A stretch of 64,000 nt of DNA from Clostridia bacterium (GTDB lineage Bacteria; Bacillota; Clostridia; Christensenellales; CAG-138), in the NCBI GenBank assembly GCA_017429985.1, contig JAFRNW010000019.1, positions 1-64,000 on the forward strand. Direction: 5' to 3'. Made by a program: the position numbers and the translations under genes. Numbering within the stretch: the first letter of the stretch is position 1; each line of letters begins with the position of its first letter. The notes below the pieces were generated by a model that searched no databases, had not been told where the DNA came from, and saw nothing but the letters and a program-made list of their open reading frames with translations. Below are positions 1-64,000 of this stretch, one piece after another.

Positions 1-86
1 AATACGTTAAGTTAGTCCGGTCCGAAGCGGTTGATCATAATCTGCACAAGTACGATGACGATTCTGGATTGGACTGAAAAATCAGA

Positions 87-118
87 AAGGTGCTGCCTTA
101 CGAACGAGGCAGCACCTT
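87..118 (-). terminator. Terminator of the Cys-rich pair
   Basis: A 12-bp perfect stem (AAGGTGCTGCCT / AGGCAGCACCTT) with an 8-nt loop. Read on the minus strand it is followed by a T-rich stretch (TTCTGATTTTT). It overlaps the stop codon of the 33-aa ORF just upstream, so it probably ends that short transcript. Confidence 0.6.
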
Positions 119-218
119 AGCAGCAGTTCCTGCATCTGGGAGTCGCTTTGTTCCGATCCACGGTGACCTCGTGTTTCATGAGGTTTCTGTAGAAGTTCAG
201 GTTTTCTGTTTCACGCAT
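117..218 (-). CDS. 33-aa ORF ending in a Cys cluster, coupled to the upstream Cys-rich gene
   Basis: A short ORF whose ATG lies inside the last codons of the 85-aa gene (ATGCGTGA overlap), a layout typical of translational coupling. The product begins MRETENLNFYRNLMKHEV and ends CRNCC, echoing the cysteine-rich nature of its neighbour, and its stop coincides with a terminator stem. I do not recognise the family. It could be a small metal- or nucleic-acid-binding accessory peptide or a chance ORF; overlap, matching composition and terminator placement favour a real gene. Confidence 0.4.
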   Translation of the reverse strand: MRETENLNFYRNLMKHEVTVDRNKATPRCRNCC

Positions 219-468
219 TCTTGGTCACCTCCATCCGGGTCCCAAAGACCTCGTTCATACATTTCTTCATACAGAAACTCACACAAGGGCCGTAACAACA
301 ACCCACACAAGGGGAAGTGGGTTTGGGCGACTCTGCCAGGTAGTAGCAGTTTTCCTTTTTGAGAGAGCAGCCGACTTTGCGGTTTTTCCAGAAGAAGCAG
401 CCTCTGCAGCTTTGGGGACGGTCAGCGTAGTAACGCACGCCGTCGATGATAATGGTTTCTTTGTTCAT
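211..468 (-). CDS. Small cysteine-rich protein (85 aa), unknown function
   Basis: An 85-residue protein with about eleven cysteines, several paired as CxxC or CC (CRGCFF, CVGCCYGPC, CMKKC), which suggests one or more zinc sites. There is no signal peptide or membrane segment. The start ATG is preceded by a GGAGG-type ribosome-binding site (minus strand GGAGGATATACC). Similar short Cys-rich proteins are common in clostridial accessory regions, but I cannot assign this one to a named family. A 33-aa ORF overlaps its end. Confidence 0.5.
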   Translation of the reverse strand: MNKETIIIDGVRYYADRPQSCRGCFFWKNRKVGCSLKKENCYYLAESPKPTSPCVGCCYGPCVSFCMKKCMNEVFGTRMEVTKNA

Positions 469-521
469 GGTATATCCTCCGTTTCTTAGATTTCCTCTGC
501 AGAGCCTGCAGAAAAGAAAAA

Positions 522-554
522 AGCCCGGTCACCGTCATAATCAGTCACCGGGCT
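522..554 (-). terminator. Hairpin terminator
   Basis: AGCCCGGT / ACCGGGCT stem followed on the minus strand by TTTTTTCTTTTC. It faces leftward transcription from 555-910, where I see no ORF. Confidence 0.5.
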
Positions 555-914
555 ATGTAATGGAGGCTTATTCTTCTGAAAAGACAAAGACGCCCGGCAG
601 AAGAGCTTTCTGCTGAACGTCTTAAATGAGGATAAACGAGAATACGAAATATCAGATTCGGTCAGAATCTTTCAATCGTTCCTGTCGCACAAGATTGGTC
701 ATTGTAGTTTGAGAAAAAGGAACACCTGACCAAGAAATCGGAGCTCGAAAAATGAGATCAAACGGACTTCTTTCGCTCTGTCATTCGCCGATTTTTCCCT
801 CAATTTTTAACTAAAACGGGTCTAAAAAGGCCGGTTCCCTCAGTATTAACTACTTTTTTCTTGTCAGATTTCGCGAGATTTTTTCAGATCTAATCAAAAA
901 GATTCGGGAAAGAA
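555..914. other. Gene-free intergenic stretch with a second hairpin
   Basis: No convincing coding region. At 588-622 a second stem (AGACG / CGTCT enclosing GCAGAA / TTCTGC) is followed on the minus strand by TTTGTCTTTT, so two terminator-like hairpins stand in tandem within 100 bases. The rest is AT-rich with no recognisable motif. A short leftward transcript of unknown kind may end here, but no promoter was identified. Confidence 0.35.
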
Positions 915-946
915 AAAACCCCGGAAACGTTGAATTTCCAGGGTTT
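915..946 (-). terminator. Terminator of the rplM-rpsI operon
   Basis: AAACCCcGGAAA pairs with TTTCCaGGGTTT and is followed on the minus strand by a T tract. It lies 23 bases past the rpsI stop codon. Confidence 0.75.
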
Positions 947-968
947 TTCGCATCTGACTTGGTCTCGA

Positions 969-1361
969 TTAACGCTTGGAGAACTGCGGAGCGCGACGGG
1001 CGGCTTTGAGGCCGTACTTTTTACGCTCTTTCATTCTCGGATCGCGTGTGAGGAATCCTGCTTTTTTCAGAGTTCCCCGAAGTTCGGGCTGAACTTTGAG
1101 CAGAGCACGGGAGATTCCGTGGCGGATCGCACCGGCCTGACCGGTTGTGCCGCCGCCGTACACATTCGCGAATACGTCATATTTGCTGAGAGTGTCCGTA
1201 AGAACCAGAGGAGCGCGGACGATCATCTTCAGCGTTTCAAGACCGAAATAGTCATCAAGATCACGCTTGTTGACGGAGATTTCACCCTTGCCGGGGAGCA
1301 ACCGAACGCGCGCGACTGACTTTTTCCGTCTGCCGGTACCAAGATACTGAGTAGTAGCCAT
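969..1361 (-). CDS. rpsI: 30S ribosomal protein S9
   Basis: 130 aa, the normal S9 length. It carries the family signature [17 protein letters not shown] near the N terminus and ends in the basic tail RRAPQFSKR, whose last residues reach the P-site tRNA in known ribosome structures. It is the second gene of the rplM-rpsI operon, 17 bases after rplM and followed by a strong terminator. This is the standard bacterial arrangement. Confidence 0.98.
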
Positions 1362-1378
1362 TGTTCGTTCCTCCTCTA

Positions 1379-1810
1379 TTATTTCAGCACGAGTGTTTCA
1401 GGCTTCTGAGCAGCGTTGTTGTGCTCGGGACCTGCGTAAACACGGAGCTTCTTGAGCATCTGACGGCCAAGGGGTCCCTTGGGCATCATGCGACGGATTG
1501 ATTCATAGACTGCGAATTCCGGCTTCTCAGCGAGAAGGGTACGGTAAGGGATTTCGCGGAGTCCGCCCGGATAACCGGTGTGATGACGATAAAGTTTCTG
1601 ATCAAGTTTATTCCCTGTCATGCGAACTTTGGCAGCGTTCACGATGATGACGTGATCGCCTGTATCAACATGGGGAGTGAAAGTGGGCTTATGCTTGCCT
1701 CTGAGAATAGCTGCGACCTGCGAGGAAAGACGTCCGAGAATCATGTCCTCGGCATCGACCACGTACCAGTTGTGCTCAGCGGTTTCGCCCTTAGCCATAT
1801 AGGATTTCAT
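1379..1810 (-). CDS. rplM: 50S ribosomal protein L13
   Basis: 143 aa, matching the L13 family (about 142-145 aa). The N terminus [20 protein letters not shown] and the motif MLPKGPLG-like [15 protein letters not shown] are characteristic. It is an early-assembly protein of the large subunit. It is first in the operon with rpsI. The 110-base upstream stretch may hold an autoregulatory L13 leader as in other Bacillota, but I could not confirm a structure. Confidence 0.98.
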
Positions 1811-1989
1811 GGCGATTCCTCCAACCTTAATTAATAAAATAATGCTTTTGTGCCTATTTCAGCAGAAACCCTCCGGGGCTGTGGCGGATAACCGCGCAAA
1901 ATCGCACAATCGTTAGTTTATCAAAACCAATATACCGTGTCAATCGGAATTATGAGAAAAAATGCGGTAATTTGGCGGAAAATAACATC

Positions 1990-2016
1990 AGGGAAAGCGG
2001 TTGCGGCGCTTTCCCT
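1990..2016 (-). terminator. Terminator downstream of recA
   Basis: AGGGAAAGCG / CGCTTTCCCT stem with a GC-rich loop, about 40 bases past the recA stop. The following sequence on the minus strand is only moderately T-rich (GATGTTATTTTCC). Confidence 0.5.
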
Positions 2017-2056
2017 GAAGAGTAGAGGCAGAAGGTGACGGATCAGACGCGCGGGT

Positions 2057-3130
2057 TCAGGAGGTTGCTCCCGCTCTTGCGGCCTGTTTCGCTGCGGCTT
2101 CTTCCGCCGCTTTTTCCCGCTCATGATCCAGAAGGCCGCGGAGCGTCTTCTCGATCTCGGACATGACCTCGGGATTGTCTTTCAGAAACGCGCGGGCGTT
2201 CTCACGGCCCTGTCCGATCCGCATATCCCCGTAGGAGAACCAGGAACCGGTCTTGCTGATGATGCCCTTTTCGGTAGCGAGATCAAGCAGGGAGCCTTCT
2301 TTTGAGATGCCCTGTCCGTAGAGCATATCGAATTCCGCTGACTTGAAAGGCGGGGCGACCTTGTTCTTTACGATCTTGACCCGCGTACGGTTTCCGACCG
2401 CGTCGGTACCGCTCTTGATGGTATCGACCCTGCGCACGTCCATGCGGATCGAAGAATAGAACTTCAGGGCGCGGCCGCCGGTCGTTGTTTCGGGATTGCC
2501 GAACATGACGCCGACTTTTTCACGAAGCTGGTTGATGAAAATGACGACGGTGTTGGACTTGCTGATGGCACCGGTCAGTTTCCGGAGCGCCTGCGACATG
2601 AGACGCGCCTGAAGACCGACGTGCGAATCTCCCATGTCGCCTTCGATTTCCGCCTTGGGAACAAGCGCCGCGACAGAGTCTATGACGATCACATCGATGG
2701 CCCCGCTCCGGACGAGCGTTTCCGTGATTTCAAGCGCCTGCTCTCCCGTGTCGGGCTGGGAGACGTAAAGGTCGTCGACGTTTACGCCGAGGTTTCCGGC
2801 ATATACCGGATCGAGGGCATGCTCGGCGTCGATGAAGGCGGCGGTGCCGCCGGATTTCTGTGCCTGTGCGATGATGTGCAGGGCGATGGTCGTTTTGCCG
2901 GAAGATTCCGGCCCGAAGATCTCGATGATTCTTCCGCGCGGCACGCCGCCGACGCCCAGCGCATAGTCCAGCTGAATGCAGCCGGTGGGAATGACGGAAA
3001 CAGCAATTCTGGCCCCGGCATCGCCCAGTTTCATGATGGTTCCCTTACCGAACTGCTTTTCGATTTGGTTCAGAGCCATTTCCAACGCTTTTTCTTTTTC
3101 AACACTCATACAATTCAAGCTCCTCATCAA
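2057..3130 (-). CDS. recA: Recombinase RecA
   Basis: 357 aa. It binds single-stranded DNA, catalyses strand exchange and activates LexA self-cleavage. Visible signatures are the Walker A motif GPESSGKTT (residues about 73-81), the L2-region [22 protein letters not shown] and an acidic/Ala-rich C-terminal tail. The ORF starts at an ATG reading [17 protein letters not shown]; the internal Met before SVEKEKALE (3109) is an equally likely start. The gene follows cinA by about 19 bases, the usual pairing in many bacteria. I saw no LexA box in the gap, so it is probably transcribed at least partly with the upstream operon. Confidence 0.98.
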
Positions 3131-3149
3131 TATTCTGTGTAAACAGCGA

Positions 3150-4373
3150 CTAGATTATATCAATATCTAGAGGCTGGTTCAAGCATTTTCTCCTCAGCAG
3201 ATCCATGGCTTTCAGCGTGCAGATCCTGCGGAGTCTGTCGGGAGATCCCATCATGTTCAGGACGACCGCTTTCTCCGAATCCCCGTCCGCAATGGCGATA
3301 TAGGCGGTTCCCGTCATGCGGGAACCGGGGTTTTCCATGGTTCTGACAGGCCCGACGGAAAGGCCGAGATCCGTTCCGGAGGCTTCCTTTGCAGCGCGTG
3401 CCAGCGCGAGGGCGTATTCCTGGCTGTACGGATCGGCGGAAGAGATCTGCGCGTCGTGTCCGCATACGACCCGGCCTTCCTTCAGGAAACGTTCATGCCC
3501 GGGCACGGAGGTCAGCGCGGCGCAGACGAGCCCGCCGGATCCGGATTCAAACACGGAAAGCGTTTTCGAGCAGGTTTCCAGCGCTTTCACACAGACGGAC
3601 TCCAGCGTTTCTCCGTCCACGGAATACACGCTGGCTCCGAAGTGATCGAGTATGGCCTGCATCACGGGAGCGATCAGTTTTTCCCCTTCTTCGTCCGTCG
3701 CGCATTTCGCGGTCAGACGGAGTTCCACTTCCCCGGTTTTCGCATAGGGCGCGATCGTGGGATTGGTCTGGGACGCGATCAGGTCGCGGATCTCGTAGGC
3801 CAGCCGGGATTCCCCGACGCCGGTGATCTTCAGAAGACGCGAATGCAGATGGCAGTTGCCCCGCTTTTCAAGGTAGGGGAGCACGTAATGGTCGAACATG
3901 GGGAACAGTTCGTTCGGCGGACCCGGAAGCAGAATGGCGGCCTTTCCGTCCGCTTCCATGATGCATCCCGGGGCGGTTCCGTGATCGTTCTTCAGGATGA
4001 TGGCGGATTCGGGGAATGACGCCTGCTTGAGGTTGTTCGGCGTCATGGACCAGCCGGCATTCCGGAACTGTTTTTTCAGGATCTCCACCTGCTCCGGAAT
4101 CGGGACGCAGGAGAGACCGAGCGCTTCCGCGACGGTCTCCTTTGTCAGGTCGTCATCCGTCGGACCGAGGCCCCCGGTAAAGATCACAAGATCGGAACGG
4201 GACAGGGCGGTGCGGACGGCGTCCGTCAGACGCTGCGCGTTGTCGCCGACCGTTACCTGGTAGTAACAGATATAGCCGAGCGGAGCGAGACTTTTTGCGA
4301 TATGCTGCGCGTCCGTGTTGACGATCTGCCCCATGAGAAGCTCCGTGCCGACCGATACGATTTCTGCAATCAT
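3150..4373 (-). CDS. cinA: CinA-family protein (competence/damage-inducible, NMN deamidase type)
   Basis: 407 aa, full length for two-domain CinA. The N-terminal MoCF-like domain begins [20 protein letters not shown] and has the [15 protein letters not shown] motif. The C-terminal domain corresponds to the nicotinamide mononucleotide deamidase. The C-domain motif reads [15 protein letters not shown] where many homologues have TAESCTGG: the serine is kept and the cysteine is Gly here. It overlaps pgsA by 4 bases (ATGA), so translation is coupled, and recA follows directly. Confidence 0.93.
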
Positions 4374-4909
4374 TTGCTGCTCACCACGCTTTTGTTTCGT
4401 ACGATATAGTCAATGCAGGACCAGACGGTAAACACGGCTGCCGCCCAGACCAGCACCTGGTCGAACGGAAAGCCGATCTTATTGAAAAAGGGATTGTCCA
4501 GCAGAAGGAAGATGATGGCGAGACACTGAAGCACCGTCTTGATCTTTCCGAGTTTCCCCGCGGCGATCACGATGTTTTTCTCCGCCGCGATCAGGCGGAA
4601 TGCGGAGATGATCAGCTCCCTGCCTATGAAAATGATGACAAACACGGGATGGAGCTTTCCTATCCCGAGCAGCATGATGAACGCCGTGCAGGTAAGGAGC
4701 TTGTCCGCCATGGGATCCATCAGCTTTCCGAAGTCCGTCACAAGGTTATGGCTTCTTGCGTACCAGCCGTCCCAGGCGTCTGTGAGGCTCGCAAAGATGA
4801 AGATGGCGCATGCGGCCACCCGTGCATGCGGAAAGGGAAGATAAAAGCAGGCGACGAAAAACGGAATGAGAATGATGCGGAGCATGGTCGCCTTGTTAGC
4901 GGGATTCAC
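4370..4909 (-). CDS. pgsA: CDP-diacylglycerol--glycerol-3-phosphate 3-phosphatidyltransferase
   Basis: 179 aa membrane enzyme that makes phosphatidylglycerophosphate, the committed step to phosphatidylglycerol. The CDP-alcohol phosphotransferase motif D-G-x2-A-R-x8-G-x3-D-x3-D is visible as DGWYARSHNLVTDFGKLMDP followed by MAD (residues about 46-70). Several hydrophobic helices follow. It overlaps rimO upstream and cinA downstream by 4 bases each, inside the ftsK-rimO-pgsA-cinA-recA operon. Confidence 0.95.
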   Translation of the reverse strand: MNPANKATMLRIILIPFFVACFYLPFPHARVAACAIFIFASLTDAWDGWYARSHNLVTDFGKLMDPMADKLLTCTAFIMLLGIGKLHPVFVIIFIGRELIISAFRLIAAEKNIVIAAGKLGKIKTVLQCLAIIFLLLDNPFFNKIGFPFDQVLVWAAAVFTVWSCIDYIVRNKSVVSSK

Positions 4910-6195
4910 AGAAGATATCCTCCATTCATGTCATAATCGCCTGCTTCCAGAAGCCTGGCGTAAATATACTGTCCGGATTTGAGACCGGGCCTGTATGGCA
5001 GATGGATCACGCCGTCCACGTCAGGCGCTTCCGCAAAGGAACGGCCGAACAGACCGTTTTCGTCATTTCCTTCGATCAGCACTTCGACCGTCTGCCCGAT
5101 CCTTGCCCTGTTCAGACGCGCGGAAATTCCCCGCTGCTGCGTCATGAGCGCGTCAAGACGCGCTTCCTTGACATCGTCGGGGATCTGTCCTTCCATTTCG
5201 GCCGCCGGCGTGTTCTCCTCCGGAGAAAAAGCGAAAGCGCCGACGCGGTCGAACGGATAATTCCTGAGGAATTCCATCAGCTCCCGGAACTGGCTGTCCG
5301 TTTCTCCGGGAAACCCGACCATCATGGTCGTACGGAGCGTAAACCTGCTGCGGTACGGGGCGAGGTGATCCAGGACGGATTCGATATGCGCGCGGCTTCC
5401 GCGCCGGTTCATGGCCTTCAGGATCCGGTCGTTGATGTGCTGGAGCGGGATGTCCAGATAATTCAGGATCTTTTCGTTGGAAGAGAAGGCGTCGAGCAGT
5501 TCGTCCGTGACGGTGTCCGGATAGGTGTACAGGACGCGGAGCCAGTGGAGTCCGGAAATCTTGGAAAGACGGTCCAGAAGCGGGAGCAGCATCGGCTTTC
5601 CGTAAAGGTCCAGACCGTAACCGGAGGTATCCTGGGCGATGATGTTCAGTTCCGTTACGCCGCCTTCCGCGAGGACTTCCGCCTCTTCCGCAAGCTGCTC
5701 CATGGGAACGCTGTACAGCGGTCCCCTGATCAGGGGGATCGCGCAGTAGGTGCAGCGGTTGCTGCATCCGTCGCCGATGCGGAGATACGCGCTGTAGGGC
5801 GGGGTCGTAAGGACCCGGCCCGCATACGGGGCGCAGGCGGGGGATGCGGAGCCGGATAGCATACCGGGGAGCTTTGCGTAATCATGGACGCCGAGGAAGA
5901 TGTCGACTTCCGGAAGCGCGCTGCGCAGCTCTTCCATATAGCGCTGCGTCAGACAGCCGGTCGCGACAAGAAGGGAACAGCGACCGTGCTTTTTGTACTC
6001 CGCCATTTCCAGGATGGTATTGATCGACTCCTGCTTCGCCGGCTCGATGAATCCGCAGGTATTGACGATCAGGATGTCCGCCTCGGAAGGATCAGACACA
6101 AAGACATGGCCCGCCGCCTGAAGATAGGCGAGCATATGTTCCGTATCGACCTGGTTTTTCGCGCATCCGAGGGAAATAACGCCGATCTGACTCAT
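4906..6195 (-). CDS. rimO: Ribosomal protein S12 methylthiotransferase RimO
   Basis: 429 aa radical-SAM enzyme that methylthiolates Asp88 of ribosomal protein S12. The N-terminal UPF0004 domain opens IGVISLGCAKNQVDTE and contains NTCGFIEPAKQESI. The radical SAM cluster motif is CSNRCTYCAIP (CxxxCxxC). A C-terminal TRAM-like domain ends the protein. The SLGCAKNQVD opening separates RimO from the related tRNA enzyme MiaB. It overlaps ftsK and pgsA by 4 bases. Confidence 0.96.
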   Translation of the reverse strand: MSQIGVISLGCAKNQVDTEHMLAYLQAAGHVFVSDPSEADILIVNTCGFIEPAKQESINTILEMAEYKKHGRCSLLVATGCLTQRYMEELRSALPEVDIFLGVHDYAKLPGMLSGSASPACAPYAGRVLTTPPYSAYLRIGDGCSNRCTYCAIPLIRGPLYSVPMEQLAEEAEVLAEGGVTELNIIAQDTSGYGLDLYGKPMLLPLLDRLSKISGLHWLRVLYTYPDTVTDELLDAFSSNEKILNYLDIPLQHINDRILKAMNRRGSRAHIESVLDHLAPYRSRFTLRTTMMVGFPGETDSQFRELMEFLRNYPFDRVGAFAFSPEENTPAAEMEGQIPDDVKEARLDALMTQQRGISARLNRARIGQTVEVLIEGNDENGLFGRSFAEAPDVDGVIHLPYRPGLKSGQYIYARLLEAGDYDMNGGYLL

Positions 6196-9044
6196 GCTTC
6201 CGGATCCTCTTCGTAATCGCCGAACACGTCTTCATCCGGGAAATCGTCGGGGCTTTCCTCGACCGCGCCCGCTTCGCCGCCGTACAGCTGATTGAATTCG
6301 GACTGCTTGATCAGTACCCTGCGGGGCTTGCTGCCTTCAAAGCCGGACACGTATCCGTGCTGTTCCATGATATCGATCAGGCGGGCGGCCCTCGCATAGC
6401 CGACACGGAGACGGCGCTGGATCATGGAGATGGAGGCGGAGTTGTTTTCCAGAACGACCTTCAGAGCTTCGGGAAGGAGCTCGTCCTCCTGCTTCCCTTC
6501 GCCGAACGCGCCGGCAGAGCCGCCTGCGGAATCCGTCGTGACTTCGGAGATGAACTGTTCGTCAAACGTAGGCGCCTGCTCCTGACGGGAGAAGTAATCC
6601 ATAACGCGCTCGACCTCTTCATCCGAAATGAATGCGCACTGGACTCTGGTCGCCTTGCTTGCACCGGTCGGATGGAACAGCATGTCTCCGCGGCCGAGAA
6701 GCTTTTCGGCACCCATCGCGTCCAGGATGATTCTGGAATCGATTCCGGAACTGACGGCAAACGCGCATCTGGACGGGATGTTCGCTTTGATCAGGCCTGT
6801 GATGATGTCGGCGGAAGGACGCTGCGTGGCGACGATCAGATGGATGCCGGCGGCGCGGCCGAGCTGCGCGATACGGCAGATGCTGTCTTCCACTTCGTCG
6901 GGGGCAACCATCATCAGGTCCGCAAGCTCGTCGATGATCACGACCAGCTTCGGGAGTTTGGCGGAGGCTTCCTTCTGAAGGGAATTGTAGCGTTCCAGTT
7001 CGCGCGCGCCGACCTCGGAGAAGAGTTTGTAGCGCTTCATCATCTCGTTGACCGCCCATCTGAGCGCACTCGCAGCCTTTTTGGGCTCCGTGACGACCGG
7101 TATCAGAAGGTGCGGAAGCGATCCGTAGACGCTCAGTTCCACGACCTTCGGGTCGACCAGGATCATGCGGAGCTCCGCGGGAGACGATTTGTAGACCATG
7201 GAAACGATCAGATCGTTGATGCAGACGCTTTTTCCTGAACCGGTCGAGCCGGCGATCAGGAGATGCGGCATCTTCGCCAGATCTGCGGTAATGACTTTTC
7301 CGGCGATATCTTTTCCGAACGCGAGCGTGATGGGGGAGGAGGCCTTGCTGAACTCCCTGCTTTCCACGATCTCGCGCAGCACGACCGGGATCGCCTTTTT
7401 ATTCGGGATCTCGATTCCGACGGCAGCCTTTCCCGGGATGGGAGCCTCGATCCTTACGCGGGGAGCCGCCAGGGCAAGGGCGATATCGTTGGAGAGCCCC
7501 ATGATCTTGCTGACCCTGACGCCCGGCGCGGGCTGAAGTTCGAATCTCGTGACGACGGGGCCGACGCTGTAGTCCGTGATCTTGACCGCGATATTAAAAC
7601 TGGCAAGCGTATCCACGAGGATCTTCGCCGCCTCGGACGGATTCTCGCCGGCAGAGCTGCCCTGTTTCGGTTCCGAAAGCAGGCTGATCGGCGGCGGCGC
7701 GTATACGGCTGCCGGCGCCGAAACGGTGATCTCCGCAGCGGGCTCCGCGGCGGAGGACGCGCCTTCCCCGGAGGGGTTCTTCTGAGAAGACGGCTTGGAA
7801 GCGGGACGTTTCTTCGGCGCAGTTTCCGGCTGGGGCTTCGGCGCAGGGGACTCTTTCGGCTCCGCGATAAATCCGGGCACGATCGGCGCGGAAGAGGCGG
7901 AAGAGGTCGGATTCAGAAAGGACGGGACCTCGAAACTCTGCGACAGCGGCGCAAACGGCGCGGGCTCCTTCTGGCTGATTTTCGGCTTCTGGGAAACCGG
8001 CTTGGAGACCGGCCGGGCAGGAATGCTCGCGTCGAGGTCATTCCAGACCTGATCCGTCACGGATTCCTCCTTGCCGCGGGGACGCGGCGCGGGTTTGATC
8101 GGAGGAGCGAACGAAGGCGTTTCCTCGATGGGAACGACCTGCTTCGGGGTTTTGGAATGACTGACGGTTGTACGCGTCCGGATCGGCGGTTCCGCGGACG
8201 CCTCACGGTCTGCGGGCAGCGCGTCGGCGATGCTGTTGAACGACTCAAGGCCGGAGGCAGATTTCTTTTTTCTGGGAATGCTGTTCGCGACGGAATGGAA
8301 ACCCTCCAGATCGGATTCGGGGTTCTGCTTCCTGCCGGGGAGGAACGGGTTGTCGTACTCCTCCGCAGGACGGTCGTCGACCAGTTCCATGGTGAAGAGC
8401 TTGTTGTGCGCTCTTTCGGACACGCTTTTCGTTGCGGACTGGACGCGCTTTGTTACCTTTTCTCCCGCGTCATGCAGGGAAAACCGGGTAACGGTGATCA
8501 GAATGATCAGAAGGAGAGCGATCAGAATAACGTAGGCAAGCGCGCTGCCCCCCATCTGCTGGAAGGGATAGCACATGATGGCGCCGACCGCGCCTCCGCC
8601 CTGCCTGTACTGACTTCCGATTTCGAACGCGGTTGAAATGTACTTGAAGTATTCGACACCGGAATAGGGGATATTCCGGATGACCTGCGCAAGGGTCACG
8701 ATGTCCCAGATGCCCGCGAAGAACATCCAGTCGGCGTTTTTGAGGGAACGGCTTTCGCGCGCACTCCGGATGATCAGAAGACCCGTGACGAGAAACAGGA
8801 CCGGAAGGATATAGGCCGGCCAGCCGAAGAGGCCGAACAGAAGTTTGCTCAGGGTCTCTCCGAGGACGCCGCTGCCTGAGATGAAAAGATATATGCCGAG
8901 AAGGACGGCGATCGCGAGACAGATAATGCCCCGGGTTTCCCTGCTTCTGCGCATCGCTTCTCTTTTTTCGACCCGCGCTGCCGCAGCCTTCTGCGCCGCG
9001 GCGGAGCGGGATTCCTTGTTCTGTGCCTTTGATTTGGAAGCCAT
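6192..9044 (-). CDS. ftsK: DNA translocase FtsK/SpoIIIE
   Basis: 950 aa. It is an ATP-driven double-strand DNA pump at the division or sporulation septum. The N-terminal part (about residues 35-195) has four hydrophobic helices. A Pro/Ser/Lys-rich linker spans about 225-480. The motor domain holds Walker A AGSTGSGKSVCIN and Walker B VVIIDELADLMM. The C-terminal gamma winged helix (RRLRVGYARAARLIDIMEQ) recognises polar KOPS/SRS-type sequences. It is the first gene of the five-gene leftward operon. Confidence 0.96.
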   Translation of the reverse strand: MASKSKAQNKESRSAAAQKAAAARVEKREAMRRSRETRGIICLAIAVLLGIYLFISGSGVLGETLSKLLFGLFGWPAYILPVLFLVTGLLIIRSARESRSLKNADWMFFAGIWDIVTLAQVIRNIPYSGVEYFKYISTAFEIGSQYRQGGGAVGAIMCYPFQQMGGSALAYVILIALLLIILITVTRFSLHDAGEKVTKRVQSATKSVSERAHNKLFTMELVDDRPAEEYDNPFLPGRKQNPESDLEGFHSVANSIPRKKKSASGLESFNSIADALPADREASAEPPIRTRTTVSHSKTPKQVVPIEETPSFAPPIKPAPRPRGKEESVTDQVWNDLDASIPARPVSKPVSQKPKISQKEPAPFAPLSQSFEVPSFLNPTSSASSAPIVPGFIAEPKESPAPKPQPETAPKKRPASKPSSQKNPSGEGASSAAEPAAEITVSAPAAVYAPPPISLLSEPKQGSSAGENPSEAAKILVDTLASFNIAVKITDYSVGPVVTRFELQPAPGVRVSKIMGLSNDIALALAAPRVRIEAPIPGKAAVGIEIPNKKAIPVVLREIVESREFSKASSPITLAFGKDIAGKVITADLAKMPHLLIAGSTGSGKSVCINDLIVSMVYKSSPAELRMILVDPKVVELSVYGSLPHLLIPVVTEPKKAASALRWAVNEMMKRYKLFSEVGARELERYNSLQKEASAKLPKLVVIIDELADLMMVAPDEVEDSICRIAQLGRAAGIHLIVATQRPSADIITGLIKANIPSRCAFAVSSGIDSRIILDAMGAEKLLGRGDMLFHPTGASKATRVQCAFISDEEVERVMDYFSRQEQAPTFDEQFISEVTTDSAGGSAGAFGEGKQEDELLPEALKVVLENNSASISMIQRRLRVGYARAARLIDIMEQHGYVSGFEGSKPRRVLIKQSEFNQLYGGEAGAVEESPDDFPDEDVFGDYEEDPEA

Positions 9045-9111
9045 GAATATAATCTCCTATTTTATCTATTATATTATATCCCAGACCGCCGAAGCGCGCA
9101 ACTTGAGTGCC

Positions 9112-9140
9112 TTGCAAGACGCCGCCGGACTTTGTATACT
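9112..9140 (+). promoter_or_regulatory. Promoter for the SIMPL-domain lipoprotein gene
   Basis: TTGCAA (9112-9117), a 17-bp spacer and TATACT (9135-9140), giving a leader of roughly 105 bases before the ATG at 9252. It lies between the divergent ftsK and SIMPL genes. Confidence 0.6.
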
Positions 9141-9251
9141 AACTGTGTATGGACCCAAACGGTCGTTAGATTTTCCTTCGCGGGCAGGCGGACGCCGGTC
9201 CGGCCGCGCCTTCTGCGGGGGCCACGGATATCTACAAACGGGAGTATGCCG

Positions 9252-9974
9252 ATGAACAAACAGATTCTGCCTATCATCTGCGCTGTCTGTCTGACAGCGC
9301 TTCTGACCGGCTGCAAGGCGGAAGATGAGATCGTTAACGTTCCAACGCCGAAGATCGAGCAGCAGACGGTGGTCCTGGAGCGGGAAAAGAGCGCACCGGA
9401 GCATTATTTTGAGGTTACGGGCAACGGGGAGATCATCGCCGTGCCTGATTTTGCGACGGTAACACTGCGCGTAACCGGATCAGGAGAAACGGCGGAGGAA
9501 GCTTCCGCCGCCTGCCAGGAGGAGGCGCAGAAACTGAACAGCGCGGCGATTTCCCTGCACATCCTGAAACACAACCTCCAGCAGAGAGGCATCGAGATCG
9601 TGCCGGTCACGGACGAAACGGGAAAGAACCCCACGACCTACCTTGCGTCAGACGTCATCACCCTGACGATCACGCAGGTCGGCAGGACCGAGCAGATCGT
9701 TGCCGCGCTTGTCGACGCGGGGAACAATGAACTTGTCGGCGTGACTTACAGTATTACGGAATCCTCAGAAGCCTACCGGAACGCGCTTTCCGCCGCGATC
9801 GACGACGCGCGCAGCAAAGCGGAGACCATGGCGGAATCGACGGGCGTACGGCTCGGTGACGTGATCGGGATCGTAGAGACCGCGTTCGATGAAACGAAGC
9901 TGATCGGCGTGGCGTTTGAGAGCAGCGCGCTCGCCGTCAATGCGCAGGTGACCGTACGCTATAAGATCGGATAA
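9252..9974 (+). CDS. SIMPL-domain (DUF541) lipoprotein
   Basis: The mature start is taken at the ATG at 9252, preceded by GGGAG at the right distance; upstream codons read through a GC-rich leader without a signal sequence. The product of about 240 aa begins with a lipoprotein signal peptide and lipobox (LLTGCKAED), so it is predicted to be anchored outside the membrane. Residues from about 55 onward match the SIMPL/DUF541 fold, including the opening EVTGNGEIIAVPDFATVTL. The biochemical role of this family is poorly known; oxidative stress links have been proposed for relatives. It is monocistronic with its own promoter and terminator. Confidence 0.85.
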   Translation: MNKQILPIICAVCLTALLTGCKAEDEIVNVPTPKIEQQTVVLEREKSAPEHYFEVTGNGEIIAVPDFATVTLRVTGSGETAEEASAACQEEAQKLNSAAISLHILKHNLQQRGIEIVPVTDETGKNPTTYLASDVITLTITQVGRTEQIVAALVDAGNNELVGVTYSITESSEAYRNALSAAIDDARSKAETMAESTGVRLGDVIGIVETAFDETKLIGVAFESSALAVNAQVTVRYKIG

Positions 9975-9993
9975 CAGATTCAGATCATTAAAA

Positions 9994-10017
9994 AAATGCC
10001 GGAGCGATCCGGCATTT
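9994..10017. terminator. Bidirectional terminator between SIMPL and TRAP genes
   Basis: AAATGCCGG / CCGGCATTT stem with a 6-nt loop, flanked by an A tract on the left and TCTCTTTTATT on the right. It can serve both convergent genes. Confidence 0.75.
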
Positions 10018-10037
10018 CTCTTTTATTATGCGGTTTT

Positions 10038-11984
10038 TCAGGCGGTCTGTCCGCGCTTTCGCCCTGCAAAATACTGAAAACAGAAAACGATCGCAAACAG
10101 CACGATGCCGATCAGGTCGGTTACCGTATTCGGATCCATCATCAGAAGGCCCGCCGCGGCGATTATGATGCGGAGAGGCCATGCGATCGGACGGAACAGG
10201 TATCCGTTCAGAGCGGCGGCTACGCCGAAGATTCCGATCAGCGATGTGACAATGATCAGGATGACCTTGACGGGAACGGCGTCGATGAACAGCATCTGCG
10301 GATTCAGGCAGAAGATATAGGGAACGATAAACGCGCCGATCGCCAGCTTTGTCGCGTTGACGCCGGTCTTCATCGGGTTGGACTTTGCGATGGCCGAGCC
10401 CGCGTACGCGGCAAGCGCCACCGGCGGCGTGATGTCGGCGACGATCCCGAAGTAGAACACGAAGAAGTGCGCCGCGACTTTCGGAACGCCGATCGTGATC
10501 AGGATCGGGGCGCAGGTGGAAGCCATGATGCAGTAGTTTGCCGTCGTCGGCACGCCCATGCCGAGAATGATGCAGCAGATCATGGTCAGGAACAGGGCGA
10601 TGAGCGTCGGATCGACAAGGCCGACGGAATTACTGATGGAAACGACCGCCGTAATGAGTTTGGAAGCAAGCCCGGTCGCGGTAATACAGCCGGAGATGAT
10701 GCCCGCCATGGCGCAGGCGACGGCGACGGTTATGACGCCCTTTCCACCCGCTTCGAGCGCTTCGAGGATCTTTCCGACCGTGATCTTGTCTTCGCGGTTG
10801 AACAGGCTGACGGCAATCGCGACAAGGATCGCGACGGAAGCGGAGAACTGCATGGTCCGAGTGTTGGTCGTTACCAGCCAGACCAGAACGACCAGGGGAA
10901 GAAGCAGGTAGAGTCTTCCCAGCAGTTTTCCGAATTTCGGAAGGTTTTCACGCGGGATGCCCTTCAGGTCGAGTTTTTTCGCTTCAAGATGCACCGCGAT
11001 GAAAATACCGGCAAAATACAGGACAGCCGGAAGGATCGCCTTCAGAGCGACTTCACCGTAGGTGATGCCCATGTATTCGGCCATCAGAAACGCCGCCGCG
11101 CCCATGATGGGCGGCATGATCTGCCCGCCGGTTGAGGCGGCGGCTTCGACTGCGCCGGCGAATTCCGGTTTGTAACCGGTCTGTTTCATCATGGGGATGG
11201 TGACGGATCCCGTCGTGACGGTATTGCCGACCGAGGAGCCGGAAACCATGCCGCAGAGTGCGGAGGAAACGACCGCGACTTTTGCGGGGCCGCCGGCGAA
11301 TCTGCCGACCATGGCGTTCGCAAGGTCGATGAAGAAGGCGGCGATGCCTGTCCTTTCAAGGAAAGCGCCGAAGATAATGAATATGAAGATATATTTCGCG
11401 CAGATCTGCACCGGTGTGCCCATCACACCGGAAGTGGAATAAAACAGCGTGTAGATGACCTGCCCGAGCTTTTTCTGCGTGAACGTATAAATCAGAAGCG
11501 CGCCGGCGACACAAAGGATCGGAATGCCGACGCATCTCCTGCACAGTTCGATCAGGCACAGGATCCCGATGACACCTACCGTGATGAAGAAGGGGGTCAT
11601 CTTGGACGCGGATGAAAGAATCATGACAAGAGAATCATACGCGAAACAGTAGTACAGAAAACACGCGGCCCCAACGGCCATCAAAACGATGTCATACCAG
11701 GGGATATAGTTGGTGCGGACATGTTTTTTGCTGGCGGGATAGGTCAGATATCCCATGACGATGATCATCGCGAGGAATACGGTAAGACGTTTTTCCAGCG
11801 CAGCCGTGGAAAACAGCGTGGACCAGATGCAGTATATGGAGAATACAACGATAATCCAGCGGATTATGAACGCGGGCGTTCCTTCCCAGATACGGGTGTT
11901 GGACTCGCGGTCATATTTCCGCATGATATCCTTGACATCCTGTTCCGCACCGGTGCCGGTGTTTTGACGGTTTATGTCAGACAT
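10038..11984 (-). CDS. TRAP transporter, fused small and large membrane subunits (DctQM type)
   Basis: 648 aa with many hydrophobic segments along its length. The large-subunit domain shows the DctM-like stretch MVSGSSVGNTVTTGSVTIP and the GQIMPPIMGAAAFLMAEY region. Such fused permeases pair with TAXI-type solute-binding proteins, and one is encoded immediately upstream (35-base gap). Together they should form a sodium-driven importer for a carboxylate or amino-acid-like substrate. The substrate cannot be told from sequence. Confidence 0.93.
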   Translation of the reverse strand: MSDINRQNTGTGAEQDVKDIMRKYDRESNTRIWEGTPAFIIRWIIVVFSIYCIWSTLFSTAALEKRLTVFLAMIIVMGYLTYPASKKHVRTNYIPWYDIVLMAVGAACFLYYCFAYDSLVMILSSASKMTPFFITVGVIGILCLIELCRRCVGIPILCVAGALLIYTFTQKKLGQVIYTLFYSTSGVMGTPVQICAKYIFIFIIFGAFLERTGIAAFFIDLANAMVGRFAGGPAKVAVVSSALCGMVSGSSVGNTVTTGSVTIPMMKQTGYKPEFAGAVEAAASTGGQIMPPIMGAAAFLMAEYMGITYGEVALKAILPAVLYFAGIFIAVHLEAKKLDLKGIPRENLPKFGKLLGRLYLLLPLVVLVWLVTTNTRTMQFSASVAILVAIAVSLFNREDKITVGKILEALEAGGKGVITVAVACAMAGIISGCITATGLASKLITAVVSISNSVGLVDPTLIALFLTMICCIILGMGVPTTANYCIMASTCAPILITIGVPKVAAHFFVFYFGIVADITPPVALAAYAGSAIAKSNPMKTGVNATKLAIGAFIVPYIFCLNPQMLFIDAVPVKVILIIVTSLIGIFGVAAALNGYLFRPIAWPLRIIIAAAGLLMMDPNTVTDLIGIVLFAIVFCFQYFAGRKRGQTA

Positions 11985-12019
11985 TTGAATCTCCTTTTGA
12001 GGTTATTACCGGCAGGAAA

Positions 12020-12958
12020 TCAGACAGAGAAACCTTTCTCCGCAAAGTATTTTGCCGCGCCGGGATGGTAGGGAACGTCCGTGATGGAGGAAGCGAACTC
12101 GAGGGACAGCTCCGCGCCTTTTCCGTGCTGCTCGGAAATCTTGTCGATGTTGTTGAAGATCGTGGAGACGAATTTGTAGACGTCATCCTCGCTCACATCG
12201 TTCCGCACCAGGACGACTGCTGCGATTGCAACCGTGCTGACATCTTCCGTGAGACCGTACGTGCTTGCGGGGATCGTGAATTTTGTGTAGTAGGGTGAAG
12301 ATGCGCAGAGCGCCTCAGCATGTTCGTCGTCGATACTGACGAGATAAACCTGGCCGCTTGTGGAGAGGTCCGTGATGGCCGTCGTCGGTGCGCCGGCAAC
12401 GATGAAGGCTGCGTCGATCTTATTATCCTTCAGGGATTCCGCGCTGTCGGAGAAGGACTGGTAAACGGGATCAATGTCGGACTCGGTCAGGCCGTACGCC
12501 TCCAGGACGTCGATGGCGTTGAAGTACACACCGGAACCACGGGCGCCGATGGAGACTTTTTTGCCTTTCAGGTCGGCGGCGGTCTTGATGTCCGGATTCA
12601 TGGTGACGATCTGGACCTGTTCCATATACAGCGCCGCGACTACGGAGAAATCCTTGACGGCGGAGTCAAAGAGACGGGAGCCGCTGTAGGCATAGCTCAT
12701 GACGTCGCTCTGGGAGAATCCGAGCTGGGCATTTCCGGCGGCCATATCTTCGATGTTTGCCTTGGAACCGGTGCTCGAGACGACCGTGATGTCAAGACCG
12801 GTCGCGCCGGAGACAAAAGAACTGAGAACCCCGCCGAAAGCGTAATAGGTGCCGGATTCACCGCCTGTGGTGAAGGTCAGGGTCTTCGGCTTGGAAGAAC
12901 AGGCGCACAGTCCGAAAACCATGCAAAGAACGAGAAGAAGAGCGATTGATTTTTTCAT
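12020..12958 (-). CDS. TAXI family TRAP transporter solute-binding protein
   Basis: 312 aa lipoprotein with signal peptide and lipobox (FGLCACSS). The TAXI signature is visible in TFTTGGESGTYYAFGGVLS near the start of the mature protein and KKVSIGARGSGVYFNAIDVLEAYG in the middle. It captures the substrate outside the membrane and delivers it to the fused TRAP permease just downstream. A LysR-type gene precedes it by 45 bases on the same strand, so all three may share a transcript. Confidence 0.93.
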   Translation of the reverse strand: MKKSIALLLVLCMVFGLCACSSKPKTLTFTTGGESGTYYAFGGVLSSFVSGATGLDITVVSSTGSKANIEDMAAGNAQLGFSQSDVMSYAYSGSRLFDSAVKDFSVVAALYMEQVQIVTMNPDIKTAADLKGKKVSIGARGSGVYFNAIDVLEAYGLTESDIDPVYQSFSDSAESLKDNKIDAAFIVAGAPTTAITDLSTSGQVYLVSIDDEHAEALCASSPYYTKFTIPASTYGLTEDVSTVAIAAVVLVRNDVSEDDVYKFVSTIFNNIDKISEQHGKGAELSLEFASSITDVPYHPGAAKYFAEKGFSV

Positions 12959-13003
12959 GTTTATTTACCTCCGTTTATTATACTGTTCGATATATTCGGT
13001 CGG

Positions 13004-13873
13004 TCAGCGGGGAATTCCCAGCTCGTCCGACAGAAGAGCAACTGCATCCGTGCGGGGCTTTCCGCCATGGCGGAGAAGAAGGATCTTCCGGCTTTTCGGA
13101 GGGTCCGAGAGCTCGTACAGCCGTACCCCGTACAGATCCCGGAGCGCATTCGCCGAAACGGTCGGGAGGAGCGCCCACGCGCCCGGAAGTTTTAGAAGCC
13201 CGACCATCATATGGGGGGAGTTGATTTCCGTTTTTGCGGGATTCCTGCCGGGGAACCATTTTTCCCGCCAGAGGGAAACGCTTGAAAAATTGCCCCCGCT
13301 CAGCCGGATCTCCAGGGACGGATTCAGATCCGCGGGGGACAGGAGCCCGTTCTGAAGAGGGAGATCTGCATAGCTCACGATCCGGAAGGACTGGTCGTAA
13401 AGGTGCATCGGCACGATATCCGATCTGGCCGATTCGTAGGATACGAAGCCGAAATCCGCGATCCCGCTGTCCATCATGTCATAGACCTCGGAAGAATCGC
13501 AGATGTGGAGCTTCACCGAAATATCCGGGTTCTTTTCCAGGAAAGGGATCAGCCGCGGCTCGAGGTAATCGTAATATACGCTTTCGGGAGCGGCGATCCG
13601 AAGGACCATCTGCGCGTTTTCCCCGATCAGTTCCGCTTCTTCAAACAGGTCCAGCCATCTCCTTGCCACGCTGGTGAATTCCTGGCCTTCCCGGGTCAGT
13701 TCGATCTCGCGTCCGCCCCTGTTCCGGACAAAGAGCGGATAGCCAAGTTCCTGTTCGAGTTTTTTGATCTTTGTGCTTACAACGCTCTGGGACATGGAGA
13801 GCTGCTCGGAAGCTTTTGTTATGTTTCTTGAACTGGCGGTTTCTAGAAACAATTCGATATCCTTGATCTGCAC
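13004..13873 (-). CDS. LysR-type transcriptional regulator
   Basis: About 289 aa using the GTG start at 13873, which has AAAGGGGG correctly spaced upstream; the frame extends to a TTG at 13906 but that has no good ribosome-binding site. The N-terminal winged helix reads MQIKDIELFLETASSRNITK, with SMSQSVVSTKIKKLEQELGYPLF as recognition region. The rest is the periplasmic-binding-like effector domain. Lying directly upstream of the TAXI/TRAP genes on the same strand, it probably controls that transporter. Confidence 0.9.
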   Translation of the reverse strand: MQIKDIELFLETASSRNITKASEQLSMSQSVVSTKIKKLEQELGYPLFVRNRGGREIELTREGQEFTSVARRWLDLFEEAELIGENAQMVLRIAAPESVYYDYLEPRLIPFLEKNPDISVKLHICDSSEVYDMMDSGIADFGFVSYESARSDIVPMHLYDQSFRIVSYADLPLQNGLLSPADLNPSLEIRLSGGNFSSVSLWREKWFPGRNPAKTEINSPHMMVGLLKLPGAWALLPTVSANALRDLYGVRLYELSDPPKSRKILLLRHGGKPRTDAVALLSDELGIPR

Positions 13874-14015
13874 CGGACGGCCCCCTTTCGAAGAGAATAG
13901 AAGCAAAAAATCGGATACTGGCTGTCAAAAAGAAGAAATTATCCAGTTTTCCGATAATTTATCCATTATTTTTTCAAAAAAGGGAATATTTGTCAATAGC
14001 AAACGGGTAAGTTGT

Positions 14016-15050
14016 TCAGGAATCGTGATCCGGCAGACAGATCCGGTATGCGGTCGGCAGAGAATGCAGATCGGGATCGAGAGAGAGCCAGCCTTCAGGC
14101 AGGCGGTCCGCAAGGAGTGAAACGGAAACGGCAAACACTTTCATATGCCATTCCATATGGGTAAAGACATGTTTTCTGCTGTAGATGCGGATCTCCCCGG
14201 CAGGATTCAGGCCGTGCCCCTTCAGATAGGGAAGGAACGATTCATCCGGAAGAAACGAGACTTCGTCGGGAAGCTGATACAGACCCGCCAGAAGACCGTG
14301 TTCCGGCCGGCGGTAACCGAGATACTGGCCGTTCAGCGACAGAGCAAAAACGGTCTTGTTTTCCGTTCTCCGGGAGGGTTTGGACTGCTTTAACGGGTAT
14401 TTCTGCTCGCTGCCGTTCTGATGGGCAGCGCAGTGGCTGTGCAGAGGACAGCCCCCACAGAGCGGGGCGCCGGACGGAAGGCAGACGGTCGCTCCCAGCT
14501 CCATCAGAGCCTGGTTGAAGGTTCCCGGCATATCGGGAGGGATGACCGATTTGAGGAATGTTTCCGCTTCCCTGCGGAAGGCGGGAGACTTGACGTCGGA
14601 CGGATCCTCGTGCAGCCGCGCGAGCACGCGGAGCACGTTTCCGTCGACGGCGGGAACGGGAAGCCGGTAGGCGATGGACGCGATCGCGCCTGCCGTATAG
14701 CTGCCGATACCCGGAAGCGCGAGGAGCCCGTCGTAATCCGCCGGGAGAGCGCTTTTCCCGGAATCCGCGATGCGTTCCGCGGCACGCTTCATGTTGCGCA
14801 CGCGGCTGTAGTAACCCAGACCTTCCCAGAGTTTCAGAAGTTCGTCGTCGTCCGCCGACGCGAGAGAGGGGATATCGGGATACCGCTGGATAAACCGCAG
14901 ATAATAGGTTTTAACGGCCTCGACCCGCGTCTGCTGCAGCATGATCTCGCTGACCCATATCCTGTACGGGTCGGAGGTGCGCCGCCAGGGAAGATCCCGG
15001 GCGTTCTGCGTATACCATTCGGTCAGTTGAGGAACCCATTCGTTCTGCAT
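14016..15050 (-). CDS. mutY: A/G-specific adenine DNA glycosylase MutY
   Basis: 344 aa from the ATG at 15050 (the open frame runs on to 15758 but the added part overlaps the divergent gene and is not MutY-like). It removes adenine mispaired with 8-oxoguanine. The HhH motif region is LLALPGIGSYTAGAIASIAY followed by VDGNV. The 4Fe-4S ligands are CLPSGAPLCGGCPLHSHC; the first spacing is seven residues rather than the usual six. A C-terminal NUDIX-like 8-oxoG recognition domain is present. Confidence 0.94.
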   Translation of the reverse strand: MQNEWVPQLTEWYTQNARDLPWRRTSDPYRIWVSEIMLQQTRVEAVKTYYLRFIQRYPDIPSLASADDDELLKLWEGLGYYSRVRNMKRAAERIADSGKSALPADYDGLLALPGIGSYTAGAIASIAYRLPVPAVDGNVLRVLARLHEDPSDVKSPAFRREAETFLKSVIPPDMPGTFNQALMELGATVCLPSGAPLCGGCPLHSHCAAHQNGSEQKYPLKQSKPSRRTENKTVFALSLNGQYLGYRRPEHGLLAGLYQLPDEVSFLPDESFLPYLKGHGLNPAGEIRIYSRKHVFTHMEWHMKVFAVSVSLLADRLPEGWLSLDPDLHSLPTAYRICLPDHDS

Positions 15051-15122
15051 AGAAACAAGTATAACATACCGGAACCCTGTGCTATAATAAGAAACCGTGA
15101 TTACAGGAAAAGAGGGACCGCC

Positions 15123-15686
15123 ATGAATTACACTGACATTACGAGACAGGCATCGGAAGCCATCCGGATCCTTCTGGATTCCGCCAAGCCCCGCAGGGGG
15201 GATATCTGCGTGATAGGATGCTCGACGAGCGAGGTCCGGGGCAGGATGATCGGGTCGGATTCCAGCGCGGACGTTGCGGCAGCGCTTCTCGACGGTATTC
15301 TCCCGCCGCTGGAAGAGGCAGGTGTATTTCTCGCAGCGCAGGGATGCGAGCATATCAACCGCGCGCTGTGCGTCAGCAGATCCTGCATGGAGAAGTACGG
15401 GCTTGAGCAGGTCTGCGTGGAACCCTGGCTGCATGCGGGCGGCGCGTTCGTGACGGAGGTCTTCGGAACGCTTCAGGACGCGGTCATGGTGGAGAATCTG
15501 CGTTCCGGAGCGGCGCTCGGGATGGATATCGGGGATACGCTGATCGGAATGCATCTGAGACCGGTGGCCGTTCCCGTTCACACGGCATTCCGGAAGATCG
15601 GGGAGGCCAATATCGTAATGGCGCGGACAAGGCCGAGGTATGTCGGAGGGCCGCGCGCGCATTACCCGGACGGAAGCGGCGCATAA
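15123..15686 (+). CDS. UPF0340 (TIGR01440/YwlG) family protein
   Basis: 187 aa from an ATG preceded by AGAGGGA. The sequence MNYTDITRQASEAIRILLDS and the stretch VIGCSTSEVRGRMIGSDSS are typical of this conserved Bacillota family, as is AAQGCEHINRALCV. Its biochemical function is not established. It is divergent from mutY, with a possible -10 (TATAAT, 15083-15088) in the gap. Confidence 0.88.
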   Translation: MNYTDITRQASEAIRILLDSAKPRRGDICVIGCSTSEVRGRMIGSDSSADVAAALLDGILPPLEEAGVFLAAQGCEHINRALCVSRSCMEKYGLEQVCVEPWLHAGGAFVTEVFGTLQDAVMVENLRSGAALGMDIGDTLIGMHLRPVAVPVHTAFRKIGEANIVMARTRPRYVGGPRAHYPDGSGA

Positions 15687-15744
15687 AAAGGTATCAAACG
15701 GCATCTTTTGTGTGTAACCCTTCCGGAATTGTATATATTTAGTA

Positions 15745-15774
15745 TTGGACAATTTCAAATACGTAATATATAAT
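15745..15774 (+). promoter_or_regulatory. Strong promoter for the structured RNA/zinc-ribbon transcript
   Basis: TTGGAC (15745-15750), an 18-bp spacer and a perfect TATAAT (15769-15774). The expected start, about 15781, is a few bases before the first helix of the structured RNA. Confidence 0.7.
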
Positions 15775-15789
15775 GTAACAAGTATTTGC

Positions 15790-15990
15790 GCAGTGGGTCT
15801 GTGGTTGAAAGTCGAAGCCAGTCGCAGGCGAAACGATCCACGTAAGCGGGAAAATTTCCGTGATCATAGTGCGGCCTAGATGTAAGTCCAACCGGAGCGA
15901 TCCGAGAGAAGCAGTAGTGGGGAGCCGAACGGCTTAGGAGCGAACCTTCCAGTTGGCGGGTGTGGGGGTAAAAGCCAGGTCAGACACTGC
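15790..15990 (+). ncRNA. Structured RNA of about 200 nt (class uncertain, possibly raiA-like)
   Basis: A non-coding, G-rich stretch with clear secondary structure. The ends pair: GCAGTG (15790-15795) with CACTGC (15985-15990), extended by TCTG / CAGA across a two-base bulge. Inside are at least two further helices, for example CGGGAAAATTTCCG and UGGC...GCCA near the 3' side. A consensus promoter ends just upstream. It is not tRNA, tmRNA, SRP or RNase P RNA as far as I can read. The size, clostridial context and promoter resemble the raiA-motif class, but I could not verify a consensus match and no raiA gene is adjacent. It precedes a zinc-ribbon gene by 47 bases and could be its leader or a separate RNA processed from the same transcript. 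Confidence 0.6.
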
Positions 15991-16037
15991 CGGATACTGA
16001 TAATCATCAGCCTGACAGGCCAAAAGGGGAAAGAGAC

Positions 16038-16316
16038 ATGTTCGAAGACAAAGTGTTGGTGTGCAAAGATTGTGGCGCGGAGTTCGTCTTTACCGCAGGA
16101 GAGCAGGAGTTCTACGCGGAAAAAGGATTCCAGAATGAACCCGTCCGCTGCAAAGCTTGCCGTGCTGCCCGCAAGACTCAGCGTGGCGGCGAGCGTGAGA
16201 TGTTTGATGCAGTTTGCGCGGAATGTGGAAAACCCACAAAGGTTCCGTTCCAGCCCCGCAACGACAGACCCGTTTACTGCAGCGAATGCTTCCAGAAGCA
16301 TAAGGGCATGAACTGA
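16038..16316 (+). CDS. Small zinc-ribbon protein (zf-trcl-like)
   Basis: 92 aa with three CxxC-type knuckles: CKDCGAEF, CKACRAAR and, later, CAECGKP followed by CSECF. The opening VLVCKDCGAEFVFTAGEQEFY matches the probable zinc-ribbon family seen widely in Bacillota. Function is unknown; a nucleic-acid or ribosome-related role is only a guess. GGGGAAAGAG gives a good ribosome-binding site. It lies directly downstream of the structured RNA. Confidence 0.85.
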   Translation: MFEDKVLVCKDCGAEFVFTAGEQEFYAEKGFQNEPVRCKACRAARKTQRGGEREMFDAVCAECGKPTKVPFQPRNDRPVYCSECFQKHKGMN

Positions 16317-16347
16317 ACAGATCCGCATAAATAGGCAAGACGCTAGA

Positions 16348-16372
16348 AAGGCATCCGTTCGGATGCCTTTTT
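16348..16372. terminator. Terminator between the zinc-ribbon and L,D-transpeptidase genes
   Basis: AAGGCATCC gttc GGATGCCTT stem followed by TTT on the plus strand. The genes on both sides converge here. Confidence 0.8.
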
Positions 16373-16380
16373 AGGTTGCG

Positions 16381-17253
16381 TTATTTCTGGTGTTTCTGAC
16401 TGCCTTCTTCATAGGGGATTTCCAGCGGGACATCCTCGATCCGCCAGTTATCGGTCGAAGGGATCTCTCCTGAAACAAGGCTGACGCGCTCTTCCGGCCG
16501 TTCCGACAGAACAAGCGCCTCCCGGATCGCGGCGGTCTCGGAATCGTCCGGATCCCCTTCCCGGATCTCGACTTCCGTACCGTAGCCGAGGTTGTAGAAA
16601 ATGAACCGCGCGTCCGGAACGGTAAGCCGGATACATCCGTGGGAGTCAGGCGTTCCGAGCGCGTCGTAGGTAGATTCGATGTAGGTGTCCGCGTTCCGTT
16701 CCGAGTAGAGAAGGGAATGGAAATAGATCCTGCCCTTGATCAGCGTCCAGTACTGGCCGTAGGTCCTGTCCTTTTGAAAGAAGCCGAACCGCACGCGGTA
16801 CCGGAGCAGATGAAAGGTCCCGCAGGGGGTCGATCCTTTCAGTCCGGACGAACAGAGCATGTATCGGACCGGCACCGTATAATTGCCGGAGCCGTCCTTT
16901 CCGTAGACCATCACGACCTGATGGCAGAGATCCACCACGACACGGTAGGTGTCGGGCGAGGGGTATCCGAGCGGGAGATCGTAATTGCCGTTGTCTCCGA
17001 CCAGTTCCTCGAAGGACATTCGGGTCGTGGGGGCGTAATAGGACAGAGGAACGGCAGTGGGTTCCGGGGTCGGGGAGGCGGTAGGTTCGGGAGAAGGCGG
17101 AACCGGGGAGGGTGTGACCGGAACGGGTGTGAGCGTCGGGACTTGCGTGGCGATTTCAGCAGGAACGGAAGGAACCGCAGACCTGCAGGCTGCGGCACAG
17201 AAAAGCGCCGCAGCGGAACAGCAGACCAATAATATGTAGCGGAGACGGTTCAT
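16381..17253 (-). CDS. L,D-transpeptidase (YkuD domain) lipoprotein
   Basis: 290 aa. A signal peptide ends in a lipobox (FCAAAC), followed by a Pro/Thr/Ser-rich linker (residues about 30-70) and a YkuD catalytic domain. The catalytic motif is [14 protein letters not shown], with the Cys as nucleophile. It should crosslink peptidoglycan or anchor proteins outside the membrane. Its start overlaps the recR stop by 4 bases, so it is translationally coupled to a DNA repair operon, an unusual partner. Confidence 0.9.
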
Positions 17254-17849
17254 CCGAGCAGACGTCTGCCTTCCAGAGCTTTCGCGAGCGTTACTTCGTC
17301 GGTATATTCGAGATTGCCGCCGATCGGAATGCCGTGGGCGATCCTAGTGCACGTGATGCCCATAGGTTTCAGAAGCCTCGCAATGTAGGAAGCGGTCGCC
17401 TCCCCCTCCACGTCGGGATTGGTGGCGAGAATCACTTCTTTCACGGTGCCGTCGCTGACGCGCTCCACCAGTTCGCGGATGCGGATATCGTTTGGACCGA
17501 TGCCTTCCATCGGCGAAAGCACACCGTGCAGCACATGATACTTTCCGCGGAACTCGCGGACTTTTTCCATGGCTGCCACGTCGCGCGGGTCACAGACAAC
17601 GCAGATGACGGAACCGTCACGCCTGTCGTCCGAGCAGATTCTGCAGGGAACGACGTCCGTATACGTTCCGCAGACGGGACAGTTGCATACGTTCTCACGT
17701 GCTTCCGTAATGGCGTCCGCCAGTTCTTTCGCCTGCGCTTCCGGTACGCTCAGGATATGATACGCAAGCCGCTGTGCGGTCTTTCTTCCGATGCCCGGAA
17801 GGCGCGAAAGCTGCGTCGTCAGTTTTTCGATCGGTTCGATGGTGATCAC
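17250..17849 (-). CDS. recR: Recombination protein RecR
   Basis: 199 aa, the usual length. The N-terminal helix-hairpin-helix reads [22 protein letters not shown]4 zinc finger (CNCPVCG ... CRICSD) and a Toprim domain follow. It acts with RecF/RecO to load RecA at gaps. It lies in the conserved order dnaX-ybaB-recR. Confidence 0.97.
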
Positions 17850-17865
17850 GGGACGCTCCTGCCTG

Positions 17866-18201
17866 TCAGAAACCGAGGTTCATTCCGGTGATTTTGCCCA
17901 TCACGCGCTCCGCTTCTTCGGAAGCCTTGCGCATGGCTTCGTTTACCGCAGCGCAGACAAGATCCTGCAGCATTTCCACATCGTCGGGATCCACACACGC
18001 CGGGTTGATCGTGATGGATTTCAGCTCCCGGCCTCCGGTGACCGTCGCGGAAACCATTCCGCCGCCCGCGTCAGCCGAGAACTCCCTTGCCTGCAGTTCT
18101 TCCTGCGACCGCTGCATGTCGGCCTGCATTTTCTGGGCCTGACGCATCAGCTGCTGCATGTTGGCCCCGCCCATTCCGGGGAATCCGCCGCCTTTTGCCA
18201 T
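17866..18201 (-). CDS. YbaB/EbfC family nucleoid-associated protein
   Basis: 111 aa, with the family hallmark of a Met/Gln-rich helix near the N terminus ([20 protein letters not shown]). It forms a DNA-binding dimer in characterised relatives. It sits between dnaX and recR as in most bacteria. Confidence 0.95.
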
Positions 18202-18263
18202 ATCTGTTCTCCTGTGTTTTCCAAAAAGTAGTGTTTCAAGTCCCTCCGGACCGGTATCTGCCG

Positions 18264-19913
18264 TTATTCTTCTATCGTCAGTTTGTCTCCGAATTCCGCC
18301 CGGAGACGGGCTTCCGTTTCGTCGGAAACCGGCTGACGGGTGGTCAGTACGGTAGCGAGTCTTGTGCCCGGCCGCACCTCTTCCAGAGCACGGCTGATTT
18401 TATCCTGATGGGTTTTCGTGTTGACGATATTATACAGCGCCTCCCTGCTTTTGTCATATCCGACGGTCAGCACATTGTTCTGCAGGGACTGCGGGAAAGC
18501 ATGTGAAAGAAATTCGACTTCCAGCGGGTTGTTCCTTTCCACCGCCATCAGGACCGCGTTCCATACCGCTTCCGCGCCGGCGTCGTTCCTCAGCGGTGCG
18601 GAACGGAGTTCCGGCGCTTTTTCCGTGCGCAGCGCGGGGGGGGCGGGAGAGATATCCGCGGGCGTCTGAACGGCAGAATCTTCCGCGGGGTCCGCAGGAC
18701 CGGGACCCGCCGAGGGACCGGGAGAAGGCGGAACGGGCGCGAGAACGGCTGCTCCGGAAGCAAGCGCCGAGAGCTGCTTTTCAAGAAGGGCGATCCTGGT
18801 TTCAAGGTTTGAGACCGAGACAGCCGCTTCCGGGTGACAGATGCGCACGAGAGCCGATTCCAGCGGAATGCGCGGGGAGAGGAAATACCGGAGTTCGCTG
18901 CGTACCCGGAGGAGCGTTTCCAGAGACGACAGAAGCCAGCTTCCGGACGCTTTTTCCGCCTGGCGCAGATAACGGTCCATCAGCTCCGGGGTGCATTCCA
19001 GAATGTCCTCGCATCTGCCGCATGTTTTTGCGAGCAGCAGCGAACGGAAATGACCCGCAAGATCCTGGCAGAAGACGGGAAGCGTTCTTCCGCTGCGGAC
19101 GACTTTATCCAGCATCTGAAGGGTTTTGTCCGCGTTCAGGGCGATGAGTTCTTCCGAAAGCTGAAACAGGAAATTCTGTTCCATGCTTCCGAGGATGTCG
19201 TTGACATCCGCGCTTGTGATGGTTCCCCCGCAGAACGAGAGACACTGATCTGCGAGGGAAAGCGCGTCGCGCATGCTTCCTTCCGCCGCGTGCGCGATGA
19301 TAGAGAGCGCCTCGTCATCCGCTTGTGCGTTTGCCTGGTTCAGAACGCTTCTCAGGTTCGATTCGATATCCGCGGCCGTAAGCCGGTGGAAATCAAACCG
19401 CTGGCATCTGGAGATGATCGTGGCGGGAATCTTCTGCGGCTCCGTTGTCGCGAGTATGAATACGACGTGGGAAGGCGGTTCCTCGAGCGTTTTCAGAAGC
19501 GCGTTGAAGGCGGGACCGGTGATCATATGCGCCTCGTCTATGATGAAGACCCTCTTTTTCAGTTCGAGCGGGGTGTACTGCGCCTTTTCGATCAGGCTTC
19601 TGACGTTGTCGACGCCGTTGTTGGTGGCGGCGTCCATTTCGACGATATCCGGACAGTCCTGCCTGGCGGAGCGTACGCACGCCCGGCAGACGCCGCAGGG
19701 TTCTCCCCCGACGGGACTTTCGCAGTTGAGGGCGCGGGCGAATATTTTGGCGGTGCTGGTTTTGCCGGTTCCCCGGGAACCGCAGAACAGATAGGCGTGC
19801 GCCACATGTTCCGCCGAGATCTGGTTCTGCAGAATCGTCGTGATGTGCGACTGCCCGATCACTTCCTGAAATAGCTTTGGACGGTATTCACGGTATAATG
19901 CGCGGTATGCCAT
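18264..19913 (-). CDS. dnaX: DNA polymerase III subunit gamma/tau
   Basis: 549 aa clamp-loader ATPase. The N terminus MAYRALYREYRPKLFQEVIG is diagnostic. Walker A is GSRGTGKTSTAKIFARAL, the zinc site CESPVGGEPCGVCRAC continues to the final C, and Walker B is DEAHMI. Domain III is followed by a Pro/Ala-rich linker (about 395-450) and a C-terminal tau-like region. I saw no obvious slippery heptamer for making a separate gamma form. Confidence 0.96.
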   Translation of the reverse strand: MAYRALYREYRPKLFQEVIGQSHITTILQNQISAEHVAHAYLFCGSRGTGKTSTAKIFARALNCESPVGGEPCGVCRACVRSARQDCPDIVEMDAATNNGVDNVRSLIEKAQYTPLELKKRVFIIDEAHMITGPAFNALLKTLEEPPSHVVFILATTEPQKIPATIISRCQRFDFHRLTAADIESNLRSVLNQANAQADDEALSIIAHAAEGSMRDALSLADQCLSFCGGTITSADVNDILGSMEQNFLFQLSEELIALNADKTLQMLDKVVRSGRTLPVFCQDLAGHFRSLLLAKTCGRCEDILECTPELMDRYLRQAEKASGSWLLSSLETLLRVRSELRYFLSPRIPLESALVRICHPEAAVSVSNLETRIALLEKQLSALASGAAVLAPVPPSPGPSAGPGPADPAEDSAVQTPADISPAPPALRTEKAPELRSAPLRNDAGAEAVWNAVLMAVERNNPLEVEFLSHAFPQSLQNNVLTVGYDKSREALYNIVNTKTHQDKISRALEEVRPGTRLATVLTTRQPVSDETEARLRAEFGDKLTIEE

Positions 19914-20018
19914 TCGGTTGCCCTTTCCTTCAGCAGCAGATGATATTTAATCATACCATAGTTTCCCGATTCAGGACAGTTTCCAATTCCGGGCGCAAGG
20001 GAAAATGCGCATAAAAAA

Positions 20019-20044
20019 GGAACCGTTCCGGGAGGAACGGTTCC
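20019..20044 (-). terminator. Terminator of the sodium:solute symporter gene
   Basis: GGAACCGTTCC / GGAACGGTTCC stem followed on the minus strand by TTTTTTAT. Confidence 0.8.
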
Positions 20045-20080
20045 GTGTCGTTTCGGGATACTGTCAGACTATTTCATGCA

Positions 20081-21586
20081 TTACATGGGCTGCTGCTCGG
20101 CAGCGATGACCTTAGCGGCTTCTTCATCCGAGAGATAAGCGGACGGCGCGGGTTCGACACCCCTCGCCCACTCGATCCAGTTGACGACGAAGAACGTGAT
20201 GACGGAGACAAGGCTTCCGAATACAACGGGCATCAGGTAGGTGTTGACGCTCGGGAGCAACTGCCAGACGATAAATCCGATCGTACCGGTGATGATGGAG
20301 AAGAGACCGGAATTCTTGGTCGCCTTCGGAACAACAAGGCCGAGCGCATAAGCGGAGAACGGACCTGCGCAGCGGATACCGAATGCGAAGGTGTTCAGCG
20401 CGATAATGCTGCCGGCGATGCCGAGCAGCTGGATCGCCATGGCGATTAAAGCACCGATGACGTTGCTGAAACGTGTCCAGAAGATGATCTGTTTTTCGGA
20501 GAGCTGCTTCTTTCCGCCAAAGCCCTTGTAAAGGTCGTTGATGATCATCGTGGACATGCACAGCAGGTTGGAGTCAGCAGAGGACATCGTCGCGCAGATG
20601 ATAGCTGCGGAGATAAGACCTGTGATTAAGCCCGGTGCATATGTTCCAGTGACCATCATCATGGCATTGGAACCATTTTCCGCGATGCCGGGGATCTGAT
20701 CCTTGAGCGCGAACGCAGCAAGACCGAGCAGGGTCGGGAAGATGGACATGGCAGCCATCAGCACAGCAGAGAGGAAAGACGCATTGCGTGCGGTCTTCTC
20801 GTCCTTCGCAGTCTCGAAACGGGTTACCATTTCCGGTCCTACGAGGAATGTGCAGATGTACTGGAAGATGTATCCGATGATGGATGCCCAGCCGATCTGC
20901 GTGAAGTTCAGCTTCTCGCCCGGCAGTTTCGCAGCGATGGCACCCCAGCCGCCTGCATTTTTGAGGACGATGGGGGTCGCGATTGCGAGACCTACGAGGA
21001 TGATGATGAACTGGACCAAGTCGGAGATCTGGTCAGCGATCATGCCGCCGAGCGTCGTGTACAGAATGATGACGATACCGGCGAAGATCAGGCAGACATT
21101 CAGCGGGATCGACGGGATCAGGGCGCTGATGACGGAGCCGGATGCCAGGATCTGGGACGAAGTCAGGCAGAACAGCGAGAACACGGACAGGATCGCCGTG
21201 AAGTTGGAGGAGAGCTTGCCGAAACGGCGGCCTACAACTTCGGGGATCGTGATAGCCAGCGTTTTACGGATCTTCGGCGCGAAGTAGGCGAGCGGGATCA
21301 TGGCGATCGAGCATGCCAGAACATACCAGCATGCGGACAGGCCCCAGTTGCCGAACGCTTTCTGCGCGACGCCGGTGGTGCAGCCGCCGCCGATATTGTT
21401 CGCGGACAGAGAGAATGCAACCATGAACAGACCCATACGACGGCCTGCTACCAAGTAGTCTTTAGAGTTTTTGATCTTCAGCTTGCTTACAAAGAAGCCG
21501 ACGACCAACATGCCGACCAGATATGCCACTACGATAATGAGCGGAACAATTTGGATCTGCATACCTTCCATAAAAATACCTCCCAT
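20081..21586 (-). CDS. Sodium:solute symporter (SSS family)
   Basis: 501 aa with about 13 hydrophobic helices. SSS features include AGRRMGLFMVAFSLSANNIGGG after the first helix and the internal ICATMSSADSNLLCMSTM stretch. It should couple sodium entry to uptake of an organic solute; substrates in the family include proline, pantothenate, sugars and monocarboxylates, and sequence alone does not decide. It is monocistronic, with a good ribosome-binding site (GGGAGGTATTTTT). Confidence 0.9.
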   Translation of the reverse strand: MGGIFMEGMQIQIVPLIIVVAYLVGMLVVGFFVSKLKIKNSKDYLVAGRRMGLFMVAFSLSANNIGGGCTTGVAQKAFGNWGLSACWYVLACSIAMIPLAYFAPKIRKTLAITIPEVVGRRFGKLSSNFTAILSVFSLFCLTSSQILASGSVISALIPSIPLNVCLIFAGIVIILYTTLGGMIADQISDLVQFIIILVGLAIATPIVLKNAGGWGAIAAKLPGEKLNFTQIGWASIIGYIFQYICTFLVGPEMVTRFETAKDEKTARNASFLSAVLMAAMSIFPTLLGLAAFALKDQIPGIAENGSNAMMMVTGTYAPGLITGLISAAIICATMSSADSNLLCMSTMIINDLYKGFGGKKQLSEKQIIFWTRFSNVIGALIAMAIQLLGIAGSIIALNTFAFGIRCAGPFSAYALGLVVPKATKNSGLFSIITGTIGFIVWQLLPSVNTYLMPVVFGSLVSVITFFVVNWIEWARGVEPAPSAYLSDEEAAKVIAAEQQPM

Positions 21587-21752
21587 TAGATTTGTTGTAG
21601 AAAAGTGTTTTCCGACATATTTTCCCGAATCTAAACCATATTATACATACCAATCGCGCGTTTGTAAAAGATTTTGTATATGATCATACAGAAATGCGTG
21701 CCCCCGTTTTTCCACGCATGCGCCGAAAGGCGGGGATGACAGATTTTTTCCG

Positions 21753-22214
21753 TTATATGATGAAATAGGGAACGGCGTTTTCCGCGTTCCCGTACAGGGG
21801 AACATCCGCAACATCGATGACCGGATATCCGCGTTCCAGCAGGAGCTGTGCTGTTATGCCGGAGCCCGGGATCTTCCTGCCGCGGAAGGATCCGTCGTAG
21901 ATCTCACGGACGCCGCAGCTCGGGCTCCTGGACTGCAGGATGATCAGGTCGGGCTTTTCTTCCTCCGCGAGTTTCAGAACGGCCTGTGCGCCGAGACGGA
22001 ATTCCGCGTCGACCGACCTGCCGGTCCTGTCCCGGACGGTTCCGTTCACGATTTCCGCGGGCTCGCGCGGGATCGGGAGTCCGCCGAGGATCTCGGGGCA
22101 GACGGGGATCACGGCGTGTCCCCGGAGGAACGCCGACAACGGTTCAGAGAAGTTGCTTCCGCCGCTGTATTTCACCTTTTCGCCTATGAGGCAGGCGCTG
22201 ACCATGATCTTCAT
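21753..22214 (-). CDS. DUF523 family protein
   Basis: 153 aa. The N terminus KIMVSACLIGEKVKYSGGSN and the ILQSRSPSCGVREIYDGSF motif define DUF523, a widespread family without established function. Conserved cysteines (SACL, CPE, SCG) hint at metal or cluster binding. Confidence 0.9.
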   Translation of the reverse strand: MKIMVSACLIGEKVKYSGGSNFSEPLSAFLRGHAVIPVCPEILGGLPIPREPAEIVNGTVRDRTGRSVDAEFRLGAQAVLKLAEEEKPDLIILQSRSPSCGVREIYDGSFRGRKIPGSGITAQLLLERGYPVIDVADVPLYGNAENAVPYFII

Positions 22215-22493
22215 ACAGGATCCCCTTTCGTGAGGATGATGATTCTGATTATAGTACTTCCTGCGCGGGCAGGAAAAGTCCGACCGGAACAGGACGCCCG
22301 ATCATAACCTTCTGATCATAAAAAACAGCACGACCCGATTGCGGCAGGAGGAAGATTTTGAGATAATAAAATCGGAAGGATATGGCGCCGAATGATCCCG
22401 ACTCCGCTAGCGCGGGAAGACGGCTGCCGCCCGTGTGTCAGAAGGATGCGCGGTCAAGACTCCTGAAATACTGAACCGGTAAGAGGAAGAAAC
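22215..22493. other. Intergenic leader between the DUF523 gene and nrdG
   Basis: No ORF of note. Upstream of nrdG several short stems can be drawn, for example GATTTTgagataatAAAATC (about 22354-22373) and CCCG...CGGG (about 22397-22417). I could not match it to a cobalamin, FMN or other known riboswitch consensus. AGAGGAAG before the ATG is a usable ribosome-binding site. Confidence 0.3.
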
Positions 22494-23201
22494 ATGATTA
22501 TTGCAGGTCTGCAGAAGCTCAGCCTTGTGGATTTTCCCGGAAGAGTCGCCTCCACCGTATTCACGGGGGGATGCAATCTGAGATGTCCGTTCTGTCACAA
22601 CAGCGGTCTGCTCGAAGCGCCGCCGGCCGTGATGACGCCCGAGGAGTTTTTCGGGTTCCTTTCCGGACGGAAGGGAAAGATCGACGGCGTGTGCATTACG
22701 GGGGGAGAGCCCTGCCTGCAGCCCGATCTGTGCGATTTCATGAAGCAGATCAAGACGGCGGGATTCGCGGTGAAGCTGGATACAAACGGATGTTTTCCGA
22801 AACACCTTGAGAAAGCGCTGAGTCAGAACGTGGTTGATTATGTGGCGGTCGACGTGAAAAACGGGCCCGAGCAGTACGCCGCGACAACCGGAACGGAACG
22901 GTTCGATACGGACAATCTGCTCAGGAGCATCGAACTGCTACTGACGTCCTCGGTTCCGTTCGAACTGAGGACGACGGTCGTCGAGCCGCTGCATACGGCG
23001 GAATCCGTGAGGTCGATCCGCACCATGCTTGAACCGCTGACAGCGCGGACCGGACGGAAGATCCCGGAGTATTATCTGCAGCCGTTTGTGGACCGGGACA
23101 GCGTTCCTTTTGCGGGGCTGAAGGCGCCGGAGAGGGAAAAACTGGCGGAATATGCGGAGATTCTGGCCCCGGTGACCGAAAAAATCAGAATCCGCGGATA
23201 A
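22494..23201 (+). CDS. nrdG: Anaerobic ribonucleotide reductase activating protein (radical SAM)
   Basis: 235 aa. It opens MIIAGLQKLSLVDFPGRVAS and carries the radical SAM motif CNLRCPFCHN (CxxxCxxC) at about residues 27-36. The extended length and FPG motif fit the subclass of activases that serve NrdD enzymes with glutaredoxin-type reductants. It should install the glycyl radical on NrdD, the next gene. A separate promoter with NrdR boxes lies between the two. Confidence 0.92.
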   Translation: MIIAGLQKLSLVDFPGRVASTVFTGGCNLRCPFCHNSGLLEAPPAVMTPEEFFGFLSGRKGKIDGVCITGGEPCLQPDLCDFMKQIKTAGFAVKLDTNGCFPKHLEKALSQNVVDYVAVDVKNGPEQYAATTGTERFDTDNLLRSIELLLTSSVPFELRTTVVEPLHTAESVRSIRTMLEPLTARTGRKIPEYYLQPFVDRDSVPFAGLKAPEREKLAEYAEILAPVTEKIRIRG

Positions 23202-23246
23202 CTATATCTTGTGGTCATTTATGAATAATCTGTCAATATCTTGTAT
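23199..23246 (+). promoter_or_regulatory. Tandem NrdR boxes
   Basis: Two related sites, CTATATCTTGTGG (23202-23214) and CAATATCTTGTAT (23234-23246), are offset by exactly 32 bp (three helical turns). Both resemble the ribonucleotide-reductase repressor NrdR consensus ACAC-W-ATATAT-W-GTGT. They lie just upstream of the -35 element of the nrdD promoter. This spacing is typical of NrdR-controlled promoters. No nrdR gene is in the window. Confidence 0.65.
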
Positions 23247-23253
23247 TTTCTCG

Positions 23254-23282
23254 TTGACATGGCATGGAAACGTTGCTATACT
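23254..23282 (+). promoter_or_regulatory. nrdD promoter
   Basis: A near-consensus promoter: TTGACA (23254-23259), a 17-bp spacer, TATACT (23277-23282). It sits 57 bases before the nrdD ATG. Confidence 0.75.
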
Positions 23283-23338
23283 ATGCTACGGTCAAAGCCG
23301 ATTGGCGGGCTTATAGAGGAATGTGAGGGGTAAAAACA

Positions 23339-25732
23339 ATGTACATGGTAGTGAAAAGGGACGGTAAGGTCGTAGATTTTGATATCGACAAAATCCGCGT
23401 GGCTATTACCAAAGCGTTTGACGCGCTCGAGAAACAGTATCATCCCACGGTGATCAACATGCTCGCCCTGCAGGTGACGGCGGATTTTGAAAGCAAGATC
23501 CGGGACGAACACATCACGGTCGAGGACATTCAGGACAGCGTCGAGAAAGTCCTTTCCGAGGCGGGATTCGCTGATGTAGCGAAAGCATACATCCTTTACC
23601 GCAAACAGAGGGAAAACGTCCGCAACGTCAATTCCACACTGCTCAACTACAAAGAGCTTGTCGACAATTACCTGCGCGTCAACGACTGGCGCGTCAAGGA
23701 GAATTCAACGGTCACGTATTCCGTCGGAGGACTGATCCTTTCCAACTCCGGCGCGATCACGGCGAACTACTGGCTGAGCGAAGTCTATGACGCCGAAATC
23801 GCAAACGCGCACCGCAGCGCCGCGATCCACCTCCATGATCTTTCCATGCTGACAGGATACTGCGCAGGATGGAGCCTGAAGCAGCTGATCCGCGAAGGGC
23901 TCGGCGGCATTCCGGGCAAGATCACTTCCTCCCCCGCAAGCCATCTCTCCACCCTCTGCAACCAGATGGTGAACTTCCTCGGCATCATGCAGAACGAATG
24001 GGCCGGCGCGCAGGCGTTCTCCTCTTTTGATACCTATCTTGCCCCGTTTGTCAAGGTGGACCATCTTTCCTACAAGGAAGTCAAGCAGTGCATCCAGTCC
24101 TTTATCTACGGCGTGAACACGCCGTCCAGATGGGGCACGCAGGCGCCGTTCTCCAACATCACGCTGGACTGGGTCGTTCCTGCCGACCTGAAGGACGTTC
24201 CCGCGATCGTCGGCGGCGAGGACATGGACTTCACGTACGGCGACTGCAAGGCGGAAATGGATATGGTCAACAAGGCCTTCATCGAGCTGATGATCGAGGG
24301 AGACGCGAACGGCCGCGGTTTCCAGTATCCGATTCCCACCTATTCGATCACAAAGGATTTCGACTGGTCGGATACGGAAAACAACCGTCTGCTTTTCGAA
24401 ATGACCGCCAAATACGGCACGCCGTATTTTTCCAACTATATCAATTCGGATATGGAACCGAGCGACGTCCGCTCCATGTGCTGCAGACTCCGTCTCGACC
24501 TGCGTGAACTGCGCAAGAAATCCGGCGGATTCTTCGGCTCCGGCGAATCAACGGGCAGCGTCGGCGTCGTTACCATCAACCTCCCGCGCATCGCCTATCT
24601 TGCCACGGACGAGAAGGACTTCTATGCGCGTCTTGACAAGCTGATGGATATCGCTGCCCGCAGCCTGAAGATCAAACGCGACGTCATTACGAAACTGCTG
24701 GAAAACGGCCTCTATCCGTACACGAAGCGGTATCTCGGAACATTCGCGAACCACTTCTCCACGATCGGCCTGATCGGAATGAACGAGGTCGGGCTGAACG
24801 CGAAATGGCTCCGCATGGATCTGACGCACAAGGAAACGCAGCAGTTCGCACAGGACGTTCTGAACCACATGCGGAACAGGCTGAGCGATTACCAGGAGAG
24901 ATACGGAGACCTCTACAACCTGGAGGCTACTCCCGCCGAATCCACAACCTACCGGTTTGCCAAGCACGACAAGGAGCAGTATCCGGACATCATTACCGCC
25001 AACATGAACGGCACGCCGTATTACACGAACTCGTCCCACCTGCCCGTCGGCTATACGGAGGACATCTTTGCAGCGCTTGACGTCCAGGACGACCTCCAGA
25101 CGCTCTACACCTCCGGAACGGTGTTCCACGCGTTCCTCGGCGAGAAGCTGCCCGACTGGAAGTCCGCAGCGTCGCTGGTCAGGAAGATCGCGGAGAACTA
25201 TAAGCTCCCGTACTACACCATGTCCCCGACCTACTCCGTCTGCAGCGACCACGGCTATCTGACCGGCGAGCAGTACGTCTGCCCGATCTGCGGCCAGAAG
25301 ACGGAAGTGTACAGCCGCATTACCGGATACTACCGTCCTGTCCAGAACTGGAACGACGGGAAGGCGCAGGAGTTCAGAGACCGGCTCGTTTATGACGTTA
25401 CAAATTCCTGCTGCATGAGGATGAAGGAGCCGAGACCGGAGGTCAAGGAACCTGTGGCGCCGGCAAACGCAGGCGCAGCGGCGGCCGCACCGGTATCCGG
25501 CGTCCCGGTCATGTACGTCAAGGATCACTGCCCGAAGTGCAAGGGCGCGGAACAGAGGTTCCGCCTTGCAAAGGTGGCGTTCGAGACAGTCAACTGCTCG
25601 GAGCATCTGGAGATTGCCAGAGAGCTCGGGATCACGCAGACACCGACCATTATCGATCCGGACGGAACGAGATACGTCGGCGAGAGCGCGGCGATCGACT
25701 GGATCAAGATGCACAGGGCGGCAGTGAGCTGA
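23339..25732 (+). CDS. nrdD: Anaerobic ribonucleoside-triphosphate reductase with fused glutaredoxin-like domain
   Basis: 797 aa. Residues 1-90 form an ATP-cone (VVKRDGKVVDFDIDKIRVAI). The central barrel contains a candidate active-site cysteine region (SMCCRLRLDLRE). The C-terminal part has zinc-type cysteines (VCSDHGYL, CPICG) and the glycyl radical loop RITGYYRP. After an Ala/Pro linker (about 705-725) a further 75 residues form a glutaredoxin/NrdH-like domain with the redox motif CPKC and TPTIIDPDG. This fusion supplies the electron donor in cis, as expected of the NrdD class that uses a thioredoxin-family protein rather than formate. nrdG is upstream and trxB downstream. Confidence 0.95.
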   Translation: MYMVVKRDGKVVDFDIDKIRVAITKAFDALEKQYHPTVINMLALQVTADFESKIRDEHITVEDIQDSVEKVLSEAGFADVAKAYILYRKQRENVRNVNSTLLNYKELVDNYLRVNDWRVKENSTVTYSVGGLILSNSGAITANYWLSEVYDAEIANAHRSAAIHLHDLSMLTGYCAGWSLKQLIREGLGGIPGKITSSPASHLSTLCNQMVNFLGIMQNEWAGAQAFSSFDTYLAPFVKVDHLSYKEVKQCIQSFIYGVNTPSRWGTQAPFSNITLDWVVPADLKDVPAIVGGEDMDFTYGDCKAEMDMVNKAFIELMIEGDANGRGFQYPIPTYSITKDFDWSDTENNRLLFEMTAKYGTPYFSNYINSDMEPSDVRSMCCRLRLDLRELRKKSGGFFGSGESTGSVGVVTINLPRIAYLATDEKDFYARLDKLMDIAARSLKIKRDVITKLLENGLYPYTKRYLGTFANHFSTIGLIGMNEVGLNAKWLRMDLTHKETQQFAQDVLNHMRNRLSDYQERYGDLYNLEATPAESTTYRFAKHDKEQYPDIITANMNGTPYYTNSSHLPVGYTEDIFAALDVQDDLQTLYTSGTVFHAFLGEKLPDWKSAASLVRKIAENYKLPYYTMSPTYSVCSDHGYLTGEQYVCPICGQKTEVYSRITGYYRPVQNWNDGKAQEFRDRLVYDVTNSCCMRMKEPRPEVKEPVAPANAGAAAAAPVSGVPVMYVKDHCPKCKGAEQRFRLAKVAFETVNCSEHLEIARELGITQTPTIIDPDGTRYVGESAAIDWIKMHRAAVS

Positions 25733-25756
25733 TCCGGAACGCCGAAAGAGATCAGA

Positions 25757-25794
25757 AGAACCATGCGCTGCGGCATGACCCGGTGCATGGTTCT
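25757..25794 (+). other. Hairpin between nrdD and trxB
   Basis: AGAACCATGC / GCATGGTTCT, a perfect 10-bp stem. It is not followed by a long T tract, so it may be an attenuator or mRNA-stabilising structure rather than a full terminator. Confidence 0.45.
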
Positions 25795-25869
25795 GTTATA
25801 AAAGGCGGTCTGCGACGCGGGAGCGCGCTGCACTGAGACCGTCGCGACGGAAGAAGGAGAACGTGAAAC

Positions 25870-26778
25870 ATGTATGACATGATCATTATCGGCGGAGGGC
25901 CTGCCGGGCTGACGGCGGCGGTCTACGGAAGAAGGAACGGGAAAAGCGTTCTGGTGATCGAGAAGAGCGTGTTCGGCGGCCAGATCGTCAATACGCCGAA
26001 AGTTGAAAACATCCCCGGATTCGCCGAGATCAGCGGCGATGAGTTTGCCGACCGGCTTCTCGACCAGGCGATGGGGCAGGGCGCCGAAGTGACGATCGAA
26101 AACGTAACCGAAGCGGAAAAGAAAGACGGGATCTTCGTCATCAACACGGAAGAGGGAGGCGTCTATCAGGGAAAGAGCCTGATTCTCGCAACGGGAACGA
26201 CCCACCGTGTTCTTGGACTGCCCGGGGAGGAGGATCTGATCGGCGACGGCATCCACTTCTGCGCGGTCTGCGACGGCGATCTTTATAAAGATAAAAACGT
26301 CGTTGTCATCGGCGGCGGCAATTCCGCGTTCGTCGAAGCGAATACGCTCGTCGCGATTGCCGGGAAGCTGACCATGCTGCAGGATCTGCCGAAATTCACG
26401 GCGGACGCCAAATCGCAGGAGACGCTGTTTTCCCATCACAACGTGGAAACGCATCTTTCGACGACGGTCACGGGATACGTAACGGAGAACGGAAGACTCA
26501 CAGGCGTTACCTATATCGAGGGCGGTGAGAACAAGAAGGTCAGCTGCGACGGCGTGTTCCTTGCGGTCGGACTGATTCCGAACAACGGCCCGTTCGCGAA
26601 TCTTGCACTGCTGAACCGCTGGGGCTATTTTGAAGCGGATGAAACTGGCGCAACCCGGACGGAAGGCGTATTTGTCGCGGGAGACTGCCGGTCCAAGACG
26701 CTGAGACAGGTCGCAACGGCCTGTTCCGACGGCGCCAACGCCGCGATCAACGCCTGCAATTATCTGTCCGCGACCTGA
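25870..26778 (+). CDS. trxB: Thioredoxin reductase (TrxB family)
   Basis: 302 aa flavoprotein. FAD Rossmann motif IIIGGGPAGLTAAVYGRR at the start, redox-active CAVCDGD (CxxC) at about residues 135-141, and a second dinucleotide fold VVVIGGGNSAFVE. The C-terminal GVFVAGDCRSKTLRQVATA motif is typical. By position it should reduce the glutaredoxin-like domain fused to NrdD, completing an NAD(P)H-driven path to dNTPs; this pairing is inferred. Similar length to standard TrxB (about 305-320 aa). Confidence 0.92.
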   Translation: MYDMIIIGGGPAGLTAAVYGRRNGKSVLVIEKSVFGGQIVNTPKVENIPGFAEISGDEFADRLLDQAMGQGAEVTIENVTEAEKKDGIFVINTEEGGVYQGKSLILATGTTHRVLGLPGEEDLIGDGIHFCAVCDGDLYKDKNVVVIGGGNSAFVEANTLVAIAGKLTMLQDLPKFTADAKSQETLFSHHNVETHLSTTVTGYVTENGRLTGVTYIEGGENKKVSCDGVFLAVGLIPNNGPFANLALLNRWGYFEADETGATRTEGVFVAGDCRSKTLRQVATACSDGANAAINACNYLSAT

Positions 26779-26794
26779 GACAGTTCCCGCAGAA

Positions 26795-27526
26795 TCACTG
26801 CTTCCCGCAGCAGCGCCGGATTGCTTCTGCCGTGAAGCGGGCGGTTCCTTCGCCGCCTGCCGCGTCGATGTTCTTCGTGAACTCACCGCCGCTTTCATAC
26901 GCGGCGCCGAGACTTAACAGGATCTCGTCCGTGCAGCGGTACATATGGTCCGTAATAAACTTTTGAAGTTTCCTCACCTGCGCCTGCGGTTCCGGATCGT
27001 CCGGCTGCAGGTTTTTCATTTGTCCGAATTCTGCAAACAGCCGCATCAGATCATCCGCAAAGGCGCTGTAATCGCTCCGCGTCCAGTTTCTGGTTCTGCC
27101 CTCGTATTCCCGGTAGGCGTCCGTGCTTCCCCATTCCTCTTTTGCCTGTTTCTCGTATTCCTCCAGCTTCGCTGTGTCAAATGCTGAAAAATCCATCCCG
27201 TTTTCCCTCTTTTCTTTCAGTTCTATCGCATACCGTATTAATTGTTCCAGATGATCCTTTCTGAGCTTCAGCAGCGCGATCTGCTGGTCCAGAGCCTTAT
27301 CCCGGTTAAAACCCGGGACGGTCATGATGGCGCGGATCTCTTTCAGGGGGAACTGCAGTTCCCGGAAAAGCAGGATCTGCTGAAGCGTTTCCAGGGAAGC
27401 GCCGTCATACAGACGGTACCCGGATTCCGTACGTTCCGCAGGACGCAGAAGACCGATCCTGTCGTAGTACTGAAGAGTGCGTATGCTGATTCCCGTCAGT
27501 TTGCTGACCTCGTTGACCGTCATCAT
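26795..27526 (-). CDS. MerR-family regulator with TipAS-like ligand domain
   Basis: 243 aa from the ATG at 27526, which follows a perfect GGAGGTGATCC site. The N-terminal winged helix reads TVNEVSKLTGISIRTLQYYDRIGLL. A coiled dimerisation helix and a C-terminal TipAS-like domain (from about residue 115) follow. TipA proteins bind thiopeptide or other hydrophobic antibiotics and activate their own promoter, which here has the unusual 19-bp spacer typical of MerR targets. Confidence 0.92.
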   Translation of the reverse strand: MMTVNEVSKLTGISIRTLQYYDRIGLLRPAERTESGYRLYDGASLETLQQILLFRELQFPLKEIRAIMTVPGFNRDKALDQQIALLKLRKDHLEQLIRYAIELKEKRENGMDFSAFDTAKLEEYEKQAKEEWGSTDAYREYEGRTRNWTRSDYSAFADDLMRLFAEFGQMKNLQPDDPEPQAQVRKLQKFITDHMYRCTDEILLSLGAAYESGGEFTKNIDAAGGEGTARFTAEAIRRCCGKQ

Positions 27527-27551
27527 GGAAGGATCACCTCCGTACAGGATC

Positions 27552-27582
27552 ACTATAAACTATGACGTTACGTAAGAGTCAA
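27552..27582 (-). promoter_or_regulatory. MerR-type promoter/operator with a 19-bp spacer
   Basis: On the minus strand TTGACT (27577-27582) and TATAGT (27552-27557) are separated by 19 bp instead of 17. The spacer holds the near-palindrome CTTACGTAACGTCATAG. This is the hallmark of promoters that MerR proteins untwist to activate, and it lies directly before the merR/tipA-like gene, implying autoregulation. Confidence 0.75.
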
Positions 27583-27773
27583 TAGGCTTTCGGAGAATTG
27601 ACCGTATGATCCTGCCGTATGATCCTGCCACCCTGAACTGCGGAAGAAGGGATGCTATCTGACCGCGTTCGTGATAAGATGTTTTTAGGCTGGCTGACGG
27701 ATCCTCCGCAGCAGCGGGCCGTTCACTTCTGTCAAGATGGTCATCTGATATAACGTTTCGAAAGGAGCTCTCT

Positions 27774-28625
27774 ATGATCTACTTACTATTCAATCCGAAG
27801 GCAAACAACTCCAAAGGGGAACAGGATGCGAGAGAGTGGGCTAAAGCGCATCAGGTCGAAGGTGAATTCGTCAGCCTTCTGGACATCCGGGACATGAAAG
27901 GGTACCTTGACGGCCTGAAAGAAGGCGACGAGGTGATCCTGACGGGCGGGGACGGAACCGTCAACCGCTTCGCCAACGACATATACGGATACGAATTCAG
28001 AAATCCGGTTTACTACGCAAAATGCGGAAGCGGAAACGATTTCTGGAGGGACAACGAGAAATACGCAAAAGAGGACAGGCTGGATCTGCGCCCGTTTCTG
28101 AAAAACCTGCCCCTGGTCACCGTGAACGGGATCCAGAGACGGTTCCTGAACGGCATCGGCTACGGCCTGGACGGTGAGACCTGCAGGGTAGGGGATGTCC
28201 AGAGAGCGACTTCCGACAAGCCCGTTAATTACTCCGGCATCGCAATCAAACTGCTGCTGGGAGGCTATAAGCTGAACAAGGCGACCGTCACGGTCGACGG
28301 GGTCACCGCTAAATACGAGAATGTCTGGCTTGCCTCGACGATGAAGGGGCGCTTTTACGGCGGGGGCCTGATGGTCGCGCCGGACCAGGACAGGCTCAAT
28401 GAGGAAGGCACCGTTACGTCCGTGACGATTTACAAGAAGAGCCGCCTGATCACCCTGATGAGATTTCCCTCTCTGAACAAGGGCGAACACGTCAAGAAGA
28501 AAGACTGGATCACGGTCAAGACGGGGAAAAAGGTAACGGTATCCTTTGAAGAACCCTGCGCGCTGCAGATCGACGGAGACGTGGTCGAAAACGTCCTGAC
28601 CTATACCGTGGAAACAGGGGTATAA
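27774..28625 (+). CDS. Diacylglycerol kinase-like lipid kinase (DAGK catalytic domain)
   Basis: 283 aa. The ATP-binding signature TGGDGTVNRFAND (residues about 62-74) and CGSGNDFWRD place it in the DagK/YegS/sphingosine kinase family. It should phosphorylate a lipid alcohol at the membrane. AAAGGAG precedes the ATG. It is the first gene of a five-gene cluster with intergenic gaps of 3 to about 70 bases, which suggests a role in one lipid-related pathway. Substrate unknown. Confidence 0.88.
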   Translation: MIYLLFNPKANNSKGEQDAREWAKAHQVEGEFVSLLDIRDMKGYLDGLKEGDEVILTGGDGTVNRFANDIYGYEFRNPVYYAKCGSGNDFWRDNEKYAKEDRLDLRPFLKNLPLVTVNGIQRRFLNGIGYGLDGETCRVGDVQRATSDKPVNYSGIAIKLLLGGYKLNKATVTVDGVTAKYENVWLASTMKGRFYGGGLMVAPDQDRLNEEGTVTSVTIYKKSRLITLMRFPSLNKGEHVKKKDWITVKTGKKVTVSFEEPCALQIDGDVVENVLTYTVETGV

Positions 28626-28628
28626 GGG

Positions 28629-30161
28629 ATGGAACGGTACGATGTTATCGTCATAGGCGCAGGGAACGGCGGTCTGGCCGCGGCCTGCACCGTGCTGAAT
28701 GCGGGGAAAAGCTGTCTGGTCTGTGAAAAGCACAATATCCCCGGGGGATTCGCGACCAGCTTTGTGAGAGGAAGATTCGAGTTCGAGGCTTCCCTTCATG
28801 AATTCAACGGGATCGGAACGCCAGAACACCCCGGCAGTACCCGGGAGCTCTTTATGAAGCTCGGCGTCGCGGACAAGATCGAGTGGATCCAGCTGAAGGA
28901 TGCCTATCATCTGATATCCAAGGAGGAAGGGTATGACTTTGTCATGCCCTTCGGATACGAGGAATTCGCGAAAGCCAACAATATGCTGGATCCGGACGGA
29001 GAGAAATACATCCGGGAGTTTTTCGCGCTGTGCGAAGAGATCCGGAATGCGATGGCCTATATCGGGGAGATGAAGGGAAAACCGGATCCGAACGTCATGG
29101 CGGAACGGTTCCCCAATTATCTGGCGTGCGGTTCGTATTCCGTCAATGAAGCGTTCGAAGCGCTGGGCTATCCCAAGGCGATCGTTGACAATCTGAACAC
29201 CTACTGGTGCTATCTCGGCGCGGACGGAGACAGCATGAGCTTTCTGCACTACGCCAACATGGTCTACAGTTATTTTTCCAAAGGGGCGGCAATTCCGAAA
29301 CACCGTTCCCACGAACTGTCGCTTGCCTTCGAGGAGAGGATCCACGAACTCGGCGGCGAGATCTGGTTCAACAGCGAGGTTGCCAGGATCCTGACGGACG
29401 AAAACGGACATGTCCGCGGAGTCCGGCTGAAGGACGGGAGAGAGATCGCCAGCCGCCACGTCATTGCCAACTGCTCCCCGCATCTGGTCTACGGAAGGAT
29501 GATGGATCCGGAGGCGGTTCCGGAAAGGGCGCGCAGACTGACCAACTTCCGCAAATTCGCGGGACGCGGTTTCACGGTGTTCCTCGGGCTGAACAAAACA
29601 GCGGAGGAGCTGGGGCTTAAGGATCACAACTATTTCATTTACGACACGAGCAACAACATGAAGCAGTACGCCAGCATGAAGGAGCTGTTCAACTCCGCAG
29701 CCCAGGCGACCGTCTGCCTCAACAATGCCGATCCGGACTGCTCTCCTGCGGGAACCTGCATCGTCTATATGACGACGCTGTTCACCGACGATGTCTGGAG
29801 CGGCGTTCGGGAAGAAGACTACTTCAAAACCAAAAACGAGATCGCCGCGTCCATGATCCGGCGCTTTGAGGAAGCGACAGGGGTCAACCTCCACGACCAC
29901 ATTGAGGAGATCGCCGTCGCGACCCCGCAGACCTACGCACGCTACTGCGGCCATCCGCAGGGAGTGATCTACGGCTACGAATCGCAGTATTATGACGGAC
30001 TGATGAACCGGATCCAGATGGTGGAAGAGGACCGGTTCGTTCCGGGGCTCAGAATCGCCGGAGGATACGGAGAAAGACTGCTGGGGTATCCCAGCAGCTA
30101 CAAGTCCGGCGTCAACGAAGCCGGCAGGACCTTAAGAGATATGGCAAGGGAGGATGGCTAA
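28629..30161 (+). CDS. CrtI-like FAD-dependent oxidoreductase
   Basis: 510 aa. The N terminus VIVIGAGNGGLAAACTVLNA and EKHNIPGGFATSF form the FAD-binding motif of the phytoene desaturase/isomerase superfamily. The C-terminal GLRIAGGYGERLLGYPSSY is the matching FAD contact. Relatives desaturate, isomerise or saturate polyprenyl or other lipid chains. No phytoene synthase gene is nearby, so carotenoid synthesis is not implied. It starts 4 bases after the kinase stop and is followed at once by a ferredoxin-type reductase. Confidence 0.85.
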   Translation: MERYDVIVIGAGNGGLAAACTVLNAGKSCLVCEKHNIPGGFATSFVRGRFEFEASLHEFNGIGTPEHPGSTRELFMKLGVADKIEWIQLKDAYHLISKEEGYDFVMPFGYEEFAKANNMLDPDGEKYIREFFALCEEIRNAMAYIGEMKGKPDPNVMAERFPNYLACGSYSVNEAFEALGYPKAIVDNLNTYWCYLGADGDSMSFLHYANMVYSYFSKGAAIPKHRSHELSLAFEERIHELGGEIWFNSEVARILTDENGHVRGVRLKDGREIASRHVIANCSPHLVYGRMMDPEAVPERARRLTNFRKFAGRGFTVFLGLNKTAEELGLKDHNYFIYDTSNNMKQYASMKELFNSAAQATVCLNNADPDCSPAGTCIVYMTTLFTDDVWSGVREEDYFKTKNEIAASMIRRFEEATGVNLHDHIEEIAVATPQTYARYCGHPQGVIYGYESQYYDGLMNRIQMVEEDRFVPGLRIAGGYGERLLGYPSSYKSGVNEAGRTLRDMAREDG

Positions 30162-30162
30162 T

Positions 30163-31317
30163 ATGATTTTTCAGCGCAGTAAAACTCCCGGCGAGGATAT
30201 CCGGCGTTTCCTGTCCATGACCTCCCAGCGCCGCAGGCTGATCGATGAGAGCTCCGACGCTCTTCCGACAGCGGATTTTGCGGTCAATCAGCTGTCCCAG
30301 AAACTGCATCCCGGCATTTTCAGGGCAGTGATCGCAGGAAAGGAACCGGTTGGGTGCAACGCCGCGAAGATAACGCTTCTGCCGGCGGAAGGTACGCATT
30401 TCCCGTATTTCCGGGCGGGTCAGTTTGTCACGCTCTCCAGCCGTGTCGGGGACAGTTTCCTGACCAGAGCCTATTCTCTCGCGTCTTCCCCCGGCGAAGC
30501 GCGCAGAGGCGTCATGGAGATCATTGTCCAGGAGAACGGACTTTATTCCGGCTACCTTCTGCATCAGGCAAAGACCGGAGAGACCGTCAGCGTCGGGGAG
30601 CCGAGCGGTGATTTCTATCATGACAGCATTAGAGACCGGGGACATGTACTTGCCGTTGCCGGAGGGAGCGGCGTCACGCCGTTTCTGTCCATGATGAAAG
30701 CGATCCGGGAGGGCAGCGAGGACTTCCGGCTGACGCTGCTTTACGGCGTCAGAAAACTGGACGACGCGCTGTTCGACCCGGATTCGTTCCGGGACGACAG
30801 AATCCGGATCGAACTGATCCTGTCTGAAGAGGAGAGAGAGGGCTTCCGGCACGGGTTCATTACCAGGGATCTGCTGAAAGACTGCATTGACGGGGAAACA
30901 AGCGTCTTCATGTGCGGACCGGACGCCATGTACCGCTATGTCGGCGGAGAGCTGGAAGCGCTGGGGATCGGACCGCATGCGGTCCGCCGCGAGCACAACT
31001 CGATCGGCATGCGCGAGGTTCCCGAACAGAAGGTGTTCCGTCTTACGGTGCACATCCGGGACGAGCGGTATGTTCTGGAAGCGCGCAACGACGAGACGCT
31101 TCTGACGGCGCTGGAGAGAGCGGGGATACCTGCGGTCAGCCGCTGCCGCAGCGGCGTCTGCGGATTCTGCCACAGCAGACTGGTGAAGGGCATGTTTACC
31201 GTTCACGATCATGAGGATCACCGCCGCGCGGCGGATATCAAGTTCAACTACCTGCATCCGTGCTGCAGTTATCCGGAATCCGATATGGAGATCGAGATAC
31301 CGGTTTTCAACGTTTAG
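30163..31317 (+). CDS. FNR-type flavin reductase with C-terminal 2Fe-2S ferredoxin domain
   Basis: About 384 aa; the ATG at 30163 is preferred over the one at 30154 because GGGAGG is then properly spaced. After about 60 residues of unassigned N-terminal extension comes an FAD domain (RAYSLASSPGE), an NAD(P) domain (VAGGSGVTPFLSMM) and a plant-type ferredoxin with CRSGVCGFC and a distal Cys (HPCCS). This layout resembles reductases that feed electrons to oxygenases or desaturases. In an anaerobe the partner may be the CrtI-like flavoprotein just upstream; that is inference. Confidence 0.88.
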   Translation: MIFQRSKTPGEDIRRFLSMTSQRRRLIDESSDALPTADFAVNQLSQKLHPGIFRAVIAGKEPVGCNAAKITLLPAEGTHFPYFRAGQFVTLSSRVGDSFLTRAYSLASSPGEARRGVMEIIVQENGLYSGYLLHQAKTGETVSVGEPSGDFYHDSIRDRGHVLAVAGGSGVTPFLSMMKAIREGSEDFRLTLLYGVRKLDDALFDPDSFRDDRIRIELILSEEEREGFRHGFITRDLLKDCIDGETSVFMCGPDAMYRYVGGELEALGIGPHAVRREHNSIGMREVPEQKVFRLTVHIRDERYVLEARNDETLLTALERAGIPAVSRCRSGVCGFCHSRLVKGMFTVHDHEDHRRAADIKFNYLHPCCSYPESDMEIEIPVFNV

Positions 31318-31335
31318 CCGTAAGGAGAATACGGA

Positions 31336-31997
31336 ATGACACTGTTTATCGTTGTTTACCTGCTGGCATTATGCTGCTACTTCTACACAAGAACGTCCGG
31401 CAATAAAAAGTACAGGGCCGTTAACAAATACATCATGGCGACCATGTACCTGGTTTTCGCGTTCGTTACGTTTCATCAGAGATATGAACTGGTCAGCTAT
31501 GAGACCGTCCTGCTGCTGGCGCTGTTCCTGGCGTGGATGGGGGATGTTTTCCTGGTCTTCGATTTTGGAAGGGGCGGGACTTTTTCCTTTGCGGGAACTA
31601 TGCGTTCATCACCTATTACATTCTGACTTTCTATGACCGGGGGTACACACTGGGAGACTTTTGGTGGGCGTTTGTTCTGGCGTGGGTCATGCTTACGGGA
31701 TTTATTCTGGGCTGCCAGTTCAAGCCGGAAACCTTTAAGCTGGGCAAGATGCGGTGGCCGATGACGCTCTATCTGTGCTCCATCTTTTCTCACGGCATGT
31801 GCGGTCTCGCGGCGGTCATCCTGCTGACGGGAACCCGGTTTGCAATGATGGGCGTCGGCTCTCTGCTGTTCATGGTATCCGATATGATCCTGACGCTGGA
31901 CCGCTATATCGTGAGAGGGAACAAATGGATCGTCCGGGCCAACAGCCTGACCTATTTTACCGGACTGCTGCTGATCGTTCTCAGCATGGCGAAATGA
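31336..31997 (+). pseudogene. Frameshifted YhhN/lysoplasmalogenase-like membrane protein
   Basis: Two overlapping frames form one protein. The first (from 31336) gives MTLFIVVYLLALCCYFYTR and ends its homology at FLAWMGDVFLVFDFGRG; the second carries FFLCGNYAFITYYILTFY through VSDMILTLDRYIVRG to LLIVLSMAK. Joined they make an eight-helix protein of about 220 aa with the YhhN signatures (GDVFL, SDMILTLDRY). The shift is near 31565-31590. No canonical -1 slippery heptamer is present, so it is a mutation or a sequencing error. YhhN/TMEM86 relatives cleave lysoplasmalogens. The cluster context (lipid kinase, flavoprotein) fits lipid metabolism. Confidence 0.7.
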
Positions 31998-32069
31998 AAA
32001 GAATGTTCCGGGCGGTGACAATCGTTACTGCATATCCCGGGGACGGCATGGAACGGAAAGGAACAGTCA

Positions 32070-33410
32070 GTGAAGAAAACAAAGAAAAAGGGATCTTTTA
32101 TTAAAGTGCTGCTGATCATCATTGGAATTCTTGCCGGGATCTTTCTGATCCTGCTGCTGACGAACTGGGGGGTCTCTCTTGCGCTCCGCCATTATGTCCG
32201 CTCCTTTGAGCCGGTCGAATACGCGGACACAGACAGGATCGTGCCGGAATATGACGAGGCGCTCGGTCATTACACGGTCACGGCGGAACGGGACCTGAAG
32301 ATCATGATGCTGACGGACATCCACATCGGAGGCGGATGCTGGAGTTTTAGGAACGATAAAAAAACCGTCTTTGAAGTGATCTCCATGCTCCGGAAGGAGA
32401 AGCCGGATCTGGTGATCCTCTGCGGGGACAACACCTTCGCCGTGCCGGGGCCGCTTTTCAACGGCGGCGGTACGCTCAACAACAACATGGCCGCAAAGGA
32501 CGTGATCGAGATCTTTGAACACGAAGGAGTCTATTTCACGACCGTATTCGGAAACCATGACACGGAGGCCTTCGGATATACGGACCGGATCCATCTGGGA
32601 AGGACCTACCAGAACAGCAAGCTGAAATACAGCCTGTTCCGGTCGGAATTTTCCGATCCGGAGGCGGACCGGCCGAGCGTCACGAATCAGATCCTCGTCG
32701 TGAAGAACGCGGACGGCAGCATCGGGAAACTGATCCTTCTGATGGACACCAATGATTATATCGACGGGAGCTTTTCATCGACGCTCAACTGGAGATATGA
32801 CACGATCCACGAGTCACAGATCCGCTGGGCGAAGGAGGAGATCCTTGCGCTGTCCCGGAAAGCCGGGACGGGAAACGGAGAGACGTTGAAAACGCTGTGC
32901 TTCTTCCATATTCCGATCGGCGAGTATGAAACGGCATATCGGGAGCTTTTCCTGAACGATTTTCAGGATACGGAGAACAGTTCGTATATTGAAGGAGTCT
33001 GGGACGAAAAGATAGACGATGAGATGGGAGGCAGGATCTGGTTCGGCGGATGCCATCATACGGACCAGAAGCCGGAACACGCCGACGGTTTCTTTGAGAC
33101 GCTTGGCCCGGACGGAATCGACACGCTTGAAGCATGTTTCTGCGGTCACGATCATGTGAATTCCGCGGTGGTCCGGTACAAGGGAGTCATACTCGGCTAC
33201 GGGCTGTCGGTGGACAACAACGCGTATGACGACATCCGTTATCATGGCCTTCAGAGGGGATGCACGGTATTTACGCTGAAGGACGGCGGGGACTGGTCCT
33301 ACCAGCATAAAAACGCATATCTGGATTATGAAATTCCGACGGATACGTTCAATTCCATTCGACTTGACACGCATCTGTATCCGGACTGGGTTCCTTCCAA
33401 GCCTAATTGA
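32070..33410 (+). CDS. Membrane-anchored calcineurin-like metallophosphoesterase
   Basis: 446 aa from a GTG start with GGAAAGGA upstream. One N-terminal hydrophobic helix (VLLIIIGILAGIFLILLLTN) likely anchors it with the enzyme outside. All metal-binding motifs are visible: LTDIHIGGG, GDN, FGNHDTEAFG, a CHH and CGHDHVNS. Substrate unknown; by position it may act on phospholipid or other phosphoesters in the same pathway as the preceding four genes. Confidence 0.88.
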   Translation: MKKTKKKGSFIKVLLIIIGILAGIFLILLLTNWGVSLALRHYVRSFEPVEYADTDRIVPEYDEALGHYTVTAERDLKIMMLTDIHIGGGCWSFRNDKKTVFEVISMLRKEKPDLVILCGDNTFAVPGPLFNGGGTLNNNMAAKDVIEIFEHEGVYFTTVFGNHDTEAFGYTDRIHLGRTYQNSKLKYSLFRSEFSDPEADRPSVTNQILVVKNADGSIGKLILLMDTNDYIDGSFSSTLNWRYDTIHESQIRWAKEEILALSRKAGTGNGETLKTLCFFHIPIGEYETAYRELFLNDFQDTENSSYIEGVWDEKIDDEMGGRIWFGGCHHTDQKPEHADGFFETLGPDGIDTLEACFCGHDHVNSAVVRYKGVILGYGLSVDNNAYDDIRYHGLQRGCTVFTLKDGGDWSYQHKNAYLDYEIPTDTFNSIRLDTHLYPDWVPSKPN

Positions 33411-33434
33411 ACATAAGTAACGGATACAACAGAC

Positions 33435-33476
33435 AATACCGCAAATGTTCCGCTGAAACGGAAAATCTGCGGTATT
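33435..33476 (+). terminator. Terminator after the metallophosphoesterase gene
   Basis: AATACCGCA / TGCGGTATT outer stem with an inner CCG / CGG, followed by TCTTTATTAT. Confidence 0.6.
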
Positions 33477-33713
33477 TCTTTATTATCACGCCAACAGGGA
33501 ACGGGATTTCTGCCGGACGCAGGGGGCAGGCGAGGCAAGGGAAGGAAGCAACGAATCCGGACATCTGCTCCGGAGAGCTTTTTTCTGTAAATTCGTTCGG
33601 GAGCATCGCAGGGCAACACAAAAGCGCAATGATAAACAAAGCAAAAGCCGGTCGGTTAGCTGACCGGCTTTTGCTTTATAATTCGTTATGTGATTCGCGC
33701 GCATGCCGCGAGA
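33477..33713. terminator. Gene-free spacer with a strong bidirectional terminator
   Basis: No supported gene. At 33643-33672 a stem AAAAGCCGGTC / GACCGGCTTTT forms a terminator usable in both directions, separating the phosphoesterase operon from the leftward HTH gene. Confidence 0.7.
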
Positions 33714-34157
33714 TCAGTCGGAGAACACCGCAGCGCAGTACGCCTTCATGATATCCGCAACGGAACCCGCAGCGCCGGAAAGGATCACGCGGCATACTCC
33801 GCGGTCCCATCCGTATGAAAAAACGGCGTCGGAGGTCTCGTTCATCCGGTCGCAGAAAAACGCCGAGATCGCATTACCCTTCGCTACGGAAGCGGGAATA
33901 TCCAGAATGACGCAGGAACGGTCCGTTTTTTTGTTTCTGTCGGCCATGAAATCAAAAACCACGCTGCTCCGTTTGATCCGCAGGCCTTCTTTGACAAAGG
34001 GTTCCCCGAAGAACCGGTCGACGTCTTCCGCCGTGAACTGCCATACGCCGTTTGTCTTTTCTCCTTTCAGGAGTCCCTGATTCAGATAGTTGCGCAGTGT
34101 CCGGGTGGTAAATCCGGCCATCAGGGCGAGGTCGTTCAGGTTATATGTTCCATCCAT
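33714..34157 (-). CDS. MerR-like helix-turn-helix regulator
   Basis: 147 aa from the ATG at 34157, with AAGGAG upstream; longer reading of the frame adds sequence with no protein character. The N terminus (TYNLNDLALMAGFTTRTLRN) is a MerR/excisionase-type winged helix ending in VWQFTAEDVDRFFG. The remaining 75 residues form an unrecognised domain. It is divergent from the sugar ABC operon and may regulate it. Confidence 0.75.
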   Translation of the reverse strand: MDGTYNLNDLALMAGFTTRTLRNYLNQGLLKGEKTNGVWQFTAEDVDRFFGEPFVKEGLRIKRSSVVFDFMADRNKKTDRSCVILDIPASVAKGNAISAFFCDRMNETSDAVFSYGWDRGVCRVILSGAAGSVADIMKAYCAAVFSD

Positions 34158-34513
34158 CGTATTGCATCTCCTTTTTTCGATTCTGTCTGTATTCAGCATA
34201 ACGGAAACGATGACGGAATCCAATTTGAAATGCCGGGAGTTTTTCATAGCCTGCGGTATTGTACGGAGGCACCCTGCACTTGCGGCAGCGGTTTCTGCCC
34301 GAATAACTTCCCGCCGGCGGGTCTGATCCGGACGAAATGCAGGGAGACATTTGATACAGGGCAGATGACGGGGCATGTTTTCCGTGCACAGAGCGGAGTA
34401 AATCATATATTGTATATCGGGCATGGTGATTTGTTGAACTTTTCCCTCTGACGATATATAATCAAAAAAACACTTCTATTTTTTTCCTGATTCAGACACG
34501 GGAGAGAGAATTC
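34158..34513 (+). promoter_or_regulatory. Divergent intergenic region with the ABC operon promoter
   Basis: The 356-base gap contains TTGAAC (34434-34439), a 17-bp spacer and a perfect TATAAT (34457-34462) reading rightward. The rest has no ORF. Inverted repeats near 34400 (ATATATTGTATAT) could be operators, but this is weak. Confidence 0.6.
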
Positions 34514-35359
34514 ATGAACACAAGAGTCAAACAACGCATTTTCACTGTACTGAAAATACTGTTCGGAGCATTGTTGCTTTTCATCGCGATGTTCCCGATC
34601 TACTGGCTGCTTGCCATGGCGATTCGGGAAACGGACGAAATGCGCGGGCATATTCCGGTTTTGCCGCAGTCCTTTACCCTCACGCACTTTGCGCAGCTGT
34701 TTGCGGAGAAGGGCTTCGGAACGGCACTGGTCAACAGCCTTCAGACCACGTTCGGCTCGCTGCTGGTCTCCCTGATCGTCGGCGTCTGCTGCTCCTACAT
34801 CCTGGCGCGCAGCCGCTTCCGGTTCGGGCTTAAGAAGCCGCTGACTTACTGGGTGCTCCTCGTCCGCGTTCTGCCCCCAATCGCATTCACGATCCCGCTG
34901 TACATCATGTTCAACAAGTTCGGGCTTCTGAACACGCGCCTTCCGGTCCTGCTAGCCTGCGTACTGATCAACGTGCCGCTGATCATCTGGTTCCTGGTCA
35001 GTTTCTTCCGGGATCTGCCGGAAGAGATCGAGGAAAGCGCGAAAATCGACGGCGCCAGCGAATGGCAGATGTTTATGCGGATCGTTCTCCCGCTGGTCGC
35101 GCCGGGCATTGCGGCGGTCGCGATGCTGTCGTTCATGTACGCATGGAATGAATACACCTACTCGGTCATCTTTACCCGCAGCCCCGCCAACAGCACGGTC
35201 CCGCTCGCACTGGCGCTGCTGAACACCGAGGACGCACTGACGAACTTCGGCCTTGTGGCCGCAGGCGGCGTGATTTCTGTCGTCCCCATCACTCTGTTTG
35301 TAATCTTTGCACAGAACTACCTGATCTCCGGGTTGTCAAGCGGTGCTGTCAAAGGTTAA
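34514..35359 (+). CDS. Carbohydrate ABC transporter permease (MalG type)
   Basis: 281 aa with six membrane helices. The EAA loop that contacts the ATPase is EEIEESAKIDGASEWQMFMR, followed by a proline and Gly (LPLVAPGI). GGGAGAGAG gives a ribosome-binding site. Order here is permease, binding protein, permease, which differs from the usual binding protein-first layout. No ATPase gene is present, so a shared MsiK-like ATPase elsewhere is likely. Confidence 0.93.
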   Translation: MNTRVKQRIFTVLKILFGALLLFIAMFPIYWLLAMAIRETDEMRGHIPVLPQSFTLTHFAQLFAEKGFGTALVNSLQTTFGSLLVSLIVGVCCSYILARSRFRFGLKKPLTYWVLLVRVLPPIAFTIPLYIMFNKFGLLNTRLPVLLACVLINVPLIIWFLVSFFRDLPEEIEESAKIDGASEWQMFMRIVLPLVAPGIAAVAMLSFMYAWNEYTYSVIFTRSPANSTVPLALALLNTEDALTNFGLVAAGGVISVVPITLFVIFAQNYLISGLSSGAVKG

Positions 35360-35414
35360 CAATAACAAGAATCTTCCCCAGACACCGGGGGAAAATAAAA
35401 CAGGAGGAAAGAAA

Positions 35415-36647
35415 ATGAAAAAACTGCTTGCTTTGGTTCTTGCACTGGTCATGGCGCTGAGTCTGGTCGCCTGCTCCGGGTCGAAGACCGAAAAGCCTGC
35501 TGCCGCTTCCAACGAGCCGGCCAAAATGACGATCGCCCTGCGCGCAGGCGCATACGGCGATGCCATCAAATCTTGTCTTCCGAAATTTGAAGAAGACAAC
35601 AACGTGAAGATCGAAGCCATGGAGCTCTCCGAGGACGATCTGCACAGCTCCATCGCGCTGGATGCCACCAACGCAACAGGCGCGTACGATTTCGTGATGG
35701 CCGACGCGTCCTGGATGGCGGAATTCGCGGACGCCGGCGTTCTGGCGGACCTCGGTTCTCTCGGATATGCGTTTGACGACGACATCATCCCCGCCACCAC
35801 CGCAGCGTGCGTTTACGACGGGAAGACCTACCTTGCCCCGTACGGCGGCAACGTGACGGTTCTGATGTACAACAAGGCGCTGGTCGAAGCGGCCGGATAC
35901 ACCCCGGAGAACATCAAGAGCCTCGACGACATGATGAAGATCTGCAAAGCATCGAAGGATGCCGGAAAGAAAGGCTTCATCTACCGTGGCGACACGAACA
36001 ACAACTTGACCGTTGACTTCCTGTCGATCCTTGCCAGCTTCGGCGGCTGGGTCGTCGACGACAACAAGAAGGCCACCGTCAATACGCCGGAATTCAAAGA
36101 AGCCATCGAATTCTATCTCGAACTCATTGCAACCGGCGATGCGGAGAAGAAGGATGACCTGATCGCTTCCGTCGAAGGCGGAGCGGGCACGATGGGCATC
36201 GGCTGGCCGGGCTGGTACAAATCGGACTTCACGGGCTGCGACTATACCGCGATCACCGGTGTTGCCCATGACGGCGGCAAAGCCTACAACGCGAACGTCT
36301 ACGGTGTTTGGCTGGTTGGTATCCCGGCAAATGCCCCCAACAAGGAGCTCTCCGCCAAGCTGCTTACGTACCTGATGGACAAGGATGTGCAGAAGGCAAC
36401 GATCCCCGGCGGCGGCGTTCCCTGCCGTTATTCCTGCCTGCAGGATCCGGAAGTTCTGAAGGATCATCCGCAGTTCGAAGTTGTCTGCAAGGCTCTCGAG
36501 GGCGGCGTCTATCGTCCGATCATGAAAGAATGGCCGCAGATGTATGAGATCATCGGTTCCGAACTCGGCAATATCATCAACGGCATCAAGACCGTTGACG
36601 CAGGTCTTGCCGATGCACAGAAAGCGCTGGACGACCTTCTTAAGTAA
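35415..36647 (+). CDS. ABC transporter substrate-binding lipoprotein (family 1)
   Basis: About 410 aa from the ATG at 35415, which follows AGGAGGAAAG; the frame is open farther upstream but lacks a start site. Signal peptide with lipobox (LVACSGS). The mature protein is a typical extracellular sugar-binding fold (FEEDNNVKIEAMELSEDDL near the start). Sugar specificity is not evident. A strong hairpin follows it. Confidence 0.92.
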   Translation: MKKLLALVLALVMALSLVACSGSKTEKPAAASNEPAKMTIALRAGAYGDAIKSCLPKFEEDNNVKIEAMELSEDDLHSSIALDATNATGAYDFVMADASWMAEFADAGVLADLGSLGYAFDDDIIPATTAACVYDGKTYLAPYGGNVTVLMYNKALVEAAGYTPENIKSLDDMMKICKASKDAGKKGFIYRGDTNNNLTVDFLSILASFGGWVVDDNKKATVNTPEFKEAIEFYLELIATGDAEKKDDLIASVEGGAGTMGIGWPGWYKSDFTGCDYTAITGVAHDGGKAYNANVYGVWLVGIPANAPNKELSAKLLTYLMDKDVQKATIPGGGVPCRYSCLQDPEVLKDHPQFEVVCKALEGGVYRPIMKEWPQMYEIIGSELGNIINGIKTVDAGLADAQKALDDLLK

Positions 36648-36664
36648 ACGATACCTACAGATGT

Positions 36665-36695
36665 CCGGAAGGAAAGCGGAATGCTTTCCTTCCGG
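36665..36695 (+). other. mRNA hairpin after the binding-protein gene
   Basis: CCGGAAGGAAAGC / GCTTTCCTTCCGG, a perfect 13-bp stem with a 5-nt loop and no T run. Such stems behind binding-protein genes commonly stabilise the upstream mRNA and lower expression of the downstream permease. Confidence 0.6.
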
Positions 36696-36729
36696 TTTCG
36701 AACAAAATCTGTCCATGGGAGAATGAGCC

Positions 36730-37629
36730 ATGAAGAAAAAGAATCCGGGTCGGTTTGTCAGCGGCTCCCTGCAGGCAAAGCGCTTCGGCTACGAAATGAT
36801 CACGCCGACGCTGATCGTGATGGCCATCATGACGGCGTATCCGCTGATTTTTACGTTTTATTACAGTTTTACGGACTACGACCTGCTGCAGGTGCTGAAA
36901 GAGCCGGCCAAGTTCGTCGGATTCGGCAACTATGTCAAGCTGCTGTCCACCTATTATTTCCGCAACGCGATATGGAACACCGTGCGTTTTTCGCTGCTCG
37001 CGGTAGTGTTTGAAATGCTCATTGGCTTCATCATGGCGGAATTTGTGCACCGGCTCCAAAGGGGGCAGAAGGTCATGCGTACGCTGCTTCTGATCCCCTA
37101 CCTGCTGCCGACCGTCACCGTCGCGCTGATCTGGCGCATGATGCTTTCGCCGAACTACGGCATTGTCAACCAGGTTCTCGAAGCGCTGCATCTTCCGGTC
37201 TACAACTGGTTTTACGACATTAAAACCGCGTTCCGGGCGATTCTCGTGATCGATATCTGGCAAAGCTCCCCGTTCGTGTTCCTGCTGATGTACGCCGCGC
37301 TGCAGGCCGTTCCCGAGGATCAGTATGAAGCCGCCAAGCTGGACGGAGCGAACTATTTCCAGTCTCTGTTTTACATCACGATCCCGAACATCAAGAACTC
37401 GCTTGCGCTGTGCGCGCTGCTCCGTACGATCGACTCGTTCCGACTGTTCGACAAGGTCAACCTGCTGACCGGCGGCGGACCTGCAAACTCGACCGCGACG
37501 ATCACGCAGTACCTGTACAATACAGGCATCAAGGTCTACCATTTCGGCTACGCGAGCGCCGGCGCCATCGTTATGACGCTGATCGTCCTAATGCTTGCCA
37601 GTGTCTACATCAAGCGCGCGATGAATTGA
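36730..37629 (+). CDS. Carbohydrate ABC transporter permease (MalF type)
   Basis: 299 aa with six helices. The EAA loop is DQYEAAKLDGANYFQSLFY followed by TIPNIKNSL. It should pair with the MalG-like permease at 34514 to form the channel. GGGAGAATGAGCC precedes the start. Confidence 0.93.
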   Translation: MKKKNPGRFVSGSLQAKRFGYEMITPTLIVMAIMTAYPLIFTFYYSFTDYDLLQVLKEPAKFVGFGNYVKLLSTYYFRNAIWNTVRFSLLAVVFEMLIGFIMAEFVHRLQRGQKVMRTLLLIPYLLPTVTVALIWRMMLSPNYGIVNQVLEALHLPVYNWFYDIKTAFRAILVIDIWQSSPFVFLLMYAALQAVPEDQYEAAKLDGANYFQSLFYITIPNIKNSLALCALLRTIDSFRLFDKVNLLTGGGPANSTATITQYLYNTGIKVYHFGYASAGAIVMTLIVLMLASVYIKRAMN

Positions 37630-37639
37630 CGGAGACGGC

Positions 37640-38650
37640 ATGAAACATTTTACCCTGACATTTGCAAACGTCGGTTATGGCGAAGCCATGCTGATCGAGT
37701 TATCCGACCCCTCTTCCAAACGGGGGGTCTTTTCTGTTCTGTTTGATGGAGGCGGGGCAGACCCCGATACGTTTGCCGACCGGGCAGCGGGAAGACGTCC
37801 GTTTGTCGAGCATCTCAGATCCATCGGTACGGATCATATCGACGCGGTCATCATCTCCCATATCCATGAGGACCACGTATCCGGACTGTTGCCGGTTGTT
37901 CAAGCGTTTCCGCCCAAAACGGTGTATCAGACGCTCCCTCCGGATTTCTGGCGGGAAGAGATGAGAAAGCTTAGCGCGGAGGCGGGGGAAACGGTCTCGC
38001 TTCGCAAGTTCACGCAGAGCCTCAATGACTTCCGGGAAATCATGAAGATCACCTCCGACTACGGGGGAACGGTGCGGCAGGTGCTGGCCGGAGACTCGAT
38101 TTCCTTTCCGGACGGGATGACCGCATTCGCGCTCGCTCCCAGCGCTGCGAAAGCGGACGAACTGGAAGCAAAGCTGACGGAACTGTACCGGACGGCGGAA
38201 GGCGGCGTGCCGGATCAGCGGCTGCTCCGCCACCTGGACGGGCATATGAACAACGTGAGCCTCATGCTGCGGTTCGATTACGGGGAGACCCGGGTCCTGC
38301 TTCCGGGAGACACGAACAAGGCGGGATTTGACGGGATCGCGGAAGAGGAGCTTTGCGCGGACCTTTATAAGGTCGGGCATCATGGCCAGATCGACGGAGC
38401 GGACGAGCGGCTGCTTTCCGCAGTGCGGCCGAAGGCCGTAGTCTGCTGCGCTTCGAGCGACCGGCTGTACAACAGTGCGCATCCCGATCTGCTCCGGCTG
38501 ATCCGGAAGGGCGGCGCCGAGCTGTGGTTTTCCGATTGTCCTCCGGATCCGGAGGGAGAACCCGTCCCATCCCACGGACTGCTCCGGATCACGGTCGACG
38601 ATCACGGCGGGCTGGAGGCTGTCTATCTGCCTGCAGACAGAGAGGACTGA
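37640..38650 (+). CDS. MBL-fold metallo-hydrolase (ComEC C-domain-like)
   Basis: 336 aa. The metal site HIHEDH (HxHxDH) lies at about residues 73-78, with a second conserved region LLPGDTNKAGFDG and GHHGQIDGA near the C terminus, as in ComEC-like soluble hydrolases. There is no signal peptide. It begins 10 bases after the permease gene, so it belongs to the ABC operon. Its substrate might be a product brought in by the transporter; this is a guess. Confidence 0.85.
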   Translation: MKHFTLTFANVGYGEAMLIELSDPSSKRGVFSVLFDGGGADPDTFADRAAGRRPFVEHLRSIGTDHIDAVIISHIHEDHVSGLLPVVQAFPPKTVYQTLPPDFWREEMRKLSAEAGETVSLRKFTQSLNDFREIMKITSDYGGTVRQVLAGDSISFPDGMTAFALAPSAAKADELEAKLTELYRTAEGGVPDQRLLRHLDGHMNNVSLMLRFDYGETRVLLPGDTNKAGFDGIAEEELCADLYKVGHHGQIDGADERLLSAVRPKAVVCCASSDRLYNSAHPDLLRLIRKGGAELWFSDCPPDPEGEPVPSHGLLRITVDDHGGLEAVYLPADRED

Positions 38651-38687
38651 TGCGTCCGCCGGCAAGTTCGGCAATATTCAAAATAAG

Positions 38688-38718
38688 ACAGTCCCGGAAC
38701 GCTGCGTTCCGGGACTGT
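38688..38718. terminator. Bidirectional terminator between the MBL and glycosyltransferase genes
   Basis: ACAGTCCCGGAACG / CGTTCCGGGACTGT, a 14-bp perfect stem with a 3-nt loop, between convergent genes. Confidence 0.8.
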
Positions 38719-38757
38719 TGCTTAACCTGATAGAACAGGGGTTCCGTTCGGGATTTA

Positions 38758-40173
38758 TTAAACAGCATGCATTCCGTGGGAAATATCCGCTTTATGCTTA
38801 TCCAGCAAAACGGCATAGGACTTCTTCTGGAACAGCCTTCCGATCGGATCGGATAAAACGCCGGCGGCGACGCCGACGATCCAGACATGCTTCCATCCGG
38901 CAAGCGTTCCGGCAAGAACCATGAGCGCTGCCGCGGCTGCCCAATACACCCCCCTGAACCTGCGGTTTTTCCGGTTGAGCTCTTTGATCATATCAAAGCC
39001 GTTTGACGTGTGCGGCGCGTTTTCAATAAACTCGGCTGCGCCGGCAGGTCCGGGGCAGGAGCGGAAGTCCGCACTGCATTCCCGTGCTGCGTGCGCATAC
39101 GCGGAATGCGCCAGAATCTCCTTCACGGCAGAGCGTATGCCGTTTTCCGAATCGTCACGCAGAAGGATGCCCGCATGGAGATCGGCTGCCCTGGCAGCCA
39201 CCGCTTTCTGCTCGCTTGTCTGGGGATACAGAATCATGGGGGTCGCCATGTAAAGGCTTTCCGAAACGCTGTTCATGCCGCAGTGGGTAATAAAGACGTT
39301 TGCTTTTGAAAGTATGTCAAGCTGGTCGACGTAAGGATAAACCCGGATATTGGCGGGCAGAGGACCGAGAGAGCCGCTGTCTATGGAATTCCCGCAGGAG
39401 ATCACAACGTCAACGTCCTCATCCCTGAGCGCGCGGATGCATTTCTGATAGAGATCGGGCCTGTCGTTGATGACCGTTCCCATGGAGATGTAGACGAGCG
39501 GACGGTGCTCTTTATCCGGTTCGGCTTTTGAAAAGACCGAAGGGCCGACAAAGGCGAAATGATCGGAGAAACTCTCAGCAAACGGTTGAAATCCCTCGGA
39601 TGTATATACCACGGTATCCGTGCTGTTGTCGTTCTGCACCAGCGACAGGGCGCTTTTGACGTGATAGCCGAGCGGCGCAAGGCTTTTCAGCTCTCTGGAA
39701 ATCCTCGGGAGCCCCAGTATCATGTCGGCCAGCTCCTTGGGAGAGTTCTTCATGTACTGAGAGGATACCTGATTGAAGGCAAACGTGCTGGTGGAAACGA
39801 CCATCGGAACATTATGCTTCCAGGCATTCAGTTTTCCCCAGAAGCATACGGAATCCGTGTATACGACATCGGGCCGGAATGATTTGAACTCCCCATCAAG
39901 AAACCCGTCCATAGCGAGCGTGATACGGATGTCCTGCACCGCAAGTTCCGTGGAGGAGACCGTGTTCAGACCCTGCTTTTCTCGCTCTGTCAGAGACGGC
40001 AGAAATCCGTCGCAGGAAACGAAAGCCGCCCCCGTTGCTTCGATCTTCTGCCTGAATTCGCCGAACGAATAGAACCGGACGGCATTTCCGCGCTTCACTA
40101 GTTCTTCCGCAACGGGAAGCATCGGATTCGTATGTCCGTGCGCGGGGATACAGAATAGAGCGATTCTTTTCAT
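38758..40173 (-). CDS. MGT/UGT-family glycosyltransferase with C-terminal membrane segment
   Basis: 471 aa. GT-B fold, family 1: the N terminus MKRIALFCIPAHGHTNPMLP and the nucleotide-sugar site FITHCGMNSVSESLYMATP are typical of macrolide/UDP-glycosyltransferases. Unlike most members (about 400 aa) it has about 70 extra C-terminal residues with two hydrophobic helices (GVYWAAAAALMVLAGTLAGW and the next), suggesting membrane attachment and a lipid acceptor. It overlaps the upstream AbrB-like gene by 4 bases. Confidence 0.87.
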   Translation of the reverse strand: MKRIALFCIPAHGHTNPMLPVAEELVKRGNAVRFYSFGEFRQKIEATGAAFVSCDGFLPSLTEREKQGLNTVSSTELAVQDIRITLAMDGFLDGEFKSFRPDVVYTDSVCFWGKLNAWKHNVPMVVSTSTFAFNQVSSQYMKNSPKELADMILGLPRISRELKSLAPLGYHVKSALSLVQNDNSTDTVVYTSEGFQPFAESFSDHFAFVGPSVFSKAEPDKEHRPLVYISMGTVINDRPDLYQKCIRALRDEDVDVVISCGNSIDSGSLGPLPANIRVYPYVDQLDILSKANVFITHCGMNSVSESLYMATPMILYPQTSEQKAVAARAADLHAGILLRDDSENGIRSAVKEILAHSAYAHAARECSADFRSCPGPAGAAEFIENAPHTSNGFDMIKELNRKNRRFRGVYWAAAAALMVLAGTLAGWKHVWIVGVAAGVLSDPIGRLFQKKSYAVLLDKHKADISHGMHAV

Positions 40174-40388
40174 TTGCCGCTGCTTCCCTTATCCTGGAAT
40201 GCCGCTTCAAGGATCTCGGCAAACGCCCCTTTCGGAGGGATCGCGATGCCCCGGTCCTGATCGCCAAGCAGAAGCAGGGTATCTCCGGGCCTGATCCCGA
40301 ACAGATCGCGCGCCTGCTTGGGTATTACAATCTGGCCCTTTTCGCCAACGGTTGCCGTCCATGCATATTTGCCTTTCGGAGCGTTCAT
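40170..40388 (-). CDS. AbrB/SpoVT-type transcriptional regulator
   Basis: 72 aa. The swapped-hairpin DNA-binding motif is visible as ATVGEKGQIVIPKQARDLFG followed by IRPGDTLLLLGD. It is translationally coupled to the glycosyltransferase gene and likely autoregulates the pair; a palindrome overlaps its promoter. Confidence 0.88.
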   Translation of the reverse strand: MNAPKGKYAWTATVGEKGQIVIPKQARDLFGIRPGDTLLLLGDQDRGIAIPPKGAFAEILEAAFQDKGSSGK

Positions 40389-40423
40389 TTTCGTTTACCT
40401 CATAAGTATGATATGTATTACAA

Positions 40424-40452
40424 ATCGTACGTACGGATACGCGGTTTGTCAA
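40424..40452 (-). promoter_or_regulatory. Promoter and palindromic operator of the abrB-glycosyltransferase operon
   Basis: On the minus strand TTGACA (40447-40452), a 17-bp spacer and TACGAT (40424-40429). The palindrome ATCGTACGTACGGAT (40424-40438) overlaps the -10 and spacer, a natural repressor site. Confidence 0.6.
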
Positions 40453-40483
40453 GACGGCACGGCCGTCTGCACCGGTTCCTTGT

Positions 40484-41338
40484 TCAGAATACGTACATCC
40501 AGATGCCCAGCCACTGGAGCAGTGCGCCGGCGAGCACAAAGATGTGCCAGATAAAATGAGAACCCTTTACCTTCCACGCAAAGGGGATCATCCCGAGCGT
40601 GTAAACAATGCCCCCGGAAAGGATGAACCACAGCAGCGCCGGACTGGCAGACCACATACGCGGTATGAAAACTGCCGCGCTCCATCCGATGGCGAAGAAC
40701 AGCGCAAAATGCAGAGCCCGCACGAACATCGGGCCGAAAACTCCCACAAAGGTTACGCCGACGGCGATCAGAACCCACATGGCGATGCACAGGACCGTTC
40801 CCGGCGTTCCGCCAATGAACAGCAGATGGATCGGCGTGATGGTCCCGCCGATCAGGAGGTAGATCGAGCAATAGTCAAATCTTCGCCAGATCCGCTTTAC
40901 GGTGCTTCCGGTGCGGAAGGCATGATAGAGACAGCTCATGAGGAACATCAGAAACAGGCAGCCGCCGTAAACGATGCCGGAAAAGACCGCTTCAGGCCGG
41001 TCCGCTTTCAGCAGAAGAAGGATCAGCGTGACGATGCTCAAAGCCGCGCCGGCCCCATGGGTCACGCTGGAACCGACCTCTTCCAGGACGGTGCGGACGG
41101 GAGGTTCCGAAAGCAGCCGGCGTCTTTTCCTCCGTTCGGCGGTCCGTTCCCTGCGGGCGGTGAGATACTGCGCCCTTTCCCGCTCCTTCTCCTCAGACCA
41201 GTCATGCAGCACGGCGCGGCGTTTCTCCCTGAGGTCGCGCCTGCGCCGCCGGTACGTTTCCCTGGCTTCCCGCAGTTCGGAGTCGATCTCGGACAGGCGG
41301 GCTCTATTTTTGTCTGCTTTCTCATCCATAGGCGTCAC
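40484..41338 (-). CDS. Hemolysin III/PAQR family membrane protein with basic N-terminal coiled coil
   Basis: 284 aa. Residues from about 85 on form seven helices with HlyIII motifs (EVGSSVTHGAGAALS, SCLYHAF, and a final HFIWHIFVLAGALLQW) whose histidines bind zinc in PAQR relatives. The first 80 residues are an Arg/Glu-rich coiled coil not found in typical 210-220 aa members. Function of bacterial HlyIII proteins is unsettled; many are hydrolases acting on membrane lipids. Confidence 0.85.
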   Translation of the reverse strand: MTPMDEKADKNRARLSEIDSELREARETYRRRRRDLREKRRAVLHDWSEEKERERAQYLTARRERTAERRKRRRLLSEPPVRTVLEEVGSSVTHGAGAALSIVTLILLLLKADRPEAVFSGIVYGGCLFLMFLMSCLYHAFRTGSTVKRIWRRFDYCSIYLLIGGTITPIHLLFIGGTPGTVLCIAMWVLIAVGVTFVGVFGPMFVRALHFALFFAIGWSAAVFIPRMWSASPALLWFILSGGIVYTLGMIPFAWKVKGSHFIWHIFVLAGALLQWLGIWMYVF

Positions 41339-41350
41339 TCCGGCGGATCC

Positions 41351-42283
41351 TCACTTCAGGGAGGAAACGATTTTGCTGATGGGGCGGCTTTCCAACCGGG
41401 CCTTATCGCGATCGATGTCTTCTTTCAAAGCCTTCATTTCGTCGGTGGCGTTTTGTTCGTCATACAGCATCGCGATCAGGGCGTCTTGCCGGCTGATGAT
41501 TTCGCTGTTGATGAGAACGGAAGGCTCCAGCTTGTCGGATACCGTTTCCCTGTACTCTGCCAGCCGCTTTTCCGCCTCCCTGCGCATCTTTTCTGCTTCG
41601 GCCTTTGCTTCCGCGATCCGGGCGCTGATCCGTTCCGTCCGGTAAGTCACTTCAGGATAGGCGTCGGCAAAACGCTTGTGGAAAACGGACTTGTCAGAAA
41701 GAAGCAGATAGACTTCCTTGCGGATCTCTTCCGTGTTGTCCGCTTCGCTCTTTTCGACCCCGATCTTGACGAGTTTCAGCACAAAATGGGTCAGGATAAA
41801 GTCCGCGGAGAACAGCGCGAGCAGAACACATGAAACGGCTTCCTTGACGGAGAGGGGGATGGAGTCAAAGATCCGGTAAAGGACCGGATTGATGAAATGA
41901 ATGATCGCGACGCCGCCCAGTCCGAAGAGGATAAGATTCCCGATCCAGACCCGCCCGTGCAGATTCATGGGTTTCTGGCTGTAGTCCCACCAGCGGGCAT
42001 GGAACCGTTTCTCCATGAAATAGCTGGTCAGATACTCAACAGCGCCGCAGATCAGAAAGGACAGGGCAAAGGTGGTCCCGTAGGCGGATTCGAAAGGAGA
42101 GAGCCCTCCGACGAAAATGGTGATCAGCGCGGCGCCGCTGCCGTAGATCGGAAGAATGGGGCCTGTGAAAAAGCCGCGGTTAATGAACCGGTGGAACTGG
42201 AAATACTTGAGGGTCACCTCAATACACCAGCCCAGAAGCGAATAGGCAAAGAACAGTAATACCAGATTCACAATGTATTCCAA
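41351..42283 (-). CDS. CmpB-type putative membrane protein (ABC_trans_CmpB family)
   Basis: 310 aa. The N-terminal half has about six helices with the family pattern FAYSLLGWCIEVTLKYFQFH and NRGFFTGPILPIYGSGAAL. The C-terminal 100 residues form a charged coiled coil. The family is annotated as putative ABC permease but has no proven function. It lies 12 bases upstream of the HlyIII-like gene on the same strand. Confidence 0.82.
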   Translation of the reverse strand: MEYIVNLVLLFFAYSLLGWCIEVTLKYFQFHRFINRGFFTGPILPIYGSGAALITIFVGGLSPFESAYGTTFALSFLICGAVEYLTSYFMEKRFHARWWDYSQKPMNLHGRVWIGNLILFGLGGVAIIHFINPVLYRIFDSIPLSVKEAVSCVLLALFSADFILTHFVLKLVKIGVEKSEADNTEEIRKEVYLLLSDKSVFHKRFADAYPEVTYRTERISARIAEAKAEAEKMRREAEKRLAEYRETVSDKLEPSVLINSEIISRQDALIAMLYDEQNATDEMKALKEDIDRDKARLESRPISKIVSSLK

Positions 42284-42687
42284 TGCGGTATCCCTCCCGG
42301 ATAATAGTCAAATACAGGGATTAGTATACCCGTTTTTTGAATTGTTTGACAGGTTTTCCTCCGGGGGGACACGGATCCAGCGCCGGGAAACCGTATCCTC
42401 CCCGGCCGACACAAACAATCGTCGGGGCGTTTTAAGCATCTGTTTTGAATGCCGGAGCGCATTGTCCCGGGCTTCCGCACGAATGGAATGTACGCGTTTT
42501 CGTGAAAACAAAAAACAACACCGGGAAAACTTCGGAAAAGCCCTGTGTTTCTCGGTGTTTTTTGGCTCTGGATCACAACGTTAACAAAAGCACCCGCATC
42601 GCAGACTTTCGCAACGTAAAGGGTTTTTGCTTCTTCGTATGAAAGAACAGCAGGATCCTCAGACGGGATTCGCTGTGCATTCCTTCT
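42284..42687 (-). terminator. Intergenic stretch with a terminator for the HTH/DUF6442 pair
   Basis: No credible gene. At 42508-42563 a long imperfect hairpin (AACACCG / CGGTGTT with GAAA / TTTC extension) is followed on the minus strand by GTTTTTTG, a terminator for transcription coming from 42688. The remainder is unassigned. Confidence 0.55.
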
Positions 42688-42894
42688 TCAGAAGTAGAAC
42701 AGCTCTTCAAACTTCTTATCCAGCGCGATGCAGATGATCAGCGCCAGCTTGGCTGTAGGGTTGAACTGTCCGGTTTCAATGGAACTGATGGTATTCCTGG
42801 AAACGCCGACCAGTTTTGCAAGCTCCGTCTGGGACAGTCCCTTCTCTTTTCTCACAAGCGCAAGGTGATTGTGCAGGACAAGTCCGTCTTCCAT
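42688..42894 (-). CDS. Cro/CI-type HTH transcriptional regulator
   Basis: 68 aa from the ATG at 42894, which overlaps the stop of the upstream gene (TAATG). The whole protein is an HTH domain: KEKGLSQTELAKLVGVSRNT and the tail LALIICIALDKKFEELFYF, typical of YgzD-like small repressors. Its own operon promoter is surrounded by repeated operators at 43240-43318. Confidence 0.9.
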   Translation of the reverse strand: MEDGLVLHNHLALVRKEKGLSQTELAKLVGVSRNTISSIETGQFNPTAKLALIICIALDKKFEELFYF

Positions 42895-43220
42895 TAAAGC
42901 ACCCCCGTCAACTGCAGGATCCATACAGCCAGCATGGAGAACGCCAGCACACCCCAGATGATCGTCATAATCAGCTCATGCTTCTTCCGCAGGCGAAGGT
43001 ACTTTGTCAGAAACATCGCAAACGCCATGGAAAACAGCGCAAAGTCCGCGCCGCGGTTCACATAGTGCAGCACAAAGCCGTTCACGGTGTCCACAAGGAT
43101 GAGCAGCACCACGCCGAGGATATATGCCGTCCAGGCGCCGTTTCGCTGTGCTTCACGGTCCGGCAAGTCCTGCTGTTTTCCCTCGCTCTGTGCTTTCGCC
43201 AGAATTTCTTCTCGATTCAT
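42894..43220 (-). CDS. DUF6442-like small membrane protein
   Basis: 108 aa from the ATG at 43220 (GGAGG ten bases upstream). A hydrophilic N terminus (NREEILAKAQSEGKQQDLPD) is followed by three hydrophobic helices. Such proteins are regularly co-encoded with YgzD-like HTH regulators in Clostridia; the function is unknown. The stop codon overlaps the HTH start. Confidence 0.75.
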   Translation of the reverse strand: MNREEILAKAQSEGKQQDLPDREAQRNGAWTAYILGVVLLILVDTVNGFVLHYVNRGADFALFSMAFAMFLTKYLRLRKKHELIMTIIWGVLAFSMLAVWILQLTGVL

Positions 43221-43239
43221 TTTATCCAAACCTCCCCGG

Positions 43240-43318
43240 TGCAAAGTTTACTTGGCACACCGATATCATAGCAATGCCAAGAAAACTTGTCAATACTTTT
43301 TGCAAAGTTTTCTTTGCA
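43240..43318 (-). promoter_or_regulatory. Promoter with three operator copies for the HTH/DUF6442 operon
   Basis: On the minus strand TTGACA (43288-43293), a 17-bp spacer and TATGAT (43265-43270). Related sites surround it: GCAAAGTTTACTTGGC (about 43240-43255), TGCCAAGAAAACTTG within the spacer (43275-43289) and the perfect palindrome TGCAAAGTTTTCTTTGCA (43301-43318). Placement over and around the promoter fits autorepression by the HTH protein. Confidence 0.75.
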
Positions 43319-43368
43319 TTTTTGCTGTGCGGGGCCGGAGACCGTTTTTCCGGCATTTCAAACAAAAA

Positions 43369-43400
43369 AAGATTGCCGTTTTTGATAAAACAGCAATCTT
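43369..43400 (-). terminator. Original terminator of the disrupted tRNA-Arg gene
   Basis: AAGATTGC / GCAATCTT stem followed on the minus strand by a run of T. It lies 5 bases beyond the 3' end of the tRNA half at 43405, as expected for the terminator of the intact tRNA gene. Confidence 0.7.
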
Positions 43401-43404
43401 GTTC

Positions 43405-43449
43405 TGGCGTGCCTGGGAGGATTCGAACCTCTGACCTACAGAGTCGGAG
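43405..43449 (-). pseudogene. 3' half of the original tRNA-Arg(CCG), left junction of the island
   Basis: On the minus strand it reads from the anticodon loop CTCCGAC through the 3' anticodon stem TCTGT, T arm (AGAGGTTCGAATCCTCC), acceptor strand CAGGCAC and GCCA. There is no 5' half next to it. Its TCTGT pairs exactly with ACAGA of the orphan 5' half at 61453-61491, 18 kb away; joining the two at CTCCGAC gives a complete 77-nt tRNA. This is therefore the chromosomal remnant produced by integration in the anticodon loop. Confidence 0.85.
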
Positions 43450-43614
43450 AAGTACAGATAATGATTAGAAAAAAGTTAGTAGCATGGGGAAAAACGCTTA
43501 TTTTTGGCGGTTTTTGACAGCTTGGCTATGTCAAAATATATGATAAAGAGTATCGTTATAAAAGGCCTTTTTTAATAGCTCTGTAGTAAAAATGTAGTAT
43601 GTTTTCAGCTATAG
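43450..43614. repeat. Left arm repeat, copy 1
   Basis: Together with the adjoining tRNA half (43405-43614) it is a direct repeat of 51141-51351, nearly the same length and mostly identical by eye, ending in the identical TGTAGTATGTTTTCAGCTA. The double TGTAGTA motif 11 bp apart looks like arm-type binding sites of a tyrosine integrase. Confidence 0.8.
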
Positions 43615-43860
43615 ATATCCTTATAAGGAGTATCAGCAATGCCTATTGTATTTAGCCGCATATTCTTTTTGTCTAATATAGGTTTTCAGATATTCTAAAA
43701 CGGCCTGACATCATATACGATATAATTGCTGGAACTGTGTTTTAATGAGCATAAGGCTTTTCTGTGCATCGTTAGAATTATTTCTGTCAAACTAATGAGT
43801 TTTCGAGTATAATAATACAATTAAAATGATTTTTTTTCTGATTATTTGAGGTTAAAACTA
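43615..43860. other. AT-rich leader region of the dlt-like operon
   Basis: No gene. Very AT-rich, with several TATAAT-like and TTG-rich stretches (for example ATACGATATAATTGC near 43715 and AATAATACAATTAAAATG near 43810). The operon promoter must be here, but I cannot choose one with confidence. Confidence 0.3.
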
Positions 43861-45372
43861 GTGCGCACAAAAAACGTATTGGAGTATTTGGAAAACAGCG
43901 GCGCTCGATTCACAAACAAAACGGCGGTTATAGATGATTCTGGAGCCTGCACTTATCTGGAACTGCGGACTGTCTGTCAAAAGATCGGGACGGCTCTGGC
44001 ATGCAAGATTACTGTTGGTACTCCGGTGGCGGTACTAATGGAAAAAAGCATATCCGTTCTCCAGGCATTCTTTGGAATCGTTTATGCCGGTGGCTATTAT
44101 GTTCTGTTAAATCCCGACCTTCCAGAGAAGCGTCTGGGGCAAATCCAGAAAGTCCTGCAGGCTCCCATTGTCATCACGGACGCCGGGCATCACAACCTGG
44201 CCCGCACCCTGTTTCCCGAGAACGCAATATGTCGAATCGAAGAATTGGCCGACGGGCCGATCCAGGCAGAAGTCTTGCAAAGGATTCGCAACCGCATGAT
44301 CGATACCGACCCGTTGTATGCCAACTTCACCTCCGGCTCAACCGGTATTCCAAAAGGCGTGATGGTCAATCACCGCTCTGTAATCGATTTTATTGATGTC
44401 TTTACGGAACTATTCCGTCTGAATAATACGGATGTTTTCGGCAATCAAGCGCCTTTTGATTTTGATGTTTCCGTCAAAGACATCTATTCGTCCGTCTATG
44501 TGGGCGGAACGCTGGTCATCCTGCCAAAGCGTCTGTTCTCGAATCCGAAAGAGCTGCTGGATTGGCTCAATGACCGCAAGATTACAACCTTGATCTGGGC
44601 CGTCTCCGCCCTTTGCCTTGTCAGCACCTTTCACGGTCTTGACTACCGAACACCTGAAACGGTACGAAATGTGCTGTTCAGCGGCGAGATGATACCGGAG
44701 AAGCATCTGCGGACATGGCGTGATCATCTGCCCGACGCCCAGTTCGTCAATCTCTACGGCCCGACGGAGATCACCTGCAACTGCACCTATTACATTCTGG
44801 ACAAAAACCTCAATTATACCGAAGGCGTTCCCATTGGACGTCCGTTCCCCAACGAACACGTATTTCTGCTGGATTCAAATGATCAGGAGGTCAAGGCGAA
44901 AGATGTCGTTGGAGAAATATGCGTTCGTGGCACGGCACTTGCACTGGGCTACTGTCGCGCCCCAGAACAAACAGCAGCAGCCTTTACACAGAATCCTCTG
45001 AATATCTGTTATCCGGAGTTGATCTATCGCACTGGCGATTTGGGCAAATACAATGATCTCGGCGAACTCATGTTCTGCGGACGCAAGGATTTTCAAATCA
45101 AGTATATGGGTCACCGGATCGAGTTGGAGGAAATCGAGCGTGTCATCGGCGCGATGCCAGACGTGGAAAGATGCTGCTGTATATTTGATCCGCTGAAAAG
45201 CAAGTTGTATGGCTTTTATGTCGGACTTGCAGAGCCTAACGAGCTACGCAGACGGCTCCAGCAGGAACTTCCTCTCTATATGGTGCCCGGGGCTTTGCGC
45301 CAGCTGTCGGAGTTGCCTCTCAACAAAAACGGCAAGATCGACCGAAAGAGATTACTGGAACGAAAGGAATAG
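43861..45372 (+). CDS. DltA-like amino acid adenylation enzyme
   Basis: 503 aa from the GTG at 43861, preceded by GAGG. Adenylation motifs are all visible: A3 FTSGSTGIPKGVMVNHRS (about residues 160-177), A5 NLYGPTEITCNCTY, A7 YRTGDLGKYNDLGELMFCGR, A8 IKYMGHRIELEEIE and A10 LPLNKNGKIDRKRLLE. Length and order match D-alanine:carrier protein ligase DltA and the AMP ligases of exosortase-type clusters. It should activate an amino acid and load it on the small carrier protein encoded two genes later. Substrate is uncertain because a decarboxylase gene follows instead of a standard dlt neighbour. Confidence 0.9.
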   Translation: MRTKNVLEYLENSGARFTNKTAVIDDSGACTYLELRTVCQKIGTALACKITVGTPVAVLMEKSISVLQAFFGIVYAGGYYVLLNPDLPEKRLGQIQKVLQAPIVITDAGHHNLARTLFPENAICRIEELADGPIQAEVLQRIRNRMIDTDPLYANFTSGSTGIPKGVMVNHRSVIDFIDVFTELFRLNNTDVFGNQAPFDFDVSVKDIYSSVYVGGTLVILPKRLFSNPKELLDWLNDRKITTLIWAVSALCLVSTFHGLDYRTPETVRNVLFSGEMIPEKHLRTWRDHLPDAQFVNLYGPTEITCNCTYYILDKNLNYTEGVPIGRPFPNEHVFLLDSNDQEVKAKDVVGEICVRGTALALGYCRAPEQTAAAFTQNPLNICYPELIYRTGDLGKYNDLGELMFCGRKDFQIKYMGHRIELEEIERVIGAMPDVERCCCIFDPLKSKLYGFYVGLAEPNELRRRLQQELPLYMVPGALRQLSELPLNKNGKIDRKRLLERKE

Positions 45373-45375
45373 TTT

Positions 45376-46572
45376 ATGAACGACTCCCAACTGAAGGCGG
45401 TTCTGGAGTTGGAGAAAACTCCTCTCTATATTTTTGACCTGTCAGAGTTGTCAGACAGGATTTGTTTCCTGAGGAACCATCTGCCGGCATCCGTCCTGAT
45501 CTGCTATGCGGTGAAAGCAAATCCGTTCCTTGCGCAGGAGGTCAGCGGATTGGTGGAACGGCTGGAAATCTGCTCTCCGGGAGAGTATCGCATCTGTCAG
45601 AATCTCGGCCTTTCGCAGGAACAATTCGTAGTATCCGGTGTTTACAAAACACCTTCTCTGATGCACGACATGATAGCTCGGGACGATGCGACGGGGCTCT
45701 TCACGGTGGAGTCTTTGCAACAGTTTTTCCTTCTTTACGAGGAGGCTAAAAGCGGACACAAACGGATCCCTGTCCTGCTGCGCCTTACCAGCGGTAATCA
45801 ATTCGGTTTGGATGAGCCCGATGCGGAAAAGCTGATTGCAGACTACCAGCATGATGTGCACCTGGATATCCGGGGAATCCAATACTTCTCCGGAACCCAG
45901 AAGACTTCGCTGAAGCGACTTGAGCGGGAACTGGAATACCTGGACAGCTTTCTAGAACGGTTGCAGACCTCCTATGGTTACCGTGCTCAGGAGCTGGAAT
46001 TTGGGCCCGGATTCCCGGTGTCCTATTTTCAAGGGGAAGAACTGGCGGAGCCAGAGTTTTTTAAGAGCTTTTCCGCGCTGTTGACCGGGATGCGTTTCGG
46101 AGGACTGATTACGCTGGAGATTGGGCGAAGCATCGCGGCCAGCTGCGGCTACTACTTGACAAGAGTGGTCGATACAAAAATCAACAAGGGCCGAAACTAC
46201 GCCATTGTGGATGGGGGCATCCACCAGCTGGTCTACTTTGGTCAGTTTATGGCCATGAAGCGCCCTCACGTGCGTATTCTGTCCCCCTCCATCCGCGGAA
46301 GCGAGGAGGAATGGAATATATTTGGTTCTCTCTGTACCATCAACGACGTGCTAGTCAAAAGCCTTCCCCTGCCGGGGCTTCATGTCGGGGATACGCTCGT
46401 GTTTGAGAATACAGGCGCATACTGTATGACCGAGGGAATATCCCTGTTTCTCAGCCGAGACTTACCCGCCGTGGTGCTATTTCAGTGCAATGGCACGCCT
46501 CTCCTTGTGCGGGGCCATATCTCCACAGCTTTCTTAAATGCACCAGATTATGAAAGGAGTAATAAAAAATGA
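45376..46572 (+). CDS. Type III PLP-dependent decarboxylase (LysA/ODC-like)
   Basis: 398 aa. The PLP lysine is in ICYAVKANP (about residue 45). Other fold-III decarboxylase marks are ELEFGPGFPVSY (phosphate/Gly loop), LEIGRSIAASCGYYLTRVV, the catalytic-Cys region FGSLCTINDVLVK and GAYCMTEG. The pattern is closest to diaminopimelate/ornithine-type decarboxylases and to the exosortase-associated decarboxylase family. It lies 3 bases after the adenylation gene and its stop overlaps the carrier gene start, so it is an integral step of the pathway: it may make the amine or amino acid that is loaded, or act on the carrier-bound substrate. Confidence 0.88.
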   Translation: MNDSQLKAVLELEKTPLYIFDLSELSDRICFLRNHLPASVLICYAVKANPFLAQEVSGLVERLEICSPGEYRICQNLGLSQEQFVVSGVYKTPSLMHDMIARDDATGLFTVESLQQFFLLYEEAKSGHKRIPVLLRLTSGNQFGLDEPDAEKLIADYQHDVHLDIRGIQYFSGTQKTSLKRLERELEYLDSFLERLQTSYGYRAQELEFGPGFPVSYFQGEELAEPEFFKSFSALLTGMRFGGLITLEIGRSIAASCGYYLTRVVDTKINKGRNYAIVDGGIHQLVYFGQFMAMKRPHVRILSPSIRGSEEEWNIFGSLCTINDVLVKSLPLPGLHVGDTLVFENTGAYCMTEGISLFLSRDLPAVVLFQCNGTPLLVRGHISTAFLNAPDYERSNKK

Positions 46573-46796
46573 AACAGTTAATTGAGATTCTGGAGGATGT
46601 CAATCCGGGCGTGGATTACAATACTTGCACCGATTTGGTTGACGGCGGTTACCTTAATTCCCTCTCCATCCTCGCTATAGTGGCGGAACTGGAAGAAGCA
46701 TTCGACATTGTGATCTCAACAGTAGAGGTAACTCCGAAAAACTTCAACTCCGCCCAGAGTCTTTGGGAAATGGTGCTGCGGCTGAAAGAAGAATAA
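46569..46796 (+). CDS. DltC-like acyl/peptidyl carrier protein
   Basis: 75 aa, the size of DltC. The phosphopantetheine serine is in GGYLNSLSILAIV; the canonical DSL is NSL here, with the serine kept. The start overlaps the decarboxylase stop (ATGA), and the MBOAT gene starts 4 bases after its stop. It should carry the activated amino acid as a thioester to the membrane acyltransferase. Confidence 0.87.
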   Translation: MKQLIEILEDVNPGVDYNTCTDLVDGGYLNSLSILAIVAELEEAFDIVISTVEVTPKNFNSAQSLWEMVLRLKEE

Positions 46797-46800
46797 TACA

Positions 46801-48402
46801 ATGCTCCCGTTGTCTTCCTATTTCTCACTGCTTTACCTAGCAATACTGTTGCCGGGAACCGTGCTGGCTTATACTGTCCTTCCGCAAAAATATCGTCGTG
46901 CAGTACTCTTGCTGAGCAGTTACGCCGTGTTCTGGCTCGTCAGCGGGAAACTGCTGTGCTATCTTCTATTTTCCACTATCTCGGTTCATCATATCGGCTT
47001 GTGGTTGGAGAATACCCAACTCGAGGCAAACAGGCTGCTTGAGACTGCGCCGAAAGAAACGCGAAAGGACATTCGGGCACGGACTCAGCAGAGACGGAAA
47101 AAAATAGTAGCATTTGGGATTGCTGTGCAGTTCGGTATTTTGCTGGCGTTGAAATACGGGGCGTTTTTCATCTCCAACTTCAACGAACTTGCTGACTTAA
47201 TGAAGGTTACAGTGAAACTACCTGTCCCTTCCGTCATTTTGCCGATTGGCATCTCCTTTTATACCATGCAAGCAGCATCCTACATGCTGGATGTGTATCG
47301 AGAGAATATCCCTGCAGACCGAAATCTGATGCGTCTCGCTCTTTACATGAGTTTTTTCCCCCAGCTCATGGAAGGGCCGATCTGCCGATATTCAGAAACC
47401 GCGCAGCAGCTCTGGGACGCTCCGCCTATGCGTTGGAAAAACTTAATGTTAGGCCTCCAACGCATTCTGTGGGGCATCATGAAAAAAATGGTGGTTGCCG
47501 ACCGCTTGAATCTGTTAATCACTGAAGCGTTTGACAACTATGTCCACTACGACGGATTCATGATTGCTGCAGCTGTCGTGTGCTACACAGTTCAACTCTA
47601 TATGGACTTCTCCGGCACCATGGATCTTGTGCTGGGCAGCGGACAGATATTCGGCATCAAACTGCCGGAAAACTTCCAGCGCCCCTTCTTTTCACGCACG
47701 ATTCAGGAGTTTTGGCGTCGCTGGCATATTACGCTTGGTGCATGGTTCCGAGACTACGTTTTTTATCCTATATCACTCAGCGCTCCAATAAAAAAGCTGC
47801 CTCTCCTGCTACAAAAACGGCTGGGAAGAACCTACGGGTTCATTTTTTCCAGTATACCCGCCCTGTTCTGTGTATGGTTATGTAACGGTCTGTGGCACGG
47901 GGCAGGCTGGAACTTTATTTTTTTCGGGATGTACCACTTTGCTTTGATCCTTGTTGAAAATATAATGGAACCCCCTGCTGTCTGGCTGGCAAAAAGGCTC
48001 CATATCAACCGGGACGGCATTCTGTACCGATGTATGCAGATCGTCCGCACCGCCGTACTATTTTGCATCGGCGAACTGTTTTTCAGGGCATCTTCCCTGA
48101 AAGCGGGGTTTGCCATGTTTAAAAAGATATTTACTGATTTTACACTGGCAAGAGTTAAAGATAACACATTCTTTTCCCATGGTGCAGATAAGCATGATTT
48201 TTTAATCGTTGTCGTGACACTGGCGTTGATTCTGGCGGTCGGGTGCATCCAGGAACGAGGAGTTTCCGTGCGACAGTGGATAGAAAAGAGAAATCTTGCG
48301 GTCCGTCTTTCTCTGTGGTATCTTCTGATTCTTTTTATCGTGATATTCGGCGCATACGGTACCGGATATATTCCGGTTGACCCAATCTATGCAGGCTTCT
48401 AG
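46801..48402 (+). CDS. DltB-like MBOAT O-acyltransferase
   Basis: 533 aa with about 11 hydrophobic helices. MBOAT signatures: FFPQLMEGPICRYSE, EFWRRWHITLGAWFRDYVFY and the catalytic histidine in CNGLWHGAGWNFIFFGMYHF. Relatives include DltB, AlgI and PatA, which pass an acyl group across or at the membrane onto a polymer. Here the donor should be the carrier-protein thioester. Longer than DltB (about 400 aa), closer to the AlgI type. Confidence 0.92.
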   Translation: MLPLSSYFSLLYLAILLPGTVLAYTVLPQKYRRAVLLLSSYAVFWLVSGKLLCYLLFSTISVHHIGLWLENTQLEANRLLETAPKETRKDIRARTQQRRKKIVAFGIAVQFGILLALKYGAFFISNFNELADLMKVTVKLPVPSVILPIGISFYTMQAASYMLDVYRENIPADRNLMRLALYMSFFPQLMEGPICRYSETAQQLWDAPPMRWKNLMLGLQRILWGIMKKMVVADRLNLLITEAFDNYVHYDGFMIAAAVVCYTVQLYMDFSGTMDLVLGSGQIFGIKLPENFQRPFFSRTIQEFWRRWHITLGAWFRDYVFYPISLSAPIKKLPLLLQKRLGRTYGFIFSSIPALFCVWLCNGLWHGAGWNFIFFGMYHFALILVENIMEPPAVWLAKRLHINRDGILYRCMQIVRTAVLFCIGELFFRASSLKAGFAMFKKIFTDFTLARVKDNTFFSHGADKHDFLIVVVTLALILAVGCIQERGVSVRQWIEKRNLAVRLSLWYLLILFIVIFGAYGTGYIPVDPIYAGF

Positions 48403-48415
48403 GAGGAACGGCTTA

Positions 48416-49369
48416 ATGATTTATCTAAAACGAACGGGCTGTGTCATGTTATTCCTGCTGGGGCTGCTGGTAATACTGCTTGCTGCCTCTGCCATTTTCA
48501 AGCCAAAGAACAACATCCCATCGGCAGGGATGGAGGAAACACTTGCAAACGGTATTCTGGGTGAGCCGGAAAACACGATTGATGTTTTGATCATTGGTGA
48601 CAGCGAATCCCGTTGCGCCATATGTCCCATGCAAATTTGGAAAGAAACCGGATTCACCACATATGTGTGTGCGACAGCAGCCCAAAAGCTTTCTTACAGT
48701 TATACCATGCTCGACCGCGCATTTCAGCGACAAAAGCCAAAAATCGTAATTCTTGAGACGCTGGCGATTTTCCGGGAGATGTCATTGGAAGACGCGGTTA
48801 AAGAAATATTATATCATAGGCTTCCTGTTCTCCGCTATCATGATCGATGGAAATGTTTGCATGCCAATGATTTTGGTGGTGCGGTTCTGCCAGTCTGGAC
48901 CAATGACAGCAAAGGATATTGGAATACAAAAAAGGTTGATCCCGGTAGTAACGAGCCGTACATGGGTGCCATGGATAACAAATCAAGCGTCTCACTGCTG
49001 AACAGACGTTATGTCCGGGCCATTAAAACACTTTGTGAAAAAAACGGATCCCGACTTCTTCTGTTGAGTACGCCCAGCACCATCAATTGGAATTATGCTC
49101 TGCACAATGGCATTCAGGCAGTAGCTGAGGAACTGGGTATTGAATACATCGACATGAACCTCATGAACGACCGTATCAAAATTGACTGGAGCAGGGATAC
49201 TTTCGACAAGGGCGACCATTTGAACCACAGCGGCGCAGTCAAACTTTCCTTGGTACTGTCAGAGTATCTGCAAGAGCAAGGCATTTTCAAGGATCACCGT
49301 GGCGATCAAGCTTATGCAAAGTGGGAGGATATTCTGAAAAACCGCGGGACCGAACCTGAAGAAGAATAA
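48416..49369 (+). CDS. SGNH/DltD-like membrane-anchored protein
   Basis: 317 aa from the ATG at 48416, preceded by AGGAGG. One N-terminal hydrophobic helix (MLFLLGLLVILLAASAIF) is followed by an extracytoplasmic SGNH-type domain: VLIIGDSESRCAICPMQIW (GDSx nucleophile) and FDKGDHLNHSGAVKLS (Asp/His pair). By analogy with DltD and AlgX/AlgJ it would complete the transfer of the modifying group on the outer face. It is the last gene of the operon. Confidence 0.88.
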   Translation: MIYLKRTGCVMLFLLGLLVILLAASAIFKPKNNIPSAGMEETLANGILGEPENTIDVLIIGDSESRCAICPMQIWKETGFTTYVCATAAQKLSYSYTMLDRAFQRQKPKIVILETLAIFREMSLEDAVKEILYHRLPVLRYHDRWKCLHANDFGGAVLPVWTNDSKGYWNTKKVDPGSNEPYMGAMDNKSSVSLLNRRYVRAIKTLCEKNGSRLLLLSTPSTINWNYALHNGIQAVAEELGIEYIDMNLMNDRIKIDWSRDTFDKGDHLNHSGAVKLSLVLSEYLQEQGIFKDHRGDQAYAKWEDILKNRGTEPEEE

Positions 49370-49468
49370 TTGTTTTCATAATCCTCCCTGCTGGTCTTGA
49401 TAATCTCCGGAGCATGAACGCTCAAATGAGTTCAGAATGCATTTCAAAATGATCGACACAGAAACTAC

Positions 49469-50806
49469 ATGAGCCTGACTATGATTGCGAGACGAATCAT
49501 CACCGTTGTCTTGTTACTCATTGTGATGCTTTTTCTGGAACTGAATCAGCATTTTACATGGGGTATGTTTCTGACCGTTCATTTGACCACTACGATTTTC
49601 ATATTGTTCGAAGCGAAACTTCTGCCGGGAATTCCGCAAGGCAGCAGCGTGGACGGGCTATATCCTCCTTACCGCGCTCATTCTTGTCATCACGTTCCCT
49701 TCCATAATCAGGTCGATGCGATTAACAGAAAAACCTGCAGAGAAACAGGCGCTGTAGCGATGAAGGACGGCAAAGTCAGCGGTGTCATGAGGGCGGACGG
49801 AGCGACGCGGACATCCCGTACTCTGCTCCACCCATGAGAGATCTTTGCTGTAAGGAACCGCAGGACGTGACCGCCTAGGATGGGACCCTAAAAGCAAATC
49901 ATTTTACTGCCATGTCCATGCAGATCCGGAAGCTCCCAATCATAGACTCCCTCACGAATATCATAGACAATCACGATTACAGCTGGCTAGATTTCAGTGA
50001 CAACTATATCGCTACGGCATCTAAGGACTCGCTTTACGAAAATGTTAGGAAACCCGCGGGAGAACAGAAGAATCTCCCGTACTGGTTTTCGTTCACGGCT
50101 ACTCCCTGCTGTCCGGCCAGCCCTGGTACGCGGATTACAGCGGCGAATGCCTAGCGCGGGACAGCGTCATCGTCGTCAATATAGGATGCCGTCTGTGCGC
50201 ATTCAGATTTCTTGCTCTGGACAAACTTGCCGCGGAATCTGAACACTGCACGACCGGAAACCACGATCTTCTGGATTAGATCAAGGCGCTGGAATGGGTC
50301 CGGGACAATATCGCTTCCTTCGGTGGCGATCCTGATAACATCACCGTGGCTTGAGAATCCTCTGGCGCCTCTTCCGTGAGCGTCCTCTGTACTTCGTCTC
50401 TTGCGGCTGTTCCGCTGGGTCATTCTGGAAAGCTCCATCGTGGCTAGCCGGAAGCCGCCTCATTCCTTCTGCTCCATGGAGGAAGCACTGCCTTCTTGAA
50501 AAGAAGTTCTTCCACGATACCATGCAAAAAACGTATCGGATCTGCGCAGACTGCCCGAAGATTCAATCGCGGGATCCATGGATACGGAACACTACATCAC
50601 CGTGGACGGCTACGTCCTGCCTGAAACGCCCTGTCAATCCTATCAAAAGGGCATTCATAACGAGGAAGCTATCCTACACGGGTTTCTGTCGCTTGTCATT
50701 TGCGATGGGAAATGCTGATATTGCCGTCAAAAATAGGGCAACAGCGGTGGCTCCGCCGCATTACGCGGATGGTGTGGTGCAGATTCTGGAGCGTTACTTC
50801 CTGTAA
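49469..50806 (+). pseudogene. Decayed carboxylesterase/lipase (type B) with membrane N terminus
   Basis: Pieces of one protein are spread over several frames. Order: a membrane N terminus (IARRIITVVLLLIVMLFLE, then YILLTALILVITFPSIIRSM in another frame), KDGKVSGVMRADGATRT, SLYENVRKPAGEQKNLPYW, LEWVRDNIASFGGDPDNITV and VDGYVLPETP near the end. The nucleophile elbow reads TGA-ESSGASS, that is GESSG with the first Gly turned into a stop. Multiple stops and shifts make it clearly dead. It lies at the right end of element A. Confidence 0.75.
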
Positions 50807-51140
50807 AAGCATTTGCCTCTAGTATTTATCCAGAGGCAAATGTTTTTCATATAGTATTGGCGCGTGCAAATCAGGTCAACGAAGTGTTCCAATCAGTTTT
50901 ATCCTGCTTTTTTCTCCCTGTTGTTTAATTTCTTTATGCCGGTGAGCAATATAGTTCAAAAGAAAATGTAGTAAAATGTAGTAAATCTGGATTTTAGGAC
51001 CGAAAAACGGCTTTCTTGAAAATGCATAAACAGAAGGATATGCATTTTGAACAATAGACTGTAATTCTTTTTTGTAGAAAAAATCTGCTACAAAAATGCA
51101 AAACAAATGCCCCGAAAACATAGTGTTTTCGGGGCTTTTT
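50807..51140. repeat. Right arm region of element A with terminator
   Basis: No gene. It contains the doubled ATGTAGTAAAATGTAGTAAATC (arm motif, about 50966-50987), an inverted repeat AAAATGCATA / TATGCATTTT (about 51018-51047) and a hairpin CCCCGAAAAC / GTTTTCGGGG with CTTTTTT (51110-51140) abutting the tRNA half. The same sequence of features recurs at 61152-61332. Confidence 0.75.
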
Positions 51141-51185
51141 TGGCGTGCCTGGGAGGATTCGAACCTCTGACCTCAAGAGTCGGAG
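51141..51185 (-). pseudogene. Second tRNA-Arg 3' half at the junction of elements A and B
   Basis: It reads CTCCGAC-TCTTG-AGGTC and then the same T arm and acceptor as the other copies. Its anticodon-stem strand TCTTG does not pair with the local 5' half (ACAGA); it would need CAAGA. It therefore came with an element from another host or tRNA variant and is not the original chromosomal sequence. Confidence 0.8.
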
Positions 51186-51351
51186 GAGTAAGGATAACGA
51201 TTCGAAAAAAAGTTAGTAGCTTGGGGAAAAACGCCTATTTTTGGCGATTTTTGACGGATTGGCTATGTCAAAATACATGATAAAGAGACTTGTTAAAAAA
51301 GGCCTTTTTTATTAGTTCTGTAGTAAAAATGTAGTATGTTTTCAGCTATAG
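51186..51351. repeat. Left arm repeat, copy 2
   Basis: Direct repeat of 43450-43614, including AAAGTTAGTAGC, GGCTATGTCAAAATA, AAAAGGCCTTTTTTA and the doubled TGTAGTA motif (51320-51338). Confidence 0.8.
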
Positions 51352-51359
51352 AACATAAG

Positions 51360-52370
51360 CTATGAAACCCGAATATCTTTCAATTGTGATACATCAAACT
51401 TATAAGAAAGCGGGGCTCTTTCAATGATTAGTGTTCCATCGGGTTTTAATCCAACAATGTAATCATCTCCTGCCCGAACTGCAACTATGTTTTTCCAGTT
51501 TGAAACATCATATGACTTACTGTTTTCTCCCGCAACGACAACTATCCCGTCTTTTTTTAGCCCAATACAGTCATTGTTTTTAACAGAGATAGCTATAATA
51601 TTATCCCATGTTTTGACAGCTTGTTCTATTTTGTAATCATCTAAACCATACCTTGTAGCAGCAACAACAGTTCCGTTCTTTTTAAGACCAAGAACAAGAC
51701 GTTCATCGACAGAGATGGCTACGATATTACTCCAATGTTTTACATTCATGCTCTTATTTGATGAAACAACTCGTCCATCAGCTTTTAATCCTATGGTAAC
51801 GCTATACGCTGTCCCAGCAGCAACGATGTCTCTCCAATTTGTTGGACTGCTATCGTGTTTATCTATTTCCCCAGCATAAAAAACATGCCCATTTTTATCT
51901 ACGCCTACCGCATGCGTAAGCGAGGAGGAAACATCAATAATATCAGACCATTTTGAAACTCTTCCTTCGCCGAAAACGTTCGTCCCGACAAAGGTCACGT
52001 TTCCGGCTGCGTCAATAGCATAAAAGTTTTTGGAATCTGCTGAAATGGAGACTATATTTTCTAATTTTGATATAGCGGAATTGTCTATTTCCTTGCCTGG
52101 TGCTAGCACAGATCCATCTGTTTTAATGACGTAAATAATAGTGCTATCGGCTGCAATATTATTCCTGCGGCAGATGGAAGCTTGAGTTGCTGCATCTTTG
52201 TAATTGCCTGCCGCCTGGTAATAGACCAGCGCATTAAACGAATCACCGGAAGCTTTGTATTCTGTAGCTTTGTTATAATAAACTTTAGGCAAAACAGCGA
52301 AATTCAGAATCAACCAAACTATAGTACAAAACGCAACTAATGTAGCGAGAATATAATGACTGCGAACCAT
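51360..52370 (-). CDS. RCC1-repeat-like protein with N-terminal membrane anchor
   Basis: 336 aa. One N-terminal helix (ILATLVAFCTIVWLILNFAV), a short helical region resembling a repeat (ALVYYQAAGNYKDAATQA) and then about six RCC1-like blades of the form W-x-I-V/I-A-I/V-S...G-L-K-x-D/N-G-x-V. The base composition is AT-richer than the backbone. The blades probably form a propeller outside the membrane. Function unknown. Its stop codon lies 9 bases from the element arm. Confidence 0.8.
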   Translation of the reverse strand: MVRSHYILATLVAFCTIVWLILNFAVLPKVYYNKATEYKASGDSFNALVYYQAAGNYKDAATQASICRRNNIAADSTIIYVIKTDGSVLAPGKEIDNSAISKLENIVSISADSKNFYAIDAAGNVTFVGTNVFGEGRVSKWSDIIDVSSSLTHAVGVDKNGHVFYAGEIDKHDSSPTNWRDIVAAGTAYSVTIGLKADGRVVSSNKSMNVKHWSNIVAISVDERLVLGLKKNGTVVAATRYGLDDYKIEQAVKTWDNIIAISVKNNDCIGLKKDGIVVVAGENSKSYDVSNWKNIVAVRAGDDYIVGLKPDGTLIIERAPLSYKFDVSQLKDIRVS

Positions 52371-52399
52371 CGTATGTACAAATGCTTGGAGTCGAGTTT

Positions 52400-53450
52400 A
52401 TGAAAAGAAAGATTCTTCCCGTTCTGGGGCTTCTGATATGTCTTGCCGCCTGTTCATCCTGTTCACACGCTAAGGGAAAAACAGCTCTTCGTGCGATTAT
52501 CGTTCCGAAATTCGAGATCGGGGAGATGAACGGCGACTTTCCCGGAGAAGCTCAGCTGTTCTATGAGCGCTACTGTCCCGGATGCAGGGAGATCGAAATT
52601 CCGCATATTCCTTCGAGCGGGCATCTCTATGTCAATGAGGAAAACGGCGTCGGGATCCTTGTGACGGGTTCCAGGAAAACAGCCGCCGGGCTTTCACTCA
52701 TGTCGGTCCTCTCCTCGGATCTGTATGATTTCTCCGATACGTATATCGTCTCTGTCGGTTGCTCCGGAGGAAGCGCAACGATGTGCACACTTGGAGATGT
52801 GGTCCTTGTTTCTGCGGTCTGTGATTATGATCTCGGGCATCATGTCGACGCGCATGAAAAAAACGAACGGGAATTCACGCATCATGTGGTTTCCAGACGA
52901 TGCCTATGCGGATTATGAATTCGAGATTCTGAATGCCGAACTTCGTGAAAAAGCATACGAAAGGATCAAGAACTGTTCGCTGCAGACGACAGAACAGGCG
53001 AAAGCCGTTATGGCGGAGAATTTTCCGGCACGTGATGAGGACGGGCTTCTTCCTTCTGTCAAAAAAGGGACTGCACTGTCAGGGGACAATTACTGGAAAG
53101 GGATCTACGGGCATGTGACTGCAAACTTTATTGCGCAGTACTACGGCTGTCCGGATCCGTACTGCGCCACTGAAATGGAGGAGATTGCTGTCGCGAATAC
53201 AACGGAATGCTTTGATATGCTGGATCGCTTGATCTCTCTCCGCGTCATCGTCAATATGGACGTTTTCATGGATGACGAAACGCCCGAAAGCACATGGGGA
53301 GAGTATCAGAGCTTCAATGAAAAGGTTGAAAATGAAAATGCAGAAACGGTGGATATCTTCGTGCCGGCCATGCACAACCTGTTCGACGCAGCAAGCATCG
53401 TGATTGATGCCATACTGGACGGGGCGATTCGATCCGGGACTGCCCCGGAC
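52400..53450 (+). pseudogene. Frameshifted purine nucleoside permease (NUP) family lipoprotein
   Basis: The first frame (from the ATG at 52400) gives a lipoprotein signal (CLAACSSCS) and the NUP-like stretch IIVPKFEIGEMNGDFPGEAQ to VSVGCSGGSATMCTLGDVVL. The second frame continues from about 52885 with WFPDDAYADYEFEILNAELR through GKGIYGHV-type and AASIVIDAILDGA. Together they cover the length of the family (about 350 aa), which belongs to the nucleoside phosphorylase-like fold. The break is near 52880-52890 and not in a homopolymer. The end of the second frame after about 53450 overlaps the opposite gene and is not trusted. Confidence 0.7.
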
Positions 53451-53527
53451 GGGAGATCAAGCCCTGATACAGCGTTCAGATCCGGATCCCGTTCTTCTTA
53501 CGGCTTTCCGCTTCAGTCTTTTCCTTG

Positions 53528-54010
53528 TCAGTCGGACCAGCTGGGCTCGTCCCCCTCTTCGGAAATGCTGACGATATCCACGGCGTTCTCAATCAATTTG
53601 ATCATTTCCCATATGGAACGGAACTGGATGGTCTTGTCCGCCTCCATCCAAGTGATCCGCCCCTGCCAGCTGCTGTTCTGCCTGTGCTGGACGCGGATGA
53701 TGAAAGTGCCGATATCTCCGTGTTTCTGGAGAAGCTGTTCGTCGCTCATGACTTTGGTCCTTTCCTGATGTGATGAAAATGGTTTGTTTTGAGGGAAAAA
53801 GCTTCGTTCGTTAGTCCCAGGATGCGGAAACTGCAGTTCATCAAACAACTTTTCCATGAGAAGCGTCATCTGTCCAAGGTCCGAGAAAGGCGTGGGATCC
53901 GTCTGGTAGGCGTGGAAAAGATCCCCCGTAAATTCCCAGTCGTTTCTGTGGTCGATACAGACGACGACGGCGTTTGGTGCTGCGATATACCACTGTGAAT
54001 GCTGTTCCAT
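53528..54010 (-). CDS. 160-aa protein paired with the BTAD regulator, unknown function
   Basis: 160 aa from the ATG at 54010 (GAGG about ten bases upstream), 11 bases after the regulator stop. Residues 1-45 (YIAAPNAVVVCIDHRNDWEF) look like the end of a sensor or response domain. The C-terminal part GTFIIRVQHRQNSSWQGRIT and TIQFRSIWEMIKLIENAV is a short module I have the impression occurs with clostridial BTAD proteins, but I cannot name it. Cytoplasmic; probably works with the upstream regulator. Confidence 0.7.
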   Translation of the reverse strand: MEQHSQWYIAAPNAVVVCIDHRNDWEFTGDLFHAYQTDPTPFSDLGQMTLLMEKLFDELQFPHPGTNERSFFPQNKPFSSHQERTKVMSDEQLLQKHGDIGTFIIRVQHRQNSSWQGRITWMEADKTIQFRSIWEMIKLIENAVDIVSISEEGDEPSWSD

Positions 54011-54021
54011 AGATGCGCACC

Positions 54022-55227
54022 TCACTCCTGCGGTGTCCAGAACACGCTGTTCACATAGTACTCGATCCCGGTGCGCTGGCGGCCGACGAGAAAGTGCGCA
54101 TTGATGCGCTTCTGGATCACATTGCAGTTCTCGCGCGTGGTGTTGATAAGGAGCACCAGATACTGTCCTTTTCCGTAGCGGCACATTGCGTCACCGCGGC
54201 GGATCGAACGGCGAATTGCATCCCCCATCCTGCTGACCAGCTGATTCAGGACATCTCCCTCGCGCATGGGATTGCCTTTACTGTCCACAATCGTGCACAG
54301 CATGATGTATACCGACTGTCCTCCGCGCTCAAGCATGCGTTCGACCATGCGATAGATTCCAAGGAACACCGGGTAGTTGCAAAGGTATCCGCCTTGCGAT
54401 CTGTCGTGCGCCCCGGTAAGTTCCGACTGGATCTGATCCAAGACAGCGTGCCGGTACTGCATCTTTTCCCCGAGCCGGTCGAATTGCTCCATGAGCCTCT
54501 TCGACGGCCTCAGACCCTGCTCGTTGAAATAAAACTGGACCGTGCTGTCATATAGCTTCCGTGCATCTTCCGCGCGTCCAAGTGAAACGAGTGCTTCCAT
54601 GGTGATCGTTTCCCAATCCGCGAGAGGATCGATCCGGGCGGCATAAAGGCCAAGGTCCTCCATCTGGAAATAATCCTGACTGACTCGGAGGAGCTCAGAC
54701 GCCCGCTCGACAGCGGTGCAGAACAGCTCCTTGTATCTTCTGGCTTCCCGCGCAGCCCAAACGGCGCTCGTATGAAATGTCAGGAACTCTCCGCTGTAGG
54801 CATAGCATGCTTGTAGGTAGAGGGACAGCCGTTCATCCAGATCCTTTGTATTCTCCGCCTCGTGGAACAATTCCTCAAAGGTGAAGGCATCCACGACGGT
54901 GGGAACGGAATCCGACCAGCGAAACACGCCCTTTGTCTGTTCGATGCAGTTTTCCGCCGGAATCCCGGCTTTCAGAAGTTTCTGCTTGGTGTTGTAGATG
55001 ACGCTCTGGAGCGCATGATGGATGTTGTTCATGTCCCTGTCGCTGAACAGCAGCTCTTCCAACTTGTCCCGGGACACGCCCTTTTCCTTTTCATGGATGA
55101 GGATCTGCAGAAGGCTGGTGTTCTGGGAATCGATCGCCTTGGAACCGCCGGCGACAAGTTTCCCGTTCCAACGGAGAGAAAAGCCTCCGAGCATTCTTAC
55201 ATACAGAACGTTTTCCTGCTCTTTCAC
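54022..55227 (-). CDS. SARP/BTAD-type regulator with degenerate GGDEF-like C terminus
   Basis: 401 aa from a GTG start with GAAGGAG. The N terminus VLYVRMLGGFSLRWNGKLV and NIHHALQSVIYNTKQKLLKA form the winged-helix DNA-binding domain of SARP proteins. Helical BTAD repeats follow (about residues 115-265). The C-terminal 130 residues show GGDEF-like spacing (DAIRRSIRRGDAMCRYGKGQ then YLVLLI) but lack the GGDEF catalytic motif, so it should bind rather than make a nucleotide, if anything. It may control the adjacent secreted protein gene. Confidence 0.82.
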   Translation of the reverse strand: MKEQENVLYVRMLGGFSLRWNGKLVAGGSKAIDSQNTSLLQILIHEKEKGVSRDKLEELLFSDRDMNNIHHALQSVIYNTKQKLLKAGIPAENCIEQTKGVFRWSDSVPTVVDAFTFEELFHEAENTKDLDERLSLYLQACYAYSGEFLTFHTSAVWAAREARRYKELFCTAVERASELLRVSQDYFQMEDLGLYAARIDPLADWETITMEALVSLGRAEDARKLYDSTVQFYFNEQGLRPSKRLMEQFDRLGEKMQYRHAVLDQIQSELTGAHDRSQGGYLCNYPVFLGIYRMVERMLERGGQSVYIMLCTIVDSKGNPMREGDVLNQLVSRMGDAIRRSIRRGDAMCRYGKGQYLVLLINTTRENCNVIQKRINAHFLVGRQRTGIEYYVNSVFWTPQE

Positions 55228-55839
55228 TTGGATCTCCTTCGTCGCGGAGGTTTTCCGCGAAAAAACCCGATTTCATCCGCGAAAACGTCAAACACGTGCG
55301 GATTTTCTGTTCAGTAGTAACAAATCATTCTACCACGTACGGAATCTGTACGCACGTTTTTTATCGAGATAACGGTGTCAAACATCTCATATTCTGACAT
55401 CCATTTATATGCGTTAACACGTGTTCGTTTCCTTTCGGTTGAGTCTGCTAACAAAAAACGATGAGACGTTCCGTGTTCTTTTTCAATCTCTTTTCCGCTA
55501 TTCAGTTTTCAAGCTTTCCACAAAAATCGTTGATGAACCACAAAAAAAGCCCATCGTTCCGACAGGCGCTTCATATCCGCTCCGCGCCATCGGTCAAGCT
55601 TTGGCACCTTGCCGTGCGGTCAACGAGATTGTCTCTCGCACGCTCTTTATGGCACTACGACTGTAACAGTTTGGATCCTGCGCGTCAAAGCTTTTCTACG
55701 GATCGGATCATATCACCTCATGCTTTACTGAACCGGAAAAGCCAGACCCCTGCCAACACGAGCAAAAGCCCCAGGAATATCGTTCCTGGGGCTTCTGCAG
55801 ACTAGCTGTGGTTCATTGTTCGTCGGAGGTTCCAATTCA
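55228..55839 (-). other. Intergenic stretch with terminator and an unexplained repeat-like block
   Basis: At 55767-55793 AGCCCCAGGA / TCCTGGGGCT plus a minus-strand TTTTGCT is the terminator of the large secreted-protein gene. At about 55460-55690 lies GC-rich sequence with no good ORF; on the minus strand it ends with CTTGAAAACTGAATAG, similar to the tails of clostridial rRNA spacers. I see no gene. Confidence 0.45.
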
Positions 55840-58800
55840 TCAGAACGCATTCTCAATGGTGAAGAAGTCGTATTCCGGGTGCGCCTCGTCGTAGGAATCC
55901 CTGTCAAGGACCGGGGAATAGGTCGCTACCGCGATCGTTCCCGCTTCGGCGTTCAGGGTAATCATGCGGAAGAAGCCGAGGCCGTTTTCTACGTCTGAAG
56001 CGTAGTTGTACATGATCGCGTTCGCGCTGCGTCCGTCTTCATAGGCCTTGCTCCAGCGCGCTGCGCCTTCCGCATTGCCAGAGAGGATCAGGGAAACGTT
56101 GCTGTTGACAGCGACGATCTCGGATTCGACCAGTTTGCCGAACGCTGTCAGCGTTCCATGATCGAGCGTGTCTGCCGGATTCTTTTCGATGAAGTCATTT
56201 ACAAGGAGAATCACGGTATATTCCGAATACGCGGCAAGCATGTCGTTTACGTACTGGATCCATGCCTGCTGAGCACTGCGCTCTTCATCTGTGGCATTCC
56301 CGTCGAGCACCTTCTGGCTTCCGATGCCTACCATAAGGACCTGATTGTCGGCAAACGGATGGACCCAGACGCTGCCGTTACTGTTTCTTTTTGCTGCTTC
56401 AAAGATACCGTTGCTGAGATAATCCGTATAATCTGCGTCGGCACCGACTTCGTTGCATCCCGCGATGTTCAGATAGGGAAGTTCGCCGTTCTTTCTGTTC
56501 ATCCCGTCCAGCGCATCACGGATCAGCTTCCAGGCGGCTTCGTCCTTGCCGTCGGCAACCGCGTTCCCCGTCCCGATTAGAGCGGATGCTCCAAGGAATC
56601 TGTTCTCTTTCAGATACCGGATCATTGCCTGGTAGGCTTCCGCCTGTTTTCCACCCGCTGTCAGATCAGTATCCGAGGTGAGGATGAAAGACATCGAGCC
56701 GATCATTCCGAGAGGAACCTCTTCGTCCGCAATGGTCGTGGTGGTTGATTTTTTGGTCGGAGTATCTTTTTTCGTTTCCGCCGTGAATGAACCATGGATC
56801 GTTACATCCTGCGCCGGCATCGTGAAGGTCTCACTGTCCCATCCGCTGAATGTATACCCCTTCGCGACAGCGTTTTCCGCGATAACGACCTTGCTGCCGA
56901 ATTTTCTGGCCGTTGCTTCCGGAAGCTCGGATGCACCGGAAGGAACCTTGCCGGAGTACTCATAGGAAACCGTGTACTGATTGCGGTCGTAATAGAGGTT
57001 CAGGACCAGGGAATCGTCCAGTGCGACCGTTCCGTCGGATATGGACGCTGCTTCATTGTAGCGGAAACCTTCGTAGCTGTTGGCGTCCACGCTGATCGCT
57101 TTTCCGGTCAGAGCGCTTTCTTCTTTCTTCTCGGCGAGCGTGTATCCGTCTGTGTCCGCATTTTCGAGGTAATGGTTGACCGTGTACAGGGAGGCCGGAA
57201 CATGGCTGTTGGTGATCACTGCGCGGTTTGCGCCATCGCTTGCAACGGCCTTTTCATATCCGTCCGCAACTTCCGTTTCATCCGCGCTGTACCGGATCAG
57301 CTGATCGGCAGCATAGGCGTCCAGACCCGAGAAGGTGTAAGACCATCCGTTTGCTTCGGAAAGGACCGCTGTCCTGCCTTTGACCGGTTTTCCGTTTGCA
57401 AGAAGCTGCACGGAGACGCTGCCCGGACGGATCCCGTCCTTGTCGTCCGCGTCGTTCCAGACTTTCCGGACGGAAAAGCTTGTCGTGTATTTCGCGTAGA
57501 CGTTGTATTCCTTCGCAGTATTCGCATTCGATGTAACTGCGGGGAGTTTATACTCGAATCCCTTGGAAAGGAGTTCCCCTTTCTCGTTGTACCAGCCCTT
57601 GAACGAGATATCCGCCTTGGATTCTTCTTTCGTCAGGGAAGGCTCATAGCTGTACACGGAGATTCCGGACTTGAACTGCTCCTCGCTGTGTGCCAGCGTG
57701 CCTTTCACATACCAGTTGACCGTAACGGAGGGTTGCCATTTCGCAAGGAAGGTAATGGTCTTCGTGCTCCCGGGCGCCTGATCCGCGCCGTCATAGGTGA
57801 AAGATCGTCCGGCAGTATAGATCGAACCGTCATCGGTGTTGTACCAGTGAACAAACCTGTAGTGACTGACCGGTGTCTTTTTCGACGGATCCGAGAACGT
57901 ATGGGTGAAGCTGGAGGCGGAATCAAGATTGCTCCAGGAACCGGAACCGGTAGAAACGTTGTCGATATAACGGTAGTTCAAATACCAGTTCTGCGTCACT
58001 TCGTATACCGGGGAGATGCTGATGCGGAGATCGCCGTTTTCATCTTCGGTGAACAGTCTTGTCGAACCATCGGTGAAGTAGACCGTTGCTTCGTTGACAC
58101 CGCCGGAGGACTTGTTGCAACGGAACGCGATCTTGGAGATCTCGCTGCTGCCGCCGGCCAGCGTGAATGCGTTCAGGAACTTGTAATTCGCTCCGATCCC
58201 GGAAGCTGTCCGGTTCTTGCCGCCCACATAGGAGAAGAATCCGCTGATCAGTTTGGTCTGGTTGGATGCCGTGAACGATACATACTTTGTCGCAGGAACT
58301 GCTTTTCCGCCGACAGCGCTTACGGTTGCGTCATAGATGCCGGTAATCGCAACGACGATGGACCCTTTGCTGAGCGTGTCGTATGCGGCGGTATAGGTCT
58401 TGTCTCCGCTGACGGACACGACGTTCGGCGTGAATTTCGAAAAGACATAGTAGTTTTTGTCGCTTTCAGCAGATTCCCGGACGGGCGTCTCTCCGCTGTA
58501 TGCGGGAATGGAACCCTTCGCGGCGTATTCTTCCTTCAGCACTGATCCGTCCCAGTTTGTCCAGGTGATCAGGTACATTTCCGAAAAGACCGCGGTGTAG
58601 ACCTGATCGCTGTCCGCTTCCTTGACCGCGGGAGTCCAGCCTTTGAACTGATATCTGCACTTCGCAGAAGCCGCTTTCTCGGGGACTGCGCCAGTATACG
58701 AGGGAATAATTCCCTCTTCCACTTCTTTTGTCATAAGGACTGTTCCGTCCGCGTTTTTCCAGGTAATGGTATAGAACACGGGAACAAGCTTGGTCTCTTC

Positions 58801-59415
58801 CTCTTCCGCGTCTTTGAACGTTTCTTCCTCTTCGGTTTCGAGAGCTTCGGGCAGAGCTTCTGCGATTTCTTCTTTCACCTCAGAAAGCTCTTCTGCATTT
58901 TTATCGGTATCCGCTCCGGAAGCTTCCGCGGCGGACTCCTCGGCTTTCTCCTCTTTCAGGGCCTCGGAGAGATCGGCAATCTCCTTGTCGCCAGCCTCTT
59001 CGACGGCTTCAGAAGCAGCCTGCTCCTCCTCCTTCTCTTCCCGGATTGAAGCCTCATTGACCTTAACGGAATCCGCTTCTTTGATTTCGGCGTTTTCCGC
59101 TTTCTTTTCTTCGGCAGCTGCCGCGATTTCGCTGGAAGCCGGCTTGCTTTCGGCCCTGTCTGCGACGTCTTCCGCCTTTGCTTCCTCAGCTGTGCTGGTT
59201 TTCTCTTCTGATTCCTGCTTGGCAGGACGGATCTCTTCTTTCATTTCCGAAGACTCAGAAGCTTTTTCCGTCTCCTTGACCGCCGACTTATCTGCGATCG
59301 GTTCAGACGGCATGTCCGACACATCGGATCCGTCGGCAAGAGCCGTCGGAACGAGCGCCGCAAGCATCATAACAGCGAGTGTCAGGGAAAGGATTCTCTT
59401 CAAAAACGACTTCAT
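55840..59415 (-). CDS. Large secreted repeat protein with degenerate phosphoesterase-like C terminus
   Basis: 1191 aa. Signal peptide 1-27 (ILSLTLAVMMLAALVPTALA). Residues about 30-205 are Glu/Ala/Lys/Ser-rich and probably helical. Then two Flg_new/InlB-type repeats (YTITWKNADGTVLMTKEVEE and YLITWTNWDGSVLKEEYAAK), a middle region, a Cna_B-like domain (FSVRKVWNDADDKDGIRPGS), a MucBP-like part (VNHYLENADTDGYTL) and another InlB-like repeat. The last 270 residues resemble a calcineurin-like phosphoesterase whose metal motifs are changed (IAGCNEVG for GNHE, LSGNAEG for SGHxHG). No LPXTG or other clear anchor is present. Confidence 0.85.
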   Translation of the reverse strand: MKSFLKRILSLTLAVMMLAALVPTALADGSDVSDMPSEPIADKSAVKETEKASESSEMKEEIRPAKQESEEKTSTAEEAKAEDVADRAESKPASSEIAAAAEEKKAENAEIKEADSVKVNEASIREEKEEEQAASEAVEEAGDKEIADLSEALKEEKAEESAAEASGADTDKNAEELSEVKEEIAEALPEALETEEEETFKDAEEEETKLVPVFYTITWKNADGTVLMTKEVEEGIIPSYTGAVPEKAASAKCRYQFKGWTPAVKEADSDQVYTAVFSEMYLITWTNWDGSVLKEEYAAKGSIPAYSGETPVRESAESDKNYYVFSKFTPNVVSVSGDKTYTAAYDTLSKGSIVVAITGIYDATVSAVGGKAVPATKYVSFTASNQTKLISGFFSYVGGKNRTASGIGANYKFLNAFTLAGGSSEISKIAFRCNKSSGGVNEATVYFTDGSTRLFTEDENGDLRISISPVYEVTQNWYLNYRYIDNVSTGSGSWSNLDSASSFTHTFSDPSKKTPVSHYRFVHWYNTDDGSIYTAGRSFTYDGADQAPGSTKTITFLAKWQPSVTVNWYVKGTLAHSEEQFKSGISVYSYEPSLTKEESKADISFKGWYNEKGELLSKGFEYKLPAVTSNANTAKEYNVYAKYTTSFSVRKVWNDADDKDGIRPGSVSVQLLANGKPVKGRTAVLSEANGWSYTFSGLDAYAADQLIRYSADETEVADGYEKAVASDGANRAVITNSHVPASLYTVNHYLENADTDGYTLAEKKEESALTGKAISVDANSYEGFRYNEAASISDGTVALDDSLVLNLYYDRNQYTVSYEYSGKVPSGASELPEATARKFGSKVVIAENAVAKGYTFSGWDSETFTMPAQDVTIHGSFTAETKKDTPTKKSTTTTIADEEVPLGMIGSMSFILTSDTDLTAGGKQAEAYQAMIRYLKENRFLGASALIGTGNAVADGKDEAAWKLIRDALDGMNRKNGELPYLNIAGCNEVGADADYTDYLSNGIFEAAKRNSNGSVWVHPFADNQVLMVGIGSQKVLDGNATDEERSAQQAWIQYVNDMLAAYSEYTVILLVNDFIEKNPADTLDHGTLTAFGKLVESEIVAVNSNVSLILSGNAEGAARWSKAYEDGRSANAIMYNYASDVENGLGFFRMITLNAEAGTIAVATYSPVLDRDSYDEAHPEYDFFTIENAF

Positions 59416-60034
59416 TTGGAACCTCCGGTTTCGGATCCGCCGCAGCAGATCTCTTTTTCATGTCTTTAGTCTAACCGGGGTGCTGTCACTAAAATAATCA
59501 AAAAAAGCAGAATAAAAAGGTAATTTATCAAAAATTTAGGATCTTCAACAAAAGTTGTGGAAAGCTTGCCTCGTTGAAGGCAGTGATAGGTATTTGATCA
59601 AGGTAAAGAAGTAGTCGTCATTGCGGTATCCGCAGCCGACACGCTTCGTGACCTTGGTCTTATTATTGAATCCTTCCAGCTTTCCGGTACTGATCGGATA
59701 AACCGTTTTAAGATCCTTGACCTGAAACACGCCTATACACTCGTGTTTGAGTACATTGAAGCTTTTTACAATACCGTCAGAATCCATAGCCATTGTAATT
59801 ACATGTCCCCTGATCAGTTCGAAAAGCTTTACCGCAAGCTCACCGTTGCTTAAGGGGATGACCAGGAACCTGTTCTCAGTATTTATTCTCTATGTGGAAA
59901 ATCTCTCATTTTAATTTGCGCTAAATCTTGACATAGGACCACACGGATACCCTTCTCGAGATCATCCGTAATCTCTTTCATTCTTTCATGTTGCTGATCT
60001 GCATCTCTGTCTCCTCTTTTTTGGTAAAAGAAAA
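59416..60034 (-). mobile_element. Transposase remnant (ISL3-like) and flanking decayed sequence
   Basis: Only the C-terminal 70-80 residues of a transposase survive (59545-59793), including YPISTGKLEGFNNKTKVTKR and GCGYRNDDYFFTLIKYLSL, typical of ISL3-like DDE enzymes. The sequence around it up to about 59945 shows no intact frame; GGTCCTATGTCAAGATTTAGCG (minus strand, about 59915-59936) may be an IS end. Not functional. Confidence 0.6.
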
Positions 60035-60055
60035 ACGCCTGCAAAGCAGACGTTT
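60035..60055 (-). terminator. Terminator of the double GNAT gene
   Basis: AACGCCTGC aaa GCAGACGTT stem (one mismatch), followed on the minus strand by TTTTTCTTTT. Confidence 0.65.
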
Positions 60056-60088
60056 AACCAGACAAACTGGAATTTGTCAGTGTGCCGG

Positions 60089-60961
60089 TCAAAGTGATCT
60101 CTGCATACAATACATGGTATGCCCCTTCGGATAATCCTCAAGCACGCCGGTCACTGTCCCATAACCATTCTTTCGGAAAAACCCAACGTTCCAATCATAT
60201 GCTTCAAGAAACACGACGTCGGCCCCGTTTTCTTTGGCCTCCCGCTCATACTCGCGGAGCAGCCGGGTACCGATCCCTTGCCCCCGGTATGGCTCGTCCA
60301 CCCAGAGCGCATCGATATCCGTGCCGTTCCATCCGTCTACGCCACCGACAAGACCGGCTATGATCCTGCCGTTCTCATCCGTGACCTTTTTCTCGATGGA
60401 AACGTATTCGTGCCCGCGCGGCGCGAATGCTTCGACGTGTCTGCGCAGTCTGCCGGAGAGGAACTCCGCATCCTCTTTGCCGCCCGGGACGATCTCATAT
60501 TTATTGGTGTTTGAAGGATCGTGTTCAATTGCGGTTTGATCGAGCCTTTTCGTCATGAAATAGTGCTCATGTCCCTTCGGAACACCCGTCATCGTGTCAT
60601 TCACCATATAGCCGTGGTTTTCGTAGAACGATTTTGCCTGAAAATCGAAAGTTCCGACCATGGCGAGATAGCAGTCAAGCTCTTTTGCTCTCTTCTCAGT
60701 CTCCTTGATCAGCGCGGAGGCAATACCCTGACGACGGTATGCTTCCTCTACCCACAGATCGAATATCGACGCTGTCTTCCGTTCATCGACTGTCAGAATA
60801 CATCCGCCGAGAAGACTTCCTTTTTCATCTGTGACTTTATACACGAATTCTTCTTCCTCGGCACCTTCTTCAGGCGGAGCGATGGTATCGAACACCCGGC
60901 CTGCCTGTTCTTCAATGTATTCAGCGTCTTCTTCAGAACAATGCATCATATTGAATGACAT
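60089..60961 (-). CDS. Tandem GNAT N-acetyltransferase
   Basis: 290 aa made of two GNAT domains, residues about 1-145 and 155-290. Acetyl-CoA loops are VEEAYRRQGIASALI and VDEPYRGQGIGTRLL. Both halves end with a similar GxPKGHxxYxM motif (VPKGHEHYFM, YPKGHTMYCM), so the gene arose by internal duplication. Substrate unknown; resistance to an antibiotic or detoxification is possible but not shown. Confidence 0.88.
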   Translation of the reverse strand: MSFNMMHCSEEDAEYIEEQAGRVFDTIAPPEEGAEEEEFVYKVTDEKGSLLGGCILTVDERKTASIFDLWVEEAYRRQGIASALIKETEKRAKELDCYLAMVGTFDFQAKSFYENHGYMVNDTMTGVPKGHEHYFMTKRLDQTAIEHDPSNTNKYEIVPGGKEDAEFLSGRLRRHVEAFAPRGHEYVSIEKKVTDENGRIIAGLVGGVDGWNGTDIDALWVDEPYRGQGIGTRLLREYEREAKENGADVVFLEAYDWNVGFFRKNGYGTVTGVLEDYPKGHTMYCMQRSL

Positions 60962-61332
60962 TTCATTTCCTCCTCAAATCCCGATTAGCTGAGATCATTA
61001 TCCCAAAGAAGGAATGTCATCGCAACCGCGGGAAGTCAATGTTTTCAATGACTTTATCGGATGAATTTTCATTCGGAATCATTGTATATATGAGGGAGGA
61101 GACAACCGGGAAAAAGACGATAAATACCTGTCAAAAAAACATGATTAAAATAAAAATGTAGTAAAATGTAGTAAATCTGAAAAAACAGCTTAGAAAATGG
61201 TCGTTGAAAATGTATAAAAGCACGGTTTATGCATTTAGAATGGAAGGCTGATGCTGATCCGAGTTGTACCCCCATCAATAACGGAAGCGAAAAAATAAAA
61301 GTCCCGAAAACGTTGATTTTTCGGGACTTTTT
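60962..61332. repeat. Right arm region of element B with terminator
   Basis: No gene. It holds ATGTAGTAAAATGTAGTAAATC (about 61157-61178), an inverted repeat AAATGTATAAA / TTTATGCATTT (about 61208-61237) and the hairpin GTCCCGAAAA / TTTTCGGGAC with TTTTTT (about 61300-61332), the same order as at the right end of element A. Confidence 0.7.
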
Positions 61333-61409
61333 TGGCGTGCCTGGGAGGATTCGAACCTCTGCCCTTTGGAGTCGGAGTCCAACGCTCTTTCCAGCTGAGC
61401 TACAGGCAC
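61333..61409 (-). tRNA. tRNA-Arg (anticodon CCG), complete
   Basis: 77 nt including encoded CCA. Acceptor GTGCCTG / CAGGCAC, D arm GCTC-AGCTGGAAA-GAGC, anticodon arm TTGGA-CTCCGAC-TCCAA (CCG, reads CGG), T arm AGAGG-TTCGAAT-CCTCC with one A-C mismatch at its base. Its D and anticodon arms differ from those of the split chromosomal gene, so it was brought by an element and now probably serves as the functional gene. The promoter at 61589-61617 reads through the orphan 5' half into it. Confidence 0.93.
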
Positions 61410-61452
61410 ACAATAAAGTTTATGCATTTTTCAAGAACCATAGACCGTCAGC
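61410..61452. other. 43-bp remnant between two tRNA-Arg sequences
   Basis: On the minus strand the orphan 5' half continues as GCTGACGGTCTATGGTTC and then TTGAAAAATGCATAAAC before the complete tRNA. The last part resembles the arm inverted repeat near 51013 (CTTGAAAATGCATAAAC). It is probably what remains of a further element at this site. Confidence 0.5.
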
Positions 61453-61491
61453 GTCGGAGTCTGTCACTCTATCCAACTGAGCTACAGGCAC
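61453..61491 (-). pseudogene. Orphan 5' half of the original tRNA-Arg(CCG)
   Basis: GTGCCTG-TA-GCTC-AGTTGGATA-GAGT-G-ACAGA-CTCCGAC, then unrelated sequence. ACAGA pairs with TCTGT of the 3' half at 43405-43449, not with the copies at 51141 or 61333. It is thus the host promoter-proximal part of the disrupted gene. Confidence 0.85.
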
Positions 61492-61588
61492 AGGGCGCGG
61501 CTGGGATTCATGGACCGGCGTACCGGAAGCGTGACCCGTTCGTGATCACCCCGCGGATCTTTCCGCGATGGTTTTGCGCGCGAAAATA

Positions 61589-61617
61589 ATTATATCACAT
61601 CGATTCAGTCAGGACAA
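61589..61617 (-). promoter_or_regulatory. Promoter of the tRNA-Arg locus
   Basis: On the minus strand TTGTCC (61612-61617), a 17-bp spacer and TATAAT (61589-61594), overlapping the end of radA. It originally drove the now split tRNA and should now drive the imported copy. Confidence 0.5.
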
Positions 61618-62942
61618 TATCGAATCGTATCGATCGCTTCTTCAATGGTCGCGACGGAAATCAAAGTAACGCCGTCGGCAGCTTTCGGATGCGCCGATTT
61701 CGGAACGATGACCCTGCGGTATCCCAGCCGGGCGCATTCCTTCAGTCTGGTGTCCAGCTGCGCCACGCTTCGGAGTTCCCCGGTCAGTCCGAGTTCTCCG
61801 ATGCAGGCGGTGTCGGGAGGAAGAGGATGGCGGTAGAAAGCGGAGGCAACGCAGAGAGCGACCGCAAGATCCACGCCGCGTTCATCCAGACGGAGATTGC
61901 CGACGACATTGATGTACACGTCCTGATCGGAAAGCCTGATCTGGGCCTTCTGTTCCAGAACGGCGAGCAGGAGGCTCAATCTGCCCGCGTCAACTCCGGA
62001 GGCGGTTCTGCGGGGACTTCCGAAGGAGGTCGGATTCAGCAGCGCCTGAATTTCCGCGAGCATTGGCCTGGAACCTTCCACCGTGCAGGTAACCGCGCAC
62101 CCCGGATACCGTTCACCGGAAAGGAACAGCCTTGACGGGTCGGTGACCTGCTGCATGCCGGTATCCGTCATTTCGAAGACACCGATCTCGTTCGTGGACC
62201 CGAAACGGTTCTTGACCGCGCGAAGGAGGCGGAGCCCTGCGTGCCGGTCTCCTTCAAAATAGAGAACGGTGTCGACGATATGTTCCAGAACACGGGGACC
62301 GGCAATCGCGCCTTCTTTTGTGACGTGTCCGACGATCAGCACGACCGTGCCGTTTTCCTTGGCGTATCTGGTCAGTTCGGCGGTACAGAGCCTGACCTGA
62401 CTGACGCTTCCGAGCGCGCTTTCGGATTCCTCGGAATAAAGGGTCTGGATGGAATCGACGATCAGGATGTCGCATTTGGTAGCCTTGGCCTGGTCCAGAA
62501 TGCGTTCGAGAGAGGTTTCGCACAGCAGCAGGATGTCCCCGCTGACTTTCAGACGGTCCGCCCGGAGCTTCAGCTGGGCGGAACTCTCCTCTCCGGACGC
62601 GTACAGCACGGTGCTGTTTGCGGACATGGAGTCAGCTGCCTGCATCAGTAACGTGGATTTTCCGATTCCGGGATCCCCGCAGAGAAGCGCGACCATGCCG
62701 GACAGCAGTCCGCCGCCCGTCACTCTGTCAAGCTCGGACATGCCGGTCGAGATCCTGGCTGTATGGCGGACCGACACCTCGGAAAGATGCTGAACGGCTC
62801 CGCCGGATGAGGCCGGACGTATCTTGATCTGCTGGTCTTCCACGATGGTGTTCCAGCTGCCGCATGCGGGACAGCGCCCGAGCCATTTCATGCTCTCGAA
62901 CCCGCATTCCCCGCAGATATAAACTGTCTTCGTTTTTGCCAT
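61605..62942 (-). CDS. radA: DNA repair protein RadA
   Basis: 445 aa. N-terminal C4 zinc finger (CGECGFESMKWLGRCPACG), Walker A CGDPGIGKSTLLMQAA, the RadA-specific KNRFG motif (VKNRFGSTNEIGVFEM) and a C-terminal Lon-protease-like domain (DLAVALCVASAFYRHPLPPD). It is a branch-migration helicase in homologous recombination. Chromosomal backbone gene flanking the island on the right. Confidence 0.96.
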   Translation of the reverse strand: MAKTKTVYICGECGFESMKWLGRCPACGSWNTIVEDQQIKIRPASSGGAVQHLSEVSVRHTARISTGMSELDRVTGGGLLSGMVALLCGDPGIGKSTLLMQAADSMSANSTVLYASGEESSAQLKLRADRLKVSGDILLLCETSLERILDQAKATKCDILIVDSIQTLYSEESESALGSVSQVRLCTAELTRYAKENGTVVLIVGHVTKEGAIAGPRVLEHIVDTVLYFEGDRHAGLRLLRAVKNRFGSTNEIGVFEMTDTGMQQVTDPSRLFLSGERYPGCAVTCTVEGSRPMLAEIQALLNPTSFGSPRRTASGVDAGRLSLLLAVLEQKAQIRLSDQDVYINVVGNLRLDERGVDLAVALCVASAFYRHPLPPDTACIGELGLTGELRSVAQLDTRLKECARLGYRRVIVPKSAHPKAADGVTLISVATIEEAIDTIRYCPD

Positions 62943-62972
62943 GGTTACAGTGTATCACGGATAACAGCATTT

Positions 62973-63001
62973 TCAACAAAGTGAAAATCATATGATATAA
63001 T
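62973..63001 (+). promoter_or_regulatory. Possible promoter for the CobW-like gene
   Basis: A perfect TATAAT at 62996-63001 with only a weak -35 (TCAACA, 62973-62978). The divergent radA promoter must share this 100-base gap. Confidence 0.4.
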
Positions 63002-63044
63002 ATAATTTACGAAAAAAAGGAACAGTATCTATGGAGGCATAAAA

Positions 63045-64000
63045 ATGACGAAAGTTGATATATTCTCCGGATTCCTCGGAGCAGGGAAAACAACGCTGAT
63101 CCGCAAACTGATCCGGGAGGCGTATCAGGGCGAGAAACTGGTTCTGATCGAAAATGAGTTCGGCGAGATCGGTATCGACGGGACATTCATGCAGGATGCG
63201 GGGATTGAAGTAACGGAGCTGAACTCCGGCTGCATCTGCTGCTCGCTTGTGGGTGATTTCGGGAAAGCGCTCAAGATGGTGGTCGACACCTATGCGCCCG
63301 ACAGGATCCTGATCGAGCCCTCCGGCGTCGGCAAGCTTTCCGACGTGACGCTGGCGGTGGAATCGTCCGGCGCGAAAGATCTCGTGATCAATTCCATGAC
63401 GACCGTGGTGGACGCCAAAAAAGCAAAGGCATACATCGCCAATTTCGGCGAGTTCTACAACAACCAGATCGAAGCTGCGAGCTGTATCGTGCTCAGCCGG
63501 ACGGATGATATCTCCGAAAAGAAACTTGCGGACGTCGTTGCGCTTCTGAAACAGCACAATCCGAACGCGACGGTCATCACGACGCCGTGGCCGCAGCTCG
63601 ACGGGGAGACGATCCTGTCCGCCATGGAAAAGAAAGACACGCTTGCGGAAGCGCTGAAAGAACTGGCTGAACAGGCGGAACATGAAGAACATCATCACCA
63701 TCACCATGATGAGGATGAGGACGAACATGAAGAACATCATCACCATCACCATGATGAGGATGAGGATGAGGACGAACATGAGCATCATCACCACCATCAT
63801 CACGACGAGGATGAGGATGAGGACGAACATGAGCATCATCACCACCATCACCACGACGAAGATGAGGATGAGGACGAGCATGAATACCATCACCACCATC
63901 ATGACGGGCACGGGCATCACCATCATCATCACGGCCATGACGCGGACGAGGTGTTCGTAAGCTGGGGACTGGAAACGCCAAGAAAGTATTCCGAAGAGGA
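63045..64000 (+). CDS. CobW/COG0523-family metallochaperone GTPase with His/Asp/Glu repeat (runs off the window)
   Basis: At least 318 aa; the gene has no stop before the window edge. ATG at 63045 after ATGGAGG. GTPase motifs: FSGFLGAGKTTLIRKL (Walker A) and ENEFGEIGIDG. The hallmark metal motif is CICC in NSGCICCSLV. Residues about 210-300 are four or five repeats of HHHHHH-DEDEDEDEHEH type, coded by near-identical DNA, followed by GHGHHHHHHGHDADE. COG0523 proteins deliver zinc, nickel or cobalt; a His-rich insert is usual, but this one is unusually long and alternates acidic and His blocks. The C-terminal domain starts at the edge (VFVSWGLETPRKYS). Confidence 0.9.
   Translation, partial: MTKVDIFSGFLGAGKTTLIRKLIREAYQGEKLVLIENEFGEIGIDGTFMQDAGIEVTELNSGCICCSLVGDFGKALKMVVDTYAPDRILIEPSGVGKLSDVTLAVESSGAKDLVINSMTTVVDAKKAKAYIANFGEFYNNQIEAASCIVLSRTDDISEKKLADVVALLKQHNPNATVITTPWPQLDGETILSAMEKKDTLAEALKELAEQAEHEEHHHHHHDEDEDEHEEHHHHHHDEDEDEDEHEHHHHHHHDEDEDEDEHEHHHHHHHDEDEDEDEHEYHHHHHDGHGHHHHHHGHDADEVFVSWGLETPRKYSEE

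Follow-up and report, generated by a model that had tools for sequence, protein, structure and literature searches.

The window analysed here, a stretch of 64,000 nt from a gut Clostridia genome (a 46-contig metagenome-assembled genome, MAG), contains a native tRNA-Arg(CCG) gene split by an 18-kb island. All features given with a strand lie on the minus strand. The host gene radA (61605..62942, tblastn) stands upstream of the native 5' half (5'A, 61453..61491, stem ACAGA, core included), and the displaced native 3' half (3'A, 43405..43449, stem TCTGT, core 43443-43449) is followed by the terminator hairpin of the native tRNA (43366..43402). Joining the halves at CTCCGAC yields a tRNA-Arg(CCG) call by ARAGORN and an anticodon stem paired at 5/5 positions; 5'A pairs at only 3/5 positions with the middle 3' half (3'C) and 2/5 with the third. 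These results bear out an earlier note on this DNA, which held that the island ends are halves of one tRNA, that their stems match only each other and that the 3' half has its own terminator. Energy-only RNA folding of joined tRNAs gave no discrimination.

Two units lie between the halves, with bodies at 43450..51140 (unit 1, ~7.7 kb, GC 0.48) and 51186..61332 (unit 2, ~10.2 kb, GC 0.50). GAGTCGGAG cores occur at 43441, 51177 and 61369, the only three within the window, and direct repeats run in register across both units, one of 86 nt at 43364/51100/61292 and a second of 147 nt at 43469/51206 (92% identical). Left arm repeats, TTTACTACA twice in unit 2 (61154..61175) and their counterparts in unit 1 (50964..50985), lie 212/202 and 214/204 bp from the core in the two units, and right arm repeats (43582..43601 in unit 1, 51319..51338 in unit 2) lie 139/150 and 140/151 bp from it. 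Between the bodies is 3'C (51141..51185, stem TCTTG, core 51179-51185), the 3' half of a third tRNA-Arg(CCG), with a terminator after it (51105..51139); the 5' half that would match it (5'C) is absent from the window.

By Pfam, the cargo of unit 1 comprises an AMP-binding enzyme, a PLP decarboxylase-like protein, an MBOAT acyltransferase and a HAD remnant, and that of unit 2 an RCC1-like protein, NUP (split over two frames), a BTAD regulator, a 1191-aa Cna_B surface protein, an ISL3 transposase remnant and a double GNAT. The scan found no recombinase or conjugation gene in either unit, and no phage structural genes among the window ORFs scanned. Both units thus have att sites at both ends without recombinase or conjugation genes, as in CIMEs. 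The cores, in-register repeats, arm distances and Pfam results agree with the description, given before, of two recombinase-less units sharing cores and arms at one site.

The core at 61371..61377, previously read as a plain att site, proved to be the anticodon loop of a complete tRNA-Arg(CCG) (B, 61333..61409, stem TTGGA/TCCAA; ARAGORN; Rfam, 64.7 bits) with its own terminator hairpin (61297..61331). A fourth core, at 61453, marks where unit 2 truly ends on the left; it is the attL core CTCCGAC (61453..61459), which junction identity places at the 7-nt anticodon loop. TRNA B sits directly inside the split 5' half, 43 nt inside the attachment site, and the element-borne spacer between them (61410..61452), which contains TTCTTGAAAAATGCATAAA, holds no promoter of canonical spacing. 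The longest contiguous identity between attB and the attP that we infer is exactly 7 bp (CTCCGAC, the anticodon loop); because attP shares just this loop with the native tRNA, insertion rebuilds nothing and the host tRNA is destroyed. The gene was indeed split in its anticodon loop, but it was not merely split: it was sacrificed and replaced by tRNA B. Genome searches found no other intact tRNA-Arg(CCG), leaving B as the only intact copy. The host tRNA is therefore single-copy, and, with CGG codons present in every host gene checked, it appears to be needed.

The same succession of host promoter, native 5' half, core, spacer and complete same-anticodon tRNA is present at tRNA-Arg(CCG) in 21 of 103 genomes of the family, and at tRNA-Arg(CCT) in 12 of 103 (11 confirmed by ARAGORN, the twelfth running off its contig); these relatives are largely MAGs. 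Anticodons match throughout, the window element carrying tRNA-Arg(CCG) and the CCT elements of relatives carrying CCT tRNAs (ARAGORN), and the acceptor and anticodon stems of the element tRNAs are unlike those of the native tRNAs. When elements from different hosts are compared, identity begins at the core and the spacer is conserved: G026 and G093 agree at 18/60 positions before the 5' half, then at 50/50 over core and spacer and 78/78 over the tRNA, and the pairs G080/G095, G087/G091, G012/G096 and G099/G103 are similar. Three stacked 5' halves occur in G003 and in G099. Further complete tRNA-Arg(CCG) copies are present in G001, so replacement is not always indispensable.

In G012, native halves (5' TTAGA, 3' TCTAA) flank a 52.8-kb element whose integrase lies 190 bp from the tRNA. 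By its Pfam domains (PF00589 for the integrase, plus PF03432, PF02534 and PF19044) it is an ICE, since the one element encodes an integrase, a relaxase, a coupling protein and a T4SS ATPase. Its tRNA (CAAGA/TCTTG) is of the same type as 3'C in the window (98% over 45 nt). The empty-site comparison that had been proposed was made in relatives outside the window's genus, and it came out as predicted: the joined halves of G012 are identical to the uninterrupted tRNA of G079 at 79/79 positions, and G029, G006, G009 and G031 each have an unbroken tRNA-Arg(CCG) directly after radA. RadA proteins 57-66% identical are encoded next to the tRNA in seven genomes (G003, G006, G009, G029, G031, G119 and G123; tblastn). 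The right flank of the window (DUF6442 gene) had no synteny match among relatives.

Promoter-like sequences differ across the junctions. Twenty of the 21 native CCG 5' halves have TATAAT at 6/6 and promoter scores of 9-12/12, while the 120 nt before element tRNAs score 7-8/12, the sole 10 being the native promoter itself; the CCT junctions show the same contrast. The window's native promoter is the weak one of the 21, at 8/12 by this simple score. A putative extended -10 element, TGATATAAT (61589..61597, read from the sequence), lies ~100 nt upstream of the window's 5' half.

We propose, with a probability of about 0.85, that these elements split a tRNA-Arg and put in its place a complete same-anticodon tRNA, which has no promoter and is read from that of the host, and that they stack serially. 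Site-specific recombination by a tyrosine recombinase would take place at the 7-bp anticodon loop of tRNA-Arg(CCG) or, for other elements, at tRNA-Arg(CCT). Compensation would come from the element's tRNA, 30-55 nt inside attP and with its own terminator at its end: transcription from the host tRNA promoter would continue past the orphan 5' half and the spacer into the element tRNA, which RNase P would release from this transcript. With read-through from the host promoter, the element tRNA would be expressed only when integrated, and its intact anticodon loop would be a fresh attB, so that later elements can stack. Stacking would gather the 5' halves at one end, at intervals of 82-90 bp, and leave displaced 3' halves between the bodies. 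In the window, native tRNA A would first have received unit 1 (tRNA type C) and afterwards unit 2 (tRNA B); 5'C was probably lost later via deletion between 82-bp direct repeats, and its absence means that this history requires one deletion.

We lean, with less assurance, towards viewing the whole as a promoter trap, in which a promoterless essential tRNA is switched on only after correct integration, insertion regenerates the target, stacking is open-ended with the 5'-half array as a record of insertions, and loss of 5'C locks the units into a composite. If this is true, excision of unit 2 alone would leave a poorly paired tRNA (5'A+3'C, 3/5), while the composite of both units could still exit cleanly via 61453 x 43443.

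Without an integrase, units 1 and 2 would need one in trans, and such mobilisation of both is plausible. The suggestion that a tyrosine integrase might be found beside the same arms elsewhere in the genome was not borne out: a PF00589 search of the whole genome returned four integrases, zero on the window's contig, and no integrase adjoining TTTACTACA arms was found, whether here or in the five relatives with the arm repeat (flanks incomplete in some). An integrase of this genome, L011, 40% identical to the G012 integrase, was considered as a helper and rejected, as it adjoins tRNA-Met and has no TTTACTACA arms. Among viral contigs, neither the arms nor the junction had a match, and Int had one relative, at 29% identity. 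Compared with the integrase-bearing G012 element, the window units are at best derivatives, working in the same way.

Conventional islands of the Islander or CIME type, in which each unit restores the gene by its 3' half and leftover 3' halves are displaced fragments, are the usual way (in Islander, 3760 of 3919 have a leftover 3' fragment; PMC4383910), and each unit here does have a 3' half and terminator. In G017, whose arms are the same, there is one tRNA only, unbroken and in keeping with 3'-half restoration, which indicates that the whole-tRNA strategy is not used by all related elements. In the window, however, the native 5' half is joined to no 3' half, 43 nt further on comes an entire tRNA whose anticodon stem differs, and 5'A with 3'C would pair poorly. 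Orphan 5' halves beside complete tRNAs recur at 33 CCG/CCT junctions, which conventional islands do not predict; their simple form is refuted, and we consider this account improbable. Marginally less credible is a tRNA gene that was duplicated in tandem on the spot and then decayed, the islands having come in afterwards for unrelated reasons. The 82-90 bp period is like that of a tRNA array and spacers often start with ~10 nt resembling the tRNA 3' side, but past these the spacers are no more like a tRNA 3' half than shuffled sequence is, and for that remainder we rejected the spacer as a decayed 3' half. Moreover, spacer and tRNA move as part of the element, even among hosts with unlike upstream sequence, and element tRNAs are unlike native ones in both stems.

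An assembly or binning artefact might be suspected, given the fragmented assembly and the MAG origin of most relatives, but 21 independently assembled genomes share the arrangement with different sequences, and 12 show it at another tRNA, which makes this very improbable. We give equally little credence to expression of the halves as a split tRNA joined in trans: they are complementary and each retains a promoter-like sequence or terminator, yet a complete tRNA-Arg(CCG) exists in the genome and no intervening complementary sequence is seen beside the halves. Trans-spliced split tRNAs have, to our knowledge, been described from archaea.

Genes for tRNAs are favourite docking sites of mobile DNA, and in the usual account elements rebuild the gene. 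On the replacement reading, each insertion instead costs the cell an essential tRNA and supplies a foreign one for it. Two tRNA-Arg loci are affected, CCG in roughly a fifth and CCT in roughly a tenth of the family genomes searched, and on this reading tRNA genes in these bacteria can be horizontally replaced. This reading explains the pile-up of integrase-less cargo at one locus, and 5'-half arrays would offer a readable history of insertions. Host promoter capture suggests a simple way to tie a rescue gene to integration, and may suggest a design for integration vectors selected only if correctly inserted.

CIMEs and accretion islands are recombinase-less units bounded by att sites, in tandem stacks and presumed to be moved in trans, and in classical cases the target is restored by a partial copy. 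The window units are alike in organisation, but they bring in an entire gene, which then serves as target for the next insertion. Anticodon-centred attP sites are common (2083 of 3919 islands; PMC4383910), and Islander's tandem islands share the tRNA target and displaced 3' fragments; that model expects one regenerated tRNA plus a fragment (PMC4383910) and has no place for an orphan 5' half next to an intact foreign tRNA. According to PMC10865867, Lactobacillus johnsonii prophage Lj965 does not rebuild the tRNA and codes for a cognate one, but the tRNAs annotated in it (Ser, Glu, Tyr, Phe) map to 12.8-13.4 kb, ~11.5 kb from int (119-1294) and not at the attachment site.

Closest is tRNA-dependent lysogeny, shown for actinophages (Guerrero-Bustamante & Hatfull 2024, PMC10865867), in which a short common core (7 bp here) lies in a host tRNA that is not rebuilt. 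The actinophage Fionnbharth carries a tRNA with its own strong promoter, overlapping gene 37, whereas the tRNA here is promoterless; in Gaia, whose attP was not placed by k-mers shared with its own tRNA, tRNA-Leu starts 287 nt after int, whereas here the tRNA is 30-55 nt inside attP. Those systems are temperate phages with an element-encoded tyrosine integrase; here no phage structural genes were seen among the scanned window ORFs, the window units have no integrase, and the G012 element has both an integrase and conjugation genes. Further differences are the tRNA probably read from a host promoter, the new attB, the stacked insertions and the Clostridia host. The principle is that of tRNA-dependent lysogeny, extended from actinophages to an ICE and integrase-less elements in Clostridia; new are the attP-linked promoterless tRNA, the stacking and these users.

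All tRNA features in the window lie on the minus strand, and along that strand the locus begins with radA (61605-62942) and a promoter-like TGATATAAT, followed by an orphan tRNA-Arg(CCG) 5' half (61491-61453; anticodon stem ACAGA), a 43-nt spacer, a complete tRNA-Arg(CCG) (61409-61333; stem TTGGA/TCCAA) with a terminator, unit 2, a 3' half (51185-51141; stem TCTTG) with a terminator, unit 1, and a last 3' half (43449-43405; stem TCTGT), again with a terminator. As the earlier note held, the outer halves are parts of one gene: joined, 61491-61453 and 43449-43405 form a tRNA-Arg(CCG) with 5/5 anticodon-stem pairs, and combining that 5' half with the middle 3' half gives 3/5 pairs, and combining it with the third gives 2/5. 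Its description of two units with common arms and no recombinase also stands: the arm repeats lie at equal distances from the cores (left 212/202 and 214/204 bp; right 139/150 and 140/151 bp), and neither a Pfam scan of unit ORFs nor a genome-wide integrase search placed a recombinase gene in either unit. GC content is 0.48 and 0.50 in the units vs 0.56 in the flanks.

The split-tRNA account was right as far as it went, and missed the complete replacement tRNA at 61333-61409. Because this is the only intact tRNA-Arg(CCG) found in the genome (98.1% complete), the native gene is, on sequence grounds, lost and replaced by the element's copy. In a genome-wide pattern search for the CCG anticodon loop and T loop, the tRNA-like matches were limited to this gene and the pair of displaced 3' halves. 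The further BLAST matches that were checked are Arg(ACG), Arg(TCT) and Met tRNAs. That the tRNA is essential is suggested by its copy number and by CGG codon use.

A clean reference case is provided by Clostridia MAG RGIG5880 (G012), in which native halves (TTAGA/TCTAA) surround a 52.8-kb element that opens with a complete CAAGA/TCTTG tRNA, followed by an integrase and an HTH_17 protein. As it encodes a relaxase, a coupling protein and a TraG/VirB4-like ATPase besides the integrase, the element is by gene content an ICE. The proposed empty-site comparison could be made in this relative, its joined halves matching the unbroken tRNA of same-genus G079 over 79/79 nt. This ICE has TTTTGACTGCA as its arm repeats at either end and the window has TTTTACTACA, so the two presumably use different integrases. 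In G079 itself (contig C10), a decayed element is the probable source of a short 3'-half remnant, an element-type terminator and TTTACTACA arms, which follow an unbroken native tRNA.

The middle 3' half of the window belongs to the tRNA type carried by the G012 element (98% over 45 nt), and its matching 5' half is missing. Given the partial pairing of this 3' half with the native 5' half, unit 1 probably arrived with a whole tRNA and lost the 5' half of it later, through a deletion between 82-bp direct repeats. If unit 2 alone were excised (61453 x 51179), the native 5' half would end up beside this middle 3' half; if both units left together (61453 x 43443), a perfect native tRNA would be re-formed.

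The design recurs in related genomes, largely MAGs. The junction pattern (5' half, CTCCGAC, 35-62 nt, 5' half) matched in 21 of 103 same-family genomes, each with a complete tRNA-Arg(CCG) next; neither a reversed-pattern control nor sampled genomes from other families of the order gave any match. Three consecutive 5' halves occur in G003 and G099. The same design was found at tRNA-Arg(CCT) in 12/103 genomes (ARAGORN confirms 11; the twelfth runs off its contig) and in G237, a member of another family, and perhaps in G307, where the contig is cut and no complete tRNA was called. The anticodon of the replacement is always that of the destroyed gene.

Identity between related elements in different genomes starts at the core: G026 and G093 agree at 18/60 positions before the 5' half, but at 50/50 over core plus spacer and at 78/78 over the tRNA. 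Four more pairs show this pattern; in one pair, G094/G106, likeness extends upstream too. At the junction, the contiguous identity between the inferred unit 2 attP and the native site is exactly the 7 bp of the anticodon loop. An attP-like chromosomal arrangement (arm-like sequence, CTCCGAC core, spacer, complete tRNA-Arg(CCG)) was seen at 7750-8030 of L067 (G001 contig C8, ~71750-72030). No orphan 5' half accompanies it; a second inserted copy lies ~25 kb away, and its terminator is shared with a third complete tRNA.

In a consensus scan of 120 nt upstream (scored of 12 against TTGACA-N16-18-TATAAT; no expression measure), outermost native CCG 5' halves reached 9-12 with a perfect -10 in 20/21 genomes, the window's native promoter being weaker at 8. 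Element CCG tRNAs scored 7-8, except in G064, where the scan extends into the native promoter; for tRNA-Arg(CCT), most native halves scored 11-12 and spacers 5-8. Transcription from the host promoter is inferred to continue across the orphan 5' half into the element's tRNA.

A helper integrase acting on the units in trans is plausible, a candidate gene not having been found. None of the genome's four integrases lies on the window contig, and three (L010, L011, L012) are near tRNA-Leu, tRNA-Met and tRNA-Ser genes. A strict search located the window's arms in four other family genomes (G001, G069, G079 and G084, the last at tRNA-Arg(CCT), with TTTACTACA), plus G017; beside them, the search found no homologue of any of the four query integrases, several of these contigs being short. 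In the window's own genome, a further integrase belonging to this broad family adjoins tRNA-Met (L106 11452-12627, contig C6), and its neighbour resembles, by eye, the 606-aa protein of the G012 ICE.

Unit 1 cargo (43846-49369) comprises an AMP-binding enzyme, a PLP decarboxylase/alanine racemase-like protein, an MBOAT acyltransferase and a 330-aa protein that matches no Pfam family; the set is similar to a Dlt-type D-alanylation operon to which a PLP enzyme has been added. The purine nucleoside permease (NUP) family gene of unit 2 (52382-53768) occupies two frames that overlap (52382-52918 and 52725-53768) and is thus apparently frameshifted; unit 2 also holds an ISL3-type transposase (PF01610) fragment (59545-59793). 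At 55840-59415 lies a 1191-aa surface protein with Cna_B repeats and an N-terminal region that is long, acidic and of low complexity, and a SpaA-fold surface protein is also aboard the G012 ICE. A raiA RNA (RF03072, 169.7 bits) lies at 15788-15992.

It is established from tRNA-dependent lysogeny (PMC10865867) that a phage can inactivate an essential tRNA gene while supplying a tRNA of its own. The phage tRNA tested there has its own promoter, whereas the tRNA of window-type elements is promoterless. In Gaia the tRNA begins 287 nt from the end of int; in Lj965, a possible earlier case according to the same paper, the annotated tRNAs are ~11.5 kb from int. Pseudomonas phage PPpW-3 carries a complete tRNA-Arg(TCT), unannotated in its record (L179 2998-3074), ~300 nt from its integrase gene, a possible case outside actinophages. 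Our literature search, confined to non-subscription papers, found no account of a promoterless tRNA linked to attP or of stacked insertions, nor of an ICE using this strategy; these features therefore appear to be new, while the destroy-and-replace principle itself is already known from tRNA-dependent lysogeny.

Follow-up and report, generated by a model that had tools for sequence, protein, structure and literature searches.

A conserved dlt-like operon with a built-in decarboxylase and its possible role in cell-envelope aminoacylation

The operon, its spread and its setting

The window, the whole 64,000-nucleotide stretch of DNA analysed here, carries five intact, tightly packed open frames on its plus strand, in the order adenylation enzyme (A enzyme; 43846/43861-45372, with TTG 43846 or GTG 43861 as start), fold-type III PLP decarboxylase (45376-46572), carrier protein (46569-46796), MBOAT acyltransferase (46801-48402) and SGNH protein (48377/48416-49369, also with two possible starts). 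GTG 43861 and ATG 48416 appear to be the better starts, because they are preceded by the Shine-Dalgarno-like sequences GAGG and AGGAGG and, for the A enzyme, because the proteins of relatives start at the position corresponding to 43861 (consensus MxNVLEYLE). With these starts the intergenic gaps are 3, -4, 4 and 13 bases; the medians among relatives are -4, 12, 1 and 11 bases. Upstream lies the top-scoring sigma-70-like promoter match of the region (43784..43813, plus strand), which agrees at 10 of 12 positions and is a consensus match only. The tightly packed five-gene operon of the preliminary description is borne out by the open frames, the protein families, the intact catalytic residues and the conservation of the set.

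This conservation was surveyed in 84,980 species genomes, with the loci of the best 80 decarboxylase relatives taken. All five genes are present at 77 of these 80 loci, in the same order at 73 of the 77, and the remaining three loci are interrupted by contig ends; the five genes are likewise found in all seven operons from further genomes of the window's order. The neighbourhood search recommended in the preliminary description has thus upheld the set, which is not a chance assembly, and the system is widespread and conserved: the operon occurs in hundreds of bacterial genomes, mostly from the gut, including genomes of Ruminococcus bromii, Dorea, Collinsella and Agathobaculum. Related operons that lack the decarboxylase also occur. 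A description of the operon, and with it an assigned product, was not found in the open-access journal literature searched. A phage origin was rejected, viral contigs having yielded no close relative and a single distant match at 25%; in a plasmid search, relatives reached just 26-31% among the matches listed.

The operon here lies on a tRNA-Arg island. Fragments of the tRNA-Arg 3' end mark the island boundaries at 43405..43449 (repeat family D2) and 51143..51185 (repeat families D2 and D3), and the intact tRNA-Arg(ccg) at 61333..61409 on the minus strand is the presumed attachment site. A two-component system adjoins the operon at approximately 26 of 64 informative loci, which suggests control by an envelope response. 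Besides it, a search for linked polymer genes near the operon in relatives gave no clear conserved neighbour, nor do other biosynthetic genes recur there with any consistency. Several recurring neighbour clusters proved to be antisense shadow frames. Since TagB/F is missing from all eight operon genomes searched and the LtaS family from this genome, a classical teichoic acid is unlikely to be what is modified; no DltA scoring above the TIGR01734 cut-off was found in the eight operon genomes.

Active sites and folds of the five proteins

The stand-alone A enzyme (43861..45372, plus strand; AMP-binding/AA-adenyl-dom families), a putative carrier-protein ligase, scores 342 bits against TIGR01733, above the cut-off, and 266.7 bits against the DltA model TIGR01734, below the cut-off of 559.85. 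Its AF2 model (pLDDT 87) has the NRPS A-domain fold, with a best structural match of Z 50.1 and DltA (3e7w) at Z 48.0; VinN is not among the structural matches listed, which carries no weight either way. The pocket residues are conserved and nearly invariant (86-88 relatives), which suggests a single substrate. A comparison of this pocket with that of DltA, as the preliminary description had advised, gave differences at code positions 239, 279 and 331. The Lys at position 239 (K211 counted from TTG 43846; codon at 44476..44478, plus strand) is a candidate ligand of the substrate's free carboxylate; it is found in all 86 relatives having a letter there and in none of eight true DltA proteins of the same class. 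The Arg that VinN and AfcQ have near position 331 was sought in the pocket and is absent, an invariant Cys-Asn standing in its place, and K239 is just a proposed stand-in for this alpha-carboxylate-binding residue. We dropped the idea that K239 is the sole marker of the decarboxylase, because the Lys also occurs in L139/L156 and L152/L161, two related operons that have no decarboxylase.

The decarboxylase (45376..46572, plus strand; Orn/DAP/Arg decarboxylase family) has BtrK (2j66) as its best PDB match, with 94.6 bits from the single sequence and 163.5 bits from the profile, at 26% identity, and it lacks a loop of ~15 residues found in BtrK. Lys47, Glu248, Cys320, Asp324 and Tyr349 are each present in all 88 relatives, and the residue after the Cys is Thr in 69 and Ser in 19. 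The Cys-Thr motif is common to BtrK and to the decarboxylases of carrier-linked loci in Sinorhizobium (exosortase-type), Streptomyces and Paracoccus; LysA-type proteins carry Cys-Glu at this position. The operon decarboxylases form a separate, well-supported clade, and the best NCBIfam match, TIGR03099, reaches 166.5 bits, far under its cut-off of 478.45. The enzyme is nearest to BtrK, a carrier-bound glutamyl decarboxylase, and presumably acts on the carrier in this operon as well. A LysA reading was rejected in view of the Cys-Thr motif, a score of 149.5 bits against the lysA model TIGR01048 (cut-off 297.9) and a separate LysA-like gene elsewhere in the genome (on C27), which scores 286.1 bits, slightly under the same cut-off, and has Cys-Glu. 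So far, then, we see neither of the outcomes that the preliminary description regarded as damaging to its reading, a free diaminopimelate decarboxylase or an inactive enzyme, the catalytic residues being intact.

The carrier (46569..46796, plus strand) has its putative phosphopantetheine Ser31 in 85 of 85 relatives and matches the DltC/ACP family weakly, at 27.9 bits against the 68-bit cut-off of the DltC model NF003464; its gene lies inside the operon in nearly all relatives. The MBOAT protein (46801..48402, plus strand; PF03062, 57.2 bits) scores 154.5 bits against the DltB model TIGR04091, under the 375-bit cut-off, and its profile matches DltB structures at profile positions 134-385 only, an additional C-terminal region lying beyond. 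His366 and Tyr530 are present in 85 of 85 relatives. The protein ends in DPIYAGF, of which PIYAGF (48382..48399, plus strand) resembles the FXYXXF acyl-shuttle motif of DltX and PatA. Full-length MBOATs of relatives end in Y-x-x-F or Y-x-x-Y, with Tyr in 85 of 85 and a last residue of F in 83 and Y in 2; the position of the first Phe of FXYXXF is P in 76 of 85 and F in 9. Within the operon, the five packed genes leave no space for DltX, and the FXYXXF-like motif is on the MBOAT itself. By these features the MBOAT is to be classed as PatA-like, with a fused tyrosine shuttle, not as DltB-like, and this fused motif fits the mechanism demonstrated for PatA (PMC12148441).

The membrane-anchored SGNH protein (48416..49369, plus strand), in the DltD/PatB role, matches no DltD model, scores 16.2 bits against Pfam, under cut-off, and gave no PDB match with its sequence profile; its fold was therefore taken from structure prediction. 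The AF2 model (pLDDT 93) matches SGNH/GDSL structures at Z up to 12.7 and PatB at Z 11.3, and the GDS Ser and the DHxN His are each present in 83 of 85 relatives. The preliminary assignment of four of the five proteins to DltA, DltC, DltB and DltD holds for their roles; as an assignment to families it fails, the DltA, DltB and DltC models being missed widely and DltD unmatched.

A proposed route to the envelope and its rivals

We think it reasonably probable that the operon encodes a cell-envelope aminoacylation system with a built-in decarboxylation step. By homology, the A enzyme would activate an acidic amino acid at its side-chain carboxyl and load it onto the carrier, with D235 holding the amine and K239 the alpha-carboxylate. 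The BtrK-like enzyme would then strip the alpha-carboxylate on the carrier to leave an omega-aminoacyl thioester, perhaps beta-alanyl (from Asp) as our first choice or GABA (from Glu) as our second. The MBOAT would accept the acyl group from the carrier and bring it across the membrane, auto-acylating the Tyr of its own C-terminal motif, and the SGNH protein would pass it from this Tyr into an ester on an extracellular polymer, probably something other than a classical teichoic acid. Carrier-bound decarboxylation of 3-methyl-Asp by VinN/VinO and of Asp by AfcQ/AfcP is biochemically established, direct activation of beta-Ala having been ruled out for AfcQ/AfcP (PMC11284099, PMC12186527), and the acyl-Tyr role has been demonstrated for PatA (PMC12148441). 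Counting against this route are the missing VinN/AfcQ Arg, the presence of K239 in operons that have no decarboxylase, the Pro that mostly replaces the first Phe of FXYXXF, the loop absent relative to BtrK, and the lack of operon-linked genes for an acceptor polymer. The precedents of BtrK, VinN/VinO and AfcQ/AfcP, like the widespread conservation and the tRNA-Arg island, go beyond the preliminary description. Its joining of a ligase-decarboxylase-carrier trio to a dlt-like export and transfer pair is supported; its idea of a surface decorated with another or a decarboxylated amino acid stands insofar as D-alanine is probably not the substituent, and is narrowed in that the acceptor here is unlikely to be classical teichoic acid.

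The rival that survives best, though we regard it as rather unlikely, keeps the same system and changes the carrier product to something other than an omega-amino acid derived from Asp or Glu, for example lysyl from meso-diaminopimelate or 3-aminoisobutyryl from 3-methyl-Asp. Diaminopimelate is the commonest substrate of the fold-type III family, whose lysA model does score this decarboxylase, and 3-methyl-Asp is handled by VinO; however, the A pocket is nearer to a serine-type code (L133) than to that for a large basic substrate, and the decarboxylase has Cys-Thr, not Cys-Glu. We find it improbable that the decarboxylated aminoacyl group is instead placed on a small molecule or glycolipid of a secondary-metabolite or lipid pathway and then exported. 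The known ligase/decarboxylase/carrier trios do come from antibiotic and exosortase loci, and the lack of LtaS-family and TagB/F proteins in this genome would suit such a pathway, but the relatives show no consistent linkage to further biosynthetic genes, and an MBOAT/SGNH pair with a Tyr shuttle is known from acylation of extracellular polymers. A variant of Dlt that attaches D-alanine or some other simple amino acid as an ester, the decarboxylase being an unrelated passenger or a regulator, seems very improbable to us: four of the five roles match Dlt and decarboxylase-less related operons exist, yet the decarboxylase retains its catalytic residues in all relatives examined (at loci found via the decarboxylase itself), the A code departs from DltA at the three positions given, and the Dlt models stay under their cut-offs. 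A canonical Dlt operon was rejected on the missed model cut-offs and the different A pocket.

If the aminoacylation system with built-in decarboxylation is real, many common gut bacteria carry on their surface a cationic group that has gone unrecognised, attached by a route in which carrier-bound decarboxylation is coupled to an MBOAT acyl-tyrosine shuttle. On chemical grounds a beta-alanine ester should be less labile than a D-alanine ester, so that the surface charge would persist longer, with implications for resistance to host antimicrobial peptides. Such a system would also contradict the current generalisation that a carrier protein serves as MBOAT donor in Dlt alone, and the five-protein set is small enough for reconstitution. 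More tentatively, and with doubt outweighing confidence, we suspect that gut Clostridia and Coriobacteriia have a general class of MBOAT-SGNH systems that acylate the envelope from a carrier protein. The tailoring enzyme would be interchangeable (a decarboxylase here, a GNAT in another, none elsewhere) and would edit the carrier-held amino acid ahead of its export by the fused acyl-Tyr shuttle; the present member would put beta-alanine on a non-teichoic polymer in Dlt-less bacteria.

Comparison with known systems

Teichoic acid D-alanylation by DltA, DltC, DltB, DltX and DltD has the same outline: a stand-alone carrier is loaded by a ligase, an MBOAT takes the acyl group from it, and an SGNH protein transfers it outside. 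The operon differs in its extra, presumably carrier-acting decarboxylase, in its A pocket, in a shuttle motif fused to the MBOAT where DltB relies on DltX, in scores below the Dlt model cut-offs and in a genome devoid of LtaS-family and TagB/F proteins. With PatA/PatB peptidoglycan O-acetylation it shares the C-terminal Y-x-x-F and the His of the MBOAT, and an SGNH partner of PatB-like fold; its acyl donor, however, is presumably the carrier encoded in the same operon, whereas other MBOAT/SGNH pathways have no carrier and evidently draw on acyl-CoA (PMC12148441).

On the decarboxylation side, BtrK, the L-glutamyl-[BtrI acyl carrier protein] decarboxylase of butirosin, is alike in its PLP fold and Cys-Thr motif and is the nearest solved structure; apart from the low identity, the operon enzyme has a shorter substrate loop and is linked to a pair of proteins for transmembrane acyl transfer. 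VinN-VinL-VinO, FlvN and AfcQ-AfcK-AfcP, in which Asp or 3-methyl-Asp is loaded onto a carrier and then decarboxylated, follow the same logic of A enzyme, carrier and PLP decarboxylase. The operon's pocket has K239 and lacks the Arg of VinN and AfcQ, and its product would go to MBOAT and SGNH proteins, while theirs goes into a polyketide or peptide. The exosortase A-associated trio (TIGR03098/TIGR03099) has the same ligase-decarboxylase-carrier order; its ligase, unlike the operon's A enzyme, carries the Arg motif FRSTY, and at the Sinorhizobium exosortase-type locus an MBOAT/SGNH pair is not annotated.

Organisation and conservation of the operon

The five genes at 43861-49369 (+ strand) are all present, compact and codirectional, as the preliminary description had them. 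With starts placed at GTG 43861 for the adenylation (A) enzyme and ATG 48416 for the SGNH protein, on the basis of relatives and Shine-Dalgarno-like sequences, the successive gaps are 3, -4, 4 and 13 bases; a sigma-70-like promoter match (43784-43813), by consensus only, lies 48 bases upstream. In this region G+C drops from about 56% to 44-51%. The operon is flanked on the left (43405-43449) and right (51143-51185) by copies of a tRNA-Arg 3' end; after each comes a 147-base repeat (at 43469 and 51206; copies 92% identical), and the intact tRNA-Arg(ccg) (61333-61409) is downstream of both. Together these elements (43405-61409) look like a tandem pair of islands inserted at a tRNA-Arg(ccg) attachment site; no integrase was recognised. 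Just downstream of the operon, 49469-50810 holds decayed, frame-broken remnants, carboxylesterase-like by eye, and the neighbouring island carries a 1191-aa protein with a Cna_B domain (55840-59415, - strand) adjoining a BTAD-type regulator (54022-55227).

Scanning 84,980 species genomes yielded at least 571 decarboxylase relatives. The 80 best loci were picked by the decarboxylase, so that linkage is conditional on this gene and counts cover its strongest relatives; among them the five genes are complete in 77, the other three being interrupted by contig ends, and 73 have the window's gene order. A close decarboxylase was absent from 102 of 102 other genomes of the window's family, and 7 of 395 other genomes of its order have a relative (40-50% identity). 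All seven contain the whole set, ordered A-decarboxylase-carrier-MBOAT-SGNH or MBOAT-SGNH-A-decarboxylase-carrier. The linkage noticed earlier is kept in both samples, and the association is more than chance. Among the hosts are Ruminococcus bromii, Agathobaculum, Dorea phocaeensis, Mediterraneibacter, Acetobacterium, Collinsella, Enorma and Erysipelotrichaceae; inside any one group the system is sparse (a phylum sample gave 4 of 398), as expected of genes often gained and lost. In about 26 of 64 informative loci (codirectionally in 20) the operon adjoins genes for a histidine kinase and an OmpR-type regulator, as expected of an envelope response; the window's copy has no such neighbours. The literature searched gave no description of the operon, which is real and conserved and belongs, as a variant, to the known MBOAT-SGNH acylation kind.

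Transfer pair, acceptor and variant loci

The MBOAT protein matches DltB structures in its core only and ends in PIYAGF, the Tyr530 of which, like His366, is invariant in 85 of 85 relatives. No Pfam family matches the SGNH protein above cut-off; its predicted structure (pLDDT 93) resembles those of SGNH hydrolases (Z 12.7) and PatB (Z 11.3). As shown in PMC12148441, PatA places the acyl group on the Tyr of a C-terminal motif like this one, and PatB uses the acyl-Tyr; the same paper states that MBOAT-SGNH pathways other than Dlt have no carrier.

As to the acceptor, TagB/F-type protein (PF04464) and DltA over cut-off were absent from all eight operon genomes, and sulfatase/LtaS-family protein, found in five of the eight at E 1e-15, was absent from the window's own genome at that threshold. 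Classical teichoic acid is therefore unlikely to be the acceptor there, within 98% genome completeness. The same genome has a second acylation locus (C13, locus L011, 7123-16000) adjoining polysaccharide genes. Its MBOAT has FMYQQF at the C-terminus and is accompanied by two SGNH-like proteins and by an AMP-binding ligase that lacks the amino-acid Asp.

Related loci retain the A-carrier-MBOAT(motif)-SGNH chassis and differ in tailoring and A codes, which suggests a modular family with the decarboxylase type as one member. In locus L156 (4694-9903) the A code is Glu-like (DSKD) and the decarboxylase's place after A is taken by a GNAT acetyltransferase, the remaining order being kept. Loci L157, L158 and L161 have the chassis without a tailoring enzyme; in the A-carrier-MBOAT-SGNH operons of L157 (4449-8766) and L158 (1-3839), Ser replaces Asp235 of A, suggesting a non-amino (hydroxy) acid substrate.

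Other loci vary further: L160 (5611-10987) and L163 (4928-10317) have tandem adenylation enzymes, then a carrier, a short DltB-like MBOAT that lacks the C-terminal motif, and a protein matching SGNH weakly. A surface protein with Ig-like and transglutaminase-like domains lies inside or beside the variant operon of L050 (4882-5907), and proteins of this type, by eye, are similarly placed in L055 (10214-11254) and L161 (5436-6650).

Adenylation, decarboxylation and product

The A enzyme scores 342 bits against TIGR01733, which places it among amino-acid adenylation domains, and falls far under the DltA model cut-off. Its predicted structure (pLDDT 87) resembles both NRPS A domains and DltA. Its pocket by alignment, at what we take to be the code positions of GrsA numbering, comprises D235, V236, K239, I278 (variable), W279, L299, F300, S301, L322, C330, N331 and K517, mostly invariant in 86-88 relatives. 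The comparison with DltA proposed in the preliminary description separates the two: K239, W279 and N331, all present here, are each absent from eight of eight true DltA enzymes of the same class. One pocket kept across phyla suggests a single substrate, and the lysine in this small polar pocket would suggest a free carboxylate on it.

The best solved-structure match of the decarboxylase is BtrK, which decarboxylates carrier-held glutamyl. Relatives of the operon enzyme share its PLP Lys, Glu, Cys, Asp and Tyr without exception. The residue after the catalytic Cys is Thr or Ser; BtrK and decarboxylases from three carrier-linked loci agree in this, whereas LysA-type enzymes have Glu. In the tree the operon decarboxylases form a single clade (support 100), which lies closer to carrier-type enzymes than to LysA, the deep branches being weakly supported; the genome has a separate LysA-like gene (286 bits). 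As for the product, beta-alanine is, in our judgement, a tentative first choice and GABA a less likely second, for two inferred reasons: the A pocket is small and serine-like, and GABA thioesters and esters are prone to cyclisation. PLP decarboxylation requires a carboxylate on the amine-bearing carbon, and a carrier-bound substrate must therefore be loaded via another carboxyl. Such loading is the known logic of the A enzyme/decarboxylase pairs VinN/VinO and AfcQ/AfcP (PMC11284099, PMC12186527).

Follow-up and report, generated by a model that had tools for sequence, protein, structure and literature searches.

A tRNA-Arg(CCG) gene split by two tandem units without recognised integrases, and a whole replacement tRNA, in a Clostridia genome

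How does a bacterial chromosome come to carry the 5' half of a tRNA-Arg(CCG) gene directly in front of a different, complete gene for the same tRNA? The question arises in a stretch of 64,000 nucleotides from a Clostridia bacterium (assembly GCA_017429985.1, contig JAFRNW010000019.1, positions 1 to 64,000), hereafter the window, downstream of the host gene radA (61605-62942). This gene and all tRNA pieces described here lie on the minus strand, and tRNA-Arg(CCG) stands just past radA in 6 of 30 radA loci, our own locus counted. The orphan 5' half (61453-61491) stops at the anticodon loop, ends in the core CTCCGAC (61459-61453) and is not called as a tRNA. A spacer of 43 bp follows (61410-61452), tRNA-like at its beginning (anticodon 3' stem and variable loop), and after it comes the complete gene (61333-61409), found by ARAGORN and by Rfam (RF00005, 64.7 bits). 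The 5' halves of orphan and complete gene share 34 of 40 bases. Both have one and the same acceptor stem and anticodon, while the anticodon stem is ACAGA in the orphan and TTGGA/TCCAA in the complete gene. An earlier note on this DNA had described a complete tRNA-Arg(CCG) beside an orphan half, with different stems but the same acceptor and anticodon, and our comparison of the sequences agrees.

The note had missed two further pieces. BLAST of the orphan-to-replacement stretch against the window returned two more minus-strand 3' halves, 51185-51138 (stem TCTTG) and 43449-43402 (stem TCTGT). When joined by script to the orphan, the second gives a 77-nt tRNA with every stem paired; with the first, two pairs of the anticodon stem are mismatched. 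Since 43449-43402 pairs perfectly with the orphan (ACAGA/TCTGT), we take it to be the native 3' half. Read from sequence, the native tRNA-Arg(CCG) gene is thus split into a 5' half (61491-61453) and a 3' half (43449-43402) separated by 18 kb that hold two units, E1 and E2. The claim that the host gene was destroyed stands, as its halves rejoin into a perfect tRNA. The claim that the insertion brought a whole tRNA and not just a 3' end also stands, but not that of a single element, since two are present.

A plain tandem duplication of the host tRNA gene, with decay of the first copy and no element involved, would be another account. Many loci show a period of 83 bp, which would correspond to a 77-nt tRNA plus 6 nt, and some tRNA-like positions are kept in the spacers. 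Such a duplication leaves unexplained the two extra 3' halves on the same strand, the homologous arms described below and the perfect native 3' half at a distance of 18 kb; this displaced half refutes it for the window, and we regard it as hardly credible. Duplication may still be the origin of the tRNA carried by the element. We conjecture that the element originally acquired its whole tRNA from a tandem tRNA pair of a host, by excision from the upstream copy, as the 83-bp period suggests.

The unit next to the orphan, E1, spans 10.3 kb (51186-61452, minus strand). It begins with the spacer and includes the replacement tRNA, a double GNAT protein, a fragment of an ISL3 transposase, a Cna_B surface protein, a BTAD regulator, an RCC1-like protein and a purine nucleoside permease. 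The permease gene (52382-53768) is broken into two overlapping frames, and E1 is therefore probably decaying. The second unit, E2, spans 7.7 kb (43450-51178, minus strand) and has its ORFs on the plus strand: an AMP-binding enzyme, a PLP decarboxylase, an MBOAT protein and one ORF, the fourth, that matches no Pfam family. It starts with the 3' half of a second imported tRNA (51138-51185), whose 5' half is absent from the window. The G+C content is 0.496 in E1 and 0.478 in E2, against 0.56 in the flanks. Genes for RCC1-like and MBOAT proteins, with low identity to those of E1 and E2, also occur close to the corresponding tRNA sites of relatives (L123, L190, L198, L116, L200 and others).

Both units have att-like ends. 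The paired repeat ACTACA-N4/5-ACTACA occurs at both ends of E1 and of E2, always on the minus strand, and is not found in positions 1-43000 of the window. At the tRNA ends it lies 205 bp from the core of the replacement tRNA in E1 (N4, 61157-61172) and 203 bp from the E2 core in E2 (50967-50982). At the far ends it lies 150 bp from the core in E1 (N5, 51319-51335) and 149 bp in E2 (43582-43598), and this distance is 148-150 bp in every far end of a relative in which the repeat was found, two of which bear a second copy further out. These pairs would fit arm sites of an integrase. Homology between the far ends of the two units extends over about 170 bp, and arm plus tRNA half are 90% identical.

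The units themselves seem to lack the enzyme. A Pfam scan of 11 ORFs in them recognised no integrase and no phage structural genes, the domains being those of cargo, and tblastn with the integrase of a related element found no match in the window. Related elements do carry recombinases. A tyrosine recombinase lies just behind the replacement tRNA in one locus (L164) and is truncated or cut in two others (L175, L190), and five gammaproteobacterial loci have recombinases (L129, L138, L144, L153, L159), with an Arm-DNA-bind_2 domain in all four that were scanned, that is, all of these except L129. These enzymes were placed within the loci examined, and far ends were mapped for some elements only. 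Having cargo and no integrase, E1 and E2 were probably mobilised in trans, or are remnants.

Where did the crossover take place? In a classical tRNA island it would have occurred in the complete tRNA, its 3' half being restored by the element, and the orphan would be a separate, decayed duplicate. This layout, a complete tRNA and a displaced 3' fragment with no orphan, is known in the family (L105, L109), and the distance from repeat to core, measured from the complete tRNA in E1, is close to that of E2 (205 and 203 bp). Yet the complete tRNA, whose own stem is perfect, pairs at only 2 of 5 positions with the distal 3' half of the window, and the orphan at 5 of 5. A comparison of 65 distinct sites (window included, repeated copies of one site merged) bears on the same point. 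In 29 pairs of sites with spacers at least 90% alike, identity averages 0.948 in the spacer, 0.921 in the next tRNA and 0.373 in the DNA immediately upstream of the orphan. Spacer and complete tRNA being alike and upstream DNA unlike, we conclude that the first two move as one block and that the orphan is part of the host, which puts the junction at the orphan and makes the classical island very unlikely.

Distal fragments in a wider set of genomes point the same way. We inspected 25 genomes, of which 13 entered the pairing table. One more (G127) was set aside, its two copies being identical in the stem. In the other 11 a matching distal fragment was looked for and not found, which counts against our reading (G001, G082, G092, G119, G120, G121, G124, G128-G131). 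In all 13 genomes with a discriminating fragment, the better of two being taken in G069, the fragment pairs at 5 of 5 positions with the stem of the (outermost) orphan, and its overall fit to the neighbouring complete gene is poorer. G088 has two stacked orphans, and it is the outer one whose stem and acceptor agree with the distal fragment, the order to be expected if outer orphans are the older ones. In Marinomonas communis DSM 5604, a distance of 46 kb separates the complete tRNA from the matching 3' half. We then profiled the element end past the core in 63 sites (those with too little DNA past the second core were dropped), 45 of which remained after thinning. In these 45, agreement with the tRNA of the site itself is 0.704 over the first 12 positions past CTCCG (shuffles: 0.258) and is at background beyond them. 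By this profile, what the element retains of a tRNA is the anticodon 3' stem and variable loop and nothing further, a stretch sufficient for an integrase core.

The arrangement is not peculiar to this genome, contrary to what a reading of the split and replaced tRNA as a single occurrence would imply. A single scan of 84,980 species genomes found the same anatomy, an orphan half followed by a complete gene, in 60 contigs. In the family of the window, 23 of 103 genomes match the pattern and none matches a reversed control, which excludes chance. By label, 25 contigs come from Clostridia, Clostridiales, Eubacteriales or Bacillota and 34 from Proteobacteria or Mariprofundaceae; the remaining one, labelled Gracilibacteria, has a spacer of clostridial type and may be misassigned. 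The recurrent sites are mostly from Clostridia and Gammaproteobacteria. The 60 contigs include 64 sites. At none of these is the orphan callable as a tRNA, and at 59 the second gene is called Arg(ccg), the other five being four outer members of stacks and one gene cut by the end of its record. Stacked orphans occur in 4 of the 60 contigs.

Two relatives show further variants. Positions 2061-3500 of L107 (G082:C6) hold, in this order, a far arm, the core CTCCTAAG, a spacer, a complete tRNA-Arg(CCT), about 1.1 kb of further DNA, another far arm and a tRNA-Arg(CCT) 3' fragment; to judge from its layout, this is the same design at another tRNA. In L111 and L112 (G001:C8:47216, 50236, 71856), three complete tRNA-Arg(CCG) genes lie within 25 kb, the third of which combines the 5' acceptor GTGCCTG with the 3' acceptor CGGGCAC, as expected of a recombinant of two genes.

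If the native gene was lost, the cell should need the imported one. The assembly (98.1% complete, 46 contigs) has 49 tRNA matches, 48 of them classified by ARAGORN, and the search for another tRNA-Arg(CCG) that the earlier note had proposed returned none: arginine anticodons are acg, tct and ccg alone, and the imported copy is the only ccg among the 48. Its Rfam score is in the middle of the range of tRNAs in this genome. Among the 15,164 codons of 33 long ORFs in the window, CGG occurs 198 times, so that the cell presumably needs a reader for it, and the imported tRNA is the only such reader found in the assembly. The cell may depend on the imported tRNA, and the gene could possibly act as a dependence device.

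Expression of the replacement may rely on what the host left in place. The sole promoter-like site within 61250-61700 (61589-61617, minus strand) matches the consensus as TTGTCC-17-TATAAT, with a TG before the second hexamer, and lies upstream of the orphan, 98 bp ahead of it. We found no terminator-like site on the same strand between it and the new tRNA, past which lies a hairpin like that of an intrinsic terminator (61297-61331, minus strand). Transcription from the old host promoter is therefore plausible, and the position of the replacement tRNA directly past the attachment core makes it probable that this promoter is used.

Taken together, these observations lead us to propose, with a probability of roughly 0.85, a history of insertion at the core, replacement of the tRNA and stacking, with two integrase-less units now in tandem. 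An element of the tyrosine-integrase type would insert into the sole tRNA-Arg(CCG) gene, at a core of 7 bp in the anticodon loop (CTCCGAC). Past the core, its end would carry no more of a tRNA than the anticodon 3' stem and variable loop before diverging, and this divergence would leave the host tRNA without reconstruction. A whole tRNA-Arg(CCG) about 40 bp further on would take over the lost function, probably by means of the host promoter. The imported tRNA would also provide a new intact core, at which a later element could insert and push the older one outward; insertions can stack because each leaves a fresh target.

The order of the pieces in the window adds a complication, because simple serial insertion does not give it when the 5' half of the E2 tRNA is missing. 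Joint arrival or movement of E1 and E2 would explain this, and so would the loss of one 82-bp core-to-core unit. In the first case, E1 and E2 could have come as one composite circle formed elsewhere. A single insertion then accounts for the missing half, and the 3' half at the join of E1 and E2 resembles the complete replacement tRNA of another genome (G012/L164, stem TCTTG); set against this, none of the loci listed is a donor that has E1 and E2 in this order. We give joint arrival slightly less than an even chance. We saw neither an empty site of this strain nor a circular form, and a search for the empty site in relatives, through the gene past 43402, gave no match among the loci examined. 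Candidates for a free circular form in viral contigs gave no support: three of four matches are tRNA clusters and one is ambiguous. The motif ACTACATTTTACTACATTTT occurs in three viral contigs with no tRNA on the stretches inspected, and at 30596-30581, outside the elements, 16 bp match the spacer; we judged both to be due to chance.

The insertion and replacement that we propose follow a principle that is already published as tRNA-dependent lysogeny, described by Guerrero-Bustamante and Hatfull (2024) for actinobacteriophages that use Lys, Ile2 or Leu tRNAs (PMC10865867). The supply of a whole tRNA, which the earlier note had put forward, is therefore not a new idea. According to the accessible text of that paper, the two systems share integration in a tRNA gene, a short core, a host tRNA that is not rebuilt and an element-borne replacement tRNA of the same isotype. 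In the window, the core is CTCCGAC, orphan plus spacer is uncallable as a tRNA, and a complete tRNA-Arg(CCG) is present at 61333-61409. Unlike the phages, E1 and E2 encode no recognised tyrosine integrase and are not identified as temperate phages; their cargo is non-phage and their hosts are Clostridia and, for relatives, Gammaproteobacteria. The placement differs as well. In phage Fionnbharth the tRNA gene has a promoter to itself and overlaps with gene 37 (PMC10865867), while the tRNA of the window is an Arg(CCG) directly past the core, where stacking is possible. The principle is also discussed for Sinorhizobium prophages, in the accessible parts of PMC11476347 and PMC12429752.

Other known systems resemble the window in part, as far as the accessible texts on them go. 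Islander describes islands with tyrosine integrases in tRNA genes, for which tandem arrays are known and the site is centred on the anticodon in 2083 of 3919 cases (PMC4383910). A classical island of this kind rebuilds the tRNA with its own fragment; in the window no element 3' half rebuilds the host gene, and a whole second gene is present instead. Cis-mobilizable elements that grow by accretion are tandem units with att ends and no integration genes (PMC3146451), and E1 and E2 likewise have att-like ends, stand in tandem and lack integration genes. The known cases lie at rebuilt targets (ssrA), whereas each unit of the window brought a tRNA. Tycheposons are cargo islands beside tRNA genes, as here, but their unit includes a tyrosine recombinase, and the text accessible to us mentions no whole tRNA brought as a replacement (PMC10872708). 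Three features had no counterpart in the open-licence literature, to the extent that its text was accessible: a replacement tRNA directly past the core, the stacking of orphan halves, and integrase-less units such as these.

These differences may matter beyond this genome. The 2024 paper raises, in its accessible text, the question of how prevalent the principle is outside actinobacterial phages (PMC10865867), and our scan answers it with dozens of sites, which come from Clostridia and Gammaproteobacteria and lie in islands that are not recognised phages. Stacked orphan halves are a readable record of past insertions, and programs that seek islands by rebuilt tRNAs alone would misplace such elements. 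Much more tentatively than the insertion history itself, and somewhat short of an even bet, we suggest a self-renewing cassette system. Each element would destroy its target tRNA and deliver the sole decoder of CGG, which is also the next insertion site; integrase-less cargo units would stack by the host promoter, like integron cassettes, and the cell would depend on the newest unit.

Some minor features deserve mention. Close behind the replacement tRNA, two unrelated lineages encode, on the opposite strand, proteins that we take by eye to be macro-domain-like (L168, 421-1470; L170, 378-1589; coordinates start from the complete tRNA). The window also has a raiA RNA motif at 15788-15992 (plus strand, 169.7 bits), and at 63577-63981 it shows low-complexity ORFs in overlapping frames, rich in Met/Val/Thr and in His/Arg.
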